Origin: Arbacia lixula
Lineage: Eukaryota; Echinodermata; Echinoidea; Arbacioida; Arbaciidae
Reading direction: 5' to 3'
Length of the DNA: 64,000 nucleotides
Assembly: GCA_963669155.1 (NCBI GenBank)
Contig: OZ022581.1
Span: 7,727,167 to 7,791,166, forward strand
Under the pieces are notes generated by a model that saw only the letters and a list, made by a program, of their open reading frames with translations, did not search any database and was not told the DNA's origin. A program made the translations under genes and the position numbers. Position 1 is the first letter of the stretch. The number at the start of each line of letters is the position of its first letter. Shown one piece after another: positions 1 to 64,000 of the stretch.

Positions 1-598
1 ATGAAGCTAAAGGCGAGAAGCCTGGGTGGTGGGAAGGGGCAGGGGGAGTGGCTAGCCGGATAAGAATGTGCTCGCGTTGCTGTGTTAGTAGGATGACATG
101 GGAGAAGGTTCTTCCCGATGAATAAGTAGAAGTTCATGTCGTTCAAGAAGCAGGAGAGAAAAAGAAAGAAGGACAGAAGGACGAGAAAGTTCAGCATGCC
201 ATGGATGAAACTGTTACGAGCAACAACATAAAAGGCACACTGAAGAGTATGAAAACGTAATGTTAAAAGTGATATATCTGAAGCAAATGTTTGCAATTTC
301 CGCTGTTTTATCTCTGTAAACTGGAATGCCCCACGGAGGTGAAAAAAGGCATGAAGGGGTTACCAGAGGGTTAATTGATATGGGAACATCAGGTAGCCTC
401 AAGCTGCCTGGAGTGACAGCATCTTGACCTAGATTCTTTAACATACGATTCCCTGTGCCAACATACATCTGTGTGCGATGTGTAAGGATTCAGTGCTCAA
501 AATACCGTAGATAGAACAAATATATTTGTTACAAAGAGTTCATTTGAAAAGTGTTTTTCATGTGACTGCAACAATAGTAATAGAGACATATCAATTTA
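1..598. other. No gene seen; unique-looking DNA
   Basis: Purine-rich opening (short GA/AAG runs near 150-190) followed by AT-rich sequence. No open frame here shows a recognisable domain, and none is bounded by good splice sites. The 84-aa minus-strand frame at 214-468 has no recognisable features. Confidence 0.5.
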
Positions 599-607
599 CG
601 TGTATAT

Positions 608-704
608 TACACACACACACACACGTTCACACACGCGCACACATGTACACACTCAGAGATGTACACACATACATATATACATACACCCACACGCACATAC
701 ACAC
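608..704. repeat. Interrupted (CA)n microsatellite
   Basis: CA dinucleotide run with GT, GC and AT interruptions across about 95 bases. The small open frames crossing it on both strands are low-complexity artefacts. Confidence 0.85.
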
Positions 705-1657
705 CGAACTTCGGTGACTTGCAGAGAAAGCACTAAGTAATGATTTTAGAGCATAAGAAACAGAACCCTCACGCTTTTTCACAAAATACGTGATAGGATT
801 GGGAACAGAAAAACACCATTTCATCTTGAACTCCCCGATAACGGGAATGTCACCGCTGTTTCGATAAGACCGTTCAGATATTGTAACTACAGTAGGAAAG
901 AGCTCAGGAAGTGTTCAACCCTGGCCTAGTACAATAAACCTTTATAAACACCAACACAGGTGGCAGCGATTGCTAATAGAGAACACTATCTAGGTGAGAT
1001 TGTTGTAAGACGGAAGTTTGTGTGACTGTTAGATTTCCGTTGATTCTTTTTTGAGTGGTGGCTGACGCACGTGGGATGTATATACGTTGCGATGCGTCTC
1101 CTTTGCAAACTAACTGCCATGACGCAAGTTGCTGCGTCAACCGTGTGTGCCGTCGGTGCGTCTGTGCACAAATAATGCAACCAATTGTCTTAGAGGGGTA
1201 TTTTGGCCTCAATTCACGCAAGCGTTGGGTGAAGGGGGGGGGGGGGGGTTCGTCATATTCCCCATTTCAGGGTTATAACATACGATCCTTAGCAGGCGGG
1301 GCGTATCATGGCTCGACCAGCGGGTCCTCCTAAAAGCCCAGTGAATACAATATTCTACACACATTTCGTAATCATTTCCATAGCATCAGTCAATCTTGTC
1401 CATTGTTCCATTCTTATATCGCTTGGGTAATATTTGAATGTTACAATCATGCTTCAAATAAAATTTATTCTAGATTCATTTCACCTCTTACCTCCTAAAA
1501 TTATGATTGGAAGTTTTATGAGAATTTATAGAGCCGAAATGATTTTACATTTGTATATAATCATTACGAAATATACGCTATATGACATCTATACAGCATT
1601 TTAATCTGGTAATTATTGTAAATATCATGCAATCGTTGAAAATATTAGTCATATTAG
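705..1657. other. No gene seen; poly-G run inside
   Basis: Mixed-composition DNA with a run of 15 G at 1234-1248. Open frames on both strands around 973-1333 lack domains and splice sites. Confidence 0.45.
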
Positions 1658-2073
1658 GACAGGGTGTCCGATTTGCATAAGTCATGAAACTCGGCAGGAA
1701 TCATCAGTACATCCTAATGTATGTAATCACACAGTCAGAGCTTCACGAGCATTTTTAGGAAAAGTGAAAACTATAACCTTGTTTACTTTTGAAACGTACC
1801 GAAAAAAGTCATTCAAAATCGTATTGTCCCTGCTCTTATGGAAAGCATGCACTGTGGAGCCGACCGTGCGAACCATATAGCGCACAGCCGTCTCCGGTCT
1901 CTGGACTATAGGTCTCGGACGACCCGCCCAAAACCTCGTCAAAATCTAGCCATCGCTTTAATTTTGCTTAAAGTTAGTTGACAGATTTCTTATTGGGAGG
2001 GAAGTTCTGATAGGACAGTATCTTCTTTCATTTTCCGTATGTTTTTTTTTACCTGCAAGAGGGACACCCTGTC
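1658..2073. mobile_element. TIR element family 1 (GACAGGGTGTCC), copy 1
   Basis: 416-bp non-coding element bounded by inverted GACAGGGTGTCC termini (1658-1669 and 2062-2073). The same family recurs at 58375-58822 in inverted orientation and at 59630-60249. Shared internal blocks include a segment reading CTCGGCAGGAATCA and one encoding no protein around AAAAGTGGAAACTATCCTTG-like sequence. With no transposase frame this is a MITE-type DNA transposon derivative. The superfamily is not clear because a target duplication cannot be fixed. Confidence 0.75.
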
Positions 2074-2706
2074 TTTTAATATATCGATGGATTGTTGTAT
2101 CAAATACATGTGTCACAAAACATCTAGCTATCACTAAGGAATTAACAATGATTATCAAGTTATGCTATATATGTATATTTTTAAATCAAAATAAGCATTA
2201 TGACTAGAGCCTAATTACGACGACTAGACTGGGGATGAAAAAAAACACTGAATCCCTGATCTGGTTTTTAAATAAACCAGTTCATAGTTACATCATGGTC
2301 GGACACTCCACTTAATCAAGAACGACTAGGGATTTGATCATGAAGCTGTGTAGGTGTATTATTTTACAAGCGTGCCCATACCAACAATAGAAGCAGGTGC
2401 ACATGGTGGAATGTTCTTTCACTACCTTCTCAGAGCTGAATTGCTGTTGTCATATCTGCATTATAATGGGTATAAACGCAGTCCACTATTTATGGAATTT
2501 CCATTTTACCCCGTGAGTAGTACAATTGGTCCGATGTCATTCGTACCTTTAATAATCTGCTCATGCGCACATTGCAACTATGAACTCGCTTATTGGGATC
2601 TCCATGATTTTGCTATACTAGTAGCTATAGGTAGGTGGAGATCTACATATAAATTGCTTCATAAAAAAAAATGCGTACACGGTTGCCATCGCACCAGACT
2701 AATCAG
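2074..2706. other. No gene supported
   Basis: A 128-aa plus-strand open frame (2354-2740) lies here and runs into the next TIR element. It has no recognisable domain and its end is set by the element, so I do not call it a gene. Confidence 0.4.
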
Positions 2707-2708
2707 AA

Positions 2709-2865
2709 CCCTGTTGCATAAAACTTACCATTGGTGGTAACTTTGCTACCAATAAAAATCAATATTTCTATGGTAACCTTGAATATGATTGGCTGTCGAG
2801 TGGTGTTTCCATTGATTACAGAGTCACCTTAAACATGTTAAATGGTAAGTTTTATGCAACGTTTC
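2709..2865. mobile_element. Small TIR element (GTTGCATAAAACTTACCATT)
   Basis: Near-perfect 20-bp inverted termini, GTTGCATAAAACTTACCATT at about 2713-2732 and its reverse complement at 2841-2860, enclose about 110 bp of non-coding DNA that contains a small TTGGTGGTAA/GCTACCAA hairpin. The size and the lack of an open frame fit a MITE. Flanking CAGAA on both sides (2704-2708 and 2866-2870) is a candidate 5-bp target duplication, so the exact ends are uncertain by a few bases. Confidence 0.75.
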
Positions 2866-3078
2866 CCAGAATTTAAAATGACCTCTAATAGTTGTGTACA
2901 ATAATGATTACATATATACATGTGCTTGTGTTCGAAGATTACATCTCAACCGCTGCCTTTAGTATTAGTACAATATATACATGGGTTGAATGGTAATAAA
3001 ACTTATTGTGACGACTATGTCTGTTGCCTGCGACGCTGTTTCATGATGATAAAACCATGAAGAAGTTGGATCCTCCAC

Positions 3079-3092
3079 TTTCTCTCTCTCTC

Positions 3093-3138
<46 letters not shown>

Positions 3139-3139
3139 A

Positions 3140-3170
<31 letters not shown>

Positions 3171-3171
3171 T
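3079..3171. repeat. Compound (CT)n(CA)n microsatellite
   Basis: CT repeat with GT interruptions, then a CA repeat. The minus-strand 67-aa frame over it is low-complexity. Confidence 0.95.
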
Positions 3172-4457
3172 CCGACATCTTTATACTATTATTGATATAA
3201 AGGTTCCCATACTACCAAACACGTGCTTATCAAAATAAAACAATACATTATATACAATTTTACATTTTGTTCGTATGATGTGCTTAACAAAATGTCCTTT
3301 CGTTCAACCGAGATTTGGCCTTTTATGCATGGGTGGTTTTTTGTATTTCATTCTGTCCTGTTCCATTTATGTGATCAAATATCTGCACTATGTACTGATT
3401 GCCACATGTTTTTGATAATGCATTCTCATCTGATGTAAGGTGAGCAGAACATAAACAAATCAAATCAAAAGCGGACGAATCATTATCTCAGGAGCAGGAG
3501 TTTACGGGAAATCTGCCACATGTGTCTTGATTCAAACTCATATCTAAAGTATCTAATAGTTAAATATTACTGTGATTACGCATTTTATGGATACATAACA
3601 ACTATTATCTTGATTTGATAATAACTGTGAACACAATGTGTAGTACATGTATTGGTATATGATAGGAATTTGATATATATCAGCTGTGTATAAGTTGCAT
3701 TTAGACGGAAAATAACTTTAGTGCAATCACAGAAGTCATCACAGAAGCAATCATAAGACGACATATAAGAGCGCTCTTTCTCTCTCATATCCGTAACATT
3801 CTTGTTGACTCTGTACTCAATTTGTCTACGTCTACTTTATACTTCTCATATGTTCCTATTAGAACCAGGCATTTCTCACCAACAAAAAAAGTGACCCCCC
3901 CCCCTCCCAAAAAAAAAAGAGAGAAAAGAATAACAAATTAAGAGCGACAAAACACTCTTATATCATCCGGCTGACGTAATTATTCATCCCAACTCTAGAA
4001 GCGATTGAACCATCAATCACCCCTTTACTTGAATTCCCATCACAGGGATAATTTCTTTTGCTACAATTTCATCTTGGCTCTTTATGACGCAGAGCTCCGG
4101 TTTACATCAGCCCTGTAAATGATTAACTTTTTCCAACGGGACGTGTTTGTTAATATCATCCATCACGAGTCTCATACAACGTCGTAAAAGATGATAAGAC
4201 TTAATTTCCACTTTCCCACGCAGTTAGTGCATCGTTATTACAAATTTATCTCGATTTCAAGAATCTTATCTAAGTGAGTGACGATGTGAAATCAAGAGGG
4301 AAGAGGAGGAGAAGGAGGAAGACAAGCAGGAAGGGAAAGATGAATAAGAATAGGAATGATAGGCATGATAGGGAGAAGGAAAAGAAAAAATAGAAGACGA
4401 TATGATGTAAACAAAATGAGAAGCGAAAGAAACAAAAATTACTCACAGAAAGAAGAG
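3172..4457. other. No gene seen
   Basis: AT-rich, apparently single-copy DNA with a short poly-C/poly-A junction near 3893-3920. No domain-bearing open frame or convincing exon was found on either strand. Confidence 0.45.
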
Positions 4458-4513
<56 letters not shown>

Positions 4514-4526
4514 GAGAGAGAAAGGA
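4458..4526. repeat. (GA)n microsatellite
   Basis: About 65 bases of GA repeat with one G interruption. Frames translating to RERERE or SLSLSL are artefacts. Confidence 0.95.
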
Positions 4527-5160
4527 AAAGACAAACGGAATGACGTAGGAGAATTGAAGTATAAGTTTCAAATGAATCTCTTGGAAAATATAAAAACTTA
4601 TATACAAGTGAGTAGAAACGATTGAGATGGAGGCGCCGCAGTCGATGACACTTGTACAGCTGTTGTTTATCAGACTACATGTAGTTGATGCTGGCACAGA
4701 TTACTTAAATGGGCTCTCATACATCTCTTATGAGATTGATGGATAATGATTAATCTTAAGAGGCATCACGAACAACATCATGATCAACATGATCAAGCCC
4801 ATTCTGTTTCATTTGGCAACAATCTTTGCTATTAAATTGGCATATCTTAACGCGATTGCTTTCGCTGAAGAGAGGTCGTTAAGGGGTTTTTGATTAATTA
4901 TTGGCACTAGATCGTTCTCTGTTATACTAATGGAGATCAACATAAGTGGATCCTTTGACAATTTATTTTTGACATTCTTCATGTTCGTTGATATATAGTG
5001 ATTCACATTTTTCTTAAAAACTCATATAATTCCTGTTCCAAACAACGTTCAAAATCACACAAAAAATACTTATCAAGTCCACACAAACACGCTTTACGTT
5101 CGTTACCATTCTTGAAGCAAAAGAGGACTTCATAGCCCGAATAGGCTGTGTTTTACTTAC

Positions 5161-5320
5161 CCACGGAAAGTACAGAAGAAACCTGCAGCCCGCATCGGTG
5201 ATGGAGTGAGTTTTTAATGTGAGGACGATGGCGGGAACTGCGTCGAAAAGAAGCCCAAGGAAGTCGGCCAAGGCAAGATTAGCAAATGAGTAGTTGATCA
5301 CGTTATGCATATTCTTGAAT
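5161..5320 (-). CDS. Exon of a rhodopsin-class (class A) G-protein-coupled receptor
   Basis: A single 160-nt exon. On the minus strand it follows an acceptor (pyrimidine-rich, ending CTAG) at 5321-5324 and ends at a perfect donor, TGG|GTAAGT (5160-5155). It encodes 53 residues plus one leading base. The sequence holds the TM2 signature NYSFANLALADFLGLLFD, with the conserved Asn and Asp of the NLxxAD motif (the sodium-site Asp 2.50), then an extracellular loop 1 and the conserved TM3 Cys in GCRFLLYFPW, the Cys that normally bonds to loop 2. Reading is uninterrupted, and the exon starts one base into a codon and ends on a codon boundary. TM1 should lie upstream (higher coordinates) and TM3-7 downstream. 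I could not find either, so this is one exon of a multi-exon gene or an orphan fragment. The usual loop-1 Trp is not evident. The ligand cannot be inferred. Confidence 0.7.
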
Positions 5321-6015
5321 CTAGATGTAAATGAAAAATTGGGAAGGCAATCGTAAAAAAGATGACACGAAAATCAGAAGTTAAATAACTAATGAATTAC
5401 TACATGATTAAAATATGTATCAATGAATCATTCAATCAAGTCATAACAATTTTAGAAGAGTTGAATGTAATAGCACTTTTTGGTATCCATAAGAAATACT
5501 AAAGTACTTTTGATGCCTTTTTAGGGCAAAAAGGAAATCTGTCTCTCGTCGTCTTTCAGGGAAAAGACGAAATGTTCGTGATTTCATAAGGAGGACAATG
5601 CCACATGTTATCACGTAAACTAGAAAATATGGACTAATGAATAGACCCAGTCCGATATTATTACATTGACAAACAACAAATGTTTCATATAATTATATAT
5701 TATATAAGTATAATTATATGATATGAACAACTTCCGATAGGTTAACTTGTTTATACATAAACTTTCTTCCTGTTAACATTTTCATTTTATCTTTTGGTGA
5801 TCACAACAACACTGTTTTCCCGCCTGTTATATCCCCTTTGCGATTGAGAAACAATTTCCGGTATATTTTTGAAGGAATATTACCGCCAAAGGAGTATTCT
5901 ACATACAATTGGCTTCCTTTGAGATTAATTTAGATCTAACCTCTTCAGAAAGCTAGGTTATTGGCAAGTATACCACACTATTAAGAAAATGTACACAAGC
6001 TTCTACCGTCTTATG

Positions 6016-6017
<2 letters not shown>
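5321..6017. other. AT-rich DNA, no gene seen
   Basis: Includes a very AT-rich stretch at 5690-5725. No TM1-coding exon for the neighbouring GPCR exon was recognised on the minus strand. Confidence 0.4.
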
Positions 6018-6052
<35 letters not shown>

Positions 6053-6094
6053 CCTCTCTCTCTCCCTTTCTCTCTCTCTCTCTCTCACTCTCTC

Positions 6095-6129
<35 letters not shown>

Positions 6130-6345
6130 TCTCTCTCACTCTCCCCTCTCTCTCCCCCTCTCTCTCCCCCCCCTCTCTCTCTATCCATCTCTCTCTCTCC
6201 CCCCCTTTCTCTCGCTCCCTCTCTCTCGCTCTCTCTCTCTCCCTCTCTCTCCCTCTCTCTCTGTCTCTCTGTCTCTCTATGTCTCCCCCTCTCTCTGTCT
6301 CTGTCTCTCTGTCGCTGTCTCTTTCTTCATCTCCCTCTACCTCCC
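6018..6345. repeat. Long imperfect (CT)n tract
   Basis: More than 320 bases of nearly pure pyrimidine on the plus strand, mainly CT with CCC, GT and AT interruptions. The 132-aa SLSLSL frame over it is an artefact. Confidence 0.95.
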
Positions 6346-6752
6346 CTTTCTACCCTCATGCCCATCACTTGCGTTCACCTCTCGTAAATTCACATAGATG
6401 TTGACTTTGTAGTATGTATTCTATGTAAGAATTAACCCTTGCATTTCCAGGCCATGAAAACCCAATTAGCTAATACTTCATATATGCTTGCCAATTATGA
6501 TAAGAGAGTGAAACAATATAAGTGTTATTATGATTATTACTATAATTAGTTTGCACAGAAATTTCGGCGTCAAAGCCCGGTGTTCATGATGTTCAATTCC
6601 ACCGTATCTTAACACCGAATGAAAATGAATTTAGAGAGTTGCGAGGTGCATTCTATTTTTTAAACGAAATATGATGAGGTTTCCTTCGAGTGATAGAGTT
6701 ATCAATGAACAAGTTCTACAGGGAGTCGCGTGGAAAAATAGGTTAATGATCT

Positions 6753-6971
6753 GAGCTTAGAATTAGACAGTTGAGGTTGTGGGGACATGTACTTTGTAAA
6801 GGTGGTTTTGAAGAGTTGGACTTGACGGGAAAGATAGGCGGGGAAAGACGGAAAGGAAGAAGGAGGATTACTTGGAGAAGCAGCCTAACTGATTGGTTAG
6901 CAGAGCATGATGTGGAGTTGATACAAATAGCTCAGTACTGAGAGTTGTTGCAGGATGTGGCACATAGATAG
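6753..6971 (+). pseudogene. 3' fragment of an RTE-like non-LTR retrotransposon ORF
   Basis: In frame from 6753 the DNA reads ELRIRQLRLWGHVLCKGG, then a GKIGG...RRKGRRRITW stretch, then LTDWLAEHDVELIQIAQ and a terminal DVAHR before a TAG stop at 6969-6971. This is the typical C-terminal tail of endonuclease/reverse-transcriptase proteins of RTE-like LINEs: an RLWGHVxR motif, a basic GRRRxTW patch and a final region just before the stop. One internal TGA sits where relatives usually have Arg (CGA to TGA). The reverse transcriptase core is missing, so this is a 5'-truncated dead copy. A short GATA repeat directly after the stop fits the simple-repeat tails of such elements. Confidence 0.7.
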
Positions 6972-7457
6972 ATAGAACACGAATAATACAACATGGCTAA
7001 ATGAAATCTTGCCCTAATTGGTTAAATCTTAGTACCTTTGCTTTTTTAAAAAATGAAATATAACACGTACAATTGTCATTAAACCAATAGAAATCAATAG
7101 AAATGATATTCGTCAATGTCAACACTATTTGTATTTACCCTCTGTGTGTAGGGGAAAACGGTTGGGAGGAGTCAACCCTCACAATGTGTCATCATAATTG
7201 CGTGACCGTTTTCTTCTTTTTAAGTTCAAGGATTTAAGTGCTCATTAATCCTTGAAATTGAAAGAAAAGTCACGCGATGAGAATCGAGAGTGAAGCACAC
7301 TTCGATGAAAAACTGATAAAGCACGATGAGTACCAGGTGTGGTGGTCTATCAATGACCCCCTCATCTAGCATGTCTATGGAAGGCCTATTCATAAAACGG
7401 GCTCATTTCTGCACCCCAATCAACCGCAACCACCACACATCACTCTCAATAGTTCCC

Positions 7458-7460
<3 letters not shown>
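6972..7460. other. No gene seen
   Basis: Unremarkable AT-rich sequence between the LINE fragment and the pyrimidine tracts. No domains or convincing splice-bounded frames. Confidence 0.4.
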
Positions 7461-7534
<74 letters not shown>

Positions 7535-7890
7535 ACATTCTCTCTCTTTCTGTCTCTCTCTTTCTGTCTCTCTCTCTGCCTCTCTCTGTCTCTCATGTGT
7601 TTTCACAATTTTTCATCATCTCCTTCTTTTAACCCCCATTTCGTGCAAAGTAACACCCATTCTCAACCCTCTCTCCTCCCTTCCTTCCCTCCTTATCGCT
7701 CTCCACCCCTTCACCTCCCCCCCCCTCTCTCTCTCTCTCTCTCTCACTTACACGTACCCAAATACAAAACACCCACATGTAATCCTGCACATTCACTCGT
7801 CATCTTCTTATTGAACTCACTCTTTCTAAGCGCCCTCTCTCCGTTTCCACCCCTTCTCTCAACCATCATCCATCCCCTCCTCTCTCTTCC

Positions 7891-7966
<76 letters not shown>

Positions 7967-8072
7967 TCCTTCACTAGAGCCCCGTATCTGGTTCTCTCCA
8001 CTCCTTCTCCACCTCTTCTCACAACCATCCATCCCTTCCGTTCCCTCCCCTTCTATCTCTCAATATATATCT

Positions 8073-8135
<63 letters not shown>

Positions 8136-8195
8136 GTCTCTGTCTCTGTCTCTGTCTCTCTCTGTCTCTGTCTCTCTCTATCTCTCTCCTACACC
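7461..8195. repeat. Cluster of long (CT)n tracts
   Basis: Four CT/TCTG tracts (about 7461-7600, 7725-7745, 7890-7965, 8077-8190) are joined by C-rich pyrimidine spacers with recurring phrases such as CTCTCCACCCCTTC and CATCCATCCC. The result is over 700 bases of strongly strand-asymmetric DNA. The 162-aa and 256-aa plus-strand frames here are low-complexity and are not genes. Confidence 0.9.
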
Positions 8196-9898
8196 AGAAC
8201 CCCGTCTCTGTTTCTATTTCGATTCCACCTTCTCGTATTTATTATACTGTATATCCCAATTATATGATAAACGCTTCTCTGTTCAGAGAAACACTCGCTC
8301 ACGAGTCACCCACTGTTTATTTTCCCTCGACTTTTCCTCTCCTCGTTGATCATGGTCGCCCATAACACACGGTCATCCATCAAGGCACGAATATTCGTAA
8401 AATCCAGGCAGGAATTCTCACCCCGCCAAAACAAGCCACAAATTATATCAATCATCTAAAAGGGCAAGTCCAGTCCATAAATGAGTCATAACACATTCAA
8501 ATATCAATAACTTTCTCATTATTTGTGCGATTTTTCCTCGAATTTGTTTTGCTCTGCCTCTCAGATGTGTTTGCTTCTCTTGAGACCATTTTAATTTTGG
8601 ATTTGACTTTCCTTTTAAGTGGGTACGATAATTTTGGACGTTACGCCCTATCATAATATGTAAATACTACGTGCGTGTATGTGTGTGTATGTGTGTGTGT
8701 GTGTGTGCTTTAATCGTATGTACATCTCTTAGTCTTTAATTGAAAAGGAAAATCAAGTCATGACATTTTCTTGACTTGACCGATTGAGTTTCCATTTTGG
8801 GGAGTATCAGTTTTGCCGGCAACAGTGATAATTATGGGTCCTTGTTGGGAACAGTGAAATCGAAAACTATTTATCTTTGTATTTCTTTACAGATTGACCC
8901 ACATTTTCCGCTGGTTGAGGAAAGGTGATATTCCTTTTAATAGTCCCAGTGGACAGCCGTGACCCTATTTCACCCGCAAAGTGATCCGTGGTTCTCATTC
9001 GTTCTATTCTTCTTCTGTGTATTTTTCTCTCCCTTCCTGTCTCGCTCTTAAGCACACCTTTTCAACCACATCTGTCCCACTCACCCACTATCTCCCCCTC
9101 TCTCTATCTCCTTCCATACATCTACAATCCCTTGTTTGATGTTTCCTCTTGCTCTTTTTCTTCATAGAGTTACCAAACATGCAGCTAATTTAATTAAGGG
9201 CATACATACAAAGCAGCTTACACAAAGGCAGTCGTCTGTGTTCTACATTGCTCTCTTATCTTTGCGATGACCATTGTGCGCATGCGTTATGCAAGAGAGG
9301 TCCTTGAATTTATAGCCTTTTCAATAACGGGAATTGTGACTATGCTATTTGACGCATGTTTGTTCTGTAATATCAAGTCACGTCAGTCAAATTTTTTGCG
9401 ATGACTGCTCAGTTTATGACAGTAGACTCCTTCTCTCACAACCATGACAAGCCCTTTATATTCGAGTCATCCAAATCTTGAGTAGATGTTAAACTCCTCC
9501 TCCATTATTTATCTCGTCACCATGGTCACAGCGGTACCAACACGACGCACAGGTCCTTTTATGCTGGCACAGAAATAGTCGATACATGTTAAGCCTTTTA
9601 GTCCCATAGGCAATAAAAGGTGTTGTATAAACATGGGGCTATGATTGGTTGCTCCTGAGAGGATTACAAGAAAAGCTCGGTGAACAAGGTTGCTGAGTGA
9701 GAGAATCTTGTGAGTTCGAGAACAGAGATCACAAGCCTCATAGGATTGCCGGGACACGGAAGTGAATTAATGAGAACTGTTACGGAGCTGATTGCTTTCC
9801 ACTGAAAGCAAGATCGTAAAAGAAATTAACATGCAGAGTATAATGGCTGGCGATACATGGCTTAGGAAGAACGGTGCCACTATGGGGATAGGCCTAGA
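8196..9898. other. No gene supported
   Basis: Contains a (GT)n run at about 8671-8708. A possible old repeat lies at 8458-8620 (AAAAGGGCAAGTCCAGTCC to ACTTTCCTTTTAAGTGGG) but its termini do not clearly pair. The 82-aa minus-strand frame at 9509-9757 shows no recognised family. Confidence 0.4.
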
Positions 9899-10046
9899 TG
9901 ATCTGAGAAAGGGGGAAAGAGGGAGAGAGACAAAGAGAGAGGGGGAAAAGGAGAGAGAAAATAAAATGGAATGTGAGATAGAGAAATGGGGGTAGGGTGG
10001 AGAACGGGAGAAAGAACGGAGGAAGAGAATGAAAGAGAGGAGAAAT

Positions 10047-10100
<54 letters not shown>

Positions 10101-10114
10101 AAATATATAGTTTA

Positions 10115-10158
<44 letters not shown>
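9899..10158. repeat. Purine tract, (GA)n and (AT)n microsatellites
   Basis: A purine-rich strand (9907-10046), then (GA)n at about 10048-10096, then (AT)n at about 10119-10156. It directly precedes the GGAGACA cluster. Confidence 0.9.
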
Positions 10159-10159
<1 letters not shown>

Positions 10160-10170
10160 TGGATCCCGCA

Positions 10171-10250
10171 TTAGGGAGACATTCCGGTGTTATTATACCT
10201 ACCTTAGGGAGACACCCGCGTAAAGGAGACATTTTTGTGTCTCCTTAACG
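10171..10250. promoter_or_regulatory. GGAGACA motif cluster with hairpin
   Basis: GGAGAC occurs at 10175-10180, 10208-10213 and 10225-10230, and its complement at 10237-10244. AAGGAGACA and TGTCTCCTT around 10223-10246 form a small hairpin. More copies lie at 10443, 10670 and 10702. The same GTGTCTCC motif is present in every core of the 28-58 kb array. A regulatory role is inference. Confidence 0.35.
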
Positions 10251-10640
10251 TTTTGACACCTCATAATACAGTTATCCATGGATCACGTGTCCAAAATGCG
10301 TCAAGAATATTCATGTTAACACCGTAGCTCTATGTTGGCATTGTCCATTCGATACCAGGGTACATCAATTTAAAGTAGAAACTGTTTCAAATATTAGGGG
10401 GTATACTTTTTTTTTTTGGAAGTTGTTATAAAAGTGTATTACGGAGACATAAAGTATATTGGATATATCTCGCTTTCTCCGGCCTATATGTGTGGGATAT
10501 CCATACCTAAGATCACATGTGATTGTACCAACGTAATGATGTGTAACTTGTTCATCAGCTTTTAAAGGATAAAGATATATCCCTTATGGTGTGAAAAACA
10601 CCCTCTTTTTAAAAGTAATTAATTCCATCGCGCTCATGCG

Positions 10641-10843
10641 CAGTAAGATATACATATATTTGCCGAAAGGTCTCCCTTGAACGGTATGTTTTAGCAAAAA
10701 GTGTCTCCTCAAAGCACCCCTAGCTAGCATCACACACGCGACGTCAGTGCAGTGGTATAAACTCCCCGGGCGCTTCGTCGGCGAGACGGTGCGCAGCTCA
10801 GCTAGCTAGCAGCAAGTATCCAAGTCGTCATCAGAATTAATTT
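10641..10843 (+). promoter_or_regulatory. Promoter-like region, single-copy relative of the array core
   Basis: Starting at CAGTAAGATATACATATATT the sequence aligns, with substitutions, to the 5' extension and core of the 28-58 kb array. Shared in order are GTCTCCCTT, GGTATRTTTTAG, a GTGTCTCCT motif, TAGCATC, ACGTC, a TATA-like GGTATAA (10755-10760) and AAGTCGTCATCAG (10822-10834). Relative to the array there is a GC-rich insert of about 40 bp between the TATA-like box and the TCAG. The TCATCAG may be an initiator. Promoter function is inferred from layout only. Confidence 0.4.
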
Positions 10844-10855
10844 ATGATTATAAAG
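10844..10855 (+). CDS. Putative exon 1 (coding start) of a small repeat-protein gene
   Basis: ATG ATT ATA AAG runs directly into a strong donor, AAG|GTAAGTTAG (donor GT at 10856-10857). It lies about 10 bases after the initiator-like TCAG. Only four codons are coded here (MIIK) and the exon ends on a codon boundary. This matches the phase of the two downstream exons at 13181 and 14585, which is why I join them. Evidence is splice-site quality, phase agreement and proximity to the promoter-like block. No homology is recognised, and additional exons in the 2.3-kb intron are possible. Confidence 0.3.
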
Positions 10856-10923
10856 GTAAGTTAGGAATATCCCATATTTAAACAGATTCTTGTCTCTATC
10901 TAGATCTACGCTAGAATCCAAAC

Positions 10924-11236
10924 CGGCGCTAGTTCATAAGTGTAGACCTTACTGCGATCAGCCCGCTCACGCAGCTCCCGCTCCCGACCATACTGGCGCC
11001 GGCAGCCTACGCGGATAGCTACCCGTTACTCGCCCGTGGAGAATCCGTACTAATCACGTCCCCAAAATCAACTGAATCATTATTCAACGGCAAATAAGTT
11101 GTCTATATAGGCCGGGTTGGGGTTAGGGTCAGGGGTAGGTTTAGAATTAGGTTTAGTGTTAGGGTCAGGGTTAGGTTTAGGGTTCAAAGTCATAAAATTA
11201 GTGGGATATACCAACAGTTATTGCATGATCTGGCGG
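10924..11236. mobile_element. GGCGCTAGT element, copy 1 (with TTAGGG-like stretch)
   Basis: Begins with GGCGCTAGTTCATAAGTGTA. It contains a TAGCTACCCGT...CCGTGGA block, a stretch rich in GGGTTAGG/GGTTTAG (about 11112-11185), then GGGTTCAAAGTCATAAAATT. The reverse complement of the element at 59970-60227 has the same blocks in the same order, which defines a family with GGCGCTAGT termini. The right terminus here is degraded. The TTAGGG-like part belongs to the element and is not telomeric. Confidence 0.55.
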
Positions 11237-11271
11237 CTGTGGCGCTACTTTCTGTATGAATTCACTAATTC

Positions 11272-12258
11272 AGATCTGTAAATTTCTATGCCAGTGACAT
11301 CTCACTTAGAACTTACGCTAGTAGAATTAATGATGCTAAATCGTTTCTCTAAGAGAATGCTAAGTCGGATATCAGTGACAACTCGTGTATCGATACCGGA
11401 TCAGAATTTTCAGACAAACTAGTAATAGCCTTTCTCATAAAACTCCGCAATAATTGATAAAATGTCAGGTTAAAAAATCATGATTTTGTTAAATATGGGG
11501 CGAGGTATTGTTTAAAACGTTGATTAGTCTATAACGAGGACTGTTGTGCTATCAATCTCTCATTTTCTTCTGTTAAATCACTTCATTGATTTTCTAGCTT
11601 TCATGCTTTCCATTTTGGTCATATACATAATATTGAAAGATACCTTTAAAGATACTATATGCAAACATGCCATTCTTAAAATAAATGTTTGAATATTGAA
11701 GAAAGGGGTTATCACATGCATATGTTGATATTCACAACTGATGCAAAATCTCAATCAAACGTAGACTTAATCATTCAAAAAGAAATAAGCAAACACAAGT
11801 GAATTTTCAACATTTAACAGTGTTAATATGTCGGCGTGCTTAGACTAGCCCTCTGATCTATGGAATGCTCAAATGATACTCGATATTTTGAAATATTTGT
11901 TAACCTTTTTCATTAATTTTGCCTTCAATTGAGTGATGTTAAACAAGCAAACCCCTTTCCCTGCCACAGCTGATTTAATGCTTAGCAAATTCTGACAAAA
12001 TGCAGCAGAAATGTTATCATAGAACGCACATTATGCAAATTCATTCACTTTTCAGTCCGAATTACGCAACTCAGGTTTCCATAAGTCACTATTGTTCTCA
12101 AGGATTGTCCGATCAAGAACAATAGATGCGACAGTGTCTGAGCAGTTCCAGCATTTAGAGCTGAGGTTAGAGTTGTAATAGCTTCGAGAATCACCTCAGT
12201 GCTAACTATCGGAGTTAGAGCTGAGGTTAGAGCTGTCATCGTGTCGAGAAACGCATGC
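11272..12258 (+). mobile_element. GTTTCT TIR element, copy A
   Basis: About 990 bp of non-coding DNA that is the reverse complement of the element at 14681-15674 along nearly its whole length, and related to the shorter copy at 61561-62182. Shared blocks include GCCAGTGACATC, AACTCCGCAATAATTGAT and, near the right end, two tandem copies of TTAGAGCTGAGGTTAGAG. The right end reads CGAGAAACGC, and the left end is eroded. There is no transposase frame; it is a non-autonomous DNA transposon. Confidence 0.75.
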
Positions 12259-13180
12259 CTAGTCTTCAGACATCTGTTTTCCCTCTGCATGGCAAATACT
12301 GAAATAGTATATAATTGATATTTATGTATCATGCAGCTAACATTAGCTTTCCAATTAAGTATAAGTGGGTTCGGACAGGGTCTTTTAAGATATGATGTTT
12401 TGGGTTAATTAGATGCTCCTCGAGGAAAACTTCAGGCAGAGCTATGTTAAAGTCCAGAGGGATCGAGCACATATAATTGTTTTGGTTTGTGTTGCTGACT
12501 ATTCCTTACTCTCTAACTTTATTGAATAAGTTACACATTTTTTAAAGACAATATTAAGAAGGTCTATGTTCTGAGGTCCGTTATTACTATATAGAAATTG
12601 AGAAATGTGTTTTATATTTTTTTACCGGTCTACAAGTAGCATTCCATGGTTTAGTCCATGGTGTGAATAAACCTCCTTTTGTGAACATGTGTCTAAATAA
12701 AGACCTGGTTATTTCATTCATAAACATTTAGAGATTGATGATTTCCAATATTCAGGTTTTCAGAGAAATTAAGCAGAAGTGATGAAATTGAATCTGAAAT
12801 GATAGTGAGTATGAGATGATGATACCCTGTAAATGATGTTTTTACCAGAAAAACAAAAACAAAATTAGTCTCCCCATCCCCAAAGAAAATCACATCAAAG
12901 TGTGTTTTTGCTTAATGACCTTGTTAGCTCTTTTCAGTAATACCCAATTAGTCCTGAGAGCTAGTGCATGTGATTCTGGAGTATGTACTATTTAGGTTTT
13001 GTTTTGCTCAGGACCACTTTCCATTGAAATGCCCAACTCTTTTTCTTATCTCTTCAGCATTGATACATGAAAGTGAGAATTTAGGGAGGTTTGTCAATGA
13101 CGAACATGTTCATCCAAGTTATGTGATGATGAAAGTCATGCTAAACAACACTCCTCATAGTCATATGTGTCTCTTTGCAG
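12259..13180. other. Intron-like DNA of the putative 10.8-15.7 kb gene
   Basis: AT-rich sequence without recognised domains. No additional exon with good splice sites and matching phase stood out. Confidence 0.35.
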
Positions 13181-13222
13181 GAGGGGAAAGAGGACAATGC
13201 AGAGAACCTTCCCTGGAGACAG
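13181..13222 (+). CDS. Putative exon 2 of the small repeat-protein gene
   Basis: A 42-nt microexon between a good acceptor (TGTCTCTTTGCAG, ending 13180) and a good donor (CAG|GTAACT, 13223). It is open in phase 0, reading EGKEDNAENLPWRQ. Both ends fall on codon boundaries, as do exon 1 and exon 3, and like exon 3 it starts Glu-Gly. Its nucleotide sequence is loosely similar to the start of the short frame in each array core (both carry GACAATGCRGA/GGCAATGCGGA followed by CTGGA). It is a short exon with no database evidence. Confidence 0.35.
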
Positions 13223-13410
13223 GTAACTATTTGTAAAACAAAATGGGTCATTGAGCGATTGTTTTGTTGCCAACTTTCATACAAATATTCTAATAATGTG
13301 CAATATTTGGTAATTTTGAAGATTAAGAGGATGTTAGCCTTCTGCAACACTATAAAATTTGAAGTTGAAAATCTTGTTTGAAAATTTGTTCAGAAAATCC
13401 GTTCTCTAGA

Positions 13411-13933
13411 CCTGTGCGTCTTCATTAGCCCAATCAGATGTAATAGTGAGCTAGTTTGAGGATCCGGGGAACTAGCCTGAAGTTGCAATCCCGTCTTCAT
13501 TCGCTCAAAAGTCGCGATACGTAAGCTCGAAACTGGGGATACTTGAATTATCCCGATGTTCGCACATACGCAGTGTGCGACGGAAAAAGGCCACGACTGC
13601 ATGGCTTTGTTTGTGAGCTCTCATTCACGTACGTATAAAAACCTATTACGTAAACAATGCCTCATGCACGCTGATGCATGCCGGGATTGAGAAATTTTCA
13701 GGCTAATGAAGACGCTCCGAGCTAGCTCTAGCTAGTTCACAAACTAGCTCGAGCTAGCTCCATCTAGCCCAAGATTTCTTGGGAAATTTTCTCTACCAAA
13801 TAGCTAACTATTTTGCCTGATCTGGCTAATGAAGACACAAATAGCTAGCTATTTCGTGCTCTGGCTAGGCTATCCCAATCAGAACTAGCTACAGTAGATA
13901 TTTCGCCACATCAGGCTAATGAAGATGCACCTT
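13411..13933. mobile_element. Fold-back element with CTTCATTAGCC repeats
   Basis: Outer inverted repeats: GTGCGTCTTCATTAGCC at 13414-13430 pairs with the reverse complement ending at about 13930 (GGCTAATGAAGATGCAC). Further inverted or direct copies of GGCTAATGAAGAC occur at about 13704 and 13826, and of TCTTCATT at about 13493. Between them is a dense cluster of AGCTAGCT palindromes (13720-13770, 13842-13892). It has no open frame and looks like a compound fold-back MITE-like repeat. Confidence 0.6.
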
Positions 13934-14584
13934 CTGAGAATTATGACTTCTGTTTTTATAAAAGGTCGCCACAACCAAAAATCAGTGCATTAACTAAGAC
14001 AGAACATTGGTTTTGATTACTACATGTACTTCTAACATGAGAAGTACATTGTTTTAGAGGCAGTGTCAATGTTATTGCAAGGTCAAATGAGATGTGAGAT
14101 ATGAGATAATGGAACCCATTTAACAAATTATTAGGACTTATATGTTTTTCAGTTGTGGAGTTATGACCTCGATCAGTATGGTGTATAAATATAAAGTTAC
14201 CACAGCCAAAAAAAATCATGTATTGACTTGCTGATATAAAAGCATACTCTAGTTTTACAATGGATTTGATCTTATTACTTCACATTAAAAGTATGAAATC
14301 TTTTAGTCTAAAATTGTGCATCATTGAATCATCATCTATCTGCAGTAGAAATTTTAGATAATTCTTTTTTTGTTGTTGTTGCAAAAGGTTGCCCCCTCCC
14401 CTTCAATAATTCTGATATACATAGACTTGGCCAGCACATGAACACAAGTTCAAGTAGAAGTGTTTCATATTCACTCATAAAAAAAAATATTTTATATGCA
14501 GATTTGAACAGCTTCCTTTGTTCCTCAAATGTATACCTTTAACTGAATAGATCCAAAATGTATTTGGTAACACCTTTGCTACAG
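13934..14584. other. Intron-like DNA before exon 3
   Basis: AT-rich with poly-A/T runs. No recognised coding sequence. Confidence 0.35.
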
Positions 14585-14680
14585 GAAGGACAGGCGTCAC
14601 AGGACCAATTGACTAGGCAAGCTCATCAGACATCACAGGACCAGATGACCAGCCACGACCATCAGGCGTCAAAGGACCAG
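14585..14680 (+). CDS. Putative exon 3, first part: 12-residue tandem repeat
   Basis: Follows the acceptor TTTGCTACAG (ends 14584). It is open in phase 0 for 32 codons, starts EGQ, then carries a 12-residue tandem repeat: ASQDQLTRQAHQ, then TSQDQMTSHDHQ, then ASKDQ, where a TIR element interrupts it. The repeat is 36 bp at DNA level with no frame change, and substitutions keep the pattern [AT]S[QK]DQ[LM]T. That is better evidence for coding than length alone. The protein would be small, polar, rich in Gln and Asp and without a visible membrane segment. No family is recognised, and function is unknown. Confidence 0.45.
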
Positions 14681-15674
14681 GGGCGCGTTTCTCAACACGA
14701 TGACAACTCTAACCTCAGCTCTAACTCTGATAGTTAGCACCGAGGTGATTCTCAAAGCCATAGACTCTAACCTCAGCTCTAAATGCTAGAACTGCTCGGA
14801 CCCTGTCGCATCTATTGTTCTCGATTGGACGATCGTTGAGAACAATATTGACTTATGGAAATCTGAGTTGCGTAATTCGGACTGTGTTAAAATGAATGAA
14901 TTTGCATAATGTGAGTTCTATGATAACATTTCTGCTGCATTTTGTCAGAATTTGCTAAGAATAAAATCAGCTGTGGCAGGGAAAGGGGTTTGCTTGTTTA
15001 ACATCACTTCATTGAACGCGAGATTCATGAAAAAGGTTTACAAATATTTCAAAATGTTGAGTATCATTCGAGCATTCCGTAGATCAGAGGGCTAGTCTGA
15101 GCAATCCAACTTTTAACACTGTTTAATGTTGAAACTTCACTCATGTTCGCTTCTTTATTTTTGAATGATTTAGTTAAGGTTTGATTGAGAGTTTTCCATC
15201 AGTTGTGAATATCAACACATGCATGTGATTACCCCTTTCTTCAATATTCAGACATATATTTTAAGAATGGCATGTTTGTGTAGACTATCATTTACATTAT
15301 ATCTTTCAACACAAATATGACCAAAATGGAAGGCATTGAAGAAAATCGATGAATTGATTTAATGGAATAAAATGAGGGATCTTCATGAAAATGATGCGTT
15401 ACACATCAAGCCATAGAATTATCAACGTTTTAAACAATACTTCGCCCCATAGTTAACAAAATTACAATTATTTCAACCTGATATTTTATCAATTATTGCA
15501 GAGTTTCGTGAGAAAGGCTATCAATTTGTCTGAAAAAAAGTCTGATCCGGTATCAATTCACGAGATGTCAGTGATATCCGACTTAGCATTCTCTTTGAGA
15601 ATCGGTTTAGTATCATTGGCGCTAACGTGAGTTCTAAATTAGATGTTACTGGCATCGAAATGCAGAAACAGGCC
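14681..15674 (-). mobile_element. GTTTCT TIR element, copy B, inserted in a coding exon
   Basis: A 994-bp element with termini GGGCGCGTTTCTC and GGCCTGTTTCTGC (right end, read inward), flanked by CCAG on both sides (14677-14680 and 15675-15678). Removing the element and one CCAG restores the reading frame of the 12-residue repeat, which supports these ends. It is an inverted copy of 11272-12258 and an intact-length relative of 61561-62182. There is no transposase open frame. Confidence 0.8.
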
Positions 15675-15690
15675 CCAGATGACCAGATAA
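15675..15690 (+). CDS. Putative exon 3, end of the repeat and stop codon
   Basis: After the inserted element, CCAG (the duplicated target) is followed by ATG ACC AGA TAA. Read across the insertion, the third repeat continues as DQMTR and stops at 15688-15690. In the present allele the element introduces about 1 kb of foreign sequence into the exon, so the gene is either disrupted here or ends in element sequence. Confidence 0.4.
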
Positions 15691-17076
15691 TTTCTACCTT
15701 CTCCACTTCCACTTGTAATTTTTTTCATATCTGCATCCTTTCAATCTTCTACTCTTTCCATCTTACCTTGGATAGAGGGAGGGGGTATCGGGGACAGTGA
15801 AAAGAGGAATGCAAATTATTTAATTAATTTCCAATTTGTAATGTTTTTTGACTCGCTATGGTACTATTTACGTATTATTATGGATTTTTTTCTTTGTCTT
15901 ATTATTTCTGTTTTTTTTTAATCTGTTACAAAACATTTTATGTTGTAAACTTTATTTCTATCTCTATCACTAGCCTATTTCTCTCCACTGATGAAGGAAG
16001 GCCTCATCATTTTTCTATTTTGATCTATCTTGTGCCGTTCGTTTCCATGTCATACTACCATATTCTCTAATATCGTCAATCCACCTCCTACTTTGCCTGC
16101 CTCTTCTTCTGGTGTTAGCCCTGGGGGTTCAGATGGTTGATTTATTAGTCCATCTATCATCTTTCCTCCTAGCTAGATGACCAGCCCACCTCCATTTCTT
16201 TGATTTAATTTCCTGTACTTTGGTTTTCTTTCTCAAATCCTGGTTTCTAACTTTGTCCCTCTTTGTAACACCAATCATGATTCTTTCCATACCCTTTTCG
16301 GTTACTCTAAGTTTTCTCTCCAGTCTCTTAGTTGTGGTCCATGTTTCTGCTCCATAAGAGAGCACAGGTATGATGCATTGGTTGAAAATCTGTTTCTTGA
16401 GAGAAAGAGGGAGCTTCTCATCACGAAAGATAAAGTTGAGCTTGCCAAATTTTGCCCAAGCAAACTGAATCCTTCTATTCACTTCCCCTGCTGTTTCATT
16501 TTCTATGGAGATATTTTTGCCCAAATATATGTAGTTGTCTACCTTTTCTACGGTCCTCCCCCGAACTGTGATTTTGTGTTCTTTGAATCTACTGCTCATC
16601 ATTACCTTTGTCTTTGTGATATTCATTTTCAGTCCAGCTTTTCTACTTTCTTCACTTAGTTCTCGGACCATTTTCTCCAGTTCCTGAGGTGTATGGCTAA
16701 GTAGTAAAATGTCATCTGCAAATCTGAGGTGTGTCAGGTGTTCGCCATCCACCACTATTCCCAATGATAATCAATCAAGGTTTCTGAAGACATCCTCAAT
16801 AGCTGCAGTGAAGAGCTTTGGTGAGATGGGGTTACCTTGTCTTACCCCTTTCAGGATTTTAAAGGCATTTGTTGTAGTGCTTTCTAGATGTACACGGGCA
16901 CTAGAGTCCTTATAGATGGTCTTAATAAGGCGAATGTACTTTCCATCTGTGACCTGCTTTTCTAAGGCATTGAATAATGACTGATGGTCTAGGCAGTCAA
17001 ATGCCTTCTCGTAATCAACAAAGCTGCAGCAGATGTCAAAACGGTATTCCTTTGCCTTCTTGATTATCTGGCTTAA

Positions 17077-17987
17077 CCCTATATATCCTGGGCTATTTTG
17101 AAATCGCATAGCCCGGGGGGGGGGGGGGGGGCAAAAACAGCCCCCCCCCCCCCCCCCCCCCTAAGATCTCGACCGTTGATCTCCACAATTCAATTGCCAA
17201 TTGCACCAAAATTATTCAAATCTATTTTTAATCAATTAATTATGCTAATTAAATGCATAAAAATCATAATTTGGTTGTAAATCTTTAAATATAGCCCCAA
17301 AACTTCTAGATATCAGTCCAGACACTCTTCTTAGGATTATTATCAAATTGGGATTTTAAAAAATGTTTTTTCTTATGTATTTTATTGTTTTTTAATTTCT
17401 TATGTATTTCTTTGTTTTTCGGACTTTGTTTTTCATTGTTTTTTCGATGGAATTCGTTGGCAACACTATTTCAGTCATAAATAACATAAAATCTATTGTT
17501 CTTCATCAGTAATAATAGAAATAATGATACATTTATGAATTTTGACTAGATACAGAATTTGCATTGGATTTGTACATGAAATCATGTTTTTGAGCAATTT
17601 TTGGTCTGACATGCACATACACAATGTTACGTAACTTCGGAACCGTGTACCCCCATGTCGCAAATTTGGTCTTAAAAGATGCGTGAGACTTGAAGGAAAA
17701 AAGTCATGAAACGTCGCGGCGTGATCTTTTCGCGTTACAAATTTATTGCGAAAAATGTCGAGGGGGGGGGGGGCTGTTTTATGTGACATGCACATACACA
17801 ATGTTACGTAACTTCGGAACCGTGTACCCCCATGTCGCAAATTTGGTCTTAAAAGATGCGTGAGACTTGAAGGAAAAAAGTCATGAAACGTCGCGGCGTG
17901 ATCTTTTCGCGTTACAAATTTATTGCGAAAAATGTCGAGGGGGGGGGGGCTGTTTTTGCCCCCCCCCCCCCCCCGGGCTAGATAGGG
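17077..17987. mobile_element. piggyBac-like non-autonomous element with G/C-tract ends
   Basis: Flanked by TTAA on both sides (17073-17076 and 17988-17991). The tips CCCTATATATCCTGGG (left) and CCCTATCTAGCCCGGG (right, read inward) match at 13 of 16 positions. TTAA duplication with CCC...GGG tips is the mark of the piggyBac superfamily. The insertion site is exact: the RT frame HLHTL on one side continues as SQIIKK on the other after removing the element and one TTAA. Further in are inverted GCCCG(n)GCAAAAACAG arms with G and C runs of 14 to 22 bases. There is no transposase frame. It carries an internal 177-bp tandem duplication. Confidence 0.75.
17607..17958. repeat. 177-bp tandem duplication inside the piggyBac-like element
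   Basis: Two near-identical copies, the first 17607-17783 and the second from 17784 to about 17958. Each starts TGACATGCACATACACAATG and ends in a GAGGGGG run followed by CTGTTTT. The shared boundary at the G-tract suggests slippage or unequal exchange at the homopolymer. Confidence 0.9.
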
Positions 17988-18655
17988 TTAAGGTGTGGAG
18001 ATGTTCTGATGTTCTGTATCCTGTACGAAACCAGCTTGTTCCCATGGTTGATTTTCATCAAGCTGTTTCTCTACCCTAGCAAGAAAAATTTGTGTGAATA
18101 TTTTGTATATATGAGGCAACAGACTAATGGGCCTGGAGTTTTTGATGTCCTTCATGTCCCCATTCTTGGACAGTATGATAACTTTTGATTTGTTCCACTG
18201 GGTAGGTACCTGTTCCATTTGCATGATCTTGTTGAACAGTTTTGTTAGGATTGATATGGTGTCCTCGCCCCCCAAATTAATAATATCTGCAGTCATTTGA
18301 TCCTCCACTGGAACCTTTCCCCTTTTCATCTGATATAAAGCACTCTTCACCTCTTCCTTTAGTATTGGTGGAACATCATTTGATTTCTCATTCCAGTCCT
18401 CATTTACTCTCCAATCTGGTTGGTCTGTGCTATAGAGTTCTCTATAGAAGTCCTCAATCACTTGAGTAATCTCTTCTTTATCGGTAACTTCTGTCCCATC
18501 TTTTGTTTTCAGTGATGACAGAAGCTTTCTGCCCCTCTCTAACTTTCTGTTGATGATTTTTGGTCCTTTGTGGTCTACTAGCTTTATTTGCCAGTTGACA
18601 AATTTCGTTTTTTTTTATGACAGACAGAATATCTTGTATATTGTATATTGAAATA

Positions 18656-18885
18656 CAGTTGGCAGCAAGATTATTCAACCCCCCCCCCTCTCATTTTTGA
18701 CATTCTGTCATAATGAATAACATTGCAACAGCAGGTTGCTACTAAACCATTAAGATAGTGAGCAGACAGTTAATTACTAAAGAATACCAGAGAAGAAAAT
18801 CAAAGTTTACTTCAAAGTTCATCTGAAATTGCAATTTGCGCCGAGAAAGCATGTTGCAAAATTATTCAACCCCCCTATTTTCACA
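18656..18885. mobile_element. Tc1/mariner-like left end (IR/DR type), right end not found
   Basis: Begins TACAGTTGGCAGCAAGATTA at a TA dinucleotide, with ATTATTCAACCCCC at 18670 and again at 18861, 191 bp apart in direct orientation. Two direct repeats within one long terminal region is the IR/DR arrangement of many Tc1-like transposons. It truncates the RTE-like LINE. No matching right terminus or transposase frame was found up to 20 kb. A weak GGTTGAATAAATTT at about 19991 may be an eroded relic. Confidence 0.45.
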
Positions 18886-18990
18886 CAAGAAAGGAATGTA
18901 CACATGTACCTAGTGAACACAGTTATCTTAAAGAAAATGTTTTGGATTGTCTTCTTTTTTTATAGTTCTATAAAAAAACAAATCGTCCAA

Positions 18991-19110
18991 GTTTGAAGAA
19001 AATCTAAAAGATCAAGATACTTTGACCTTATTTGGTTTCTATTTCTAAATCAAATAGAAACTAAATAAGGTCAAAGCATCTTGAAAAGTATTGAATTTTC
19101 TTTAAACATA
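18991..19110. repeat. 120-bp imperfect palindrome
   Basis: Arms of about 55 bases. The central part, 19014-19082, is nearly perfect (AAGATACTTTGACCTTATTT against its complement with a few mismatches). The outer part pairs GTTTGAAGAAAAT with ATTTTCTTTAAAC. It may be a fold-back repeat or part of the Tc1-like element. Confidence 0.75.
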
Positions 19111-20593
19111 GTAGGTTGGTGTCCCATTAGGATTGGCTGATAAGAGTCAATTTTAGTACATGAGGTTATACTTGCAGTTCATAGGTTATTTGAATTCTAC
19201 TTGCATGTGTCATGAATGGCTGTGCTTTAAAGACGGGGGGGGGGGGGGCATAATTATCAACTGTGTACAAGTTTCTGAATCTAATTTCATTAATAAAATG
19301 AATAGTATTAAGTCTTGTGATCTGGAATTTGTGAGTGCTCAGTATACATGTATCTCTTTATCATTACCTACCTGTAGTAGAAATTAACATGAGAAAAGGT
19401 TTCAATCATTTCACAGATAATAATTGCTTGAAATTTTTACGAAAGTGTGTGAATTGTAATTTGCAATGGTATCACTTTTTCTAATTTCCCTCAAAATTTA
19501 GTTTTCAGCGGTTGAACAGGGGCTTTAATGTCTGCGTATTTAGATGAATATGTTATCAAATATGTGTAATTAAAGAGAGCTTTAAGAAGTTCATACGGTT
19601 TGTGGTATTGTAGAGATGTTCTATAAAGAGTTTTAAACATTTGCATATACAGGTGTATGTCATTAATATCCCCTGAATTTGTTGAGGTAATGGTAGTAAT
19701 TGTACATAATTTCACTGAAAAAAAAAACAATCATTATTGTTGACAGGAAACTTCAGATCTATTGATTTGAATGTTAGTTGGTGCTAAATTTTTTGGTGGT
19801 TGTGACCATAAAATCAGGTACAATTTGTAACGTTTTGATATCTTTTGGCATGTATTTGAATGTTCTCCTAAATGTGCGATACTGTTTTGAAATTTAGTTT
19901 GAATTTGAATTTGTATTTCGAGACCTGCATCACAGGGAGGTCACTTAAATGACATTCATGTACTATAATTCATGTGCACCTTGCAACGGTTGAATAAATT
20001 TATAACTTTTTAACATTTAATTAAATGCATTGTTAATACAGTTACATTTAGTGTCATGTGTCTCCTTCATGGTCTTTGCTTTTATGTACGGCTTTCGTTT
20101 ATTCCTCCATTTCATGTTCGTCCAAGTATAATCGTCTGCTTATTCCAAAGTGCTAAAAGTGAGGTACAAACAATATTTCTGTATTTAATTTCAGATGAAA
20201 AAAACAAACATTTTTTTAGTGTTTTATGAGTTCCTGTTCTGAATGTGTCCATGGACGTGGAATGTGCAGAGAGTGTGTGTTTACGTTTGTTGTACATAGT
20301 GTGACAGTGCAAATATGCCACGTTTTAACTACATGTATATGTACTACAATGATACTTGACTGAGTGACTGATTGCTATGAATCAAATACACCCCTACCCC
20401 GGCCCCCTCTCCACATCCCAGCCTACTGGCATTACCATTCAATAATCAACAAAATGGCCATTAATTTATGAGGGTACACAATTTATATTGAAGTCTGAAT
20501 GTATTGGGGATCAATTCATTTTTCACAAATTTAGTTGATTAACACCATCTGTACTCATTGTAATAGAGTCAATGGACATGACTGTCTGACTTG
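19111..20593. other. AT-rich DNA, no gene seen
   Basis: Contains a run of 13-14 G near 19236-19249. No domain-bearing frame was seen on either strand. Confidence 0.4.
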
Positions 20594-20747
20594 CGGCTTG
20601 TAAGCAATCTGAAATGCATAAGTTGGTCGAGGGTACGGGTGCAGCTACCCAACAGAATATGGAACAGAAACGCAACTCGCTTTTGGCATGTACTCAATCT
20701 GCATATTGTACATACAGCAGCACTGAAACTGCACTGCTAAGAATAAA
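20594..20747 (+). pseudogene. CR1/L2-like LINE reverse transcriptase fragment
   Basis: With small frame corrections the plus strand reads LVSNLKCISKLVEG, then a TQQNMEQKRNSLL-like segment, then CTQSAY and SSTETALLR. These are the early RT motifs (NLRPVSNLxYISKLVE...QSAY...STETALL) of CR1/L2-type LINEs. The L modules of the 28-58 kb array contain the same region in antisense orientation. It is a short relic with frameshifts. Confidence 0.6.
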
Positions 20748-20779
20748 ATGAGTGTTACTATATGATATGCATCATATCT

Positions 20780-20938
20780 GCATAGCTGATATGATGCGTG
20801 CAGCGCGCGCAGAGCAGCTCGCGCTCATAGCTCAAATCAGGCAGGCGCGCCGTCGAGTCGACCGGTCACGTCAGGGCCAGGGCGCGCCAGGGTACGGTTT
20901 CTGGGACAGTGCGCGCACAAACGCGTGCATATATAATT
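20780..20938 (+). other. GC-rich Arg/Ala-rich open segment, unassigned
   Basis: A GC-rich island in AT-rich DNA. It codes MRAARAEQLALIAQIRQARR and continues Arg-rich to a TAG at 20938-20940. The Arg-rich stretch is loosely like N-termini of PIF/Harbinger-type transposases, but this is too short to assign. Confidence 0.2.
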
Positions 20939-21024
20939 AGATGAGTTGACTGCGTATAGGTTGTGTGTATACAGTGCATAACAGATAAGCTATGTGTAAC
21001 ATGCTTATCTGTGTAAAGTATGCC

Positions 21025-21109
21025 TTGCGTGTGTGTGTGTGTGTGTGTGCATGTGTATGGGATAGCTGCTCTCAGTCACCATAGCTCTCTGTGTACCCCG
21101 TATGTGTTG

Positions 21110-21144
<35 letters not shown>

Positions 21145-21145
21145 G
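21025..21145. repeat. Two (GT)n microsatellites
   Basis: GT runs at about 21029-21050 and 21112-21141, separated by a spacer sharing ATAGCTCTCT with the sequence after the second run. Confidence 0.9.
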
Positions 21146-21275
21146 GGGCAGCATCATAGAGCTGGACAGCATAGCTCTCTACTGCAACTAGGCATGAGCT
21201 ATGTGTACATACATGTGTCCACGACCTACGCATGAATTTTCTACATACTGTATCTCTCTGTGCGTACTCTGTGCA

Positions 21276-21308
21276 TGTGCATAAGGCATACTTTATGCCT
21301 TATGCACA
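21276..21308. repeat. Perfect 15-bp hairpin
   Basis: TGTGCATAAGGCATA (21276-21290), loop CTT, then the exact reverse complement (21294-21308). It is flanked by CTCTGTGCA/CAGAG-type partial extensions. Confidence 0.9.
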
Positions 21309-21456
21309 GAGTAATTAGGGGTCAGCTACAGTAGCTGTTTCTTTCACTAAATATAATCATGGAAAAAATGCAATGCGATAGTACTGTGAGTTACGGAAGT
21401 TTGATACCCAGACTCTTTACATTATCTTTACAAAGCAAAGTCAAAATCAAAGTAAA

Positions 21457-22667
21457 TCTGTGTACGGTGGAATTCATGGTATTGGTGTCTTAATTAGAGA
21501 AAAAATATTGAATTATGTGTTAGGTTTGGATTCGAAATGCAATATCAGAAACAATATTTTGGATAACATATCAGTGAGAAAGCTTTCGGATTTTCATTTA
21601 TGTTAGGTATCGTTTATAAATATTTCCCCAGAACATTCTTATTATTATATAATGAATCTACTGATGACATTGCTGCTGATTTGATAATGTTGAAGAACGT
21701 GCATAATTTACCGTTTTGCCTTTTAGGAGATTCCAATGCTACTTAACCGGGTGTGAAAGTGAATGGAAGATGTTAATCGTTGTAATATGTATTTTATAGA
21801 TAAATCTGACAGTGTTATGTCCGATCAACATTTTTTACTGTGTAATACAGGTTCGGTAATATGAACAGAGGCAACACAAGAAACGGCAAGAAATTTCTTG
21901 AAAGGCGTAGGGGCTTTACCTTATTGCTAATGGCCATGTTGGAGCAGATCTAAACACAATCCCATCATTCTGAATGGGGGGGGGGGGGGCATAATGCCCC
22001 CACTCCCCGTAAAAACAAGCTTTGAAATACCCCGGGAGTATAATAATAACCCTAATAATTAGGGTAACAGTCTTACTATAATTGAAGTATGATTATTGCT
22101 GCCATGAAACGCTTACAAAAATCACGCGGTTATTTTCAAAATGATGTGGTTGTGTTTGTCAGAGAGAAGAGTTTTGAACAGTTTGTTTCTGAAAAATTTC
22201 AAGGGAAAGATATTCTTCCTCGTAAAATTGATGCAGCTACATATATATATACAGAAAGTATACATACAAGCTCTTTACTCTACTTTACGCAGATGATACA
22301 ATTTAGTTCTTGCAAAATCTGAAAGTGAACTTCAACTTGCATTAGATGCGTTATCTGTACACTGCAAAAGGTGGTTAAAAGTCTTTATCTTTTCTCGTGG
22401 GGAAGTACGGAGGATTCCAATTTTTAGGTTTGATACTAACGTGATTGAAGTTGTTGATCTCGGTACCACCTATGATTATGATACATTTCGCAAAGCACAA
22501 ATCAATAATAAAGCAGCTGAATCAAGCAAGAAGGGGAAACAGTCTTATGTCAAAAACATACCAATTTAAATAGTATTGATATTCTCTTGGAGTTATTTGA
22601 TCAACGTGTTTTACCTATTGAAGCGAAATGGGGATTTGGTATATTAAAAGAACTGATCAGTGATAGT
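21457..22667 (+). pseudogene. Degraded LINE with endonuclease and reverse transcriptase remnants
   Basis: The plus strand has an APE-type endonuclease relic. SVYGGIHGIGVLIREK starts at 21457, then come GIVYKYFPRTF-like residues and CLLGDSNA (ends 21740, the GDxNA motif), followed by TRNGKKFLERRRGF and IANGHVGADLN (to about 21958). After a poly-G/poly-C interruption (21976-22010) and an unassigned stretch, the RT palm motif YADD is present at 22286-22297, followed by LAKSESELQLALDALSVHCK, IFSRGEVRR and LELFDQRVLPI (to about 22640). Several frameshifts and stops separate these blocks, and the RT core between the endonuclease and YADD is missing. This is a Jockey-group-like element that decayed in place. 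Confidence 0.65.
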
Positions 22668-22978
22668 AAATAGTATACTAAAACGGACATAATATCTAAC
22701 AAGGTGACATGGGATCAATAAATTGGCATTGTCATCGTCATTGTCATTGTCATTGTTGTAGTATTTGCTTATTAGTTCGCTTTGAAACACTTTTAGTTTA
22801 GCAGTTATGACAATCTGAAAAAGTTCAGTATAGTAGTTTGAATGCTCCAACCTCACAACTCTCTCGATCCAATAGGGCGGGAAATCGTTCTTTGCGGTCA
22901 AACGGACGGCGAGGCGAATACATTATTTTTTGGTTAGAAAATGCTTGCATATATCCTTCAGTAAACATGTTTTGTTTT

Positions 22979-22993
22979 GTGTGCGTGCGTGTG

Positions 22994-23044
<51 letters not shown>

Positions 23045-23096
23045 GTGCGTGTTTGTGTGCTGCGTGTGTGCGTATGTGTGTGTGTGTGTGAGTTTG
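22979..23096. repeat. (GT)n microsatellite
   Basis: GT repeat with scattered interruptions. The CA/GT-rich frames on both strands (22825-23243) are artefacts. Confidence 0.95.
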
Positions 23097-23509
23097 GGTG
23101 TGTGGATGAAGGTGTTGGGAGTATGTTCAAACGGGGGAGGGGGTGGGAGAATAAATAGACAACGCTTTCCTCTCGAGATTCTTGATTGTACAACAATGTT
23201 TTGTAAACAATATATGAACATATACTTTTTTGTCCTTTTTTAAGACTATTGCAATTTATGTTTAATTCAAAATGTCAATGTACAATGCATCGGGTTTAAT
23301 TAAGAATGATTTCTTCAATTGATTTGAGAGAAAATAAAAAATATATTTAAAAAAAAAACGGGAGGAGAAATAGACAGGGATCACAATAAATCATTCCTTA
23401 AAAAATATTGTACTAAGAAAAAAAAATATTGTGAGGGACGCATGCAGGTGCACTGTATAAAAATTATTTACTTTCTCATCTCGAGGATTTCAAGATTGCT
23501 AATTGTGTA

Positions 23510-25028
23510 CAAGTTCAAGTTCAAGTTTTATTCAAACCAATCAAGAAAACAACATTTTAACATTTAATTGACAAAGAAAGAACATGATGGGTTTGGGACC
23601 TCGGAGAAAGCAGAGCTTGTGATAGGGGCCCCTTACAAGGTACGTTATAATGACACAAAAATATATGACGAATGGCATATTTACAATGATAAATAAGGAG
23701 TAAAAATTGGAATAAAAAAAAAATTAAGATCACACATACACACACACACACACACACGCCGCAAAACACACAGACATACATGGCTTTCCGTTATTTACTT
23801 TAGCTTGTTTTGTAAATTCTCAAAAAGATATATTCGACATGAAAGTTTAAATTTAGACAGCGTTGGACTGGACCTCTTGTTTTGTGGAAACTTGTTCCAT
23901 TCTTTTATGGAAACAACTACAAAAGAGTTCAAAGCAGTTTGAGTCCTTGCTAGAGGTTGATGGATTAGGTTTCTTTGACGTGTGTTGTACTGATGAGTAG
24001 AATTTATGATAAACACATCTTTTAAAAATGAACTATTTTGTTCCGATTGAGATTTGTACATGAATATCAAACAACTTAAAGAGACTAATTCATCAACAGG
24101 CAGCACTTGAAGTTGAAGAAATAAAGGAGCGCTTGGACTTCTGTAATTTGAATTTGTAATCATCCTGATGGCTTTCTTTTGAAGGACTATCAACTTGTTT
24201 ATATGAGTTCTATACGTATTTCCCCATGCAACATTACAATAAGTTAAGTGGGGCATAATGGCAGCATTATAAAGAGTTACTAAGGTTTTCTCTGATAAAA
24301 AGAAGCGTAACTTGGAAATCACACCAACACTCCTTGAGACCTTGGTACAAACAAAACTAAGGTGATCTTTCAAAGTTAAATGACCATCAACCGTAACTCC
24401 AAGAAACCTTACATTTTGACTTCGGTTGATCACATGACCACCGATTGTCAAGGCACCAGTATTATCTGGAATTCTTTTTCCCTTTGATCTAAAGACAACA
24501 TATTGAGTCTTACTGGCATTTAATAAAAGATTGTTGCAACAAAACCACTTGAATATGTTGGTAACTTCTGTATTTGCAGTCAGAATAAGAATATGCATGT
24601 TTTTGTGGTGAGAGAGCAAGCAAGTATCATCAGCAAAAAGTGAATAGGTAAACAACTGAGATGAGTTTATAAAATCATTAACATAAATCAAAAACAATAA
24701 GGGACCCAGGACTGATCCCTGAGGTACGCCATATTTTACTCCACTGGATTGAGATTTGACTCCATTAACCATTACAAACTGTAATCGATTATATAAGTAA
24801 TTTCTAAACCAATTTAAAGCAATTCCACGAATGCCATAATGCTCAAGCTTGTTGATTAAGATGTCATGGTCGATAGTGTCAAAAGCTTTCGACAAGTCCA
24901 AAAACACCCCAAGACAAAACTTCCCTGCATCAATCGCATTAATAATAGTATTTACCGCTACCTTTCTTTGTCCTTGGGATATTAACATTCCTTGTGAATT
25001 ATGTTGACAGTTATCGTGATCGTACGCC
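23510..25028 (-). mobile_element. 5'-truncated LINE (CR1/L2/Jockey group)
   Basis: Read on the minus strand: an RT frame (23795-24988), a 3' UTR of about 285 bp crossing a (CA)n tract at 23731-23758, and a 3' end of AATAAAACTTGAACTTGAAC (about 23510-23532). Short tandem 3' repeats instead of poly-A are typical of CR1/L2-type LINEs. The 5' end is truncated: upstream of about 25028 no RT or endonuclease sequence is recognised and an in-frame TAG occurs. Confidence 0.75.
23795..24988 (-). CDS. LINE reverse transcriptase, C-terminal 397 residues, open
   Basis: RNA-dependent DNA polymerase of a non-LTR retrotransposon. Visible motifs: FLDLSKAFDTIDHDIL (about residues 29-44, first catalytic Asp block), YGVPQGSVLGPLLFLIYVND (about 85-104), SLFADDTCLLSHH (about 115-127, catalytic FADD), a fingers/thumb region with FLGVTVDGHLTLKDH (about 194-208), a MPHLTYCNVAWGN block (about 248-260), and a basic C-terminus. 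No stops or frameshifts, unlike the other LINE pieces here, so the insertion is fairly young. The ORF lacks the endonuclease and the first RT motifs, so it cannot be a full element. The chosen Met is simply the first in the open frame, which stays open to 25028. Confidence 0.75.
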   Translation of the reverse strand: MLISQGQRKVAVNTIINAIDAGKFCLGVFLDLSKAFDTIDHDILINKLEHYGIRGIALNWFRNYLYNRLQFVMVNGVKSQSSGVKYGVPQGSVLGPLLFLIYVNDFINSSQLFTYSLFADDTCLLSHHKNMHILILTANTEVTNIFKWFCCNNLLLNASKTQYVVFRSKGKRIPDNTGALTIGGHVINRSQNVRFLGVTVDGHLTLKDHLSFVCTKVSRSVGVISKLRFFLSEKTLVTLYNAAIMPHLTYCNVAWGNTYRTHINKLIVLQKKAIRMITNSNYRSPSAPLFLQLQVLPVDELVSLSCLIFMYKSQSEQNSSFLKDVFIINSTHQYNTRQRNLIHQPLARTQTALNSFVVVSIKEWNKFPQNKRSSPTLSKFKLSCRIYLFENLQNKLK

Positions 25029-26586
25029 TATAACTATACGCATGTGAATGTAAATAAATTGTCATAGGCCCATGTAATCAAGCTGATTAAGTAATCACTA
25101 ATAATGTCATTTAATCCCATTCGTATTTCATTGTCAAATTATTTAGAATAGAACTCCTATTATCATCCGTATCAGATATCTGAGCAGTGGTTTTACGAAA
25201 CCATATTCCCCTCGTTTCCAGTGCCGATGGGGCAAAGATGGTAATATTGACAATATTACCATCTTTCACAAAAGCTTATGGACTTGACGCGTAATAAAAC
25301 GGGAAATATCGTCTTGTATTGTCCCTGGTCTAACATTCGGAAGATTTGCGTCTTTCGATGATAAGGAATTTAATGACATTATTCAAAACATGGGATATAG
25401 AAAGTGTAAATTATTAGCTATAGATGTCTAATGTTGATAATGATAATGATATTCACTGGCTCTTACTTTCGGAATATACGACCTTTATTGCTCTCACTGA
25501 ATCCATATTGCCCTCGTCTTTGTCCTGGCAATTATGTCGTATTCCCCTCAAGGCCAGTCAATATTATATTAATATTTCACAGTAGCGATATGAAAATGTA
25601 TCACTTTGTATGCAGTCATCAAAATGTATAATCATCATTACACCGTGGCTTCCTGTGTGTTCCTGCTCTTTATTTCTCCATTGTATTGCTTCCAGTGGTG
25701 AAGAGCAAAGCGGGCTAAATCAGGTCTATATTCCGCTTATTCTAAAGTCTAGAAGAAATGAACTGTTTGTTTGATGGCAAGCACATGATAATGAATAATC
25801 TCTCTTCGATATCAGCAGGTTTAATACCAGTATGATTTACTTTGAAAGGTGCTATCGTGGAGCCAATAAAAGGTCAATTTCTTTATGAAAGAACAGGAAG
25901 TGACAAGCCCAGAACGCGTTCAGCCTATAGGCAATATTAAGGGGCTGGTCGATTGAAAACTTGGAAAAAGCGTGTGGTACAATAAACAGGACAGGAATTA
26001 GACATCCCTGGATGTTTCAATCAATAAAGCCACTGTACATGAACATGGCTAGTGGATTATGAACCTTTACGCTAAACCTTTCAAAATCAATGAAGTCACC
26101 ATCCCAATGAACACGACGAATATGTCATACTTGGAACGTCCTGACTATATCCTGCACCGACTTTAAAATGAAATTGGATTATGGTGTAACAAGACTAGTT
26201 TTTCAACAAAATTGTGTTTGTGTCTTTTTGTTGGACGCATATGTACATGAATGAGATGAAGCGTGCTGTGCACAAGCTCCGTTTGTCGATTCACGGCAGC
26301 GCAAAGGAATGTTGCTACGTGTTCTTTTTGATTCGAGGTCTGAAGGAAATAAGATTTTGAAGCTAGCCTTTCTTCAAAGAAAAACAAAACAAATCCCTAT
26401 CGCAAATGTATGACTAGTCGAATCATCCAGAATAACTATATTCGAATCCAGGATTTATATTTATTCATGCATTAATAAGTGCAGTAGAAAGTGAGCTCGT
26501 CTGTCTGATTTTCTCAGCCCGCATATATGTTTTTTTTTCTATTTTCCGACCTGAAGAATAGTGATTGTGTATAATCATTTTTGTAA
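25029..26586. other. No gene seen; contains a perfect 15-bp hairpin
   Basis: AT-rich DNA. At 25234-25266, AAAGATGGTAATATT, loop GAC and the exact reverse complement form a hairpin. No recognisable coding domains. Confidence 0.4.
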
Positions 26587-27045
26587 TCATGAGCACGATT
26601 GGTATCTTATTAAACAATTGGTGTGAGCACGAAGTGTCCGATTTTACTACCTGAACACTAAACAGTATAAGCACGTTTTTTTTATAAGCAATTATAAAGA
26701 TTAGACCATAAAACGGGAATTTAGAAGGTACTTTTGTAACCATGATAAGGATGGGTATCTTAAAAGCAAGTCATGCAAGCGCGATTTATACTTGAAATAC
26801 AGAATATCGTAAGCAATCTTTGGAATCATGAATAGGATGCGTGAATTATGAAAACAAGTAATGCGAACAAAGCGCGAGCTGAAAATATTTTATATACTGA
26901 CCCGAAAAGAAGACACGCCAAAGACTAATTTTGTGGGAATTCATGAATAGGATACGTATCTCATAATGCGAGCGCTTGGACATTTTTGTTATATTCAGCA
27001 CTTTATACCATGAATAGGATGTGTATCTGTATAATGAAAACTGGA
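26587..27045. repeat. Degenerate long-unit tandem repeat (CATGAATAGGATGCGTATCT)
   Basis: Five diverged units start at about 26587, 26740, 26825, 26942 and 27010. Each opens with a form of ATCATGAATAGGATGNGTAT, usually followed by TAATGCGAGCGC-like sequence and then AT-rich spacer containing ATATACTGACC or ATATTCAGCA. Unit spacing varies from about 70 to 150 bp, indicating an old eroded minisatellite. Confidence 0.65.
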
Positions 27046-28036
27046 ATCAATGGCAGAATGAGTTTGCGCATTATTGACTTGTAAACGGAAAAGTTCGAAC
27101 CCTTTTTATCCTCTTGAGCATAATCATTACGTGACTCAACAGACAATGCGATCCTGGAGCGCGTGCAAAATTTCTATTCTAAATGACCCTTCTCTTACTG
27201 CATTCAATTTTCTTCCTATTTTCTTTCTTTTTCTTTCCCCCTCTCCTCTTTTTTTTCTCACCTCCCCCCCCCCCCTCCCCCCCTTTTTTTTTTTTTTTTG
27301 GCGTCACCAATAATTACCGGCGTCGCTGTGACCCCTGGATCCGCCAATGCTTTCACAAGGTTTTTCTCAAAAAGCATGTATCATGTATACACAAATTGTC
27401 ATCAATTCAATCATATCAAAATGAATTTCAAATGAAGAGTCCCGTCTCGTTTTGCAGGGCAAGGCAAAATATCGTTTACGAAACTTCTTGCATTCATCGG
27501 AGAAATCGTCCTGACGGTTTAAACAGTGATAATTTTGTATTGAAAAGGTAATACATGTTTAGGATTTTGTGAAAGAAAGTAAAGTAATAAAAAAGATTGT
27601 GACTGCCTGCTGTAAATGACAATTCTCTGCAGGAAGCCAAATGATATACATAAATACACACAAAAGAAAATACAGTGGGTGCTATGCATCCCCCCCCCCC
27701 CTCTCTCTCTCTCTTTTCCATTTCACCTCCCACTCTACATACGCCCTTCTAATGGTTTTATATTTTGAAGGAAATGCTCGAATGCAACAAAAAGGAAAGG
27801 CTTTATTGTCCCTGATTATATTGATGACTTCCAAATTGATAGATTAACACGGAAAGAAAGAAGAAGAAAACAAAAATACAATGAAATAAAAAGAATCACA
27901 GGTTAATACATCGAGCGCATACAAACCACATTAAGGACGTATGGATGGAGATTATACTTTATGGCCGTAGAGGGCCGCATTAAAAAAGCCTTCACAGACA
28001 CACTATTCATTAGCCAGCGATTTTTCGCTTTTCTTC
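27046..28036. other. Left flank of the array; poly-pyrimidine and poly-purine runs
   Basis: Pyrimidine-rich run at 27204-27299 with C and T homopolymers, a C10 plus (CT)n run at 27689-27716, and an A/G-rich stretch at 27850-27900. No gene recognised. Confidence 0.4.
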
Positions 28037-28820
28037 TCGCTTTTGTTTGAGATCCGAAAGCCGAGGCGGGGATGGGGTCTATTGAAAAGATGAGAACCGG
28101 ATGTTTCCCGGGTGGAACAGGTTCACGTGGCTTTCTGACGCCTTCCATTTGGAGAAGTTAATTCTATATGTTGATTCTGTTACGAATTTAGAGGGCTAAT
28201 ATTGCACATACAGGAACACTGAGTATTATTGTTATTTTTACCGGGGTACCAGCGAACTCTGAGCTTATCTTGATGGGCGAGGCACGTAAACTCAAAGTAA
28301 ATAACAAGTCCACTCTCGCGGTCATTGAACCCATATAGTCGGTGGGGAATCATTGCATCACTCACATGCTGTGGCGACGCGCGCGGAATGCTGAGCAGAG
28401 GTCTCCCTTGCGCGGTATATTTTAGCAATAAGTGTGTCCTTAAAGCGCCTCTACTTAGCATCCCGCGCGCGTCGCGGTATATATGCAGCAAATCATTCGC
28501 AAGTCGTTATCAGACGAAGCGTTACAGCTAAGTTGAGCAGCTATGCCAGCTAGGTTGCTTTGATTTGTCTCCAAACGTATAGAATTAACTTTTATCTATC
28601 TCAGATGGACGAAAATGGCAATGCGGAAGAGAAGAACTGGACGTCAACTTCACGAGTTTAACTATCATTTAGTATAAGCCTATTCTCTAGCATCCATCCA
28701 CGTACTTACATAGTCAATACACGTTTCTACTAATAATACGGCTTATTCTTGAGAATGCTCAGTGAGACTGAAAGATACATAAAGCTGTGTGTCATCATGA
28801 TAGCAGTGACATGAGATCTC
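28037..28820 (+). repeat. Array left edge: founder S segment plus first core
   Basis: 28037-28721 (685 bp) equals the body of every S module. Later S modules consist of this plus 24 bp of filler, 709 in total. In this first copy the segment simply continues into ordinary core sequence. It differs slightly (AGTGTGTCC instead of AGTGTCTCC at about 28431), as expected for an edge copy less exposed to homogenisation. Confidence 0.85.
28374..28474. repeat. Inverted repeat at the S/core junction (in all 14 S copies)
   Basis: GCGACGCGCGCGGAATGCTG (with AGCAGAG) at about 28375-28401 pairs with CTCTACTTAGCATCCCGCGC (plus GCGTCGC) at about 28447-28473. The arms are 27 bp with 3 mismatches and the loop is about 45 bp, holding a TATA-like GGTATATTTTAG. 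Because of this inverted repeat, frames on both strands encode the same DARGMLSRG/SIPRAS peptides, which is not evidence of coding. Confidence 0.85.
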
Positions 28821-29008
28821 ATATTTTAGCAATAAGTGTCTCCTTAAAGCGCCTCTACTTAGCATCCCGCGCGCGTCGCGGTATATATGCAGCAAATCAT
28901 TCGCAAGTCGTTATCAGACGAAGCGTTACAGCTAAGTTGAGCAGCTATGCCAGCTAGGTTGCTTTGATTTGTCTCCAAACGTATAGAATTAACTTTTATC
29001 TATCTCAG

Positions 29009-29140
29009 ATGGACGAAAATGGCAATGCGGAAGAGAAGAACTGGACGTCAACTTCACGAGTTTTACTATCATTTAGTATAAGCCTATTCTCTTATAGCAT
29101 CCATCCACGTACTTACATAGTCAATACACGTTTCTACTAA
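29009..29140 (+). other. Short open frame in an array core (representative)
   Basis: After an acceptor-like TTTATCTATCTCAG, an ATG opens a 43-codon frame beginning MDENGNAEEKNWTSTSRV and continuing with a short hydrophobic stretch (LLSFSISLFS) to TAA at 29138-29140. Cores of 404 spacing keep the frame (42 codons), because the 3-bp TAT indel is in frame. Cores in S modules carry GTTTAAC and stop after 18 codons (for example 32768-32824). The array is homogenised, so conservation says nothing about selection. Treat as unproven. Confidence 0.2.
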
Positions 29141-30000
29141 TAATACGGCTTATTCTTGAGAATGCTCAGTGAGACTGAAAGATACATAAAGCTGTGTGTC
29201 ATCATGATAGCAGTGACATGAGATCTCATATTTTAGCAATAAGTGTCTCCTTAAAGCGCCTCTACTTAGCATCCCGCGCGCGTCGCGGTATATATGCAGC
29301 AAAAAGTTGAGCAGCTATGCCAGCTAGCTTGCTTTGATTTGTCTCCAAACGTATAGAATTAACTTTTATCTATCTCAGATGGACGAAAATGGCAATGCGG
29401 AAGAGAAGAACTGGACGTCAACTTCACGAGTTTTACTATCATTTAGTATGAGCCTATTCTCTAGCATCCATCCACGTACTTACATAGTCAATACACGTTT
29501 CTACTAATAATACGACTTATTCTTGAGAATGCTCAGTGAGACTGAAAGATACATAAAGCTGTGTGTCATCATGATAGCAGTGACATGAGATCTCATATTT
29601 TAGCAATAAGTGTCTCCTTAAAGCGCCTCTACTTAGCATCCCGCGCACGTCGCGGTATATATGCAGCAAATCATTCGCAAGTCGTCATCAGACGAAGCGT
29701 TACAGTTAAGTTGAGCAGCTATGCCAGCTAGCTTGCTTTGATTTGTCTCCAAACGTATAGAATTAACTTCTATCTATCTCAGATGGACGAAAATGGCAAT
29801 GCGGAAGAGAAGAACTGGACGTCAACTTCACGAGTTTTACTATCATTTAGTATAAGCCTATTCTCTAACATCCATCCACGTACTTACATAGTCAATACAC
29901 GTTTCTACTAATAATACGGCTTATTCTTGAGAATGCTCAGTGAGACTGAAAGATACATAAAGCTGTGTGTCATCATCATAGCAGTGACATGAGCTCTCAG

Positions 30001-30323
30001 AAAAGCATGTTTGAACATTTGAAATGAGATCGCTAGTGTGCATTGTAAATTACATGGGACCCAATCGTGACCCTTGCGAAGCAGTTTCAGCAGTGCGGGA
30101 TCAGTGCTGTAGAATTATTGTGTGCACATTGAGTACATGGCCAAAGAGAGTTGCGTCTAAGATGTTCCATAACCTGTTGGGTAGCTGCATCCTCCACCAA
30201 CTTTGATATGTATTTCAGATTGCTTACAGGTCGTAAGTTTCCTTAAAGACTGCATCAAGAACCGGTTTCTTTCAATAACGGAGTGATAAGAGCATTTTCC
30301 CATTGCATTGGAAAGTGACCGGT

Positions 30324-30359
<36 letters not shown>

Positions 30360-30723
30360 ATCAATGATGTGAACATAAGAATGAGTACATCGATACATTA
30401 GAGGAGGAGTTTTGTGGGTATTGGGTCCAATGGTCATCAATTTTTGCTGAGGTTGGCAATGAGTTTTTCAACCTCGTACTCAGAAAGAGATTTAAAATTG
30501 CTTAACACTTTTTTTCTTCGTTGAACGTGTCAGCAGGAGGATAATTCCTAGGTTCACAAATTGGATCTAAACGTTTTTCATTATTTTATGGATTTTCAAG
30601 ACTTTGTCAGACAAGTAAGTGATTACCTAGGGCATATTGACGAATTCATGTCTATCAATAGTACATGGTATCGAAGGATGCTTATTTGACATGTTCAACA
30701 TGGACTAGACAACACTGAGCAAC
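30001..30723 (-). pseudogene. Captured CR1/L2-like LINE fragment in L module of H0
   Basis: Read on the minus strand with frame corrections: an ORF2 linker (YEVEKLIANLS, LDPIPTKLLL), MFTSLIN and SLS encoded by the (GA)n tract at 30327-30356, GHFPMQWENALITPLLK, then VSNLKYISKLVEDAATQQV, STDPALLKLL, and QGSRLGPM followed by FTMHTSDL. These are the linker and first RT motifs of CR1/L2-type LINEs. About 80 residues normally lying between the STETALL and PQGSVLGP motifs are deleted. Frameshifts and stops make it dead. It was carried along as the array amplified, and the (GA)n length differs among copies. The relic at 20594-20747 belongs to the same family. Confidence 0.75.
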
Positions 30724-31471
30724 TATTTTCTTATCATACTGGTGCACAGTAAGATATACATATATTTGCCGATACGTCTCCCTTAGACGGTATATTTTAG
30801 CAATAAGTGTCTCCTTAAAGCGCCTCTACTTAGCATCCCGCGCACGTCGCGGTATACATGCAGCAAATCATTCGCAAGTCGTCATCAGACGAAGCGTTAC
30901 AGCTAAGTTGAGCAGCTATGCCAGCTAGGTTGCTTTGATTTGTCTCCAAACGTATAGAATTAACTTTTATCTATCTCAGATGGACGAAAATGGCAATGTG
31001 GAAGAGAAGAACTGGACGTCAACTTCACGAGTTTTACTATCATTTAGTATAAGCCTATTCTCTTATAGCATCCATCCACGTACTTACATAGTCAATACAC
31101 GTTTCTACTAATAATACGGCTTATTCTTGAGAATGCTCAGTGAGACTGAAAGATACATAAAGCTGTGTGTCATCATGATAGCAGTGACATGAGATCTCAT
31201 ATTTTAGCAATAAGTGTCTCCTTAAAGCGCCTCTACTTAGCATCCCGCGCGCGTCGCGGTATATATGCAGCAAAAAGTTGAGCAGCTATGCCAGCTAGCT
31301 TGCTTTGATTTGTCTCCAAACGTATAGAATTAACTTTTATCTATCTCAGATGGACGAAAATGGCAATGCGGAAGAGAAGAACTGGACGTCAACTTCACGA
31401 GTTTAACTATCATTTAGTATAAGCCTATTCTCTAGCATCCATCCACGTACTTACATAGTCAATACATGGTC

Positions 31472-31492
31472 GATGTCATGGTCGATAGTGTC
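31472..31492 (+). repeat. Filler at S-module junction matching LINE sequence
   Basis: The 24-bp filler joining the end of one S segment to the start of the next contains a 21-bp string (31472-31492) identical to 24860-24880 inside the LINE at 23510-25028. There it encodes the DTIDHDI motif. The filler also holds the direct repeat ATGGTCGAT-GTC-ATGGTCGAT. It recurs at each S copy except the first. Confidence 0.7.
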
Positions 31493-32579
31493 GCTTTTGT
31501 TTGAGATCCGAAAGCCGAGGCGGGGATGGGGTCTATTGAAAAGATGAGAACCGGATGTTTCCCGGGTGGAACAGGTTCACGTGGCTTTCTGACGCCTTCC
31601 ATTTGGAGAAGTTAATTCTATATGTTGATTCTGTTACGAATTTAGAGGGCTAATATTGCACATACAGGAACACTGAGTATTATTGTTATTTTTACCGGGG
31701 TACCAGCGAACTCTGAGCTTATCTTGATGGGCGAGGCACGTAAACTCAAAGTAAATAACAAGTCCACTCTCGCGGTCATTGAACCCATATAGTCGGTGGG
31801 GAATCATTGCATCACTCACATGCTGTGGCGACGCGCGCGGAATGCTGAGCAGAGGTCTCCCTTGCGCGGTATATTTTAGCAATAAGTGTCTCCTTAAAGC
31901 GCCTCTACTTAGCATCCCGCGCGCGTCGCGGTATATATGCAGCAAATCATTCGCAAGTCGTTATCAGACGAAGCGTTACAGCTAAGTTGAGCAGCTATGC
32001 CAGCTAGGTTGCTTTGATTTGTCTCCAAACGTATAGAATTAACTTTTATCTATCTCAGATGGACGAAAATGGCAATGCGGAAGAGAAGAACTGGACGTCA
32101 ACTTCACGAGTTTAACTATCATTTAGTATAAGCCTATTCTCTAGCATCCATCCACGTACTTACATAGTCAATACATGGTCGATGTCATGGTCGATAGTGT
32201 CGCTTTTGTTTGAGATCCGAAAGCCGAGGCGGGGATGGGGTCTATTGAAAAGATGAGAACCGGATGTTTCCCGGGTGGAACAGGTTCACGTGGCTTTCTG
32301 ACGCCTTCCATTTGGAGAAGTTAATTCTATATGTTGATTCTGTTACGAATTTAGAGGGCTAATATTGCACATACAGGAACACTGAGTATTATTGTTATTT
32401 TTACCGGGGTACCAGCGAACTCTGAGCTTATCTTGATGGGCGAGGCACGTAAACTCAAAGTAAATAACAAGTCCACTCTCGCGGTCATTGAACCCATATA
32501 GTCGGTGGGGAATCATTGCATCACTCACATGCTGTGGCGACGCGCGCGGAATGCTGAGTAGAGGTCTCCCTTGCGCGGT

Positions 32580-32770
32580 ATATTTTAGCAATAAGTGTCT
32601 CCTTAAAGCGCCTCTACTTAGCATCCCGCGCGCGTCGCGGTATATATGCAGCAAATCATTCGCAAGTCGTTATCAGACGAAGCGTTACAGCTAAGTTGAG
32701 CAGCTATGCCAGCTAGGTTGCTTTGATTTGTCTCCAAACGTATAGAATTAACTTTTATCTATCTCAGATG
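32580..32770 (+). promoter_or_regulatory. Promoter-like core (representative of full-length cores)
   Basis: In order: TATA-like TATATTTTAG (32579), GTGTCTCC motif, a CG-rich CCCGCGCGCGTCGCGG (32625-32640), TATATAT (32641-32647), an initiator-like ATCAGACG with TCAG at 32673 (about 32 bases after the TATA start), then ACAGCTAAGTTGAG and an acceptor-like TTTATCTATCTCAG before ATG (32768). Compared with the single-copy relative, the donor position reads CTAAGT or TTAAGT instead of GTAAGT. Transcription is not shown. Confidence 0.35.
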
Positions 32771-32983
32771 GACGAAAATGGCAATGCGGAAGAGAAGAAC
32801 TGGACGTCAACTTCACGAGTTTAACTATCATTTAGTATAAGCCTATTCTCTAGCATCCATCCACGTACTTACATAGTCAATACACGTTTCTACTAATAAT
32901 ACGGCTTATTCTTGAGAATGCTCAGTGAGACTGAAAGATACATAAAGCTGTGTGTCATCATGATAGCAGTGACATGAGATCTC

Positions 32984-34486
32984 ATATTTTAGCAATAAGT
33001 GTCTCCTTAAAGCGCCTCTACTTAGCATTCCGCGCGCGTCGCGGTATATATGCAGCAAATCATTCGCAAGTCGTTATCAGACGAAGCGTTACAGCTAAGT
33101 TGAGCAGCTATGCCAGCTAGGTTGCTTTGATTTGTCTCCAAACGTATAGAATTAACTTTTATCTATCTCAGATGGACGAAAATGGCAATGCGGAAGAGAA
33201 GAACTGGACGTCAACTTCACGAGTTTTACTATCATTTAGTATAAGCCTATTCTCTTATAGCATCCATCCACGTACTTACATAGTCAATACACGTTTCTAC
33301 TAATAATACGGCTTATTCTTGAGAATGCTCAGTGAGACTGAAAGATACATAAAGCTGTGTGTCATCATGATAGCAGTGACATGAGATCTCATATTTTAGC
33401 AATAAGTGTCTCCTTAAAGCGCCTCTACTTAGCATCCCGCGCGCGTCGCGGTATATATGCAGCAAAAAGTTGAGCAGCTATGCCAGCTAGCTTGCTTTGA
33501 TTTGTCTCCAAACGTATAGAATTAACTTTTATCTATCTCAGATGGACGAAAATGGCAATGCGGAAGAGAAGAACTGGACGTCAACTTCACGAGTTTTACT
33601 ATCATTTAGTATGAGCCTATTCTCTAGCATCCATCCACGTACTTACATAGTCAATACACGTTTCTACTAATAATACGACTTATTCTTGAGAATGCTCAGT
33701 GAGACTGAAAGATACATAAAGCTGTGTGTCATCATGATAGCAGTGACATGAGATCTCATATTTTAGCAATAAGTGTCTCCTTAAAGCGCCTCTACTTAGC
33801 ATCCCGCGCGCGTCGCGGTATATATGCAGCAAATCATTCGCAAGTCGTCATCAGACGAAGCGTTACAGTTAAGTTGAGCAGCTATGCCAGCTAGCTTGCT
33901 TTGATTTGTCTCCAAACGTATAGAATTAACTTCTATCTATCTCAGATGGACGAAAATGGCAATGCGGAAGAGAAGAACTGGACGTCAACTTCACGAGTTT
34001 TACTATCATTTAGTATAAGCCTATTCTCTAACATCCATCCACGTACTTACATAGTCAATACACGTTTCTACTAATAATACGGCTTATTCTTGAGAATGCT
34101 CAGTGAGACTGAAAGATACATAAAGCTGTGTGTCATCATCATAGCAGTGACATGAGCTCTCAGAAAAGCATGTTTGAACATTTGAAATGAGATCGCTAGT
34201 GTGCATTGTAAATTACATGGGACCCAATCGTGACCCTTGCGAAGCAGTTTCAGCAGTGCGGGATCAGTGCTGTAGAATTATTGTGTGCACATTGAGTACA
34301 TGGCCAAAGAGAGTTGCGTCTAAGATGTTCCATAACCTGTTGGGTAGCTGCATCCTCCACCAACTTTGATATGTATTTCAGATTGCTTACAGGTCGTAAG
34401 TTTCCTTAAAGACTGCATCAAGAACCGGTTTCTTTCAATAACGGAGTGATAAGAGCATTTTCCCATTGCATTGGAAAGTGACCGGT

Positions 34487-34522
<36 letters not shown>

Positions 34523-37146
34523 ATCAATGATGTGAACATAAGAATGAGTACATCGATACATTAGAGGAGGAGTTTTGTGGGTATTGGGTCCAATGGTCAT
34601 CAATTTTTGCTGAGGTTGGCAATGAGTTTTTCAACCTCGTACTCAGAAAGAGATTTAAAATTGCTTAACACTTTTTTTCTTCGTTGAACGTGTCAGCAGG
34701 AGGATAATTCCTAGGTTCACAAATTGGATCTAAACGTTTTTCATTATTTTATGGATTTTCAAGACTTTGTCAGACAAGTAAGTGATTACCTAGGGCATAT
34801 TGACGAATTCATGTCTATCAATAGTACATGGTATCGAAGGATGCTTATTTGACATGTTCAACATGGACTAGACAACACTGAGCAACTATTTTCTTATCAT
34901 ACTGGTGCACAGTAAGATATACATATATTTGCCGATACGTCTCCCTTAGACGGTATATTTTAGCAATAAGTGTCTCCTTAAAGCGCCTCTACTTAGCATC
35001 CCGCGCACGTCGCGGTATATATGCAGCAAATCATTCGCAAGTCGTCATCAGACGAAGCGTTACAGCTAAGTTGAGCAGCTATGCCAGCTAGGTTGCTTTG
35101 ATTTGTCTCCAAACGTATAGAATTAACTTTTATCTATCTCAGATGGACGAAAATGGCAATGTGGAAGAGAAGAACTGGACGTCAACTTCACGAGTTTTAC
35201 TATCATTTAGTATAAGCCTATTCTCTTATAGCATCCATCCACGTACTTACATAGTCAATACACGTTTCTACTAATAATACGGCTTATTCTTGAGAATGCT
35301 CAGTGAGACTGAAAGATACATAAAGCTGTGTGTCATCATGATAGCAGTGACATGAGATCTCATATTTTAGCAATAAGTGTCTCCTTAAAGCGCCTCTACT
35401 TAGCATCCCGCGCGCGTCGCGGTATATATGCAGCAAAAAGTTGAGCAGCTATGCCAGCTAGCTTGCTTTGATTTGTCTCCAAACGTATAGAATTAACTTT
35501 TATCTATCTCAGATGGACGAAAATGGCAATGCGGAAGAGAAGAACTGGACGTCAACTTCACGAGTTTAACTATCATTTAGTATAAGCCTATTCTCTAGCA
35601 TCCATCCACGTACTTACATAGTCAATACATGGTCGATGTCATGGTCGATAGTGTCGCTTTTGTTTGAGATCCGAAAGCCGAGGCGGGGATGGGGTCTATT
35701 GAAAAGATGAGAACCGGATGTTTCCCGGGTGGAACAGGTTCACGTGGCTTTCTGACGCCTTCCATTTGGAGAAGTTAATTCTATATGTTGATTCTGTTAC
35801 GAATTTAGAGGGCTAATATTGCACATACAGGAACACTGAGTATTATTGTTATTTTTACCGGGGTACCAGCGAACTCTGAGCTTATCTTGATGGGCGAGGC
35901 ACGTAAACTCAAAGTAAATAACAAGTCCACTCTCGCGGTCATTGAACCCATATAGTCGGTGGGGAATCATTGCATCACTCACATGCTGTGGCGACGCGCG
36001 CGGAATGCTGAGCAGAGGTCTCCCTTGCGCGGTATATTTTAGCAATAAGTGTCTCCTTAAAGCGCCTCTACTTAGCATCCCGCGCGCGTCGCGGTATATA
36101 TGCAGCAAATCATTCGCAAGTCGTTATCAGACGAAGCGTTACAGCTAAGTTGAGCAGCTATGCCAGCTAGGTTGCTTTGATTTGTCTCCAAACGTATAGA
36201 ATTAACTTTTATCTATCTCAGATGGACGAAAATGGCAATGCGGAAGAGAAGAACTGGACGTCAACTTCACGAGTTTAACTATCATTTAGTATAAGCCTAT
36301 TCTCTAGCATCCATCCACGTACTTACATAGTCAATACATGGTCGATGTCATGGTCGATAGTGTCGCTTTTGTTTGAGATCCGAAAGCCGAGGCGGGGATG
36401 GGGTCTATTGAAAAGATGAGAACCGGATGTTTCCCGGGTGGAACAGGTTCACGTGGCTTTCTGACGCCTTCCATTTGGAGAAGTTAATTCTATATGTTGA
36501 TTCTGTTACGAATTTAGAGGGCTAATATTGCACATACAGGAACACTGAGTATTATTGTTATTTTTACCGGGGTACCAGCGAACTCTGAGCTTATCTTGAT
36601 GGGCGAGGCACGTAAACTCAAAGTAAATAACAAGTCCACTCTCGCGGTCATTGAACCCATATAGTCGGTGGGGAATCATTGCATCACTCACATGCTGTGG
36701 CGACGCGCGCGGAATGCTGAGTAGAGGTCTCCCTTGCGCGGTATATTTTAGCAATAAGTGTCTCCTTAAAGCGCCTCTACTTAGCATCCCGCGCGCGTCG
36801 CGGTATATATGCAGCAAATCATTCGCAAGTCGTTATCAGACGAAGCGTTACAGCTAAGTTGAGCAGCTATGCCAGCTAGGTTGCTTTGATTTGTCTCCAA
36901 ACGTATAGAATTAACTTTTATCTATCTCAGATGGACGAAAATGGCAATGCGGAAGAGAAGAACTGGACGTCAACTTCACGAGTTTTACTATCATTTAGTA
37001 TGAGCCTATTCTCTAGCATCCATCCACGTACTTACATAGTCAATACACGTTTCTACTAATAATACGACTTATTCTTGAGAATGCTCAGTGAGACTGAAAG
37101 ATACATAAAGCTGTGTGTCATCATGATAGCAGTGACATGAGATCTC
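32984..37146 (+). repeat. Higher-order unit H1, 4163 bp
   Basis: Same seven modules as H0 (407, 367, L 1197, 407, 672, 709, 404). Almost identical to H0 over its whole length. Confidence 0.9.
34164..34886 (-). pseudogene. LINE fragment in L module of H1
   Basis: Second copy of the captured antisense CR1/L2-like fragment, essentially identical to that in H0. Confidence 0.75.
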
Positions 37147-37875
37147 ATATTTTAGCAATAAGTGTCTCCTTAAAGCGCCTCTACTTAGCATCCCGCGCGC
37201 GTCGCGGTATATATGCAGCAAATCATTCGCAAGTCGTCATCAGACGAAGCGTTACAGTTAAGTTGAGCAGCTATGCCAGCTAGCTTGCTTTGATTTGTCT
37301 CCAAACGTATAGAATTAACTTCTATCTATCTCAGATGGACGAAAATGGCAATGCGGAAGAGAAGAACTGGACGTCAACTTCACGAGTTTTACTATCATTT
37401 AGTATAAGCCTATTCTCTAACATCCATCCACGTACTTACATAGTCAATACACGTTTCTACTAATAATACGGCTTATTCTTGAGAATGCTCAGTGAGACTG
37501 AAAGATACATAAAGCTGTGTGTCATCATCATAGCAGTGACATGAGCTCTCAGAAAAGCATGTTTGAACATTTGAAATGAGATCGCTAGTGTGCATTGTAA
37601 ATAACATGGGACCCAATCGTGACCCTTGCGAAGCAGTTTCAGCAGTGCGGGATCAGTGCTGTAGAATTATTGTGTGCACATTGAGTACATGGCCAAAGAG
37701 AGTTGCGTCTAAGATGTTCCATAACCTGTTGGGTAGCTGCATCCTCCACCAACTTTGATATGTATTTCAGATTGCTTACAGGTCGTAAGTTTTCTTAAAG
37801 ACTGCATCAAGAACCGGTTTCTTTCAATAACGGAGTGATAAGAGCATTTTCCCATTGCATTGGAAAGTGACCGGT

Positions 37876-37911
<36 letters not shown>

Positions 37912-40535
37912 ATCAATGATGTGAACATAAGAATGAGTACATCGATACATTAGAGGAGGAGTTTTGTGGGTATTGGGTCCAATGGTCATCAATTTTTGCT
38001 GAGGTTGGCAATGAGTTTTTCAACCTCGTACTCAGAAAGAGATTTAAAATTGCTTAACACTTTTTTTCTTCGTTGAACGTGTCAGCAGGAGGATAATTCC
38101 TAGGTTCACAAATTGGATCTAAACGTTTTTCATTATTTTATGGATTTTCAAGACTTTGTCAGACAAGTAAGTGATTACCTAGGGCATATTGACGAATTCA
38201 TGTCTATCAATAGTACATGGTATCGAAGGATGCTTATTTGACATGTTCAACATGGACTAGACAACACTGAGCAACTATTTTCTTATCATACTGGTGCACA
38301 GTAAGATATACATATATTTGCCGATACGTCTCCCTTAGACGGTATATTTTAGCAATAAGTGTCTCCTTAAAGCGCCTCTACTTAGCATCCCGCGCACGTC
38401 GCGGTATATATGCAGCAAATCATTCGCAAGTCGTCATCAGACGAAGCGTTACAGCTAAGTTGAGCAGCTATGCCAGCTAGGTTGCTTTGATTTGTCTCCA
38501 AACGTATAGAATTAACTTTTATCTATCTCAGATGGACGAAAATGGCAATGCGGAAGAGAAGAACTGGACGTCAACTTCACGAGTTTTACTATCATTTAGT
38601 ATAAGCCTATTCTCTTATAGCATCCATCCACGTACTTACATAGTCAATACACGTTTCTACTAATAATACGGCTTATTCTTGAGAATGCTCAGTGAGACTG
38701 AAAGATACATAAAGCTGTGTGTCATCATGATAGCAGTGACATGAGATCTCATATTTTAGCAATAAGTGTCTCCTTAAAGCGCCTCTACTTAGCATCCCGC
38801 GCGCGTCGCGGTATATATGCAGCAAAAAGTTGAGCAGCTATGCCAGCTAGCTTGCTTTGATTTGTCTCCAAACGTATAGAATTAACTTTTATCTATCTCA
38901 GATGGACGAAAATGGCAATGCGGAAGAGAAGAACTGGACGTCAACTTCACGAGTTTAACTATCATTTAGTATAAGCCTATTCTCTAGCATCCATCCACGT
39001 ACTTACATAGTCAATACATGGTCGATGTCATGGTCGATAGTGTCGCTTTTGTTTGAGATCCGAAAGCCGAGGCGGGGATGGGGTCTATTGAAAAGATGAG
39101 AACCGGATGTTTCCCGGGTGGAACAGGTTCACGTGGCTTTCTGACGCCTTCCATTTGGAGAAGTTAATTCTATATGTTGATTCTGTTACGAATTTAGAGG
39201 GCTAATATTGCACATACAGGAACACTGAGTATTATTGTTATTTTTACCGGGGTACCAGCGAACTCTGAGCTTATCTTGATGGGCGAGGCACGTAAACTCA
39301 AAGTAAATAACAAGTCCACTCTCGCGGTCATTGAACCCATATAGTCGGTGGGGAATCATTGCATCACTCACATGCTGTGGCGACGCGCGCGGAATGCTGA
39401 GCAGAGGTCTCCCTTGCGCGGTATATTTTAGCAATAAGTGTCTCCTTAAAGCGCCTCTACTTAGCATCCCGCGCGCGTCGCGGTATATATGCAGCAAATC
39501 ATTCGCAAGTCGTTATCAGACGAAGCGTTACAGCTAAGTTGAGCAGCTATGCCAGCTAGGTTGCTTTGATTTGTCTCCAAACGTATAGAATTAACTTTTA
39601 TCTATCTCAGATGGACGAAAATGGCAATGCGGAAGAAAAGAACTGGACGTCAACTTCACGAGTTTAACTATCATTTAGTATAAGCCTACTCTCTAGCATC
39701 CATCCACGTACTTACATAGTCAATACATGGTCGATGTCATGGTCGATAGTGTCGCTTTTGTTTGAGATCCGAAAGCCGAGGCGGGGATGGGGTCTATTAA
39801 AAAGATGAGAACCGGATGTTTCCCGGGTGGAACAGGTTCACGTGGCTTTCTGATGCCTTCCATTTGGAGAAGTTAATTCTATATGTTGATTCTGTTACGA
39901 ATTTAGAGGGCTAATATTGCACATACAGGAACACTGAGTATTATTGTTATTTTTACCGGGGTACCAGCGAACTCTGAGCTTATCTTGATGGGCGAGGCAC
40001 GTAAACTCAAAGTAAATAACAAGTCCACTCTCGCGGTCATTGAACCCATATAGTCGGTGGGGAATCATTGCATCACTCACATGCTGTGGCGACGCGCGCG
40101 GAATGCTGAGTAGAGGTCTCCCTTGCGCAGTATATTTTAGCAATAAGTGTCTCCTTAAAGCGCCTCTACTTAGCATCCCGCGCGCGTCGCGGTATATATG
40201 CAGCAAATCATTCGCAAGTCGTTATCAGACGAAGCGTTACAGCTAAGTTGAGCAGCTATGCCAGCTAGCTTGCTTTGATTTGTCTCCAAACGTATAGAAT
40301 TAACTTTTATCTATCTCAGATGGACGAAAATGGCAATGCGGAAGAGAAGAACTGGACGTCAACTTCACGAGTTTTACTATCATTTAGTATGAGCCTATTC
40401 TCTAGCATCCATCCACGTACTTACATAGTCAATACACGTTTCTACTAATAATACGACTTATTCTTGAGAATGCTCAGTGAGACTGAAAGATACATAAAGC
40501 TGTGTGTCATCATGATAGCAGTGACATGAGATCTC
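37147..40535 (+). repeat. Higher-order unit H2, 3389 bp
   Basis: Modules: L 1197, 407, 672, 709, 404. It lacks the 407+367 pair of H0/H1 (774 bp, exactly the size difference). Its second S carries the variants CTGATGCC and GCGCAGTATATT. Confidence 0.9.
37553..38275 (-). pseudogene. LINE fragment in L module of H2
   Basis: As in H0; carries GTAAATAACATGGG in place of GTAAATTACATGGG, a variant shared by all L copies to its right. Confidence 0.75.
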
Positions 40536-41258
40536 ATATTTTAGCAATAAGTGTCTCCTTAAAGCGCCTCTACTTAGCATCCCGCGCGCGTCGCGGTATA
40601 TATGCAGCAAATCATTCGCAAGTCGTCATCAGACGAAGCGTTACAGCTAAGTTGAGCAGCTATGCCAGCTAGCTTGCTTTGATTTGTCTCCAAACCTATA
40701 GAATTAACTTTTATCTATCTCAGATGGACGAAAATGGCAATGCGGAAGAGAAGAACTGGACGTCAACTTCACGAGTTTTACTATCATTTAGTATAAGCCT
40801 ATTCTCTAACATCCATCCACGTACTTACATAGTCAATACACGTTTCTACTAATACGGCTTATTCTTGAGAATGCTCAGTGAGACTGAAAGATACATAAAG
40901 CTGTGTGTCATCATCATAGCAGTGACATGAGCTCTCAGAAAAGCATGTTTGAACATTTGAAATGAGATCGCTAGTGTGCATTGTAAATAACATGGGACCC
41001 AATCGTGACCCTTGCGAAGCAGTTTCAGCAGTGCGGGATCAGTGCTGTAGAATTGTGTGCACATTGAGTACATGGCCAAAGAGAGTTGCGTCTAAGATGT
41101 TCCATAACCTGTTGGGTAGCTGCATCCTCCACCAACTTTGATATGTATTTCAGATTGCTTACAGGTCGTAAGTTTCCTTAAAGACTGCATCAAGAACCGG
41201 TTTCTTTCAATAACGGAGTGATAAGAGCATTTTCCCATTGCATTGGAAAGTGACCGGT

Positions 41259-41298
<40 letters not shown>

Positions 41299-43922
41299 AT
41301 CAATGATGTGAACATAAGAATGAGTACATCGATACATTAGAGGAGGAGTTTTGTGGGTATTGGGTCCAATGGTCATCAATTTTTGCTGAGGTTGGCAATG
41401 AGTTTTTCAACCTCGTACTCAGAAAGAGATTTAAAATTGCTTAACACTTTTTTTCTTCGTTGAACGTGTCAGCAGGAGGATAATTCCTAGGTTCACAAAT
41501 TGGATCTAAGCGTTTTTCATTATTTTATGGATTTTCAAGACTTTGTCAGACAAGTAAGTGATTACCTAGGGCATATTGACGAATTCATGTCTATCAATAG
41601 TACATGGTATCGAAGGATGCTTATTTGACATGTTCAACATGGACTAGACAACACTGAGCAACTATTTTCTTATCATACTGGTGCACAGTAAGATATACAT
41701 ATATTTGCCGATACGTCTCCCTTAGACGGTATATTTTAGCAATAAGTGTCTCCTTAAAGCGCCTCTACTTAGCATCCCGCGCACGTCGCGGTATATATGC
41801 AGCAAATCATTCGCAAGTCGTCATCAGACGAAGCGTTACAGCTAAGTTGAGCAGCTATGCCAGCTAGGTTGCTTTGATTTGTCTCCAAACGTATAGAATT
41901 AACTTTTATCTATCTCAGATGGACGAAAATGGCAATGCGGAAGAGAAGAACTGGACGTCAACTTCACGAGTTTTACTATCATTTAGTATAAGCCTATTCT
42001 CTTATAGCATCCATCCACGTACTTACATAGTCAATACACGTTTCTACTAATAATACGGCTTATTCTTGAGAATGCTCAGTGAGACTGAAAGATACATAAA
42101 GCTGTGTGTCATCATGATAGCAGTGACATGAGATCTCATATTTTAGCAATAAGTGTCTCCTTAAAGCGCCTCTACTTAGCATCCCGCGCGCGTCGCGGTA
42201 TATATGCAGCAAAAAGTTGAGCAGCTATGCCAGCTAGCTTGCTTTGATTTGTCTCCAAACGTATAGAATTAACTTTTATCTATCTCAGATGGACGAAAAT
42301 GGCAATGCGGAAGAGAAGAACTGGACGTCAACTTCACGAGTTTAACTATCATTTAGTATAAGCCTATTCTCTAGCATCCATCCACGTACTTACATAGTCA
42401 ATACATGGTCGATGTCATGGTCGATAGTGTCGCTTTTGTTTGAGATCCGAAAGCCGAGGCGGGGATGGGGTCTATTGAAAAGATGAGAACCGGATGTTTC
42501 CCGGGTGGAACAGGTTCACGTGGCTTTCTGACGCCTTCCATTTGGAGAAGTTAATTCTATATGTTGATTCTGTTACGAATTTAGAGGGCTAATATTGCAC
42601 ATACAGGAACACTGAGTATTATTGTTATTTTTACCGGGGTACCAGCGAACTCTGAGCTTATCTTGATGGGCGAGGCACGTAAACTCAAAGTAAATAACAA
42701 GTCCACTCTCGCGGTCATTGAACCCATATAGTCGGTGGGGAATCATTGCATCACTCACATGCTGTGGCGACGCGCGCGGAATGCTGAGCAGAGGTCTCCC
42801 TTGCGCGGTATATTTTAGCAATAAGTGTCTCCTTAAAGCGCCTCTACTTAGCATCCCGCGCGCGTCGCGGTATATATGCAGCAAATCATTCGCAAGTCGT
42901 TATCAGACGAAGCGTTACAGCTAAGTTGAGCAGCTATGCCAGCTAGGTTGCTTTGATTTGTCTCCAAACGTATAGAATTAACTTTTATCTATCTCAGATG
43001 GACGAAAATGGCAATGCGGAAGAGAAGAACTGGACGTCAACTTCACGAGTTTAACTATCATTTAGTATAAGCCTATTCTCTAGCATCCATCCACGTACTT
43101 ACATAGTCAATACATGGTCGATGTCATGGTCGATAGTGTCGCTTTTGTTTGAGATCCGAAAGCCGAGGCGGGGATGGGGTCTATTGAAAAGATGAGAACC
43201 GGATGTTTCCCGGGTGGAACAGGTTCACGTGGCTTTCTGACGCCTTCCATTTGGAGAAGTTAATTCTATATGTTGATTCTGTTACGAATTTAGAGGGCTA
43301 ATATTGCACATACAGGAACACTGAGTATTATTGTTATTTTTACCGGGGTACCAGCGAACTCTGAGCTTATCTTGATGGGCGAGGCACGTAAACTCAAAGT
43401 AAATAACAAGTCCACTCTCGCGGTCATTGAACCCATATAGTCGGTGGGGAATCATTGCATCACTCACATGCTGTGGCGACGCGCGCGGAATGCTGAGTAG
43501 AGGTCTCCCTTGCGCGGTATATTTTAGCAATAAGTGTCTCCTTAAAGCGCCTCTACTTAGCATCCCGCGCGCGTCGCGGTATATATGCAGCAAATCATTC
43601 GCAAGTCGTTATCAGACGAAGCGTTACAGCTAAGTTGAGCAGCTATGCCAGCTAGGTTGCTTTGATTTGTCTCCAAACGTATAGAATTAACTTTTATCTA
43701 TCTCAGATGGACGAAAATGGCAATGCGGAAGAGAAGAACTGGACGTCAACTTCACGAGTTTTACTATCATTTAGTATGAGCCTATTCTCTAGCATCCATC
43801 CACGTACTTACATAGTCAATACACGTTTCTACTAATAATACGACTTATTCTTGAGAATGCTCAGTGAGACTGAAAGATACATAAAGCTGTGTGTCATCAT
43901 GATAGCAGTGACATGAGATCTC
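40536..43922 (+). repeat. Higher-order unit H3, 3387 bp
   Basis: Modules: L 1195, 407, 672, 709, 404. Same composition as H2. The L copy has the short form GTAGAATTGTGTGC, shared with later units. Confidence 0.9.
40939..41662 (-). pseudogene. LINE fragment in L module of H3
   Basis: As in H0 with a longer (GA)n tract (41261-41295). Small indels shift which antisense frame stays open. Confidence 0.75.
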
Positions 43923-44648
43923 ATATTTTAGCAATAAGTGTCTCCTTAAAGCGCCTCTACTTAGCATCCCGCGCGCGTCGCGGTATATATGCAGCAAATC
44001 ATTCGCAAGTCGTCATCAGACGAAGCGTTACAGCTAAGTTGAGCAGCTATGCCAGCTAGCTTGCTTTGATTTGTCTCCAAACGTATAGAATTAACTTCTA
44101 TCTATCTCAGATGGACGAAAATGGCAATGCGGAAGAGAAGAACTGGACGTCAACTTCACGAGTTTTACTATCATTTAGTATAAGCCTATTCTCTAACATC
44201 CATCCACGTACTTACATAGTCAATACACGTTTCTACTAATAATACGGCTTATTCTTGAGAATGCTCAGTGAGACTGAAAGATACATAAAGCTGTGTGTCA
44301 TCATCATAGCAGTGACATGAGCTCTCAGAAAAGCATGTTTGAACATTTGAAATGAGATCGCTAGTGTGCATTGTAAATAACATGGGACCCAATCGTGACC
44401 CTTGCGAAGCAGTTTCAGCAGTGCGGGATCAGTGCTGTAGAATTGTGTGCACATTGAGTACATGGCCAAAGAGAGTTGCGTCTAAGATGTTCCATAACCT
44501 GTTGGGTAGCTGCATCCTCCACCAACTTTGATATGTATTTCAGATTGCTTACAGGTCGTAAGTTTCCTTAAAGACTGCATCAAGAACCGGTTTCTTTCAA
44601 TAACGGAGTGATAAGAGCATTTTCCCATTGCATTGGAAAGTGACCGGT

Positions 44649-44684
<36 letters not shown>

Positions 44685-46599
44685 ATCAATGATGTGAACA
44701 TAAGAATGAGTACATCGATACATTAGAGGAGGAGTTTTGTGGGTATTGGGTCCAATGGTCATCAATTTTTGCTGAGGTTGGCAATGAGTTTTTCAACCTC
44801 GTACTCAGAACGAGATTTAAAATTGCTTAACACTTTTTTTCTTCGTTGAACGTGTCAGCAGGAGGATAATTCCTAGGTTCACAAATTGGATCTAAGCGTT
44901 TTTCATTATTTTATGGATTTTCAAGACTTTGTCAGACAAGTAAGTGATTACCTAGGGCATATTGACGAATTCATGTCTATCAATAGTACATGGTATCGAA
45001 GGATGCTTATTTGACATGTTCAACATGGACTAGACAACACTGAGCAACTATTTTCTTATCATACTGGTGCACAGTAAGATAAACATATATTTGCCGATAC
45101 GTCTCCCTTAGACGGTATATTTTAGCAATAAGTGTCTCCTTAAAGCGCCTCTACTTAGCATCCCGCGCACGTCGCGGTATATATGCAGCAAATCATTCGC
45201 AAGTCGTCATCAGACGAAGCGTTACAGCTAAGTTGAGCAGCTATGCCAGCTAGGTTGCTTTGATTTGTCTCCAAACGTATAGAATTAACTTTTATCTATC
45301 TCAGATGGACGAAAATGGCAATGCGGAAGAGAAGAACTGGACGTCAACTTCACGAGTTTTACTATCATTTAGTATAAGCCTATTCTCTTATAGCATCCAT
45401 CCACGTACTTACATAGTCAATACACGTTTCTACTAATAATACGGCTTATTCTTGAGAATGCTCAGTGAGACTGAAAGATACATAAAGCTGTGTGTCATCA
45501 TGATAGCAGTGACATGAGATCTCATATTTTAGCAATAAGTGTCTCCTTAAAGCGCCTCTACTTAGCATCCCGCGCGCGTCGCGGTATATATGCAGCAAAA
45601 AGTTGAGCAGCTATGCCAGCTAGCTTGCTTTGATTTGTCTCCAAACGTATAGAATTAACTTTTATCTATCTCAGATGGACGAAAATGGCAATGCGGAAGA
45701 GAAGAACTGGACGTCAACTTCACGAGTTTAACTATCATTTAGTATAAGCCTATTCTCTAGCATCCATCCACGTACTTACATAGTCAATACATGGTCGATG
45801 TCATGGTCGATAGTGTCGCTTTTGTTTGAGATCCGAAAGCCGAGGCGGGGATGGGGTCTATTGAAAAGATGAGAACCGGATGTTTCCCGGGTGGAACAGG
45901 TTCACGTGGCTTTCTGATGCCTTCCATTTTGAGAAGTTAATTCTATATGTTGATTCTGTTACGAATTTAGAGGGCTAATATTGCACATACAGGAACACTG
46001 AGTATTATTGTTATTTTTACCGGGGTACCAGCGAACTCTGAGCTTATCTTGATGGGCGAGGCACGTAAACTCAAAGTAAATAACAAGTCCACTCTCGCGG
46101 TCATTGAACCCATATAGTCGGTGGGGAATCATTGCATCACTCACATGCTGTGGCGACGCGCGCGGAATGCTGAGTAGAGGTCTCCCTTGCGCGGTATATT
46201 TTAGCAATAAGTGTCTCCTTAAAGCGCCTCTACTTAGCATCCCGCGCGCGTCGCGGTATATATGCAGCAAATCATTCGCAAGTCGTTATCAGACGAAGCG
46301 TTACAGCTAAGTTGAGCAGCTATGCCAGCTAGCTTGCTTTGATTTGTCTCCAAACGTATAGAATTAACTTTTATCTATCTCAGATGGACGAAAATGGCAA
46401 TGCGGAAGAGAAGAACTGGACGTCAACTTCACGAGTTTTACTATCATTTAGTATGAGCCTATTCTCTAGCATCCATCCACGTACTTACATAGTCAATACA
46501 CGTTTCTACTAATAATACGACTTATTCTTGAGAATGCTCAGTGAGACTGAAAGATACATAAAGCTGTGTGTCATCATGATAGCAGTGACATGAGATCTC
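43923..46599 (+). repeat. Higher-order unit H4, 2677 bp
   Basis: Modules: L 1194, 407, one S of 672, 404. One S has been lost. The remaining S begins like the first S (672, lacking the 37 bp) but has second-S variants downstream (CTGATGCC, CTGAGTAGAGG), which fits unequal exchange between the two S copies. Confidence 0.9.
44329..45049 (-). pseudogene. LINE fragment in L module of H4
   Basis: As in H0, with private changes such as CAGAACGAGATT at about 44806. Confidence 0.75.
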
Positions 46600-47325
46600 A
46601 TATTTTAGCAATAAGTGTCTCCTTAAAGCGCCTCTACTTAGCATCCCGCGCGCGTCGCGGTATATATGCAGCAAATCATTCGCAAGTCGTCATCAGACGA
46701 AGCGTTACAGTTAAGTTGAGCAGCTATGCCAGCTAGCTTGCTTTGATTTGTCTCCAAACGTATAGAATTAACTTCTATCTATCTCAGATGGACGAAAATG
46801 GCAATGCGGAAGAGAAGAACTGGACGTCAACTTCACGAGTTTTACTATCATTTAGTATAAGCCTATTCTCTAACATCCATCCACGTACTTACATAGTCAA
46901 TACACGTTTCTACTAATAATACGGCTTATTCTTGAGAATGCTCAGTGAGACTGAAAGATACATAAAGCTGTGTGTCATCATCATAGCAGTTACATGAGCT
47001 CTCAGAAAAGCATGTTTGAACATTTGAAATGAGATCGCTAGTGTGCATTGTAAATAACATGGGACCCAATCGTGACCCTTGCGAAGCAGTTTCAGCAGTG
47101 CGGGATCAGTGCTGTAGAATTGTGTGCACATTGAGTACATGGCCAAAGAGAGTTGCGTCTAAGATGTTCAATAACCTGTTGGGTAGCTGCATCCTCCACC
47201 AACTTTGATATGTATTTCAGATTGCTTACAGGTCGTAAGTTTCCTTAAAGACTGCATCAAGAACCGGTTTCTTTCAATAACGGAGTGATAAGAGCATTTT
47301 CCCATTGCATTGGAAAGTGACCGGT

Positions 47326-47365
<40 letters not shown>

Positions 47366-49280
47366 ATCAATGATGTGAACATAAGAATGAGTACATCGAT
47401 ACATTAGAGGAGGAGTTTTGTGGGTATTTGGTCCAATGGTCATCAATTTTTGCTGAGGTTGGCAATGAGTTTTTCAACCTCGTACTCAGAAAGAGATTTA
47501 AAATTGCTTAACACTTTTTTTCTTCGTTGAACGTGTCAGCAGGAGGATAATTCCTAGGTTCACAAATTGGATCTAAGCGTTTTTCATTATTTTATGGATT
47601 TTCAAGACTTTGTCAGACAAGTAAGTGATTACCTAGGGCATATTGACGAATTCATGTCTATCAATAGTACATGGTATCGAAGGATGCTTATTTGACATGT
47701 TCAACATGGACTAGACAACACTGAGCAACTATTTTCTTATCATACTGGTGCACAGTAAGATATACATATATTTGCCGATACGTCTCCCTTAGACGGTATA
47801 TTTTAGCAATAAGTGTCTCCTTAAAGCGCCTCTACTTAGCATCCCGCGCACGTCGCGGTATATATGCAGCAAATCATTCGCAAGTCGTCATCAGACGAAG
47901 CGTTACAGCTAAGTTGAGCAGCTATGCCAGCTAGCTTGCTTTGATTTGTCTCCAAACGTATAGAATTAACTTTTATCTATCTCAGATGGACGAAAATGGC
48001 AATGCGGAAGAGAAGAACTGGACGTCAACTTCACGAGTTTTACTATCATTTAGTATAAGCCTATTCTCTTATAGCATCCATCCACGTACTTACATAGTCA
48101 ATACACGTTTCTACTAATAATACGGCTTATTCTTGAGAATGCTCAGTGAGACTGAAAGATACATAAAGCTGTGTGTCATCATGATAGCAGTGACATGAGA
48201 TCTCATATTTTAGCAATAAGTGTCTCCTTAAAGCGCCTCTACTTAGCATCCCGCGCGCGTCGCGGTATATATGCAGCAAAAAGTTGAGCAGCTATGCCAG
48301 CTAGCTTGCTTTGATTTGTCTCCAAACGTATAGAATTAACTTTTATCTATCTCAGATGGACGAAAATGGCAATGCGGAAGAGAAGAACTGGACGTCAACT
48401 TCACGAGTTTAACTATCATTTAGTATAAGCCTATTCTCTAGCATCCATCCACGTACTTACATAGTCAATACATGGTCGATGTCATGGTCGATAGTGTCGC
48501 TTTTGTTTGAGATCCGAAAGCCGAGGCGGGGATGGGGTCTATTGAAAAGATGAGAACCGGATGTTTCCCGGGTGGAACAGGTTCACGTGGCTTTCTGATG
48601 CCTTCCATTTTGAGAAGTTAATTCTATATGTTGATTCTGTTACGAATTTAGAGGGCTAATATTGCACATACAGGAACACTGAGTATTATTGTTATTTTTA
48701 CCGGGGTACCAGCGAACTCTGAGCTTATCTTGATGGGCGAGGCACGTAAACTCAAAGTAAATAACAAGTCCACTCTCGCGGTCATTGAACCCATATAGTC
48801 GGTGGGGAATCATTGCATCACTCACATGCTGTGGCGACGCGCGCGGAATGCTGAGTAGAGGTCTCCCTTGCGCGGTATATTTTAGCAATAAGTGTCTCCT
48901 TAAAGCGCCTCTACTTAGCATCCCGCGCGCGTCGCGGTATATATGCAGCAAATCATTCGCAAGTCGTTATCAGACGAAGCGTTACAGCTAAGTTGAGCAG
49001 CTATGCCAGCTAGCTTGCTTTGATTTGTCTCCAAACGTATAGAATTAACTTTTATCTATCTCAGATGGACGAAAATGGCAATGCGGAAGAGAAGAACTGG
49101 ACGTCAACTTCACGAGTTTTACTATCATTTAGTATGAGCCTATTCTCTAGCATCCATCCACGTACTTACATAGTCAATACACGTTTCTACTAATAATACG
49201 ACTTATTCTTGAGAATGCTCAGTGAGACTGAAAGATACATAAAGCTGTGTGTCATCATGATAGCAGTGACATGAGATCTC
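46600..49280 (+). repeat. Higher-order unit H5, 2681 bp
   Basis: Modules: L 1198, 407, 672, 404. It shares ATGTTCAATAACC and GTATTTGGTCC variants with H7 but not with H6, showing that non-adjacent units are most alike. Confidence 0.9.
47006..47729 (-). pseudogene. LINE fragment in L module of H5
   Basis: As in H0, with the H5/H7-specific variants described for the unit. Confidence 0.75.
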
Positions 49281-49991
49281 ATATTTTAGCAATAAGTGTC
49301 TCCTTAAAGCGCCTCTACTTAGCATCCCGCGCGCGTCGCGGTATATATGCAGCAAATCATTCGCAAGTCGTCATCAGACGAAGCGTTACAGTTAAGTTGA
49401 GCAGCTATGCCAGCTAGCTTGCTTTGATTTGTCTCCAAACGTATAGAATTAACTTCTATCTATCTCAGATGGACGAAAATGGCAATGCGGAAGAGAAGAA
49501 CTGGACGTCAACTTCACGAGTTTTACTATCATTTAGTATAAGCCTATTCTCTTATAGCATCCATCCACGTACTTACATAGTCAATACACGTTTCTACTAA
49601 TAATACGGCTTATTCTTGAGAATGCTCATAAAGCTGTGTGTCATCATCATAGCAGTGACATGAGCTCTCAGAAAAGCATGTTTGAACATTTGAAATGAGA
49701 TTGCTAGTGTGCATTGTAAATAACATGGGACCCAATCGTGACCCTTGCGAAGCAGTTTCAGCAGTGCGGGATCAGTGCTGTAGAATTGTGTGCACATTGA
49801 GTACATGGCCAAAGAGAGTTGCGTCTAAGATGTTCCATAACCTGTTGGGTAGCTGCATCCTCCACCAACTTTGATATGTATTTCAGATTGCTTACAGGTC
49901 GTAAGTTTCCTTAAAGACTGCATCAAGAACCGGTTTCTTTCAATAACGGAGTGATAAGAGCATTTTCCCATTGCATTGGAAAGTGACCGGT

Positions 49992-50025
<34 letters not shown>

Positions 50026-51940
50026 ATCAATGATGTGAACATAAGAATGAGTACATCGATACATTAGAGGAGGAGTTTTGTGGGTATTGGGTCCAATGGT
50101 CATCAATTTTTGCTGAGGTTGGCAATGAGTTTTTCAACCTCGTACTCAGAAAGAGATTTAAAATTGCTTAACACTTTTTTTCTTCGTTGAACGTGTCAGC
50201 AGGAGGATAATTCCTAGGTTCACAAATTGGATCTAAGCGTTTTTCATTATTTTATGGATTTTCAAGACTTTGTCAGACAAGTAAGTGATTACCTAGGGCA
50301 TATTGACGAATTCATGTCTATCAATAGTACATGGTATCGAAGGATGCTTATTTGACATGTTCAACATGGACTAGACAACACTGAGCAACTATTTTCTTAT
50401 CATACTGGTGCACAGTAAGATATACATATATTTGCCGATACGTCTCCCTTAGACGGTATATTTTAGCAATAAGTGTCTCCTTAAAGCGCCTCTACTTAGC
50501 ATCCCGCGCACGTCGCGGTATATATGCAGCAAATCATTCGCAAGTCGTCATCAGACGAAGCGTTACAGCTAAGTTGAGCAGCTATGCCAGCTAGCTTGCT
50601 TTGATTTGTCTCCAAACGTATAGAATTAACTTTTATCTATCTCAGATGGACGAAAATGGCAATGCGGAAGAGAAGAACTGGACGTCAACTTCACGAGTTT
50701 TACTATCATTTAGTATAAGCCTATTCTCTTATAGCATCCATCCACGTACTTACATAGTCAATACACGTTTCTACTAATAATACGGCTTATTCTTGAGAAT
50801 GCTCAGTGAGACTGAAAGATACATAAAGCTGTGTGTCATCATGATAGCAGTGACATGAGATCTCATATTTTAGCAATAAGTGTCTCCTTAAAGCGCCTCT
50901 ACTTAGCATCCCGCGCGCGTCGCGGTATATATGCAGCAAAAAGTTGAGCAGCTATGCCAGCTAGCTTGCTTTGATTTGTCTCCAAACGTATAGAATTAAC
51001 TTTTATCTATCTCAGATGGACGAAAATGGCAATGCGGAAGAGAAGAACTGGACGTCAACTTCACGAGTTTAACTATCATTTAGTATAAGCCTATTCTCTA
51101 GCATCCATCCACGTACTTACATAGTCAATACATGGTCGATGTCATGGTCGATAGTGTCGCTTTTGTTTGAGATCCGAAAGCCGAGGCGGGGATGGGGTCT
51201 ATTGAAAAGATGAGAACCGGATGTTTCCCGGGTGGAACAGGTTCACGTGGCTTTCTGATGCCTTCCATTTTGAGAAGTTAATTCTATATGTTGATTCTGT
51301 TACGAATTTAGAGGGCTAATATTGCACATACAGGAACACTGAGTATTATTGTTATTTTTACCGGGGTACCAGCGAACTCTGAGCTTATCTTGATGGGCGA
51401 GGCACGTAAACTCAAAGTAAATAACAAGTCCACTCTCGCGGTCATTGAACCCACATAGTCGGTGGGGAATCATTGCATCACTCACATGCTGTGGCGACGC
51501 GCGCGGAATGCTGAGTAGAGGTCTCCCTTGCGCGGTATATTTTAGCAATAAGTGTCTCCTTAAAGCGCCTCTACTTAGCATCCCGCGCGCGTCGCGGTAT
51601 ATATGCAGCAAATCATTCGCAAGTCGTTATCAGACGAAGCGTTACAGCTAAGTTGAGCAGCTATGCCAGCTAGGTTGCTTTGATTTGTCTCCAAACGTAT
51701 AGAATTAACTTTTATCTATCTCAGATGGACGAAAATGGCAATGCGGAAGAGAAGAACTGGACGTCAACTTCACGAGTTTTACTATCATTTAGTATGAGCC
51801 TATTCTCTAGCATCCATCCACGTACTTACATAGTCAATACACGTTTCTACTAATAATACGACTTATTCTTGAGAATGCTCAGTGAGACTGAAAGATACAT
51901 AAAGCTGTGTGTCATCATGATAGCAGTGACATGAGATCTC
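49281..51940 (+). repeat. Higher-order unit H6, 2660 bp
   Basis: Modules: L 1177, 407, 672, 404. The core before the LINE fragment has a small deletion removing GTGAGACTGAAAGATA, and has the TAT insertion. Confidence 0.9.
49672..50389 (-). pseudogene. LINE fragment in L module of H6
   Basis: As in H0 with a shorter (GA)n tract. Confidence 0.75.
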
Positions 51941-52666
51941 ATATTTTAGCAATAAGTGTCTCCTTAAAGCGCCTCTACTTAGCATCCCGCGCGCGTCGCG
52001 GTATATATGCAGCAAATCATTCGCAAGTCGTCATCAGACGAAGCGTTACAGTTAAGTTGAGCAGCTATGCCAGCTAGCTTGCTTTGATTTGTCTCCAAAC
52101 GTATAGAATTAACTTCTATCTATCTCAGATGGACGAAAATGGCAATGCGGAAGAGAAGAACTGGACGTCAACTTCACGAGTTTTACTATCATTTAGTATA
52201 AGCCTATTCTCTAACATCCATCCACGTACTTACATAGTCAATACACGTTTCTACTAATAATACGGCTTATTCTTGAGAATGCTCAGTGAGACTGAAAGAT
52301 ACATAAAGCTGTGTGTCATCATCATAGCAGTTACATGAGCTCTCAGAAAAGCATGTTTGAACATTTGAAATGAGATCGCTAGTGTGCATTGTAAATAACA
52401 TGGGACCCAATCGTGACCCTTGCGAAGCAGTTTCAGCAGTGCGGGATCAGTGCTGTAGAATTGTGTGCACATTGAGTACATGGCCAAAGAGAGTTGCGTC
52501 TAAGATGTTCAATAACCTGTTGGGTAGCTGCATCCTCCACCAACTTTGATATGTATTTCAGATTGCTTACAGGTCGTAAGTTTCCTTAAAGACTGCATCA
52601 AGAACCGGTTTCTTTCAATAACGGAGTGATAAGAGCATTTTCCCATTGCATTGGAAAGTGACCGGT

Positions 52667-52706
<40 letters not shown>

Positions 52707-54621
52707 ATCAATGATGTGAACATAAGAATGAGTACATCGATACATTAGAGGAGGAGTTTTGTGGGTATTTGGTCCAATGGTCATCAATTTTTGCTGAGGT
52801 TGGCAATGAGTTTTTCAACCTCGTACTCAGAAAGAGATTTAAAATTGCTTAACACTTTTTTTCTTCGTTGAACGTGTCAGCAGGAGGATAATTCCTAGGT
52901 TCACAAATTGGATCTAAGCGTTTTTCATTATTTTATGGATTTTCAAGACTTTGTCAGACAAGTAAGTGATTACCTAGGGCATATTGACGAATTCATGTCT
53001 ATCAATAGTACATGGTATCGAAGGATGCTTATTTGACATGTTCAACATGGACTAGACAACACTGAGCAACTATTTTCTTATCATACTGGTGCACAGTAAG
53101 ATATACATATATTTGCCGATACGTCTCCCTTAGACGGTATATTTTAGCAATAAGTGTCTCCTTAAAGCGCCTCTACTTAGCATCCCGCGCACGTCGCGGT
53201 ATATATGCAGCAAATCATTCGCAAGTCGTCATCAGACGAAGCGTTACAGCTAAGTTGAGCAGCTATGCCAGCTAGCTTGCTTTGATTTGTCTCCAAACGT
53301 ATAGAATTAACTTTTATCTATCTCAGATGGACGAAAATGGCAATGCGGAAGAGAAGAACTGGACGTCAACTTCACGAGTTTTACTATCATTTAGTATAAG
53401 CCTATTCTCTTATAGCATCCATCCACGTACTTACATAGTCAATACACGTTTCTACTAATAATACGGCTTATTCTTGAGAATGCTCAGTGAGACTGAAAGA
53501 TACATAAAGCTGTGTGTCATCATGATAGCAGTGACATGAGATCTCATATTTTAGCAATAAGTGTCTCCTTAAAGCGCCTCTACTTAGCATCCCGCGCGCG
53601 TCGCGGTATATATGCAGCAAAAAGTTGAGCAGCTATGCCAGCTAGCTTGCTTTGATTTGTCTCCAAACGTATAGAATTAACTTTTATCTATCTCAGATGG
53701 ACGAAAATGGCAATGCGGAAGAGAAGAACTGGACGTCAACTTCACGAGTTTAACTATCATTTAGTATAAGCCTATTCTCTAGCATCCATCCACGTACTTA
53801 CATAGTCAATACATGGTCGATGTCATGGTCGATAGTGTCGCTTTTGTTTGAGATCCGAAAGCCGAGGCGGGGATGGGGTCTATTGAAAAGATGAGAACCG
53901 GATGTTTCCCGGGTGGAACAGGTTCACGTGGCTTTCTGATGCCTTCCATTTTGAGAAGTTAATTCTATATGTTGATTCTGTTACGAATTTAGAGGGCTAA
54001 TATTGCACATACAGGAACACTGAGTATTATTGTTATTTTTACCGGGGTACCAGCGAACTCTGAGCTTATCTTGATGGGCGAGGCACGTAAACTCAAAGTA
54101 AATAACAAGTCCACTCTCGCGGTCATTGAACCCATATAGTCGGTGGGGAATCATTGCATCACTCACATGCTGTGGCGACGCGCGCGGAATGCTGAGTAGA
54201 GGTCTCCCTTGCGCGGTATATTTTAGCAATAAGTGTCTCCTTAAAGCGCCTCTACTTAGCATCCCGCGCGCGTCGCGGTATATATGCAGCAAATCATTCG
54301 CAAGTCGTTATCAGACGAAGCGTTACAGCTAAGTTGAGCAGCTATGCCAGCTAGGTTGCTTTGATTTGTCTCCAAACGTATAGAATTAACTTTTATCTAT
54401 CTCAGATGGACGAAAATGGCAATGCGGAAGAGAAGAACTGGACGTCAACTTCACGAGTTTTACTATCATTTAGTATGAGCCTATTCTCTAGCATCCATCC
54501 ACGTACTTACATAGTCAATACACGTTTCTACTAATAATACGACTTATTCTTGAGAATGCTCAGTGAGACTGAAAGATACATAAAGCTGTGTGTCATCATG
54601 ATAGCAGTGACATGAGATCTC
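51941..54621 (+). repeat. Higher-order unit H7, 2681 bp
   Basis: Modules: L 1198, 407, 672, 404. Nearly identical to H5. Confidence 0.9.
52347..53070 (-). pseudogene. LINE fragment in L module of H7
   Basis: As in H5, sharing its diagnostic variants. Confidence 0.75.
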
Positions 54622-56104
54622 ATATTTTAGCAATAAGTGTCTCCTTAAAGCGCCTCTACTTAGCATCCCGCGCGCGTCGCGGTATATATGCAGCAAATCA
54701 TTCGCAAGTCGTCATCAGACGAAGCGTTACAGTTAAGTTGAGCAGCTATGCCAGCTAGCTTGCTTTGATTTGTCTCCAAACGTATAGAATTAACTTCTAT
54801 CTATCTCAGATGGACGAAAATGGCAATGCGGAAGAGAAGAACTGGACGTCAACTTCACGAGTTTTACTATCATTTAGTATAAGCCTATTCTCTTATAGCA
54901 TCCATCCACGTACTTACATAGTCAATACACGTTTCTACTAATAATACGGCTTATTCTTGAGAATGCTCAGTGAGACTGAAAGATACATAAAGCTGTGTGT
55001 CATCATGATAGCAGTGACATGAGATCTCATATTTTAGCAATAAGTGTCTCCTTAAAGCGCCTCTACTTAGCATCCCGCGCGCGTCGCGGTATATATGCAG
55101 CAAAAAGTTGAGCAGCTATGCCAGCTAGCTTGCTTTGATTTGTCTCCAAACGTATAGAATTAACTTTTATCTATCTCAGATGGACGAAAATGGCAATGCG
55201 GAAGAGAAGAACTGGACGTCAACTTCACGAGTTTAACTATCATTTAGTATAAGCCTATTCTCTAGCATCCATCCACGTACTTACATAGTCAATACATGGT
55301 CGATGTCATGGTCGATAGTGTCGCTTTTGTTTGAGATCCGAAAGCCGAGGCGGGGATGGGGTCTATTGAAAAGATGAGAACCGGATGTTTCCCGGGTGGA
55401 ACAGGTTCACGTGGCTTTCTGATGCCTTCCATTTTGAGAAGTTAATTCTATATGTTGATTCTGTTACGAATTTAGAGGGCTAATATTGCACATACAGGAA
55501 CACTGAGTATTATTGTTATTTTTACCGGGGTACCAGCGAACTCTGAGCTTATCTTGATGGGCGAGGCACGTAAACTCAAAGTAAATAACAAGTCCACTCT
55601 CGCGGTCATTGAACCCATATAGTCGGTGGGGAATCATTGCATCACTCACATGCTGTGGCGACGCGCGCGGAATGCTGAGTAGAGGTCTCCCTTGCGCGGT
55701 ATATTTTAGCAATAAGTGTCTCCTTAAAGCGCCTCTACTTAGCATCCCGCGCGCGTCGCGGTATATATGCAGCAAATCATTCGCAAGTCGTTATCAGACG
55801 AAGCGTTACAGCTAAGTTGAGCAGCTATGCCAGCTAGGTTGCTTTGATTTGTCTCCAAACGTATAGAATTAACTTTTATCTATCTCAGATGGACGAAAAT
55901 GGCAATGCGGAAGAGAAGAACTGGACGTCAACTTCACGAGTTTTACTATCATTTAGTATGAGCCTATTCTCTAGCATCCATCCACGTACTTACATAGTCA
56001 ATACACGTTTCTACTAATAATACGACTTATTCTTGAGAATGCTCAGTGAGACTGAAAGAAACATAAAGCTGTGTGTCATCATGATAGCAGTGACATGAGA
56101 TCTC
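54622..56104 (+). repeat. Higher-order unit H8, 1483 bp
   Basis: Modules: 407, 672, 404. The L module is absent, which makes it the shortest unit. Confidence 0.9.
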
Positions 56105-56830
56105 ATATTTTAGCAATAAGTGTCTCCTTAAAGCGCCTCTACTTAGCATCCCGCGCGCGTCGCGGTATATATGCAGCAAATCATTCGCAAGTCGTCATCA
56201 GACGAAGCGTTACAGTTAAGTTGAGCAGCTATGCCAGCTAGCTTGCTTTGATTTGTCTCCAAACGTATAGAATTAACTTCTATCTATCTCAGATGGACGA
56301 AAATGGCAATGCGGAAGAGAAGAACTGGACGTCAACTTCACGAGTTTTACTATCATTTAGTATAAGCCTATTCTCTAACATCCATCCACGTACTTACATA
56401 GTCAATACACGTTTCTACTAATAATACGGCTTATTCTTGAGAATGCTCAGTGAGACTGAAAGATACATAAAGCTGTGTGTCATCATCATAGCAGTGACAT
56501 GAGCTCTCAGAAAAGCATGTTTGAACATTTGAAATGAGATCGCTAGTGTGCATTGTAAATAACATGGGACCCAATCGTGACCCTTGCGAAGCAGTTTCAG
56601 CAGTGCGGGATCAGTGCTGTAGAATTGTGTGCACATTGAGTACATGGCCAAAGAGAGTTGCGTCTAAGATGTTCCATAACCTGTTGGGTAGCTGCATCCT
56701 CCACCAACTTTGATATGTATTTCAGATTGCTTACAGGTCGTAAGTTTCCTTAAAGACTGCATCAAGAACCGGTTTCTTTCAATAACGGAGTGATAAGAGC
56801 ATTTTCCCATTGCATTGGAAAGTGACCGGT

Positions 56831-56870
<40 letters not shown>

Positions 56871-57936
56871 ATCAATGATGTGAACATAAGAATGAGTACA
56901 TCGATACATTAGAGGAGGAGTTTTGTGGGTATTGGGTCCAATGGTCATCAATTTTTGCTGAGGTTGGCAATGAGTTTTTCAACCTCGTACTCAGAAAGAG
57001 ATTTAAAATTGCTTAACACTTTTTTTCTTCGTTGAACGTGTCAGCAGGAGGATAATTCCTAGGTTCACAAATTGGATCTCAGCGTTTTTCATTATTTTAT
57101 GGATTTTCAAGACTTTGTCAGACAAGTAAGTGATTACCTAGGGCATATTGACGAATTCATGTCTATCAATAGTACATGGTATCGAAGGATGCTTATTTGA
57201 CATGTTCAACATGGACTAGACAACACTGAGCAACTATTTTCTTATCATACTGGTGCACAGTAAGATATACATATATTTGCCGATACGTCTCCCTTAGACG
57301 GTATATTTTAGCAATAAGTGTCTCCTTAAAGCGCCTCTACTTAGCATCCCGCGCACGTCGCGGTATATATGCAGCAAATCATTCGCAAGTCGTTATCAGA
57401 CGAAGCGTTACAGCTAAGTTGAGCAGCTATGCCAGCTAGCTTGCTTTGATTTGTCTCCAAACGTATAGAATTAACTTAGATTTATCTATCTCAGATGAAC
57501 GACAATGGCAATGCGGAAGAGAAGAACTGGACGTCAACTTCACGAGTTTTACTATCATTTAGTATAAGCCTATTCTCTTATAGCATCCATCCACGTACTT
57601 ACATAGTCAATACACGTTTCTACTAATAATACGGCTTATTCTTGAGAATGCTCAGTGAGACTGAAAGATACATAAAGCTGTGTGTCATCATGATAGCAGT
57701 GACATGAGATCTCATATTTTAGCAATAAGTGTCTCCTTAAAGCGCCTCTACTTAGCATCCCGCGCGCGTCGCGGTATATATGCAGCAAATCATTCGCAAG
57801 TCGTCATCAGACGAAGCGTTACAGCTAAGTTGAGCAGCTATGCCAGCTAGCTTGCTTTGATTTGTCTCCAAACGTATAGAATTAACTTCTATCTATCTCA
57901 GATGGACGAAAATGGCAATGCGGAAGAGAAGAACTG
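56105..57936 (+). repeat. Last, partial higher-order unit H9, cut by the gap
   Basis: Modules: L 1198, a 411-bp core, then a full-length core that runs into the N gap. The last cores carry private changes (AACTTAGATTTATC, ATGAACGACAATGG at about 57495), as expected near an array edge. Confidence 0.85.
56511..57234 (-). pseudogene. LINE fragment in L module of H9
   Basis: As in H0, ninth and last copy in the window, with GGATCTCAGCG at about 57075. Confidence 0.75.
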
Positions 57937-58136
57937 NNNNNNNNNNNNNNNNNNNNNNNNNNNNNNNNNNNNNNNNNNNNNNNNNNNNNNNNNNNNNNNN
58001 NNNNNNNNNNNNNNNNNNNNNNNNNNNNNNNNNNNNNNNNNNNNNNNNNNNNNNNNNNNNNNNNNNNNNNNNNNNNNNNNNNNNNNNNNNNNNNNNNNNN
58101 NNNNNNNNNNNNNNNNNNNNNNNNNNNNNNNNNNNN
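57937..58136. other. Assembly gap of exactly 200 N
   Basis: A round-number gap falls inside an array core. It is probably a placeholder of unknown true length, so the array may be longer than shown. Confidence 0.9.
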
Positions 58137-58374
58137 CCAATTTGTCTGCGAACCCTTGTCAAGATTAACGAGTTTAGGGTTGAAGCTAAAACTAATGCAT
58201 TAGGACTTAGGGTTAGGGTTTTTCGTAGTTTGATTTATATTGAAGGGAAGTTTCAAAGTTGTGTAAACTAGTAAACAAAATGGAAATTCAACAAAACTGG
58301 AGTAATGGTAGACCAAATGGGAATTAAAACCCGGTGTCATGGAACAGATACCTTGTACAATGTTGTGCATTAAA
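58137..58374. other. No gene seen; TTAGGG-like phrase
   Basis: Non-array sequence after the gap. GTTTAGGGTTG and TTAGGGTTAGGG occur at 58170-58220, as in the GGCGCTAGT elements. Confidence 0.4.
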
Positions 58375-58822
58375 GATAGGGTGTCCCTTTTGCAGGTCAA
58401 AAAAACAAATACGAAAATGAAAGATACTACCTTCGAACTTCCCTCCGGATGAGATAACTGGAAACTGACTTAAGGCGAAATTATAGTGATCAGTAGATTT
58501 TGAGGAGGTTTTGGGCAAGTCATCCGAAACCTACAGCCTAGAAAAGGAGACCGCTGTGCGCCATGGTCCGCTCCACGGTGCATGCGTTCAATGGGAACAA
58601 CACGTGCATCATGCACTGAGACAGTGAGAGGGTCAATATGATGAAGAATGTAGACTAGGCTCGCTGTGGTTCAAATGTAAACAAGGAGAGATTTCCACTT
58701 TTCCTGAAAATGTTTGTGAAGCTGTGACAGTGAGATTTCATACAAGTTTCATGTATCATTATATAGGTTATGCTGTTGATTCCTGCCGAGTTTCATGAAT
58801 TATGCAAATGGGACACCCTGTC
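58375..58822. mobile_element. TIR element family 1, copy 2
   Basis: 448 bp from GATAGGGTGTCCC to GGGACACCCTGTC, in inverted orientation to copy 1. It ends 23 bases downstream of the stop codon of the REX1-B-like gene, so it probably forms part of that gene's 3' UTR or terminator region. Confidence 0.8.
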
Positions 58823-58845
58823 TTTATACCCTAGGAGAGTTTGTT

Positions 58846-59143
58846 TCACTGGGGCTTTTTTTTCACGGCCGCTCTCTTTGACTTTGCGGGAGCTATAAGT
58901 TGGCCCTGAGCTACTGTGTAAATATTTTCCCCTTGTACCTTTTCCAGTTTGTCTTGCTCCGCCTTCTGTAGCGCCTCAAGACAGTCTGCTATACTGCCCT
59001 CGTTGTGCTTACTGCGGAATGCTGTAGCCATGGCGATAACTCTCTGAGAGATCCTGTTGAAATCCTTGGTGCTGTCGTGCACCACTTGGCGGTATGTTGT
59101 GAAGTCATAGTCCGGCGACGTCTGCAGATAAGCCTGATGCCCT
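58846..59143 (-). CDS. REX1BD: REX1-B domain protein, last exon
   Basis: On the minus strand this exon follows the acceptor TGTGTCGTAG (ending 59144). It reads EGHQAYLQTSPDYDFTTYRQ, then VVHDSTKDFNRISQRVIAMA, a CLEALQKAEQDKLE helix, and a Lys-rich C-terminus stopping at TGA (58848-58846). The pattern of an LQEER...YRRLDEGHxAYL segment, YDFTTYRQ.VH..T..FN.IS..VIAM and LQ..EQ.KLE resembles REX1-B ('required for excision') domain proteins, linked by name to DNA repair in green algae. The animal function is poorly known. The tail after KLE departs from the usual ending, and AAG|GTACAA there could be an alternative donor. Family assignment is from memory of the domain pattern. Confidence 0.6.
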
Positions 59144-59425
59144 CTACGACACACATTTACAAAGATATTTCTCTATCAATCATAAAAAAAGGCTATGAAC
59201 ATAATAGTTGGGAAGTCACAAATATGCACCAGTCTACATACCACTAAGATATGAAGCGATAGAATGTACTCTAGGCTCTATGAAAAGTGACTCATAATGT
59301 CATCAAGAATTATACCAATGCTTACCACAGTGACCATAAACCATTATTTATTTAGAGTTAGAAACCTCCTGTAGCTTCTTTGATACATTAAATGAAAATG
59401 CATGATTAATATCACACAAACTTAC

Positions 59426-59505
59426 TCATCCAATCTCCTGTAAACCTGTATCCTCTCCTCTTGCAGGCCATAGAATTCATGCAGCATCGCCTGCGGATCT
59501 CCTTC
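59426..59505 (-). CDS. REX1BD: REX1-B domain protein, internal exon
   Basis: 80-nt exon between acceptor TTTTTAG (ending 59506) and donor GA|GTAAGT (59425). It encodes EGDPQAMLHEFYGLQEERIQ and then VYRRLD, and the last two bases join the first base of the next exon to give Glu. Splicing yields ...VYRRLDEGHQAYL... without a break. The next intron is 282 bp. Phase 0 at its start matches the upstream 30-nt exon. Confidence 0.65.
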
Positions 59506-59629
59506 CTAAAAATTGGGGAAAGTAGTTCTAAAAATATAAACCAAAGTACGATTTTAATGTTAATGTAGACCTAGCCCTAATAGAGCAAGAGTGGAGTAGA
59601 CTACCGTATCTCCTAACTGAATTTTTAAA

Positions 59630-60249
59630 GACAGGGTGTTCCATTTGCAAACAAAATCAGCAGGAATCAGCTATATAGTACAACAATAATGTGTATGAAA
59701 TATCGCAGTCAAAGCTTCACAAACCTTTTTCAGGAAAAGTGGAAACTATCCTTGTTTACATTTGAAACGCTCCGACCATAGATTACATTCAAAATTATAA
59801 TTGTCCCTGTCAGCCCGCGATGCGGGCATTGCTCCCATTGAACACATATAGTGATATACATTGTGAAGCAGACCACGGTGCATAGCGATCGCTATAATTT
59901 TGCAAAGTCAGTTTCCATTTCTATTTTTGGGAAGGAACTTGATATTTTCCAGGTTTTTTACCAAAAAAATTTGGCGCTAGTACTTGTGTATCCATATACT
60001 TTGGCACTTATTTTATGAATTTGAACCCTTATCCTAACCCTAGACAAGTTCTTTGCCATTGAATTCTCTAAAATAGTGATTTCTAGGTCTGTATTAGCGT
60101 CCGTTTACTTTAGCTAGGCCTTAGCCTAGCTGGCCCAGCCCCGGGACTGCTACGCGGCTAGCTACCCGTGACTAGTCGCGTAAGCTGCCGTGGACATGGT
60201 GGATACATTTATGAACTAGCGCCAAAAATGCGACATGGACACCCTCTCT
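59630..60249. mobile_element. TIR element family 1, copy 3, interrupted
   Basis: Starts GACAGGGTGTTCC and ends GACACCCTCTC. It lies in the large intron of the REX1-B-like gene and is interrupted by a second element (59970-60227). A 16-bp AGCCCGCGATGCGGGC hairpin sits within it at about 59812-59827. Confidence 0.7.
59970..60227. mobile_element. GGCGCTAGT element, copy 2, nested in family 1
   Basis: Inverted termini TTTGGCGCTAGT (59970) and ACTAGCGCCAAA (to 60224) enclose about 235 bp. Contains TTGAACCCTTATCCTAACCC and TAGCTACCCGTG blocks shared, in inverted order, with 10924-11236. Confidence 0.7.
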
Positions 60250-60404
60250 GTAAAACAGACATGATTGACGGAAGCTTATTTGATTTAACAACATCATTTC
60301 CTCAACATATCAATGAGATTTAAATAATCGAGCTAAGCAATCATCTTGGTACACAACTCTTCCTAGAAATCATTTTTTTGGACAAATTAAACAGCTAAAA
60401 GTTT

Positions 60405-61020
60405 GTCTCCGGTTAGGGTCAGGGCCCAGGGTTAGGTTTTACTGCAACCAGCCTGCTCACGCAGGAGCGCGGGAGCAGTCTCAGGGCTAGGTTACGCTTT
60501 TTTTTGGACAAGTGGGATACCAAAGTGCATTAGCGCTGCTCTTTGAATGTAAATAAGAGGGACGGATGGGGGAAACTATCTAGGCTTCTACTAGATAGAA
60601 GCCTAGATAGTTTAGCTAGAACCAATTGGGGCATTCTTTAATCAAAATTACATTTTTGGACATACCCCCGACGTTCAGAGGAGCCAGATGCATATGCAAT
60701 CTCAGCGGATCCAACGTCCTACGGAGACTGATTTTTTTTGGTCTAGTCAGCTAGTAGCCCCGGGACTGCTCCCGCGCAGCGGGAGCAGCCCGCTCACTGC
60801 GTGAGCGGGCTGGTCGCAGTAAGTCAGCTAGTAGCTATAGCTATGACCTATGTTCCACTTAACCCGCGGCCTAGCCGCCCTACAAGTACAAAGTACAAGT
60901 TCAGGAACCCCACGCCGGCGTATCCGCACATACCATGTCGTGGGGCCTGGGGTTCCTCCTTACTGCGACCAGCCCGCTCACGCAGTGAGCGGGCAGTCCC
61001 GGGGCTAGGGTTCCTCCTAG
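60405..61020. repeat. GC-rich hairpin modules (three copies)
   Basis: A module with consensus TTACTGCGACCAGCCCGCTC...GAGCGGG...TCCCGGGGCTAG occurs at about 60440-60495 (diverged), 60755-60825 (reverse orientation) and 60960-61010. A partial copy lies at 10959-10996. The 60755 copy has two perfect hairpins back to back: 60766-60788 (10-bp arms, loop GCA) and 60787-60811 (11-bp arms, loop TGC). 60973-60993 is a 9-bp arm hairpin. It is a strongly structured repeat in otherwise AT-rich DNA. Confidence 0.7.
60573..60613. repeat. Perfect 18-bp hairpin
   Basis: AAACTATCTAGGCTTCTA, loop CTAGA, then the exact reverse complement. Confidence 0.95.
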
Positions 61021-61201
61021 GGCTACCCACAACAGTGGCAGTACAGCGGGTGTGCGGGTGCACAGCCCGGGGAGCTACTGGCTCCGGCGTACGCGAATAG
61101 CTGGCAACAGCAGCGAACATGACGAAAGTAATAGATTTTGAGCTTGATGTCCTATATACACACTTCAATTTCAAAACAAACATAATTCCGCTAAACATTA
61201 C

Positions 61202-61231
61202 CTGTACTTCCATGAGTTTCATCAAAATGGC
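61202..61231 (-). CDS. REX1BD: REX1-B domain protein, 30-nt upstream exon
   Basis: Acceptor TTTTGTGTGTGTTGCAG (ending 61232) and donor CAG|GTAATG (61201) bound ten codons, AILMKLMEVQ, in phase 0 at both ends. They join to EGDPQAM of the next exon across a 1.7-kb intron full of transposable elements. The first Met in this exon could be an internal residue. An upstream coding exon was not identified with confidence: the frame stays open to 61318 but without a good donor. Confidence 0.45.
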
Positions 61232-61560
61232 CTGCAACACACACAAAATGAGATAAACTAAATAGTTATCAGCGGCAAATTCTGGCCGCAGCTCAAGTAT
61301 GACGGCACACTCTTCCACTCGGCTTTTGCTATGTCATATCTATGGAAAGCCAAAAAATAATTTGTTATGGAAAGCTCAATAAATGGCATCGACCAATTAA
61401 GGTTGATACAATTTCACAAAATGATCCCTTTGATCAATTTTGGTCTGGTATTCTGGTTTTAACAAATGACAAATATAGATTCCACCGAGTCCTCGATTCA
61501 TCTCAGCTGGGTTGAGTATTGTTGGTACTTGGGAATATCCACGCACATGTCAGAGGCCTA

Positions 61561-62182
61561 GGGCCTGTTTCTGCATCGACATCTGATTTAGAACTCGCGT
61601 GACGTTAGCGCTAATGATGCTAAACCGATTCTCGAAGAGAATGCCAAGTCGGATATGGTCACATCTCGTGTATCGATACAGTATCGGAATTTTCAGACAA
61701 ATTGATAGCCTTTCTCACGAAACTCCGCAATAATTGATAAAATATCAGGTTGAAATGATTATGATTTTGTTAAAAATGTGGCGAAGTATTATTTAAAACG
61801 TTGATTAGTCCACGGCTTGATGTATAACGCATCATTTTCATGAAGATTGGTGTTCTATCAATCTTTCATTTTCTTCTGTTGAATCAATTCAGCCATAGCT
61901 GATTTGATGCTGACAAAATGCAGCAGAAATGTTATCATAGAACGCGTAATGCAAATCTAGACTCTTTTCACAGTCCTAATTACGCGACTCAGCTTTCTAT
62001 AACTTAGCTAATATTGTTCTGAAGGATCGTCCGATCTAGAACAACAGATGCGACAGGGTCCGAGCAGTTCCAGCATTTAGAGCTGAGGTTAGAAATGTTT
62101 ATAGCTTCGAGAATCACCTCAGTGCTAACTATCGGAGTTAGAGCTGAGGTTATAGAGTTGTCATGTCGAGAAACGCGCCCCC
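61561..62182 (+). mobile_element. GTTTCT TIR element, copy C, internally deleted
   Basis: Starts GGGCCTGTTTCTGCATCGAC and ends GAGAAACGCGCCC. CCTAG on both sides (61556-61560, 62181-62185) is a candidate target duplication. About 620 bp against 994 in copy B: a central segment between TTCTTCTGTTGAATCA and TGACAAAATGCAGCAG is missing. Confidence 0.75.
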
Positions 62183-62278
62183 TAGAGACTAGAGTAATTA
62201 TAAAATCACGCAATTATCCTTTCAAACAATATTTTTTCTCATAACCTGGAAAACCTAGTTGGTGACCCCCTCGATCCC

Positions 62279-62280
<2 letters not shown>

Positions 62281-62324
<44 letters not shown>

Positions 62325-62353
62325 ATCACCGTCACCGGAAGGGGGGGGGGGGG
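62281..62353. repeat. (CA)n followed by poly-G
   Basis: CA run 62281-62322, then 13 G at 62341-62353. Confidence 0.95.
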
Positions 62354-63365
62354 TGGATGCGAACGCACCCCTTCCAGACAACACTTTTTTTTTATTAAAA
62401 AAAATATTTTTTTTTTCTAGAACTTGGCTGAGAGCCCCCAAAAAGTGGGTTGAGCAATTTCGGACAACGAATACGAAAGCTATAAATGGTGTTGTGATTC
62501 AAAGATTCAAACTGACAACTCAGTCACGAAGCTATATGATGTCACATGCAGGATTACTGTCGAAATAATGCTTTTATAGGACTTTTCTGTATTACTTGTA
62601 ATAAAAAAAATGCACACCGTCGTGGCACATGTAAAGGGTTAGTAAACATCAAATACTAGACTACTGTGAATGCAATTTTTGTACCAAAATTTCACCGTAA
62701 ATGGTATTAAAGACTCAAACAATTTGCCACAGAAAAAACATAAACTAGTCGTTTTCACCAAAAATATTTTTAGTGATTTTCAAATGCGCGAATAAGACCA
62801 TTTCACTCAGAACTACAATAATTTTGTCTAACTTGATATAGTTATCACACTGGCTATGCAGCCGCAAAGAAAACTGAAACTTTTTACCCCATTCAGAGTA
62901 AAAAGCCGTCTGGCTGTTCACCCTGAAATTAAGTTGGTTTTGATATTAAAGCAGAAACGCAAAAGGAATTAAGGTCTTACGAAAATCCGTGAAAGGATAA
63001 GGAAGTTGTGATCTTTTAAAGTTCTGATTTCGTGACGTCACGTGTGAGGTGCTCTCCGACAATGTTGTGTACAATTTGTTTTGGAAATGTCAAAAGGATA
63101 TGCACAAGTTTACCTGTGTATTTGATACATGGCATTAAATGAAAAGTTTTTAATAACGAACCTATATGACAAAATATATTCCTCCACCAAAAGTAGAAAA
63201 AGAGCAATTTATGACATCATATACAGCACATGAAATGGGGGAGCCCCTCGCACGTGAAGTCATAAAATTGACATTTCAAGAGATCACACCTTTCTTATCC
63301 TTTGATGGATTCTCGTTAAACCTTCACTAATGTGTTTCATGTATATTTCTTTTATTGACACTAAC
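62354..63365. other. No gene seen
   Basis: AT-rich DNA with A/T homopolymers at about 62384-62414. No recognisable coding domains. Confidence 0.4.
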
Positions 63366-63569
63366 TTAAGGATGGACTATCCCTCTAAATCCTTGACGTG
63401 AAGTTGAGAAGTAACCTCTCGCAGAAAAGAACATTTCAGGTCTGTCTGAGCATGGTCCATGGTTTGAGCAGTAAGACTCACAACAGGGCGTTGTCACCCA
63501 GTTTATAGACTCATCCATTCCACTGAATGCAGGGGTTGGGATCGTCATACGTGAGGGACAGTTCACCTG
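63366..63569 (-). CDS. Possible exon of an unknown Cys-rich protein
   Basis: On the minus strand an acceptor-like CACTATTTTGCAG is followed by a 66-codon open frame reading VNCPSRMTIPTPAFSGMDES, then CCESYCSNHGPCSD, and a TAA stop at 63368-63366. Two Cys clusters are visible but no family is recognised. In another frame the same acceptor would give ELSLTYDDPNPCIQWNG and stop, so the correct frame is uncertain. Confidence 0.2.
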   Translation of the reverse strand, partial: QVNCPSRMTIPTPAFSGMDESINWVTTPCCESYCSNHGPCSDRPEMFFSARGYFSTSRQGFRGIVHP

Positions 63570-63611
63570 CAAAATAGTGCACCTCTATCGACCTTTCATT
63601 TAAAAAAAAAA

Positions 63612-63985
63612 AAATAGTTGTCCTAGGAGCAAATTGTCCAAGAGGGGTGCTGTCAATCATTGTGGGTAGTTGTTATATGGGATAGTTGCCCTGTATGTTC
63701 TCCAAGGGAGTTATTGTCCTTGTGGTGTGTGTCTAATAGCTAGCAAAAGGGCAGATATCTGTCCTATATAAAATATAGTGGGGTAATTGTCATCCTAGGG
63801 GGAAGTTATTTTGTAGGCCTATCACTACAGGGAATAATATTGTGGTAGTTGTCATCGTTGTCCTATAGAATGGTGGGATACATGTATTGTTGTTCGCGAA
63901 GGGGTATACAACGGAGGGTGGTATAATGTCCAGTATGCATAGTCCGGCGGGGGTAGGGTGGGGGGGGGCAATTGTATCAGTCGTC
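63612..63985. repeat. Degenerate GTTGTCCTAGG minisatellite
   Basis: About ten eroded units of the form GGnnAGTTGTCCTAnGGGG (for example 63617, 63636, 63668, 63684, 63711, 63786, 63855), spaced roughly 17-75 bp and ending in a G8 run followed by CAATTGTATC. Confidence 0.6.
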
Positions 63986-64000
63986 CATGAAGAGTTTTCC

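What the first reader, a model, noticed from the sequence alone, without database searches (positions are those of the whole stretch)
28821..57936. Higher-order array whose unit shrinks step by step from left to right
Counting cores by one fixed landmark gives periods of 4163, 4163, 3389, 3387, 2677, 2681, 2660, 2681 and 1483 bp. The drops are whole modules: the 407+367 pair (774 bp), then one S module (about 709 bp), then the L module (1198 bp). The order of loss is directional along the array. That could record successive unequal exchanges growing outward, or rolling-circle or break-induced amplification from progressively deleted templates. I know of no described array with this geometry, but I cannot search.
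Basis: seen in the sequence. Interest (0 to 1): 0.8.

Follow-up and report, generated by a model that had tools for sequence, protein, structure and literature searches.

The report
Giant jumping element with shuffled repeats

Summary
All nine periods check exactly, but the story does not hold. Unit 10 carries the L module again and a 200-N gap cuts the array at 57937. Measured L to L there is no significant trend; no other array with six or more periods shows one.

The array lies inside a giant dispersed element whose left end is at window 10157. Imperfect inverted termini (21 of 23 bp alike) occur 54 times in the genome, none in the reversed control, with 13 convergent pairs 40.4-93.2 kb apart. 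All 25 right ends found run into TA repeats; 19 of 20 left ends sought, plus the window and C21, abut TA-rich sequence. No transposase was found in the 25 ORFs scanned, only nested retrotransposon pieces.

Modules changed by homologous exchange inside a shared ~400-bp core; chimeric cores mark crossovers. The unit-9 L loss is a real deletion; the 774-bp pair of units 1-2 is probably a gain private to this copy. Two copies with more diverged left arms (C5, C10) have plain ~1.2-kb monomers in the stretch read.

Verdict: a giant, apparently non-autonomous, microsatellite-associated DNA transposon with an unstable internal array.

The parts
10157..57936 (+). part of the giant element present in the window: left terminus to the assembly gap
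   Evidence: left boundary by comparison with the copy on C21 and with 19 further left ends
10119..10156 (.). (AT)n microsatellite that abuts the left terminus
   Evidence: TRF; 19 further left ends abut TA-rich or (AT)n sequence
10160..10182 (+). left terminal inverted repeat, 21 of 23 bp like the right one; 29 left-type and 25 right-type matches in the genome
10175..10250 (.). subterminal motif GGAGACA / TGTCTCC, four copies here; also in the array cores
10637..10743 (+). diverged copy (about 81-91% by stretch) of the L end plus core start, promoter-like
16132..18614 (-). nested non-LTR retrotransposon pieces: RVT_1 above cut-off in 16132-16770 and 16774-17160, below cut-off in 17991-18614; in the stretch shared with C21
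   Evidence: Pfam; alignment of C6 and C21 through it
23798..25027 (-). nested reverse transcriptase fragment, 410 aa, RVT_1
28037..28416 (+). unique sequence at the left edge of the array, also in C4, C21, C234 and C19; source of the S tail
28417..32579 (+). unit 1, 4163 bp: A, B, dA, AL, B, dAS, AS
32580..36742 (+). unit 2, 4163 bp, same order
36743..40131 (+). unit 3, 3389 bp: A, AL, B, dAS, AS
40132..43518 (+). unit 4, 3387 bp, same order as unit 3
43519..54217 (+). units 5-8, 2677, 2681, 2660, 2681 bp: A, AL, B, dAS
54218..55700 (+). unit 9, 1483 bp: A, B, dAS (L lost)
54622..55028 (+). chimeric core of unit 9: front of an L module, tail of a B module; crossover scar of the L deletion
55701..57936 (+). 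unit 10, incomplete, L present again
57937..58136 (.). 200-N assembly gap; rest of array and right arm of this copy not seen

Best explanation
The array is the internal, recombining part of a giant DNA transposon with short terminal inverted repeats that lies in (AT)n microsatellites. An ancestral tandem of ~1.2-kb monomers (a ~400-bp core plus an L tail) was remodelled in a younger lineage: L was lost from some monomers (short A/B modules), and the unique sequence at the left edge was joined, through a 24-bp filler, to a core (S modules). Homologous exchange between cores then duplicated, deleted and reordered modules separately in each inserted copy. The step order in the window is one such outcome, cut by an assembly gap. 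Shown: termini and their pairing on contigs, differing arrays, chimeric cores. Inferred: cut-and-paste movement by a transposase supplied elsewhere, single origin of the S junction, and the order of events.
For: Terminal pattern (at most 1 mismatch): 54 hits, 0 in the reversed control, 29 left and 25 right, 13 convergent pairs 40.4-93.2 kb. 25 of 25 right ends followed by TA repeats. 19 of 20 sought left ends plus the window and C21 abut TA-rich or (AT)n sequence; among these 21 flanks two pairs share sequence, one of them only a 125-bp repeat. Left-arm pieces: window 26000-26900 has 27 full-length matches at 94-100% and one of 773 bp among 40 scored of 98 candidates; 12450-13350 has 29 full-length matches of 32. 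Arrays on C4, C21, C18, C162, C234, C9 and C19 hold the same kinds of modules in other orders. Preceding tail predicts the core front: mutual information 1.39 bits, at most 0.23 in 1000 shuffles, 213 cores of six arrays. Unit 9 B core = L front + B tail. Plain ~1.2-kb monomers in the parts of C5 and C10 read.
Against: No transposase in 25 Pfam-scanned ORFs of arms and array: 16 from the window (6 of the 9, 10) and 9 of the C162 right arm; many other ORFs, and all under 67 aa, were not scanned. No target-site duplication can be read in (AT)n. Two copies on C5 share a flank, so not every copy is an independent insertion. C3 gave no terminus at the place fetched, though one lies about 1.1 kb away. 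On C4 the left arm matches only from window 24076 on; the 1.8 kb beyond do not match. The shuffle test treats related cores as independent. C9 was not resolved.
Confidence: 0.8

Rival explanations
1. Directional shrinkage: units were copied by rolling circle or break-induced replication from templates that lost a module each time. (Rivals are not all mutually exclusive with the main reading.)
For: dAS is identical in units 1-4 and differs by 0-1 base among units 5-9, so that module does follow the presence of AS.
Against: L returns in unit 10. Unit 1-2 modules are the rare state and the A module of units 3-10 is the state shared with C4, C162 and C234. Other modules do not follow the runs: L of units 6 and 8 is identical but unit 7 differs by 5 bases, B is identical in units 3-5, A in units 3, 5, 8 and 9. 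dAS tails of units 5-9 match neither dAS nor AS of units 1, 2 and 4. Chimeric cores are expected from homologous exchange.
Confidence: 0.07
2. Segmental duplications carried a satellite-containing block to many chromosomes; no transposon.
For: Arms are about 96-99.6% alike over many kb; one pair of copies on C5 shares its flank.
Against: Exact, conserved ends with inverted repeats and TA repeats outside, and mostly unrelated flanks.
Confidence: 0.08
3. Assembly artefact: the module order in the window was made by mis-joined reads.
For: A 200-N gap truncates the array, and N follows the right arm of the C4 copy. Tandem arrays are hard to assemble. No reads could be inspected.
Against: The 46-kb C4 array has no N inside and also has mixed module orders; A and dAS carry variants that separate units 1-2 or 1-4 from the rest.
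Confidence: 0.15
4. An endogenous large virus with internal repeats.
For: Size range and internal repeats recall Teratorn.
Against: No viral gene family in the scanned ORFs, which are only part of the ORFs.
Confidence: 0.02

Closest known systems
Tetris (foldback DNA transposon of Drosophila virilis; PMC4079207, abstract and passages seen)
   Same: apparently non-autonomous DNA transposon with internal tandem repeats that also form longer arrays; repeats share a stretch with the terminal region
   Different: Tetris repeats are ~220 bp and lie within its inverted repeats; here modules are 367-1198 bp in one central array between short inverted repeats, and paired ends are 40-93 kb apart
MuTAnT, Micron and TAFT, TA-microsatellite-targeting plant DNA transposons (PMC4486113, abstract and passages seen)
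   Same: copies flanked by TA repeats
   Different: plant families, MuTAnT with a mudrA-like transposase in one element; here an unidentified, probably animal genome, a giant element, no transposase found
Teratorn (PMC5601938, passages seen)
   Same: giant (180 kb) DNA transposon with terminal inverted repeats in some tens of copies
   Different: Teratorn carries a piggyBac transposase and herpesvirus genes; none found here among the ORFs scanned
Giant KDZ, EnSpm and Sola-1 transposons of Ectocarpus (PMC12477816, passages seen)
   Same: giant DNA transposons with nested insertions shared among copies
   Different: [quoted passage not shown] here ends up to 93 kb apart, much of it one tandem array

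Membership tests
DNA transposon with terminal inverted repeats | inverted repeats at both ends | tested here: met
   23-bp imperfect repeats, 13 convergent pairs
DNA transposon with terminal inverted repeats | target-site duplication | tested here: inconclusive
   both sides are TA repeats, no duplication can be told apart
DNA transposon with terminal inverted repeats | transposase in some copy | tested here: inconclusive
   none in 25 scanned ORFs; the transposase-like ORFs of C162 lie in a nested 2.6-kb insert with its own 14-bp inverted repeats, absent from C18
Foldback / Tetris-like | long inverted repeats that contain tandem repeats | tested here: not met
   array is single and central; terminal repeats are short in the copies read
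Helitron | no inverted repeats; TC and CTRR ends (recalled) | tested here: not met
   inverted repeats present, ends read
Maverick/Polinton | PolB, integrase, packaging ATPase genes (recalled; partly in passages of PMC6431247) | tested here: inconclusive
   none among scanned ORFs, not exhaustive
MuTAnT/Micron type | insertion in TA microsatellites | tested here: met
   25 of 25 right ends; 19 of 20 sought left ends plus the window and C21 in TA-rich or (AT)n sequence
MuTAnT/Micron type | related transposase | not tested
   no transposase found to compare

The most novel reading that the evidence does not exclude
A giant coding-free 'mobile satellite': the array cores, which carry the same GGAGACA motif as the two ends (GGAGAC/GTCTCC at 3.9 per kb in the array against 0.1-0.5 per kb in the other stretches counted), act as a large bank of transposase-binding or promoter sites, and copies differ in how many they hold because the array is free to expand and shrink.
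Probability: 0.25. Interest if true: 0.75.

Novelty: new variant of a known kind. Interest (0 to 1): 0.58.

Why it matters
If right, some dozens of insertions of one 40-93 kb DNA element in one genome are each a separate experiment on how a tandem array evolves, from plain 1.2-kb monomers to copy-specific higher-order units with readable crossover points. That makes the link between transposons and satellite DNA, and the question of how large a DNA transposon can be, directly testable. The stepwise shrinkage itself does not need a new mechanism.

Tried and rejected
Rfam and tRNA scans gave nothing of use: 0 gathering hits, two mir-72 matches at E 4 in the 'evalue' search of 28000-33000, 0 tRNA. 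A plasmid search gave no match. Idea that the window after the gap continues the element: no match to the right arm. Idea that ORFs in the C162 right arm encode the element's transposase: rejected, they lie in a nested transposon. Organism: not identified; the protein search with the nested reverse transcriptase named no organism in the 120 rows listed of 7971; I had guessed a sea star and searched papers with that word, without support. Promoter reading of the core (TATA-like box, initiator-like site, splice-like sites, all by eye): the first 120 bp are among the least diverged between young (C6, C4, C21) and older (C5, C10) copies, 0.5% and 1.3% per 60 bp against 2.5-3.1% for the core and 4.2-5.3% for L; but some L windows are as low (1.0-1.3%), and between C6 and C19 the core is more diverged than L (2.0% against 1.1%), so this is suggestive only. 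Papers: the eight searches listed nothing that I recognised as such an element; the library holds open-licence full texts only. PMC6431247: passages seen. Other listed papers: listing only.

Full report
Observation. The nine periods reproduce exactly with the landmark 'first core after an S tail'. Modules share a core of about 400 bp. Types: A (404), B (407, with a 3-bp insertion), dA (367, lacks 37 bp), AL (about 1197), dAS (672), AS (709). Unit 10 has L again and the array is cut by a 200-N gap. L-to-L periods are 4163, 3389, 3389, 3387, 2677, 2681, 2660, 4164.

Setting. The window is part of C6 of a 607-Mb genome in 590 contigs. A 407-bp module matched 98 places, from 40 scored of 679 candidates, on C4, C6, C9, C18, C21, C162 and C234. 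Arrays there have the same kinds of modules in other orders. Kendall tau for L-to-L periods: C6 -0.40 (p 0.17, 8 periods), C4 0.02 (p 0.89, 19), C21 -0.22 (p 0.27, 14), C18 0.29 (p 0.40, 8), C162 -0.67 (p 0.33, 4), C5 0.00 (p 1.0, 5, part array); C234, C9, C19 and C10 had too few. So the falling trend is seen in one copy, by one landmark.

The giant element. Left of the array the sequence is 98.4-99.5% identical between C6, C21 and C4 (on C4 only from window 24076 on) and 98.0-99.6% in C234, with large indels. It begins at window 10157, after (AT)n. The right arm, shared by C18 and C162 at about 97% apart from a 2.6-kb nested insert and local duplications, ends in an inverted relative of the left end followed by (TA)n. 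The 23-bp terminal pattern, up to one mismatch, has 54 hits and 0 in the reversed control: 29 left type, 25 right type, 13 convergent pairs on one contig 40.4 to 93.2 kb apart, median 61.8 kb, and no shorter pair. All 25 right ends run into TA repeats, 24 with an exact match to the pattern. Of 20 places fetched for left ends, 19 showed the terminus with TA-rich or (AT)n sequence outside; the pure run next to it is 0 to 51 bp long. Of 21 left flanks compared, one pair on C5 is shared and another pair shares a 125-bp repeat. C6 has a left terminus but no right one.

Mechanism of module change. Each core's front half reflects the tail that precedes it: mutual information 1.39 bits, shuffle maximum 0.23 in 1000, 213 cores of six arrays (related cores are not independent, so this is descriptive; 264 cores of ten arrays are listed). 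Exceptions are chimeras. In unit 9 the B core has an L front and a B tail: L was deleted by exchange between two cores; the same kind of chimera stands three times in C21. The A module with tail haplotype TGGAAGTA is found in C6 units 3-10 (8), C4 (12), C162 (3) and C234 (2); an A with AAGGAGTA only in C6 units 1 and 2, besides one B in C234. So the 774-bp pair of units 1-2 is more likely gained there than lost elsewhere; this rests on rarity, not on an outgroup. For the 709-bp AS module the polarity is open: S tails of units 5-9 match neither dAS nor AS of units 1, 2 and 4, and one AS next to a dAS also stands in C4.

History. On C5 and C10, whose left arm pieces are about 97% like the window's, the 8 and 7 kb read hold core+L monomers of about 1.2 kb, with a rearranged start on C10. 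On C19 the part read is a 2707-bp unit A, AL, A, AS. The S tail is the unique sequence that borders the array on the left, joined to core position 308 through a 24-bp filler; full S modules were not seen in the parts of C5 and C10 read. This suggests monomers first, higher-order units later; each of these three arrays was sampled in part.

Genes. Pfam finds reverse transcriptase fragments in the left arm, and reverse transcriptase and endonuclease fragments below cut-off in the right arm of C162. No transposase in 25 scanned ORFs. The L tail shares stretches of 84-87% identity with that part of the right arm. The C162 copy lies beside an MFS transporter ORF.

Motif. GGAGAC/GTCTCC occurs 7 times in the first 1.2 kb and 6 times in the last 1.2 kb (C162), and 3.88 per kb in the array, against 0.09-0.51 per kb in four other stretches. 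It is part of the repeated core (251 of 255 cores with a full front carry one form of it), so the array density follows from the repeats; a binding role is conjecture.

Verdict. Ordinary as a 'shrinking array'; unusual as a giant, apparently non-autonomous element with an unstable internal array. The odds of the rivals are not exclusive of one another.

Noticed in passing
L039:4594-7208 (C162 right arm): nested 2.6-kb DNA transposon with 14-bp perfect inverted repeats and split ORFs with motifs like DFSENY and HGKGPVDG; 14 relatives without a telling name in the protein database, no convincing Pfam match
   Followed up: partly
C18 and C162 right arms, about 6.0-7.1 kb from the array: a second tandem duplication of about 565 bp; the order of such pieces differs between the two copies
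   Followed up: no
C4, C18 and C162 right arms, about 0.93-1.13 kb from the array: imperfect palindrome of about 180 bp, 77-79%
   Followed up: no
window 11662-12254 and 14685-15278: inverted pair of about 595 bp, 90% alike, inside the left arm; related pieces also at 61612-62152 outside the element
   Followed up: no
window 5017-5373: weak rhodopsin-type receptor match below cut-off, outside the element
   Followed up: no
C18 5316198 and 5325220: two copies of the left-arm piece 9 kb apart between the termini of one element
   Followed up: no
C9 5685187, C14 13782359, C22 3468948, C10 13163641, C11 21463561, C4 13601096: right termini on chromosome-size contigs without a matching left terminus nearby
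   Followed up: no
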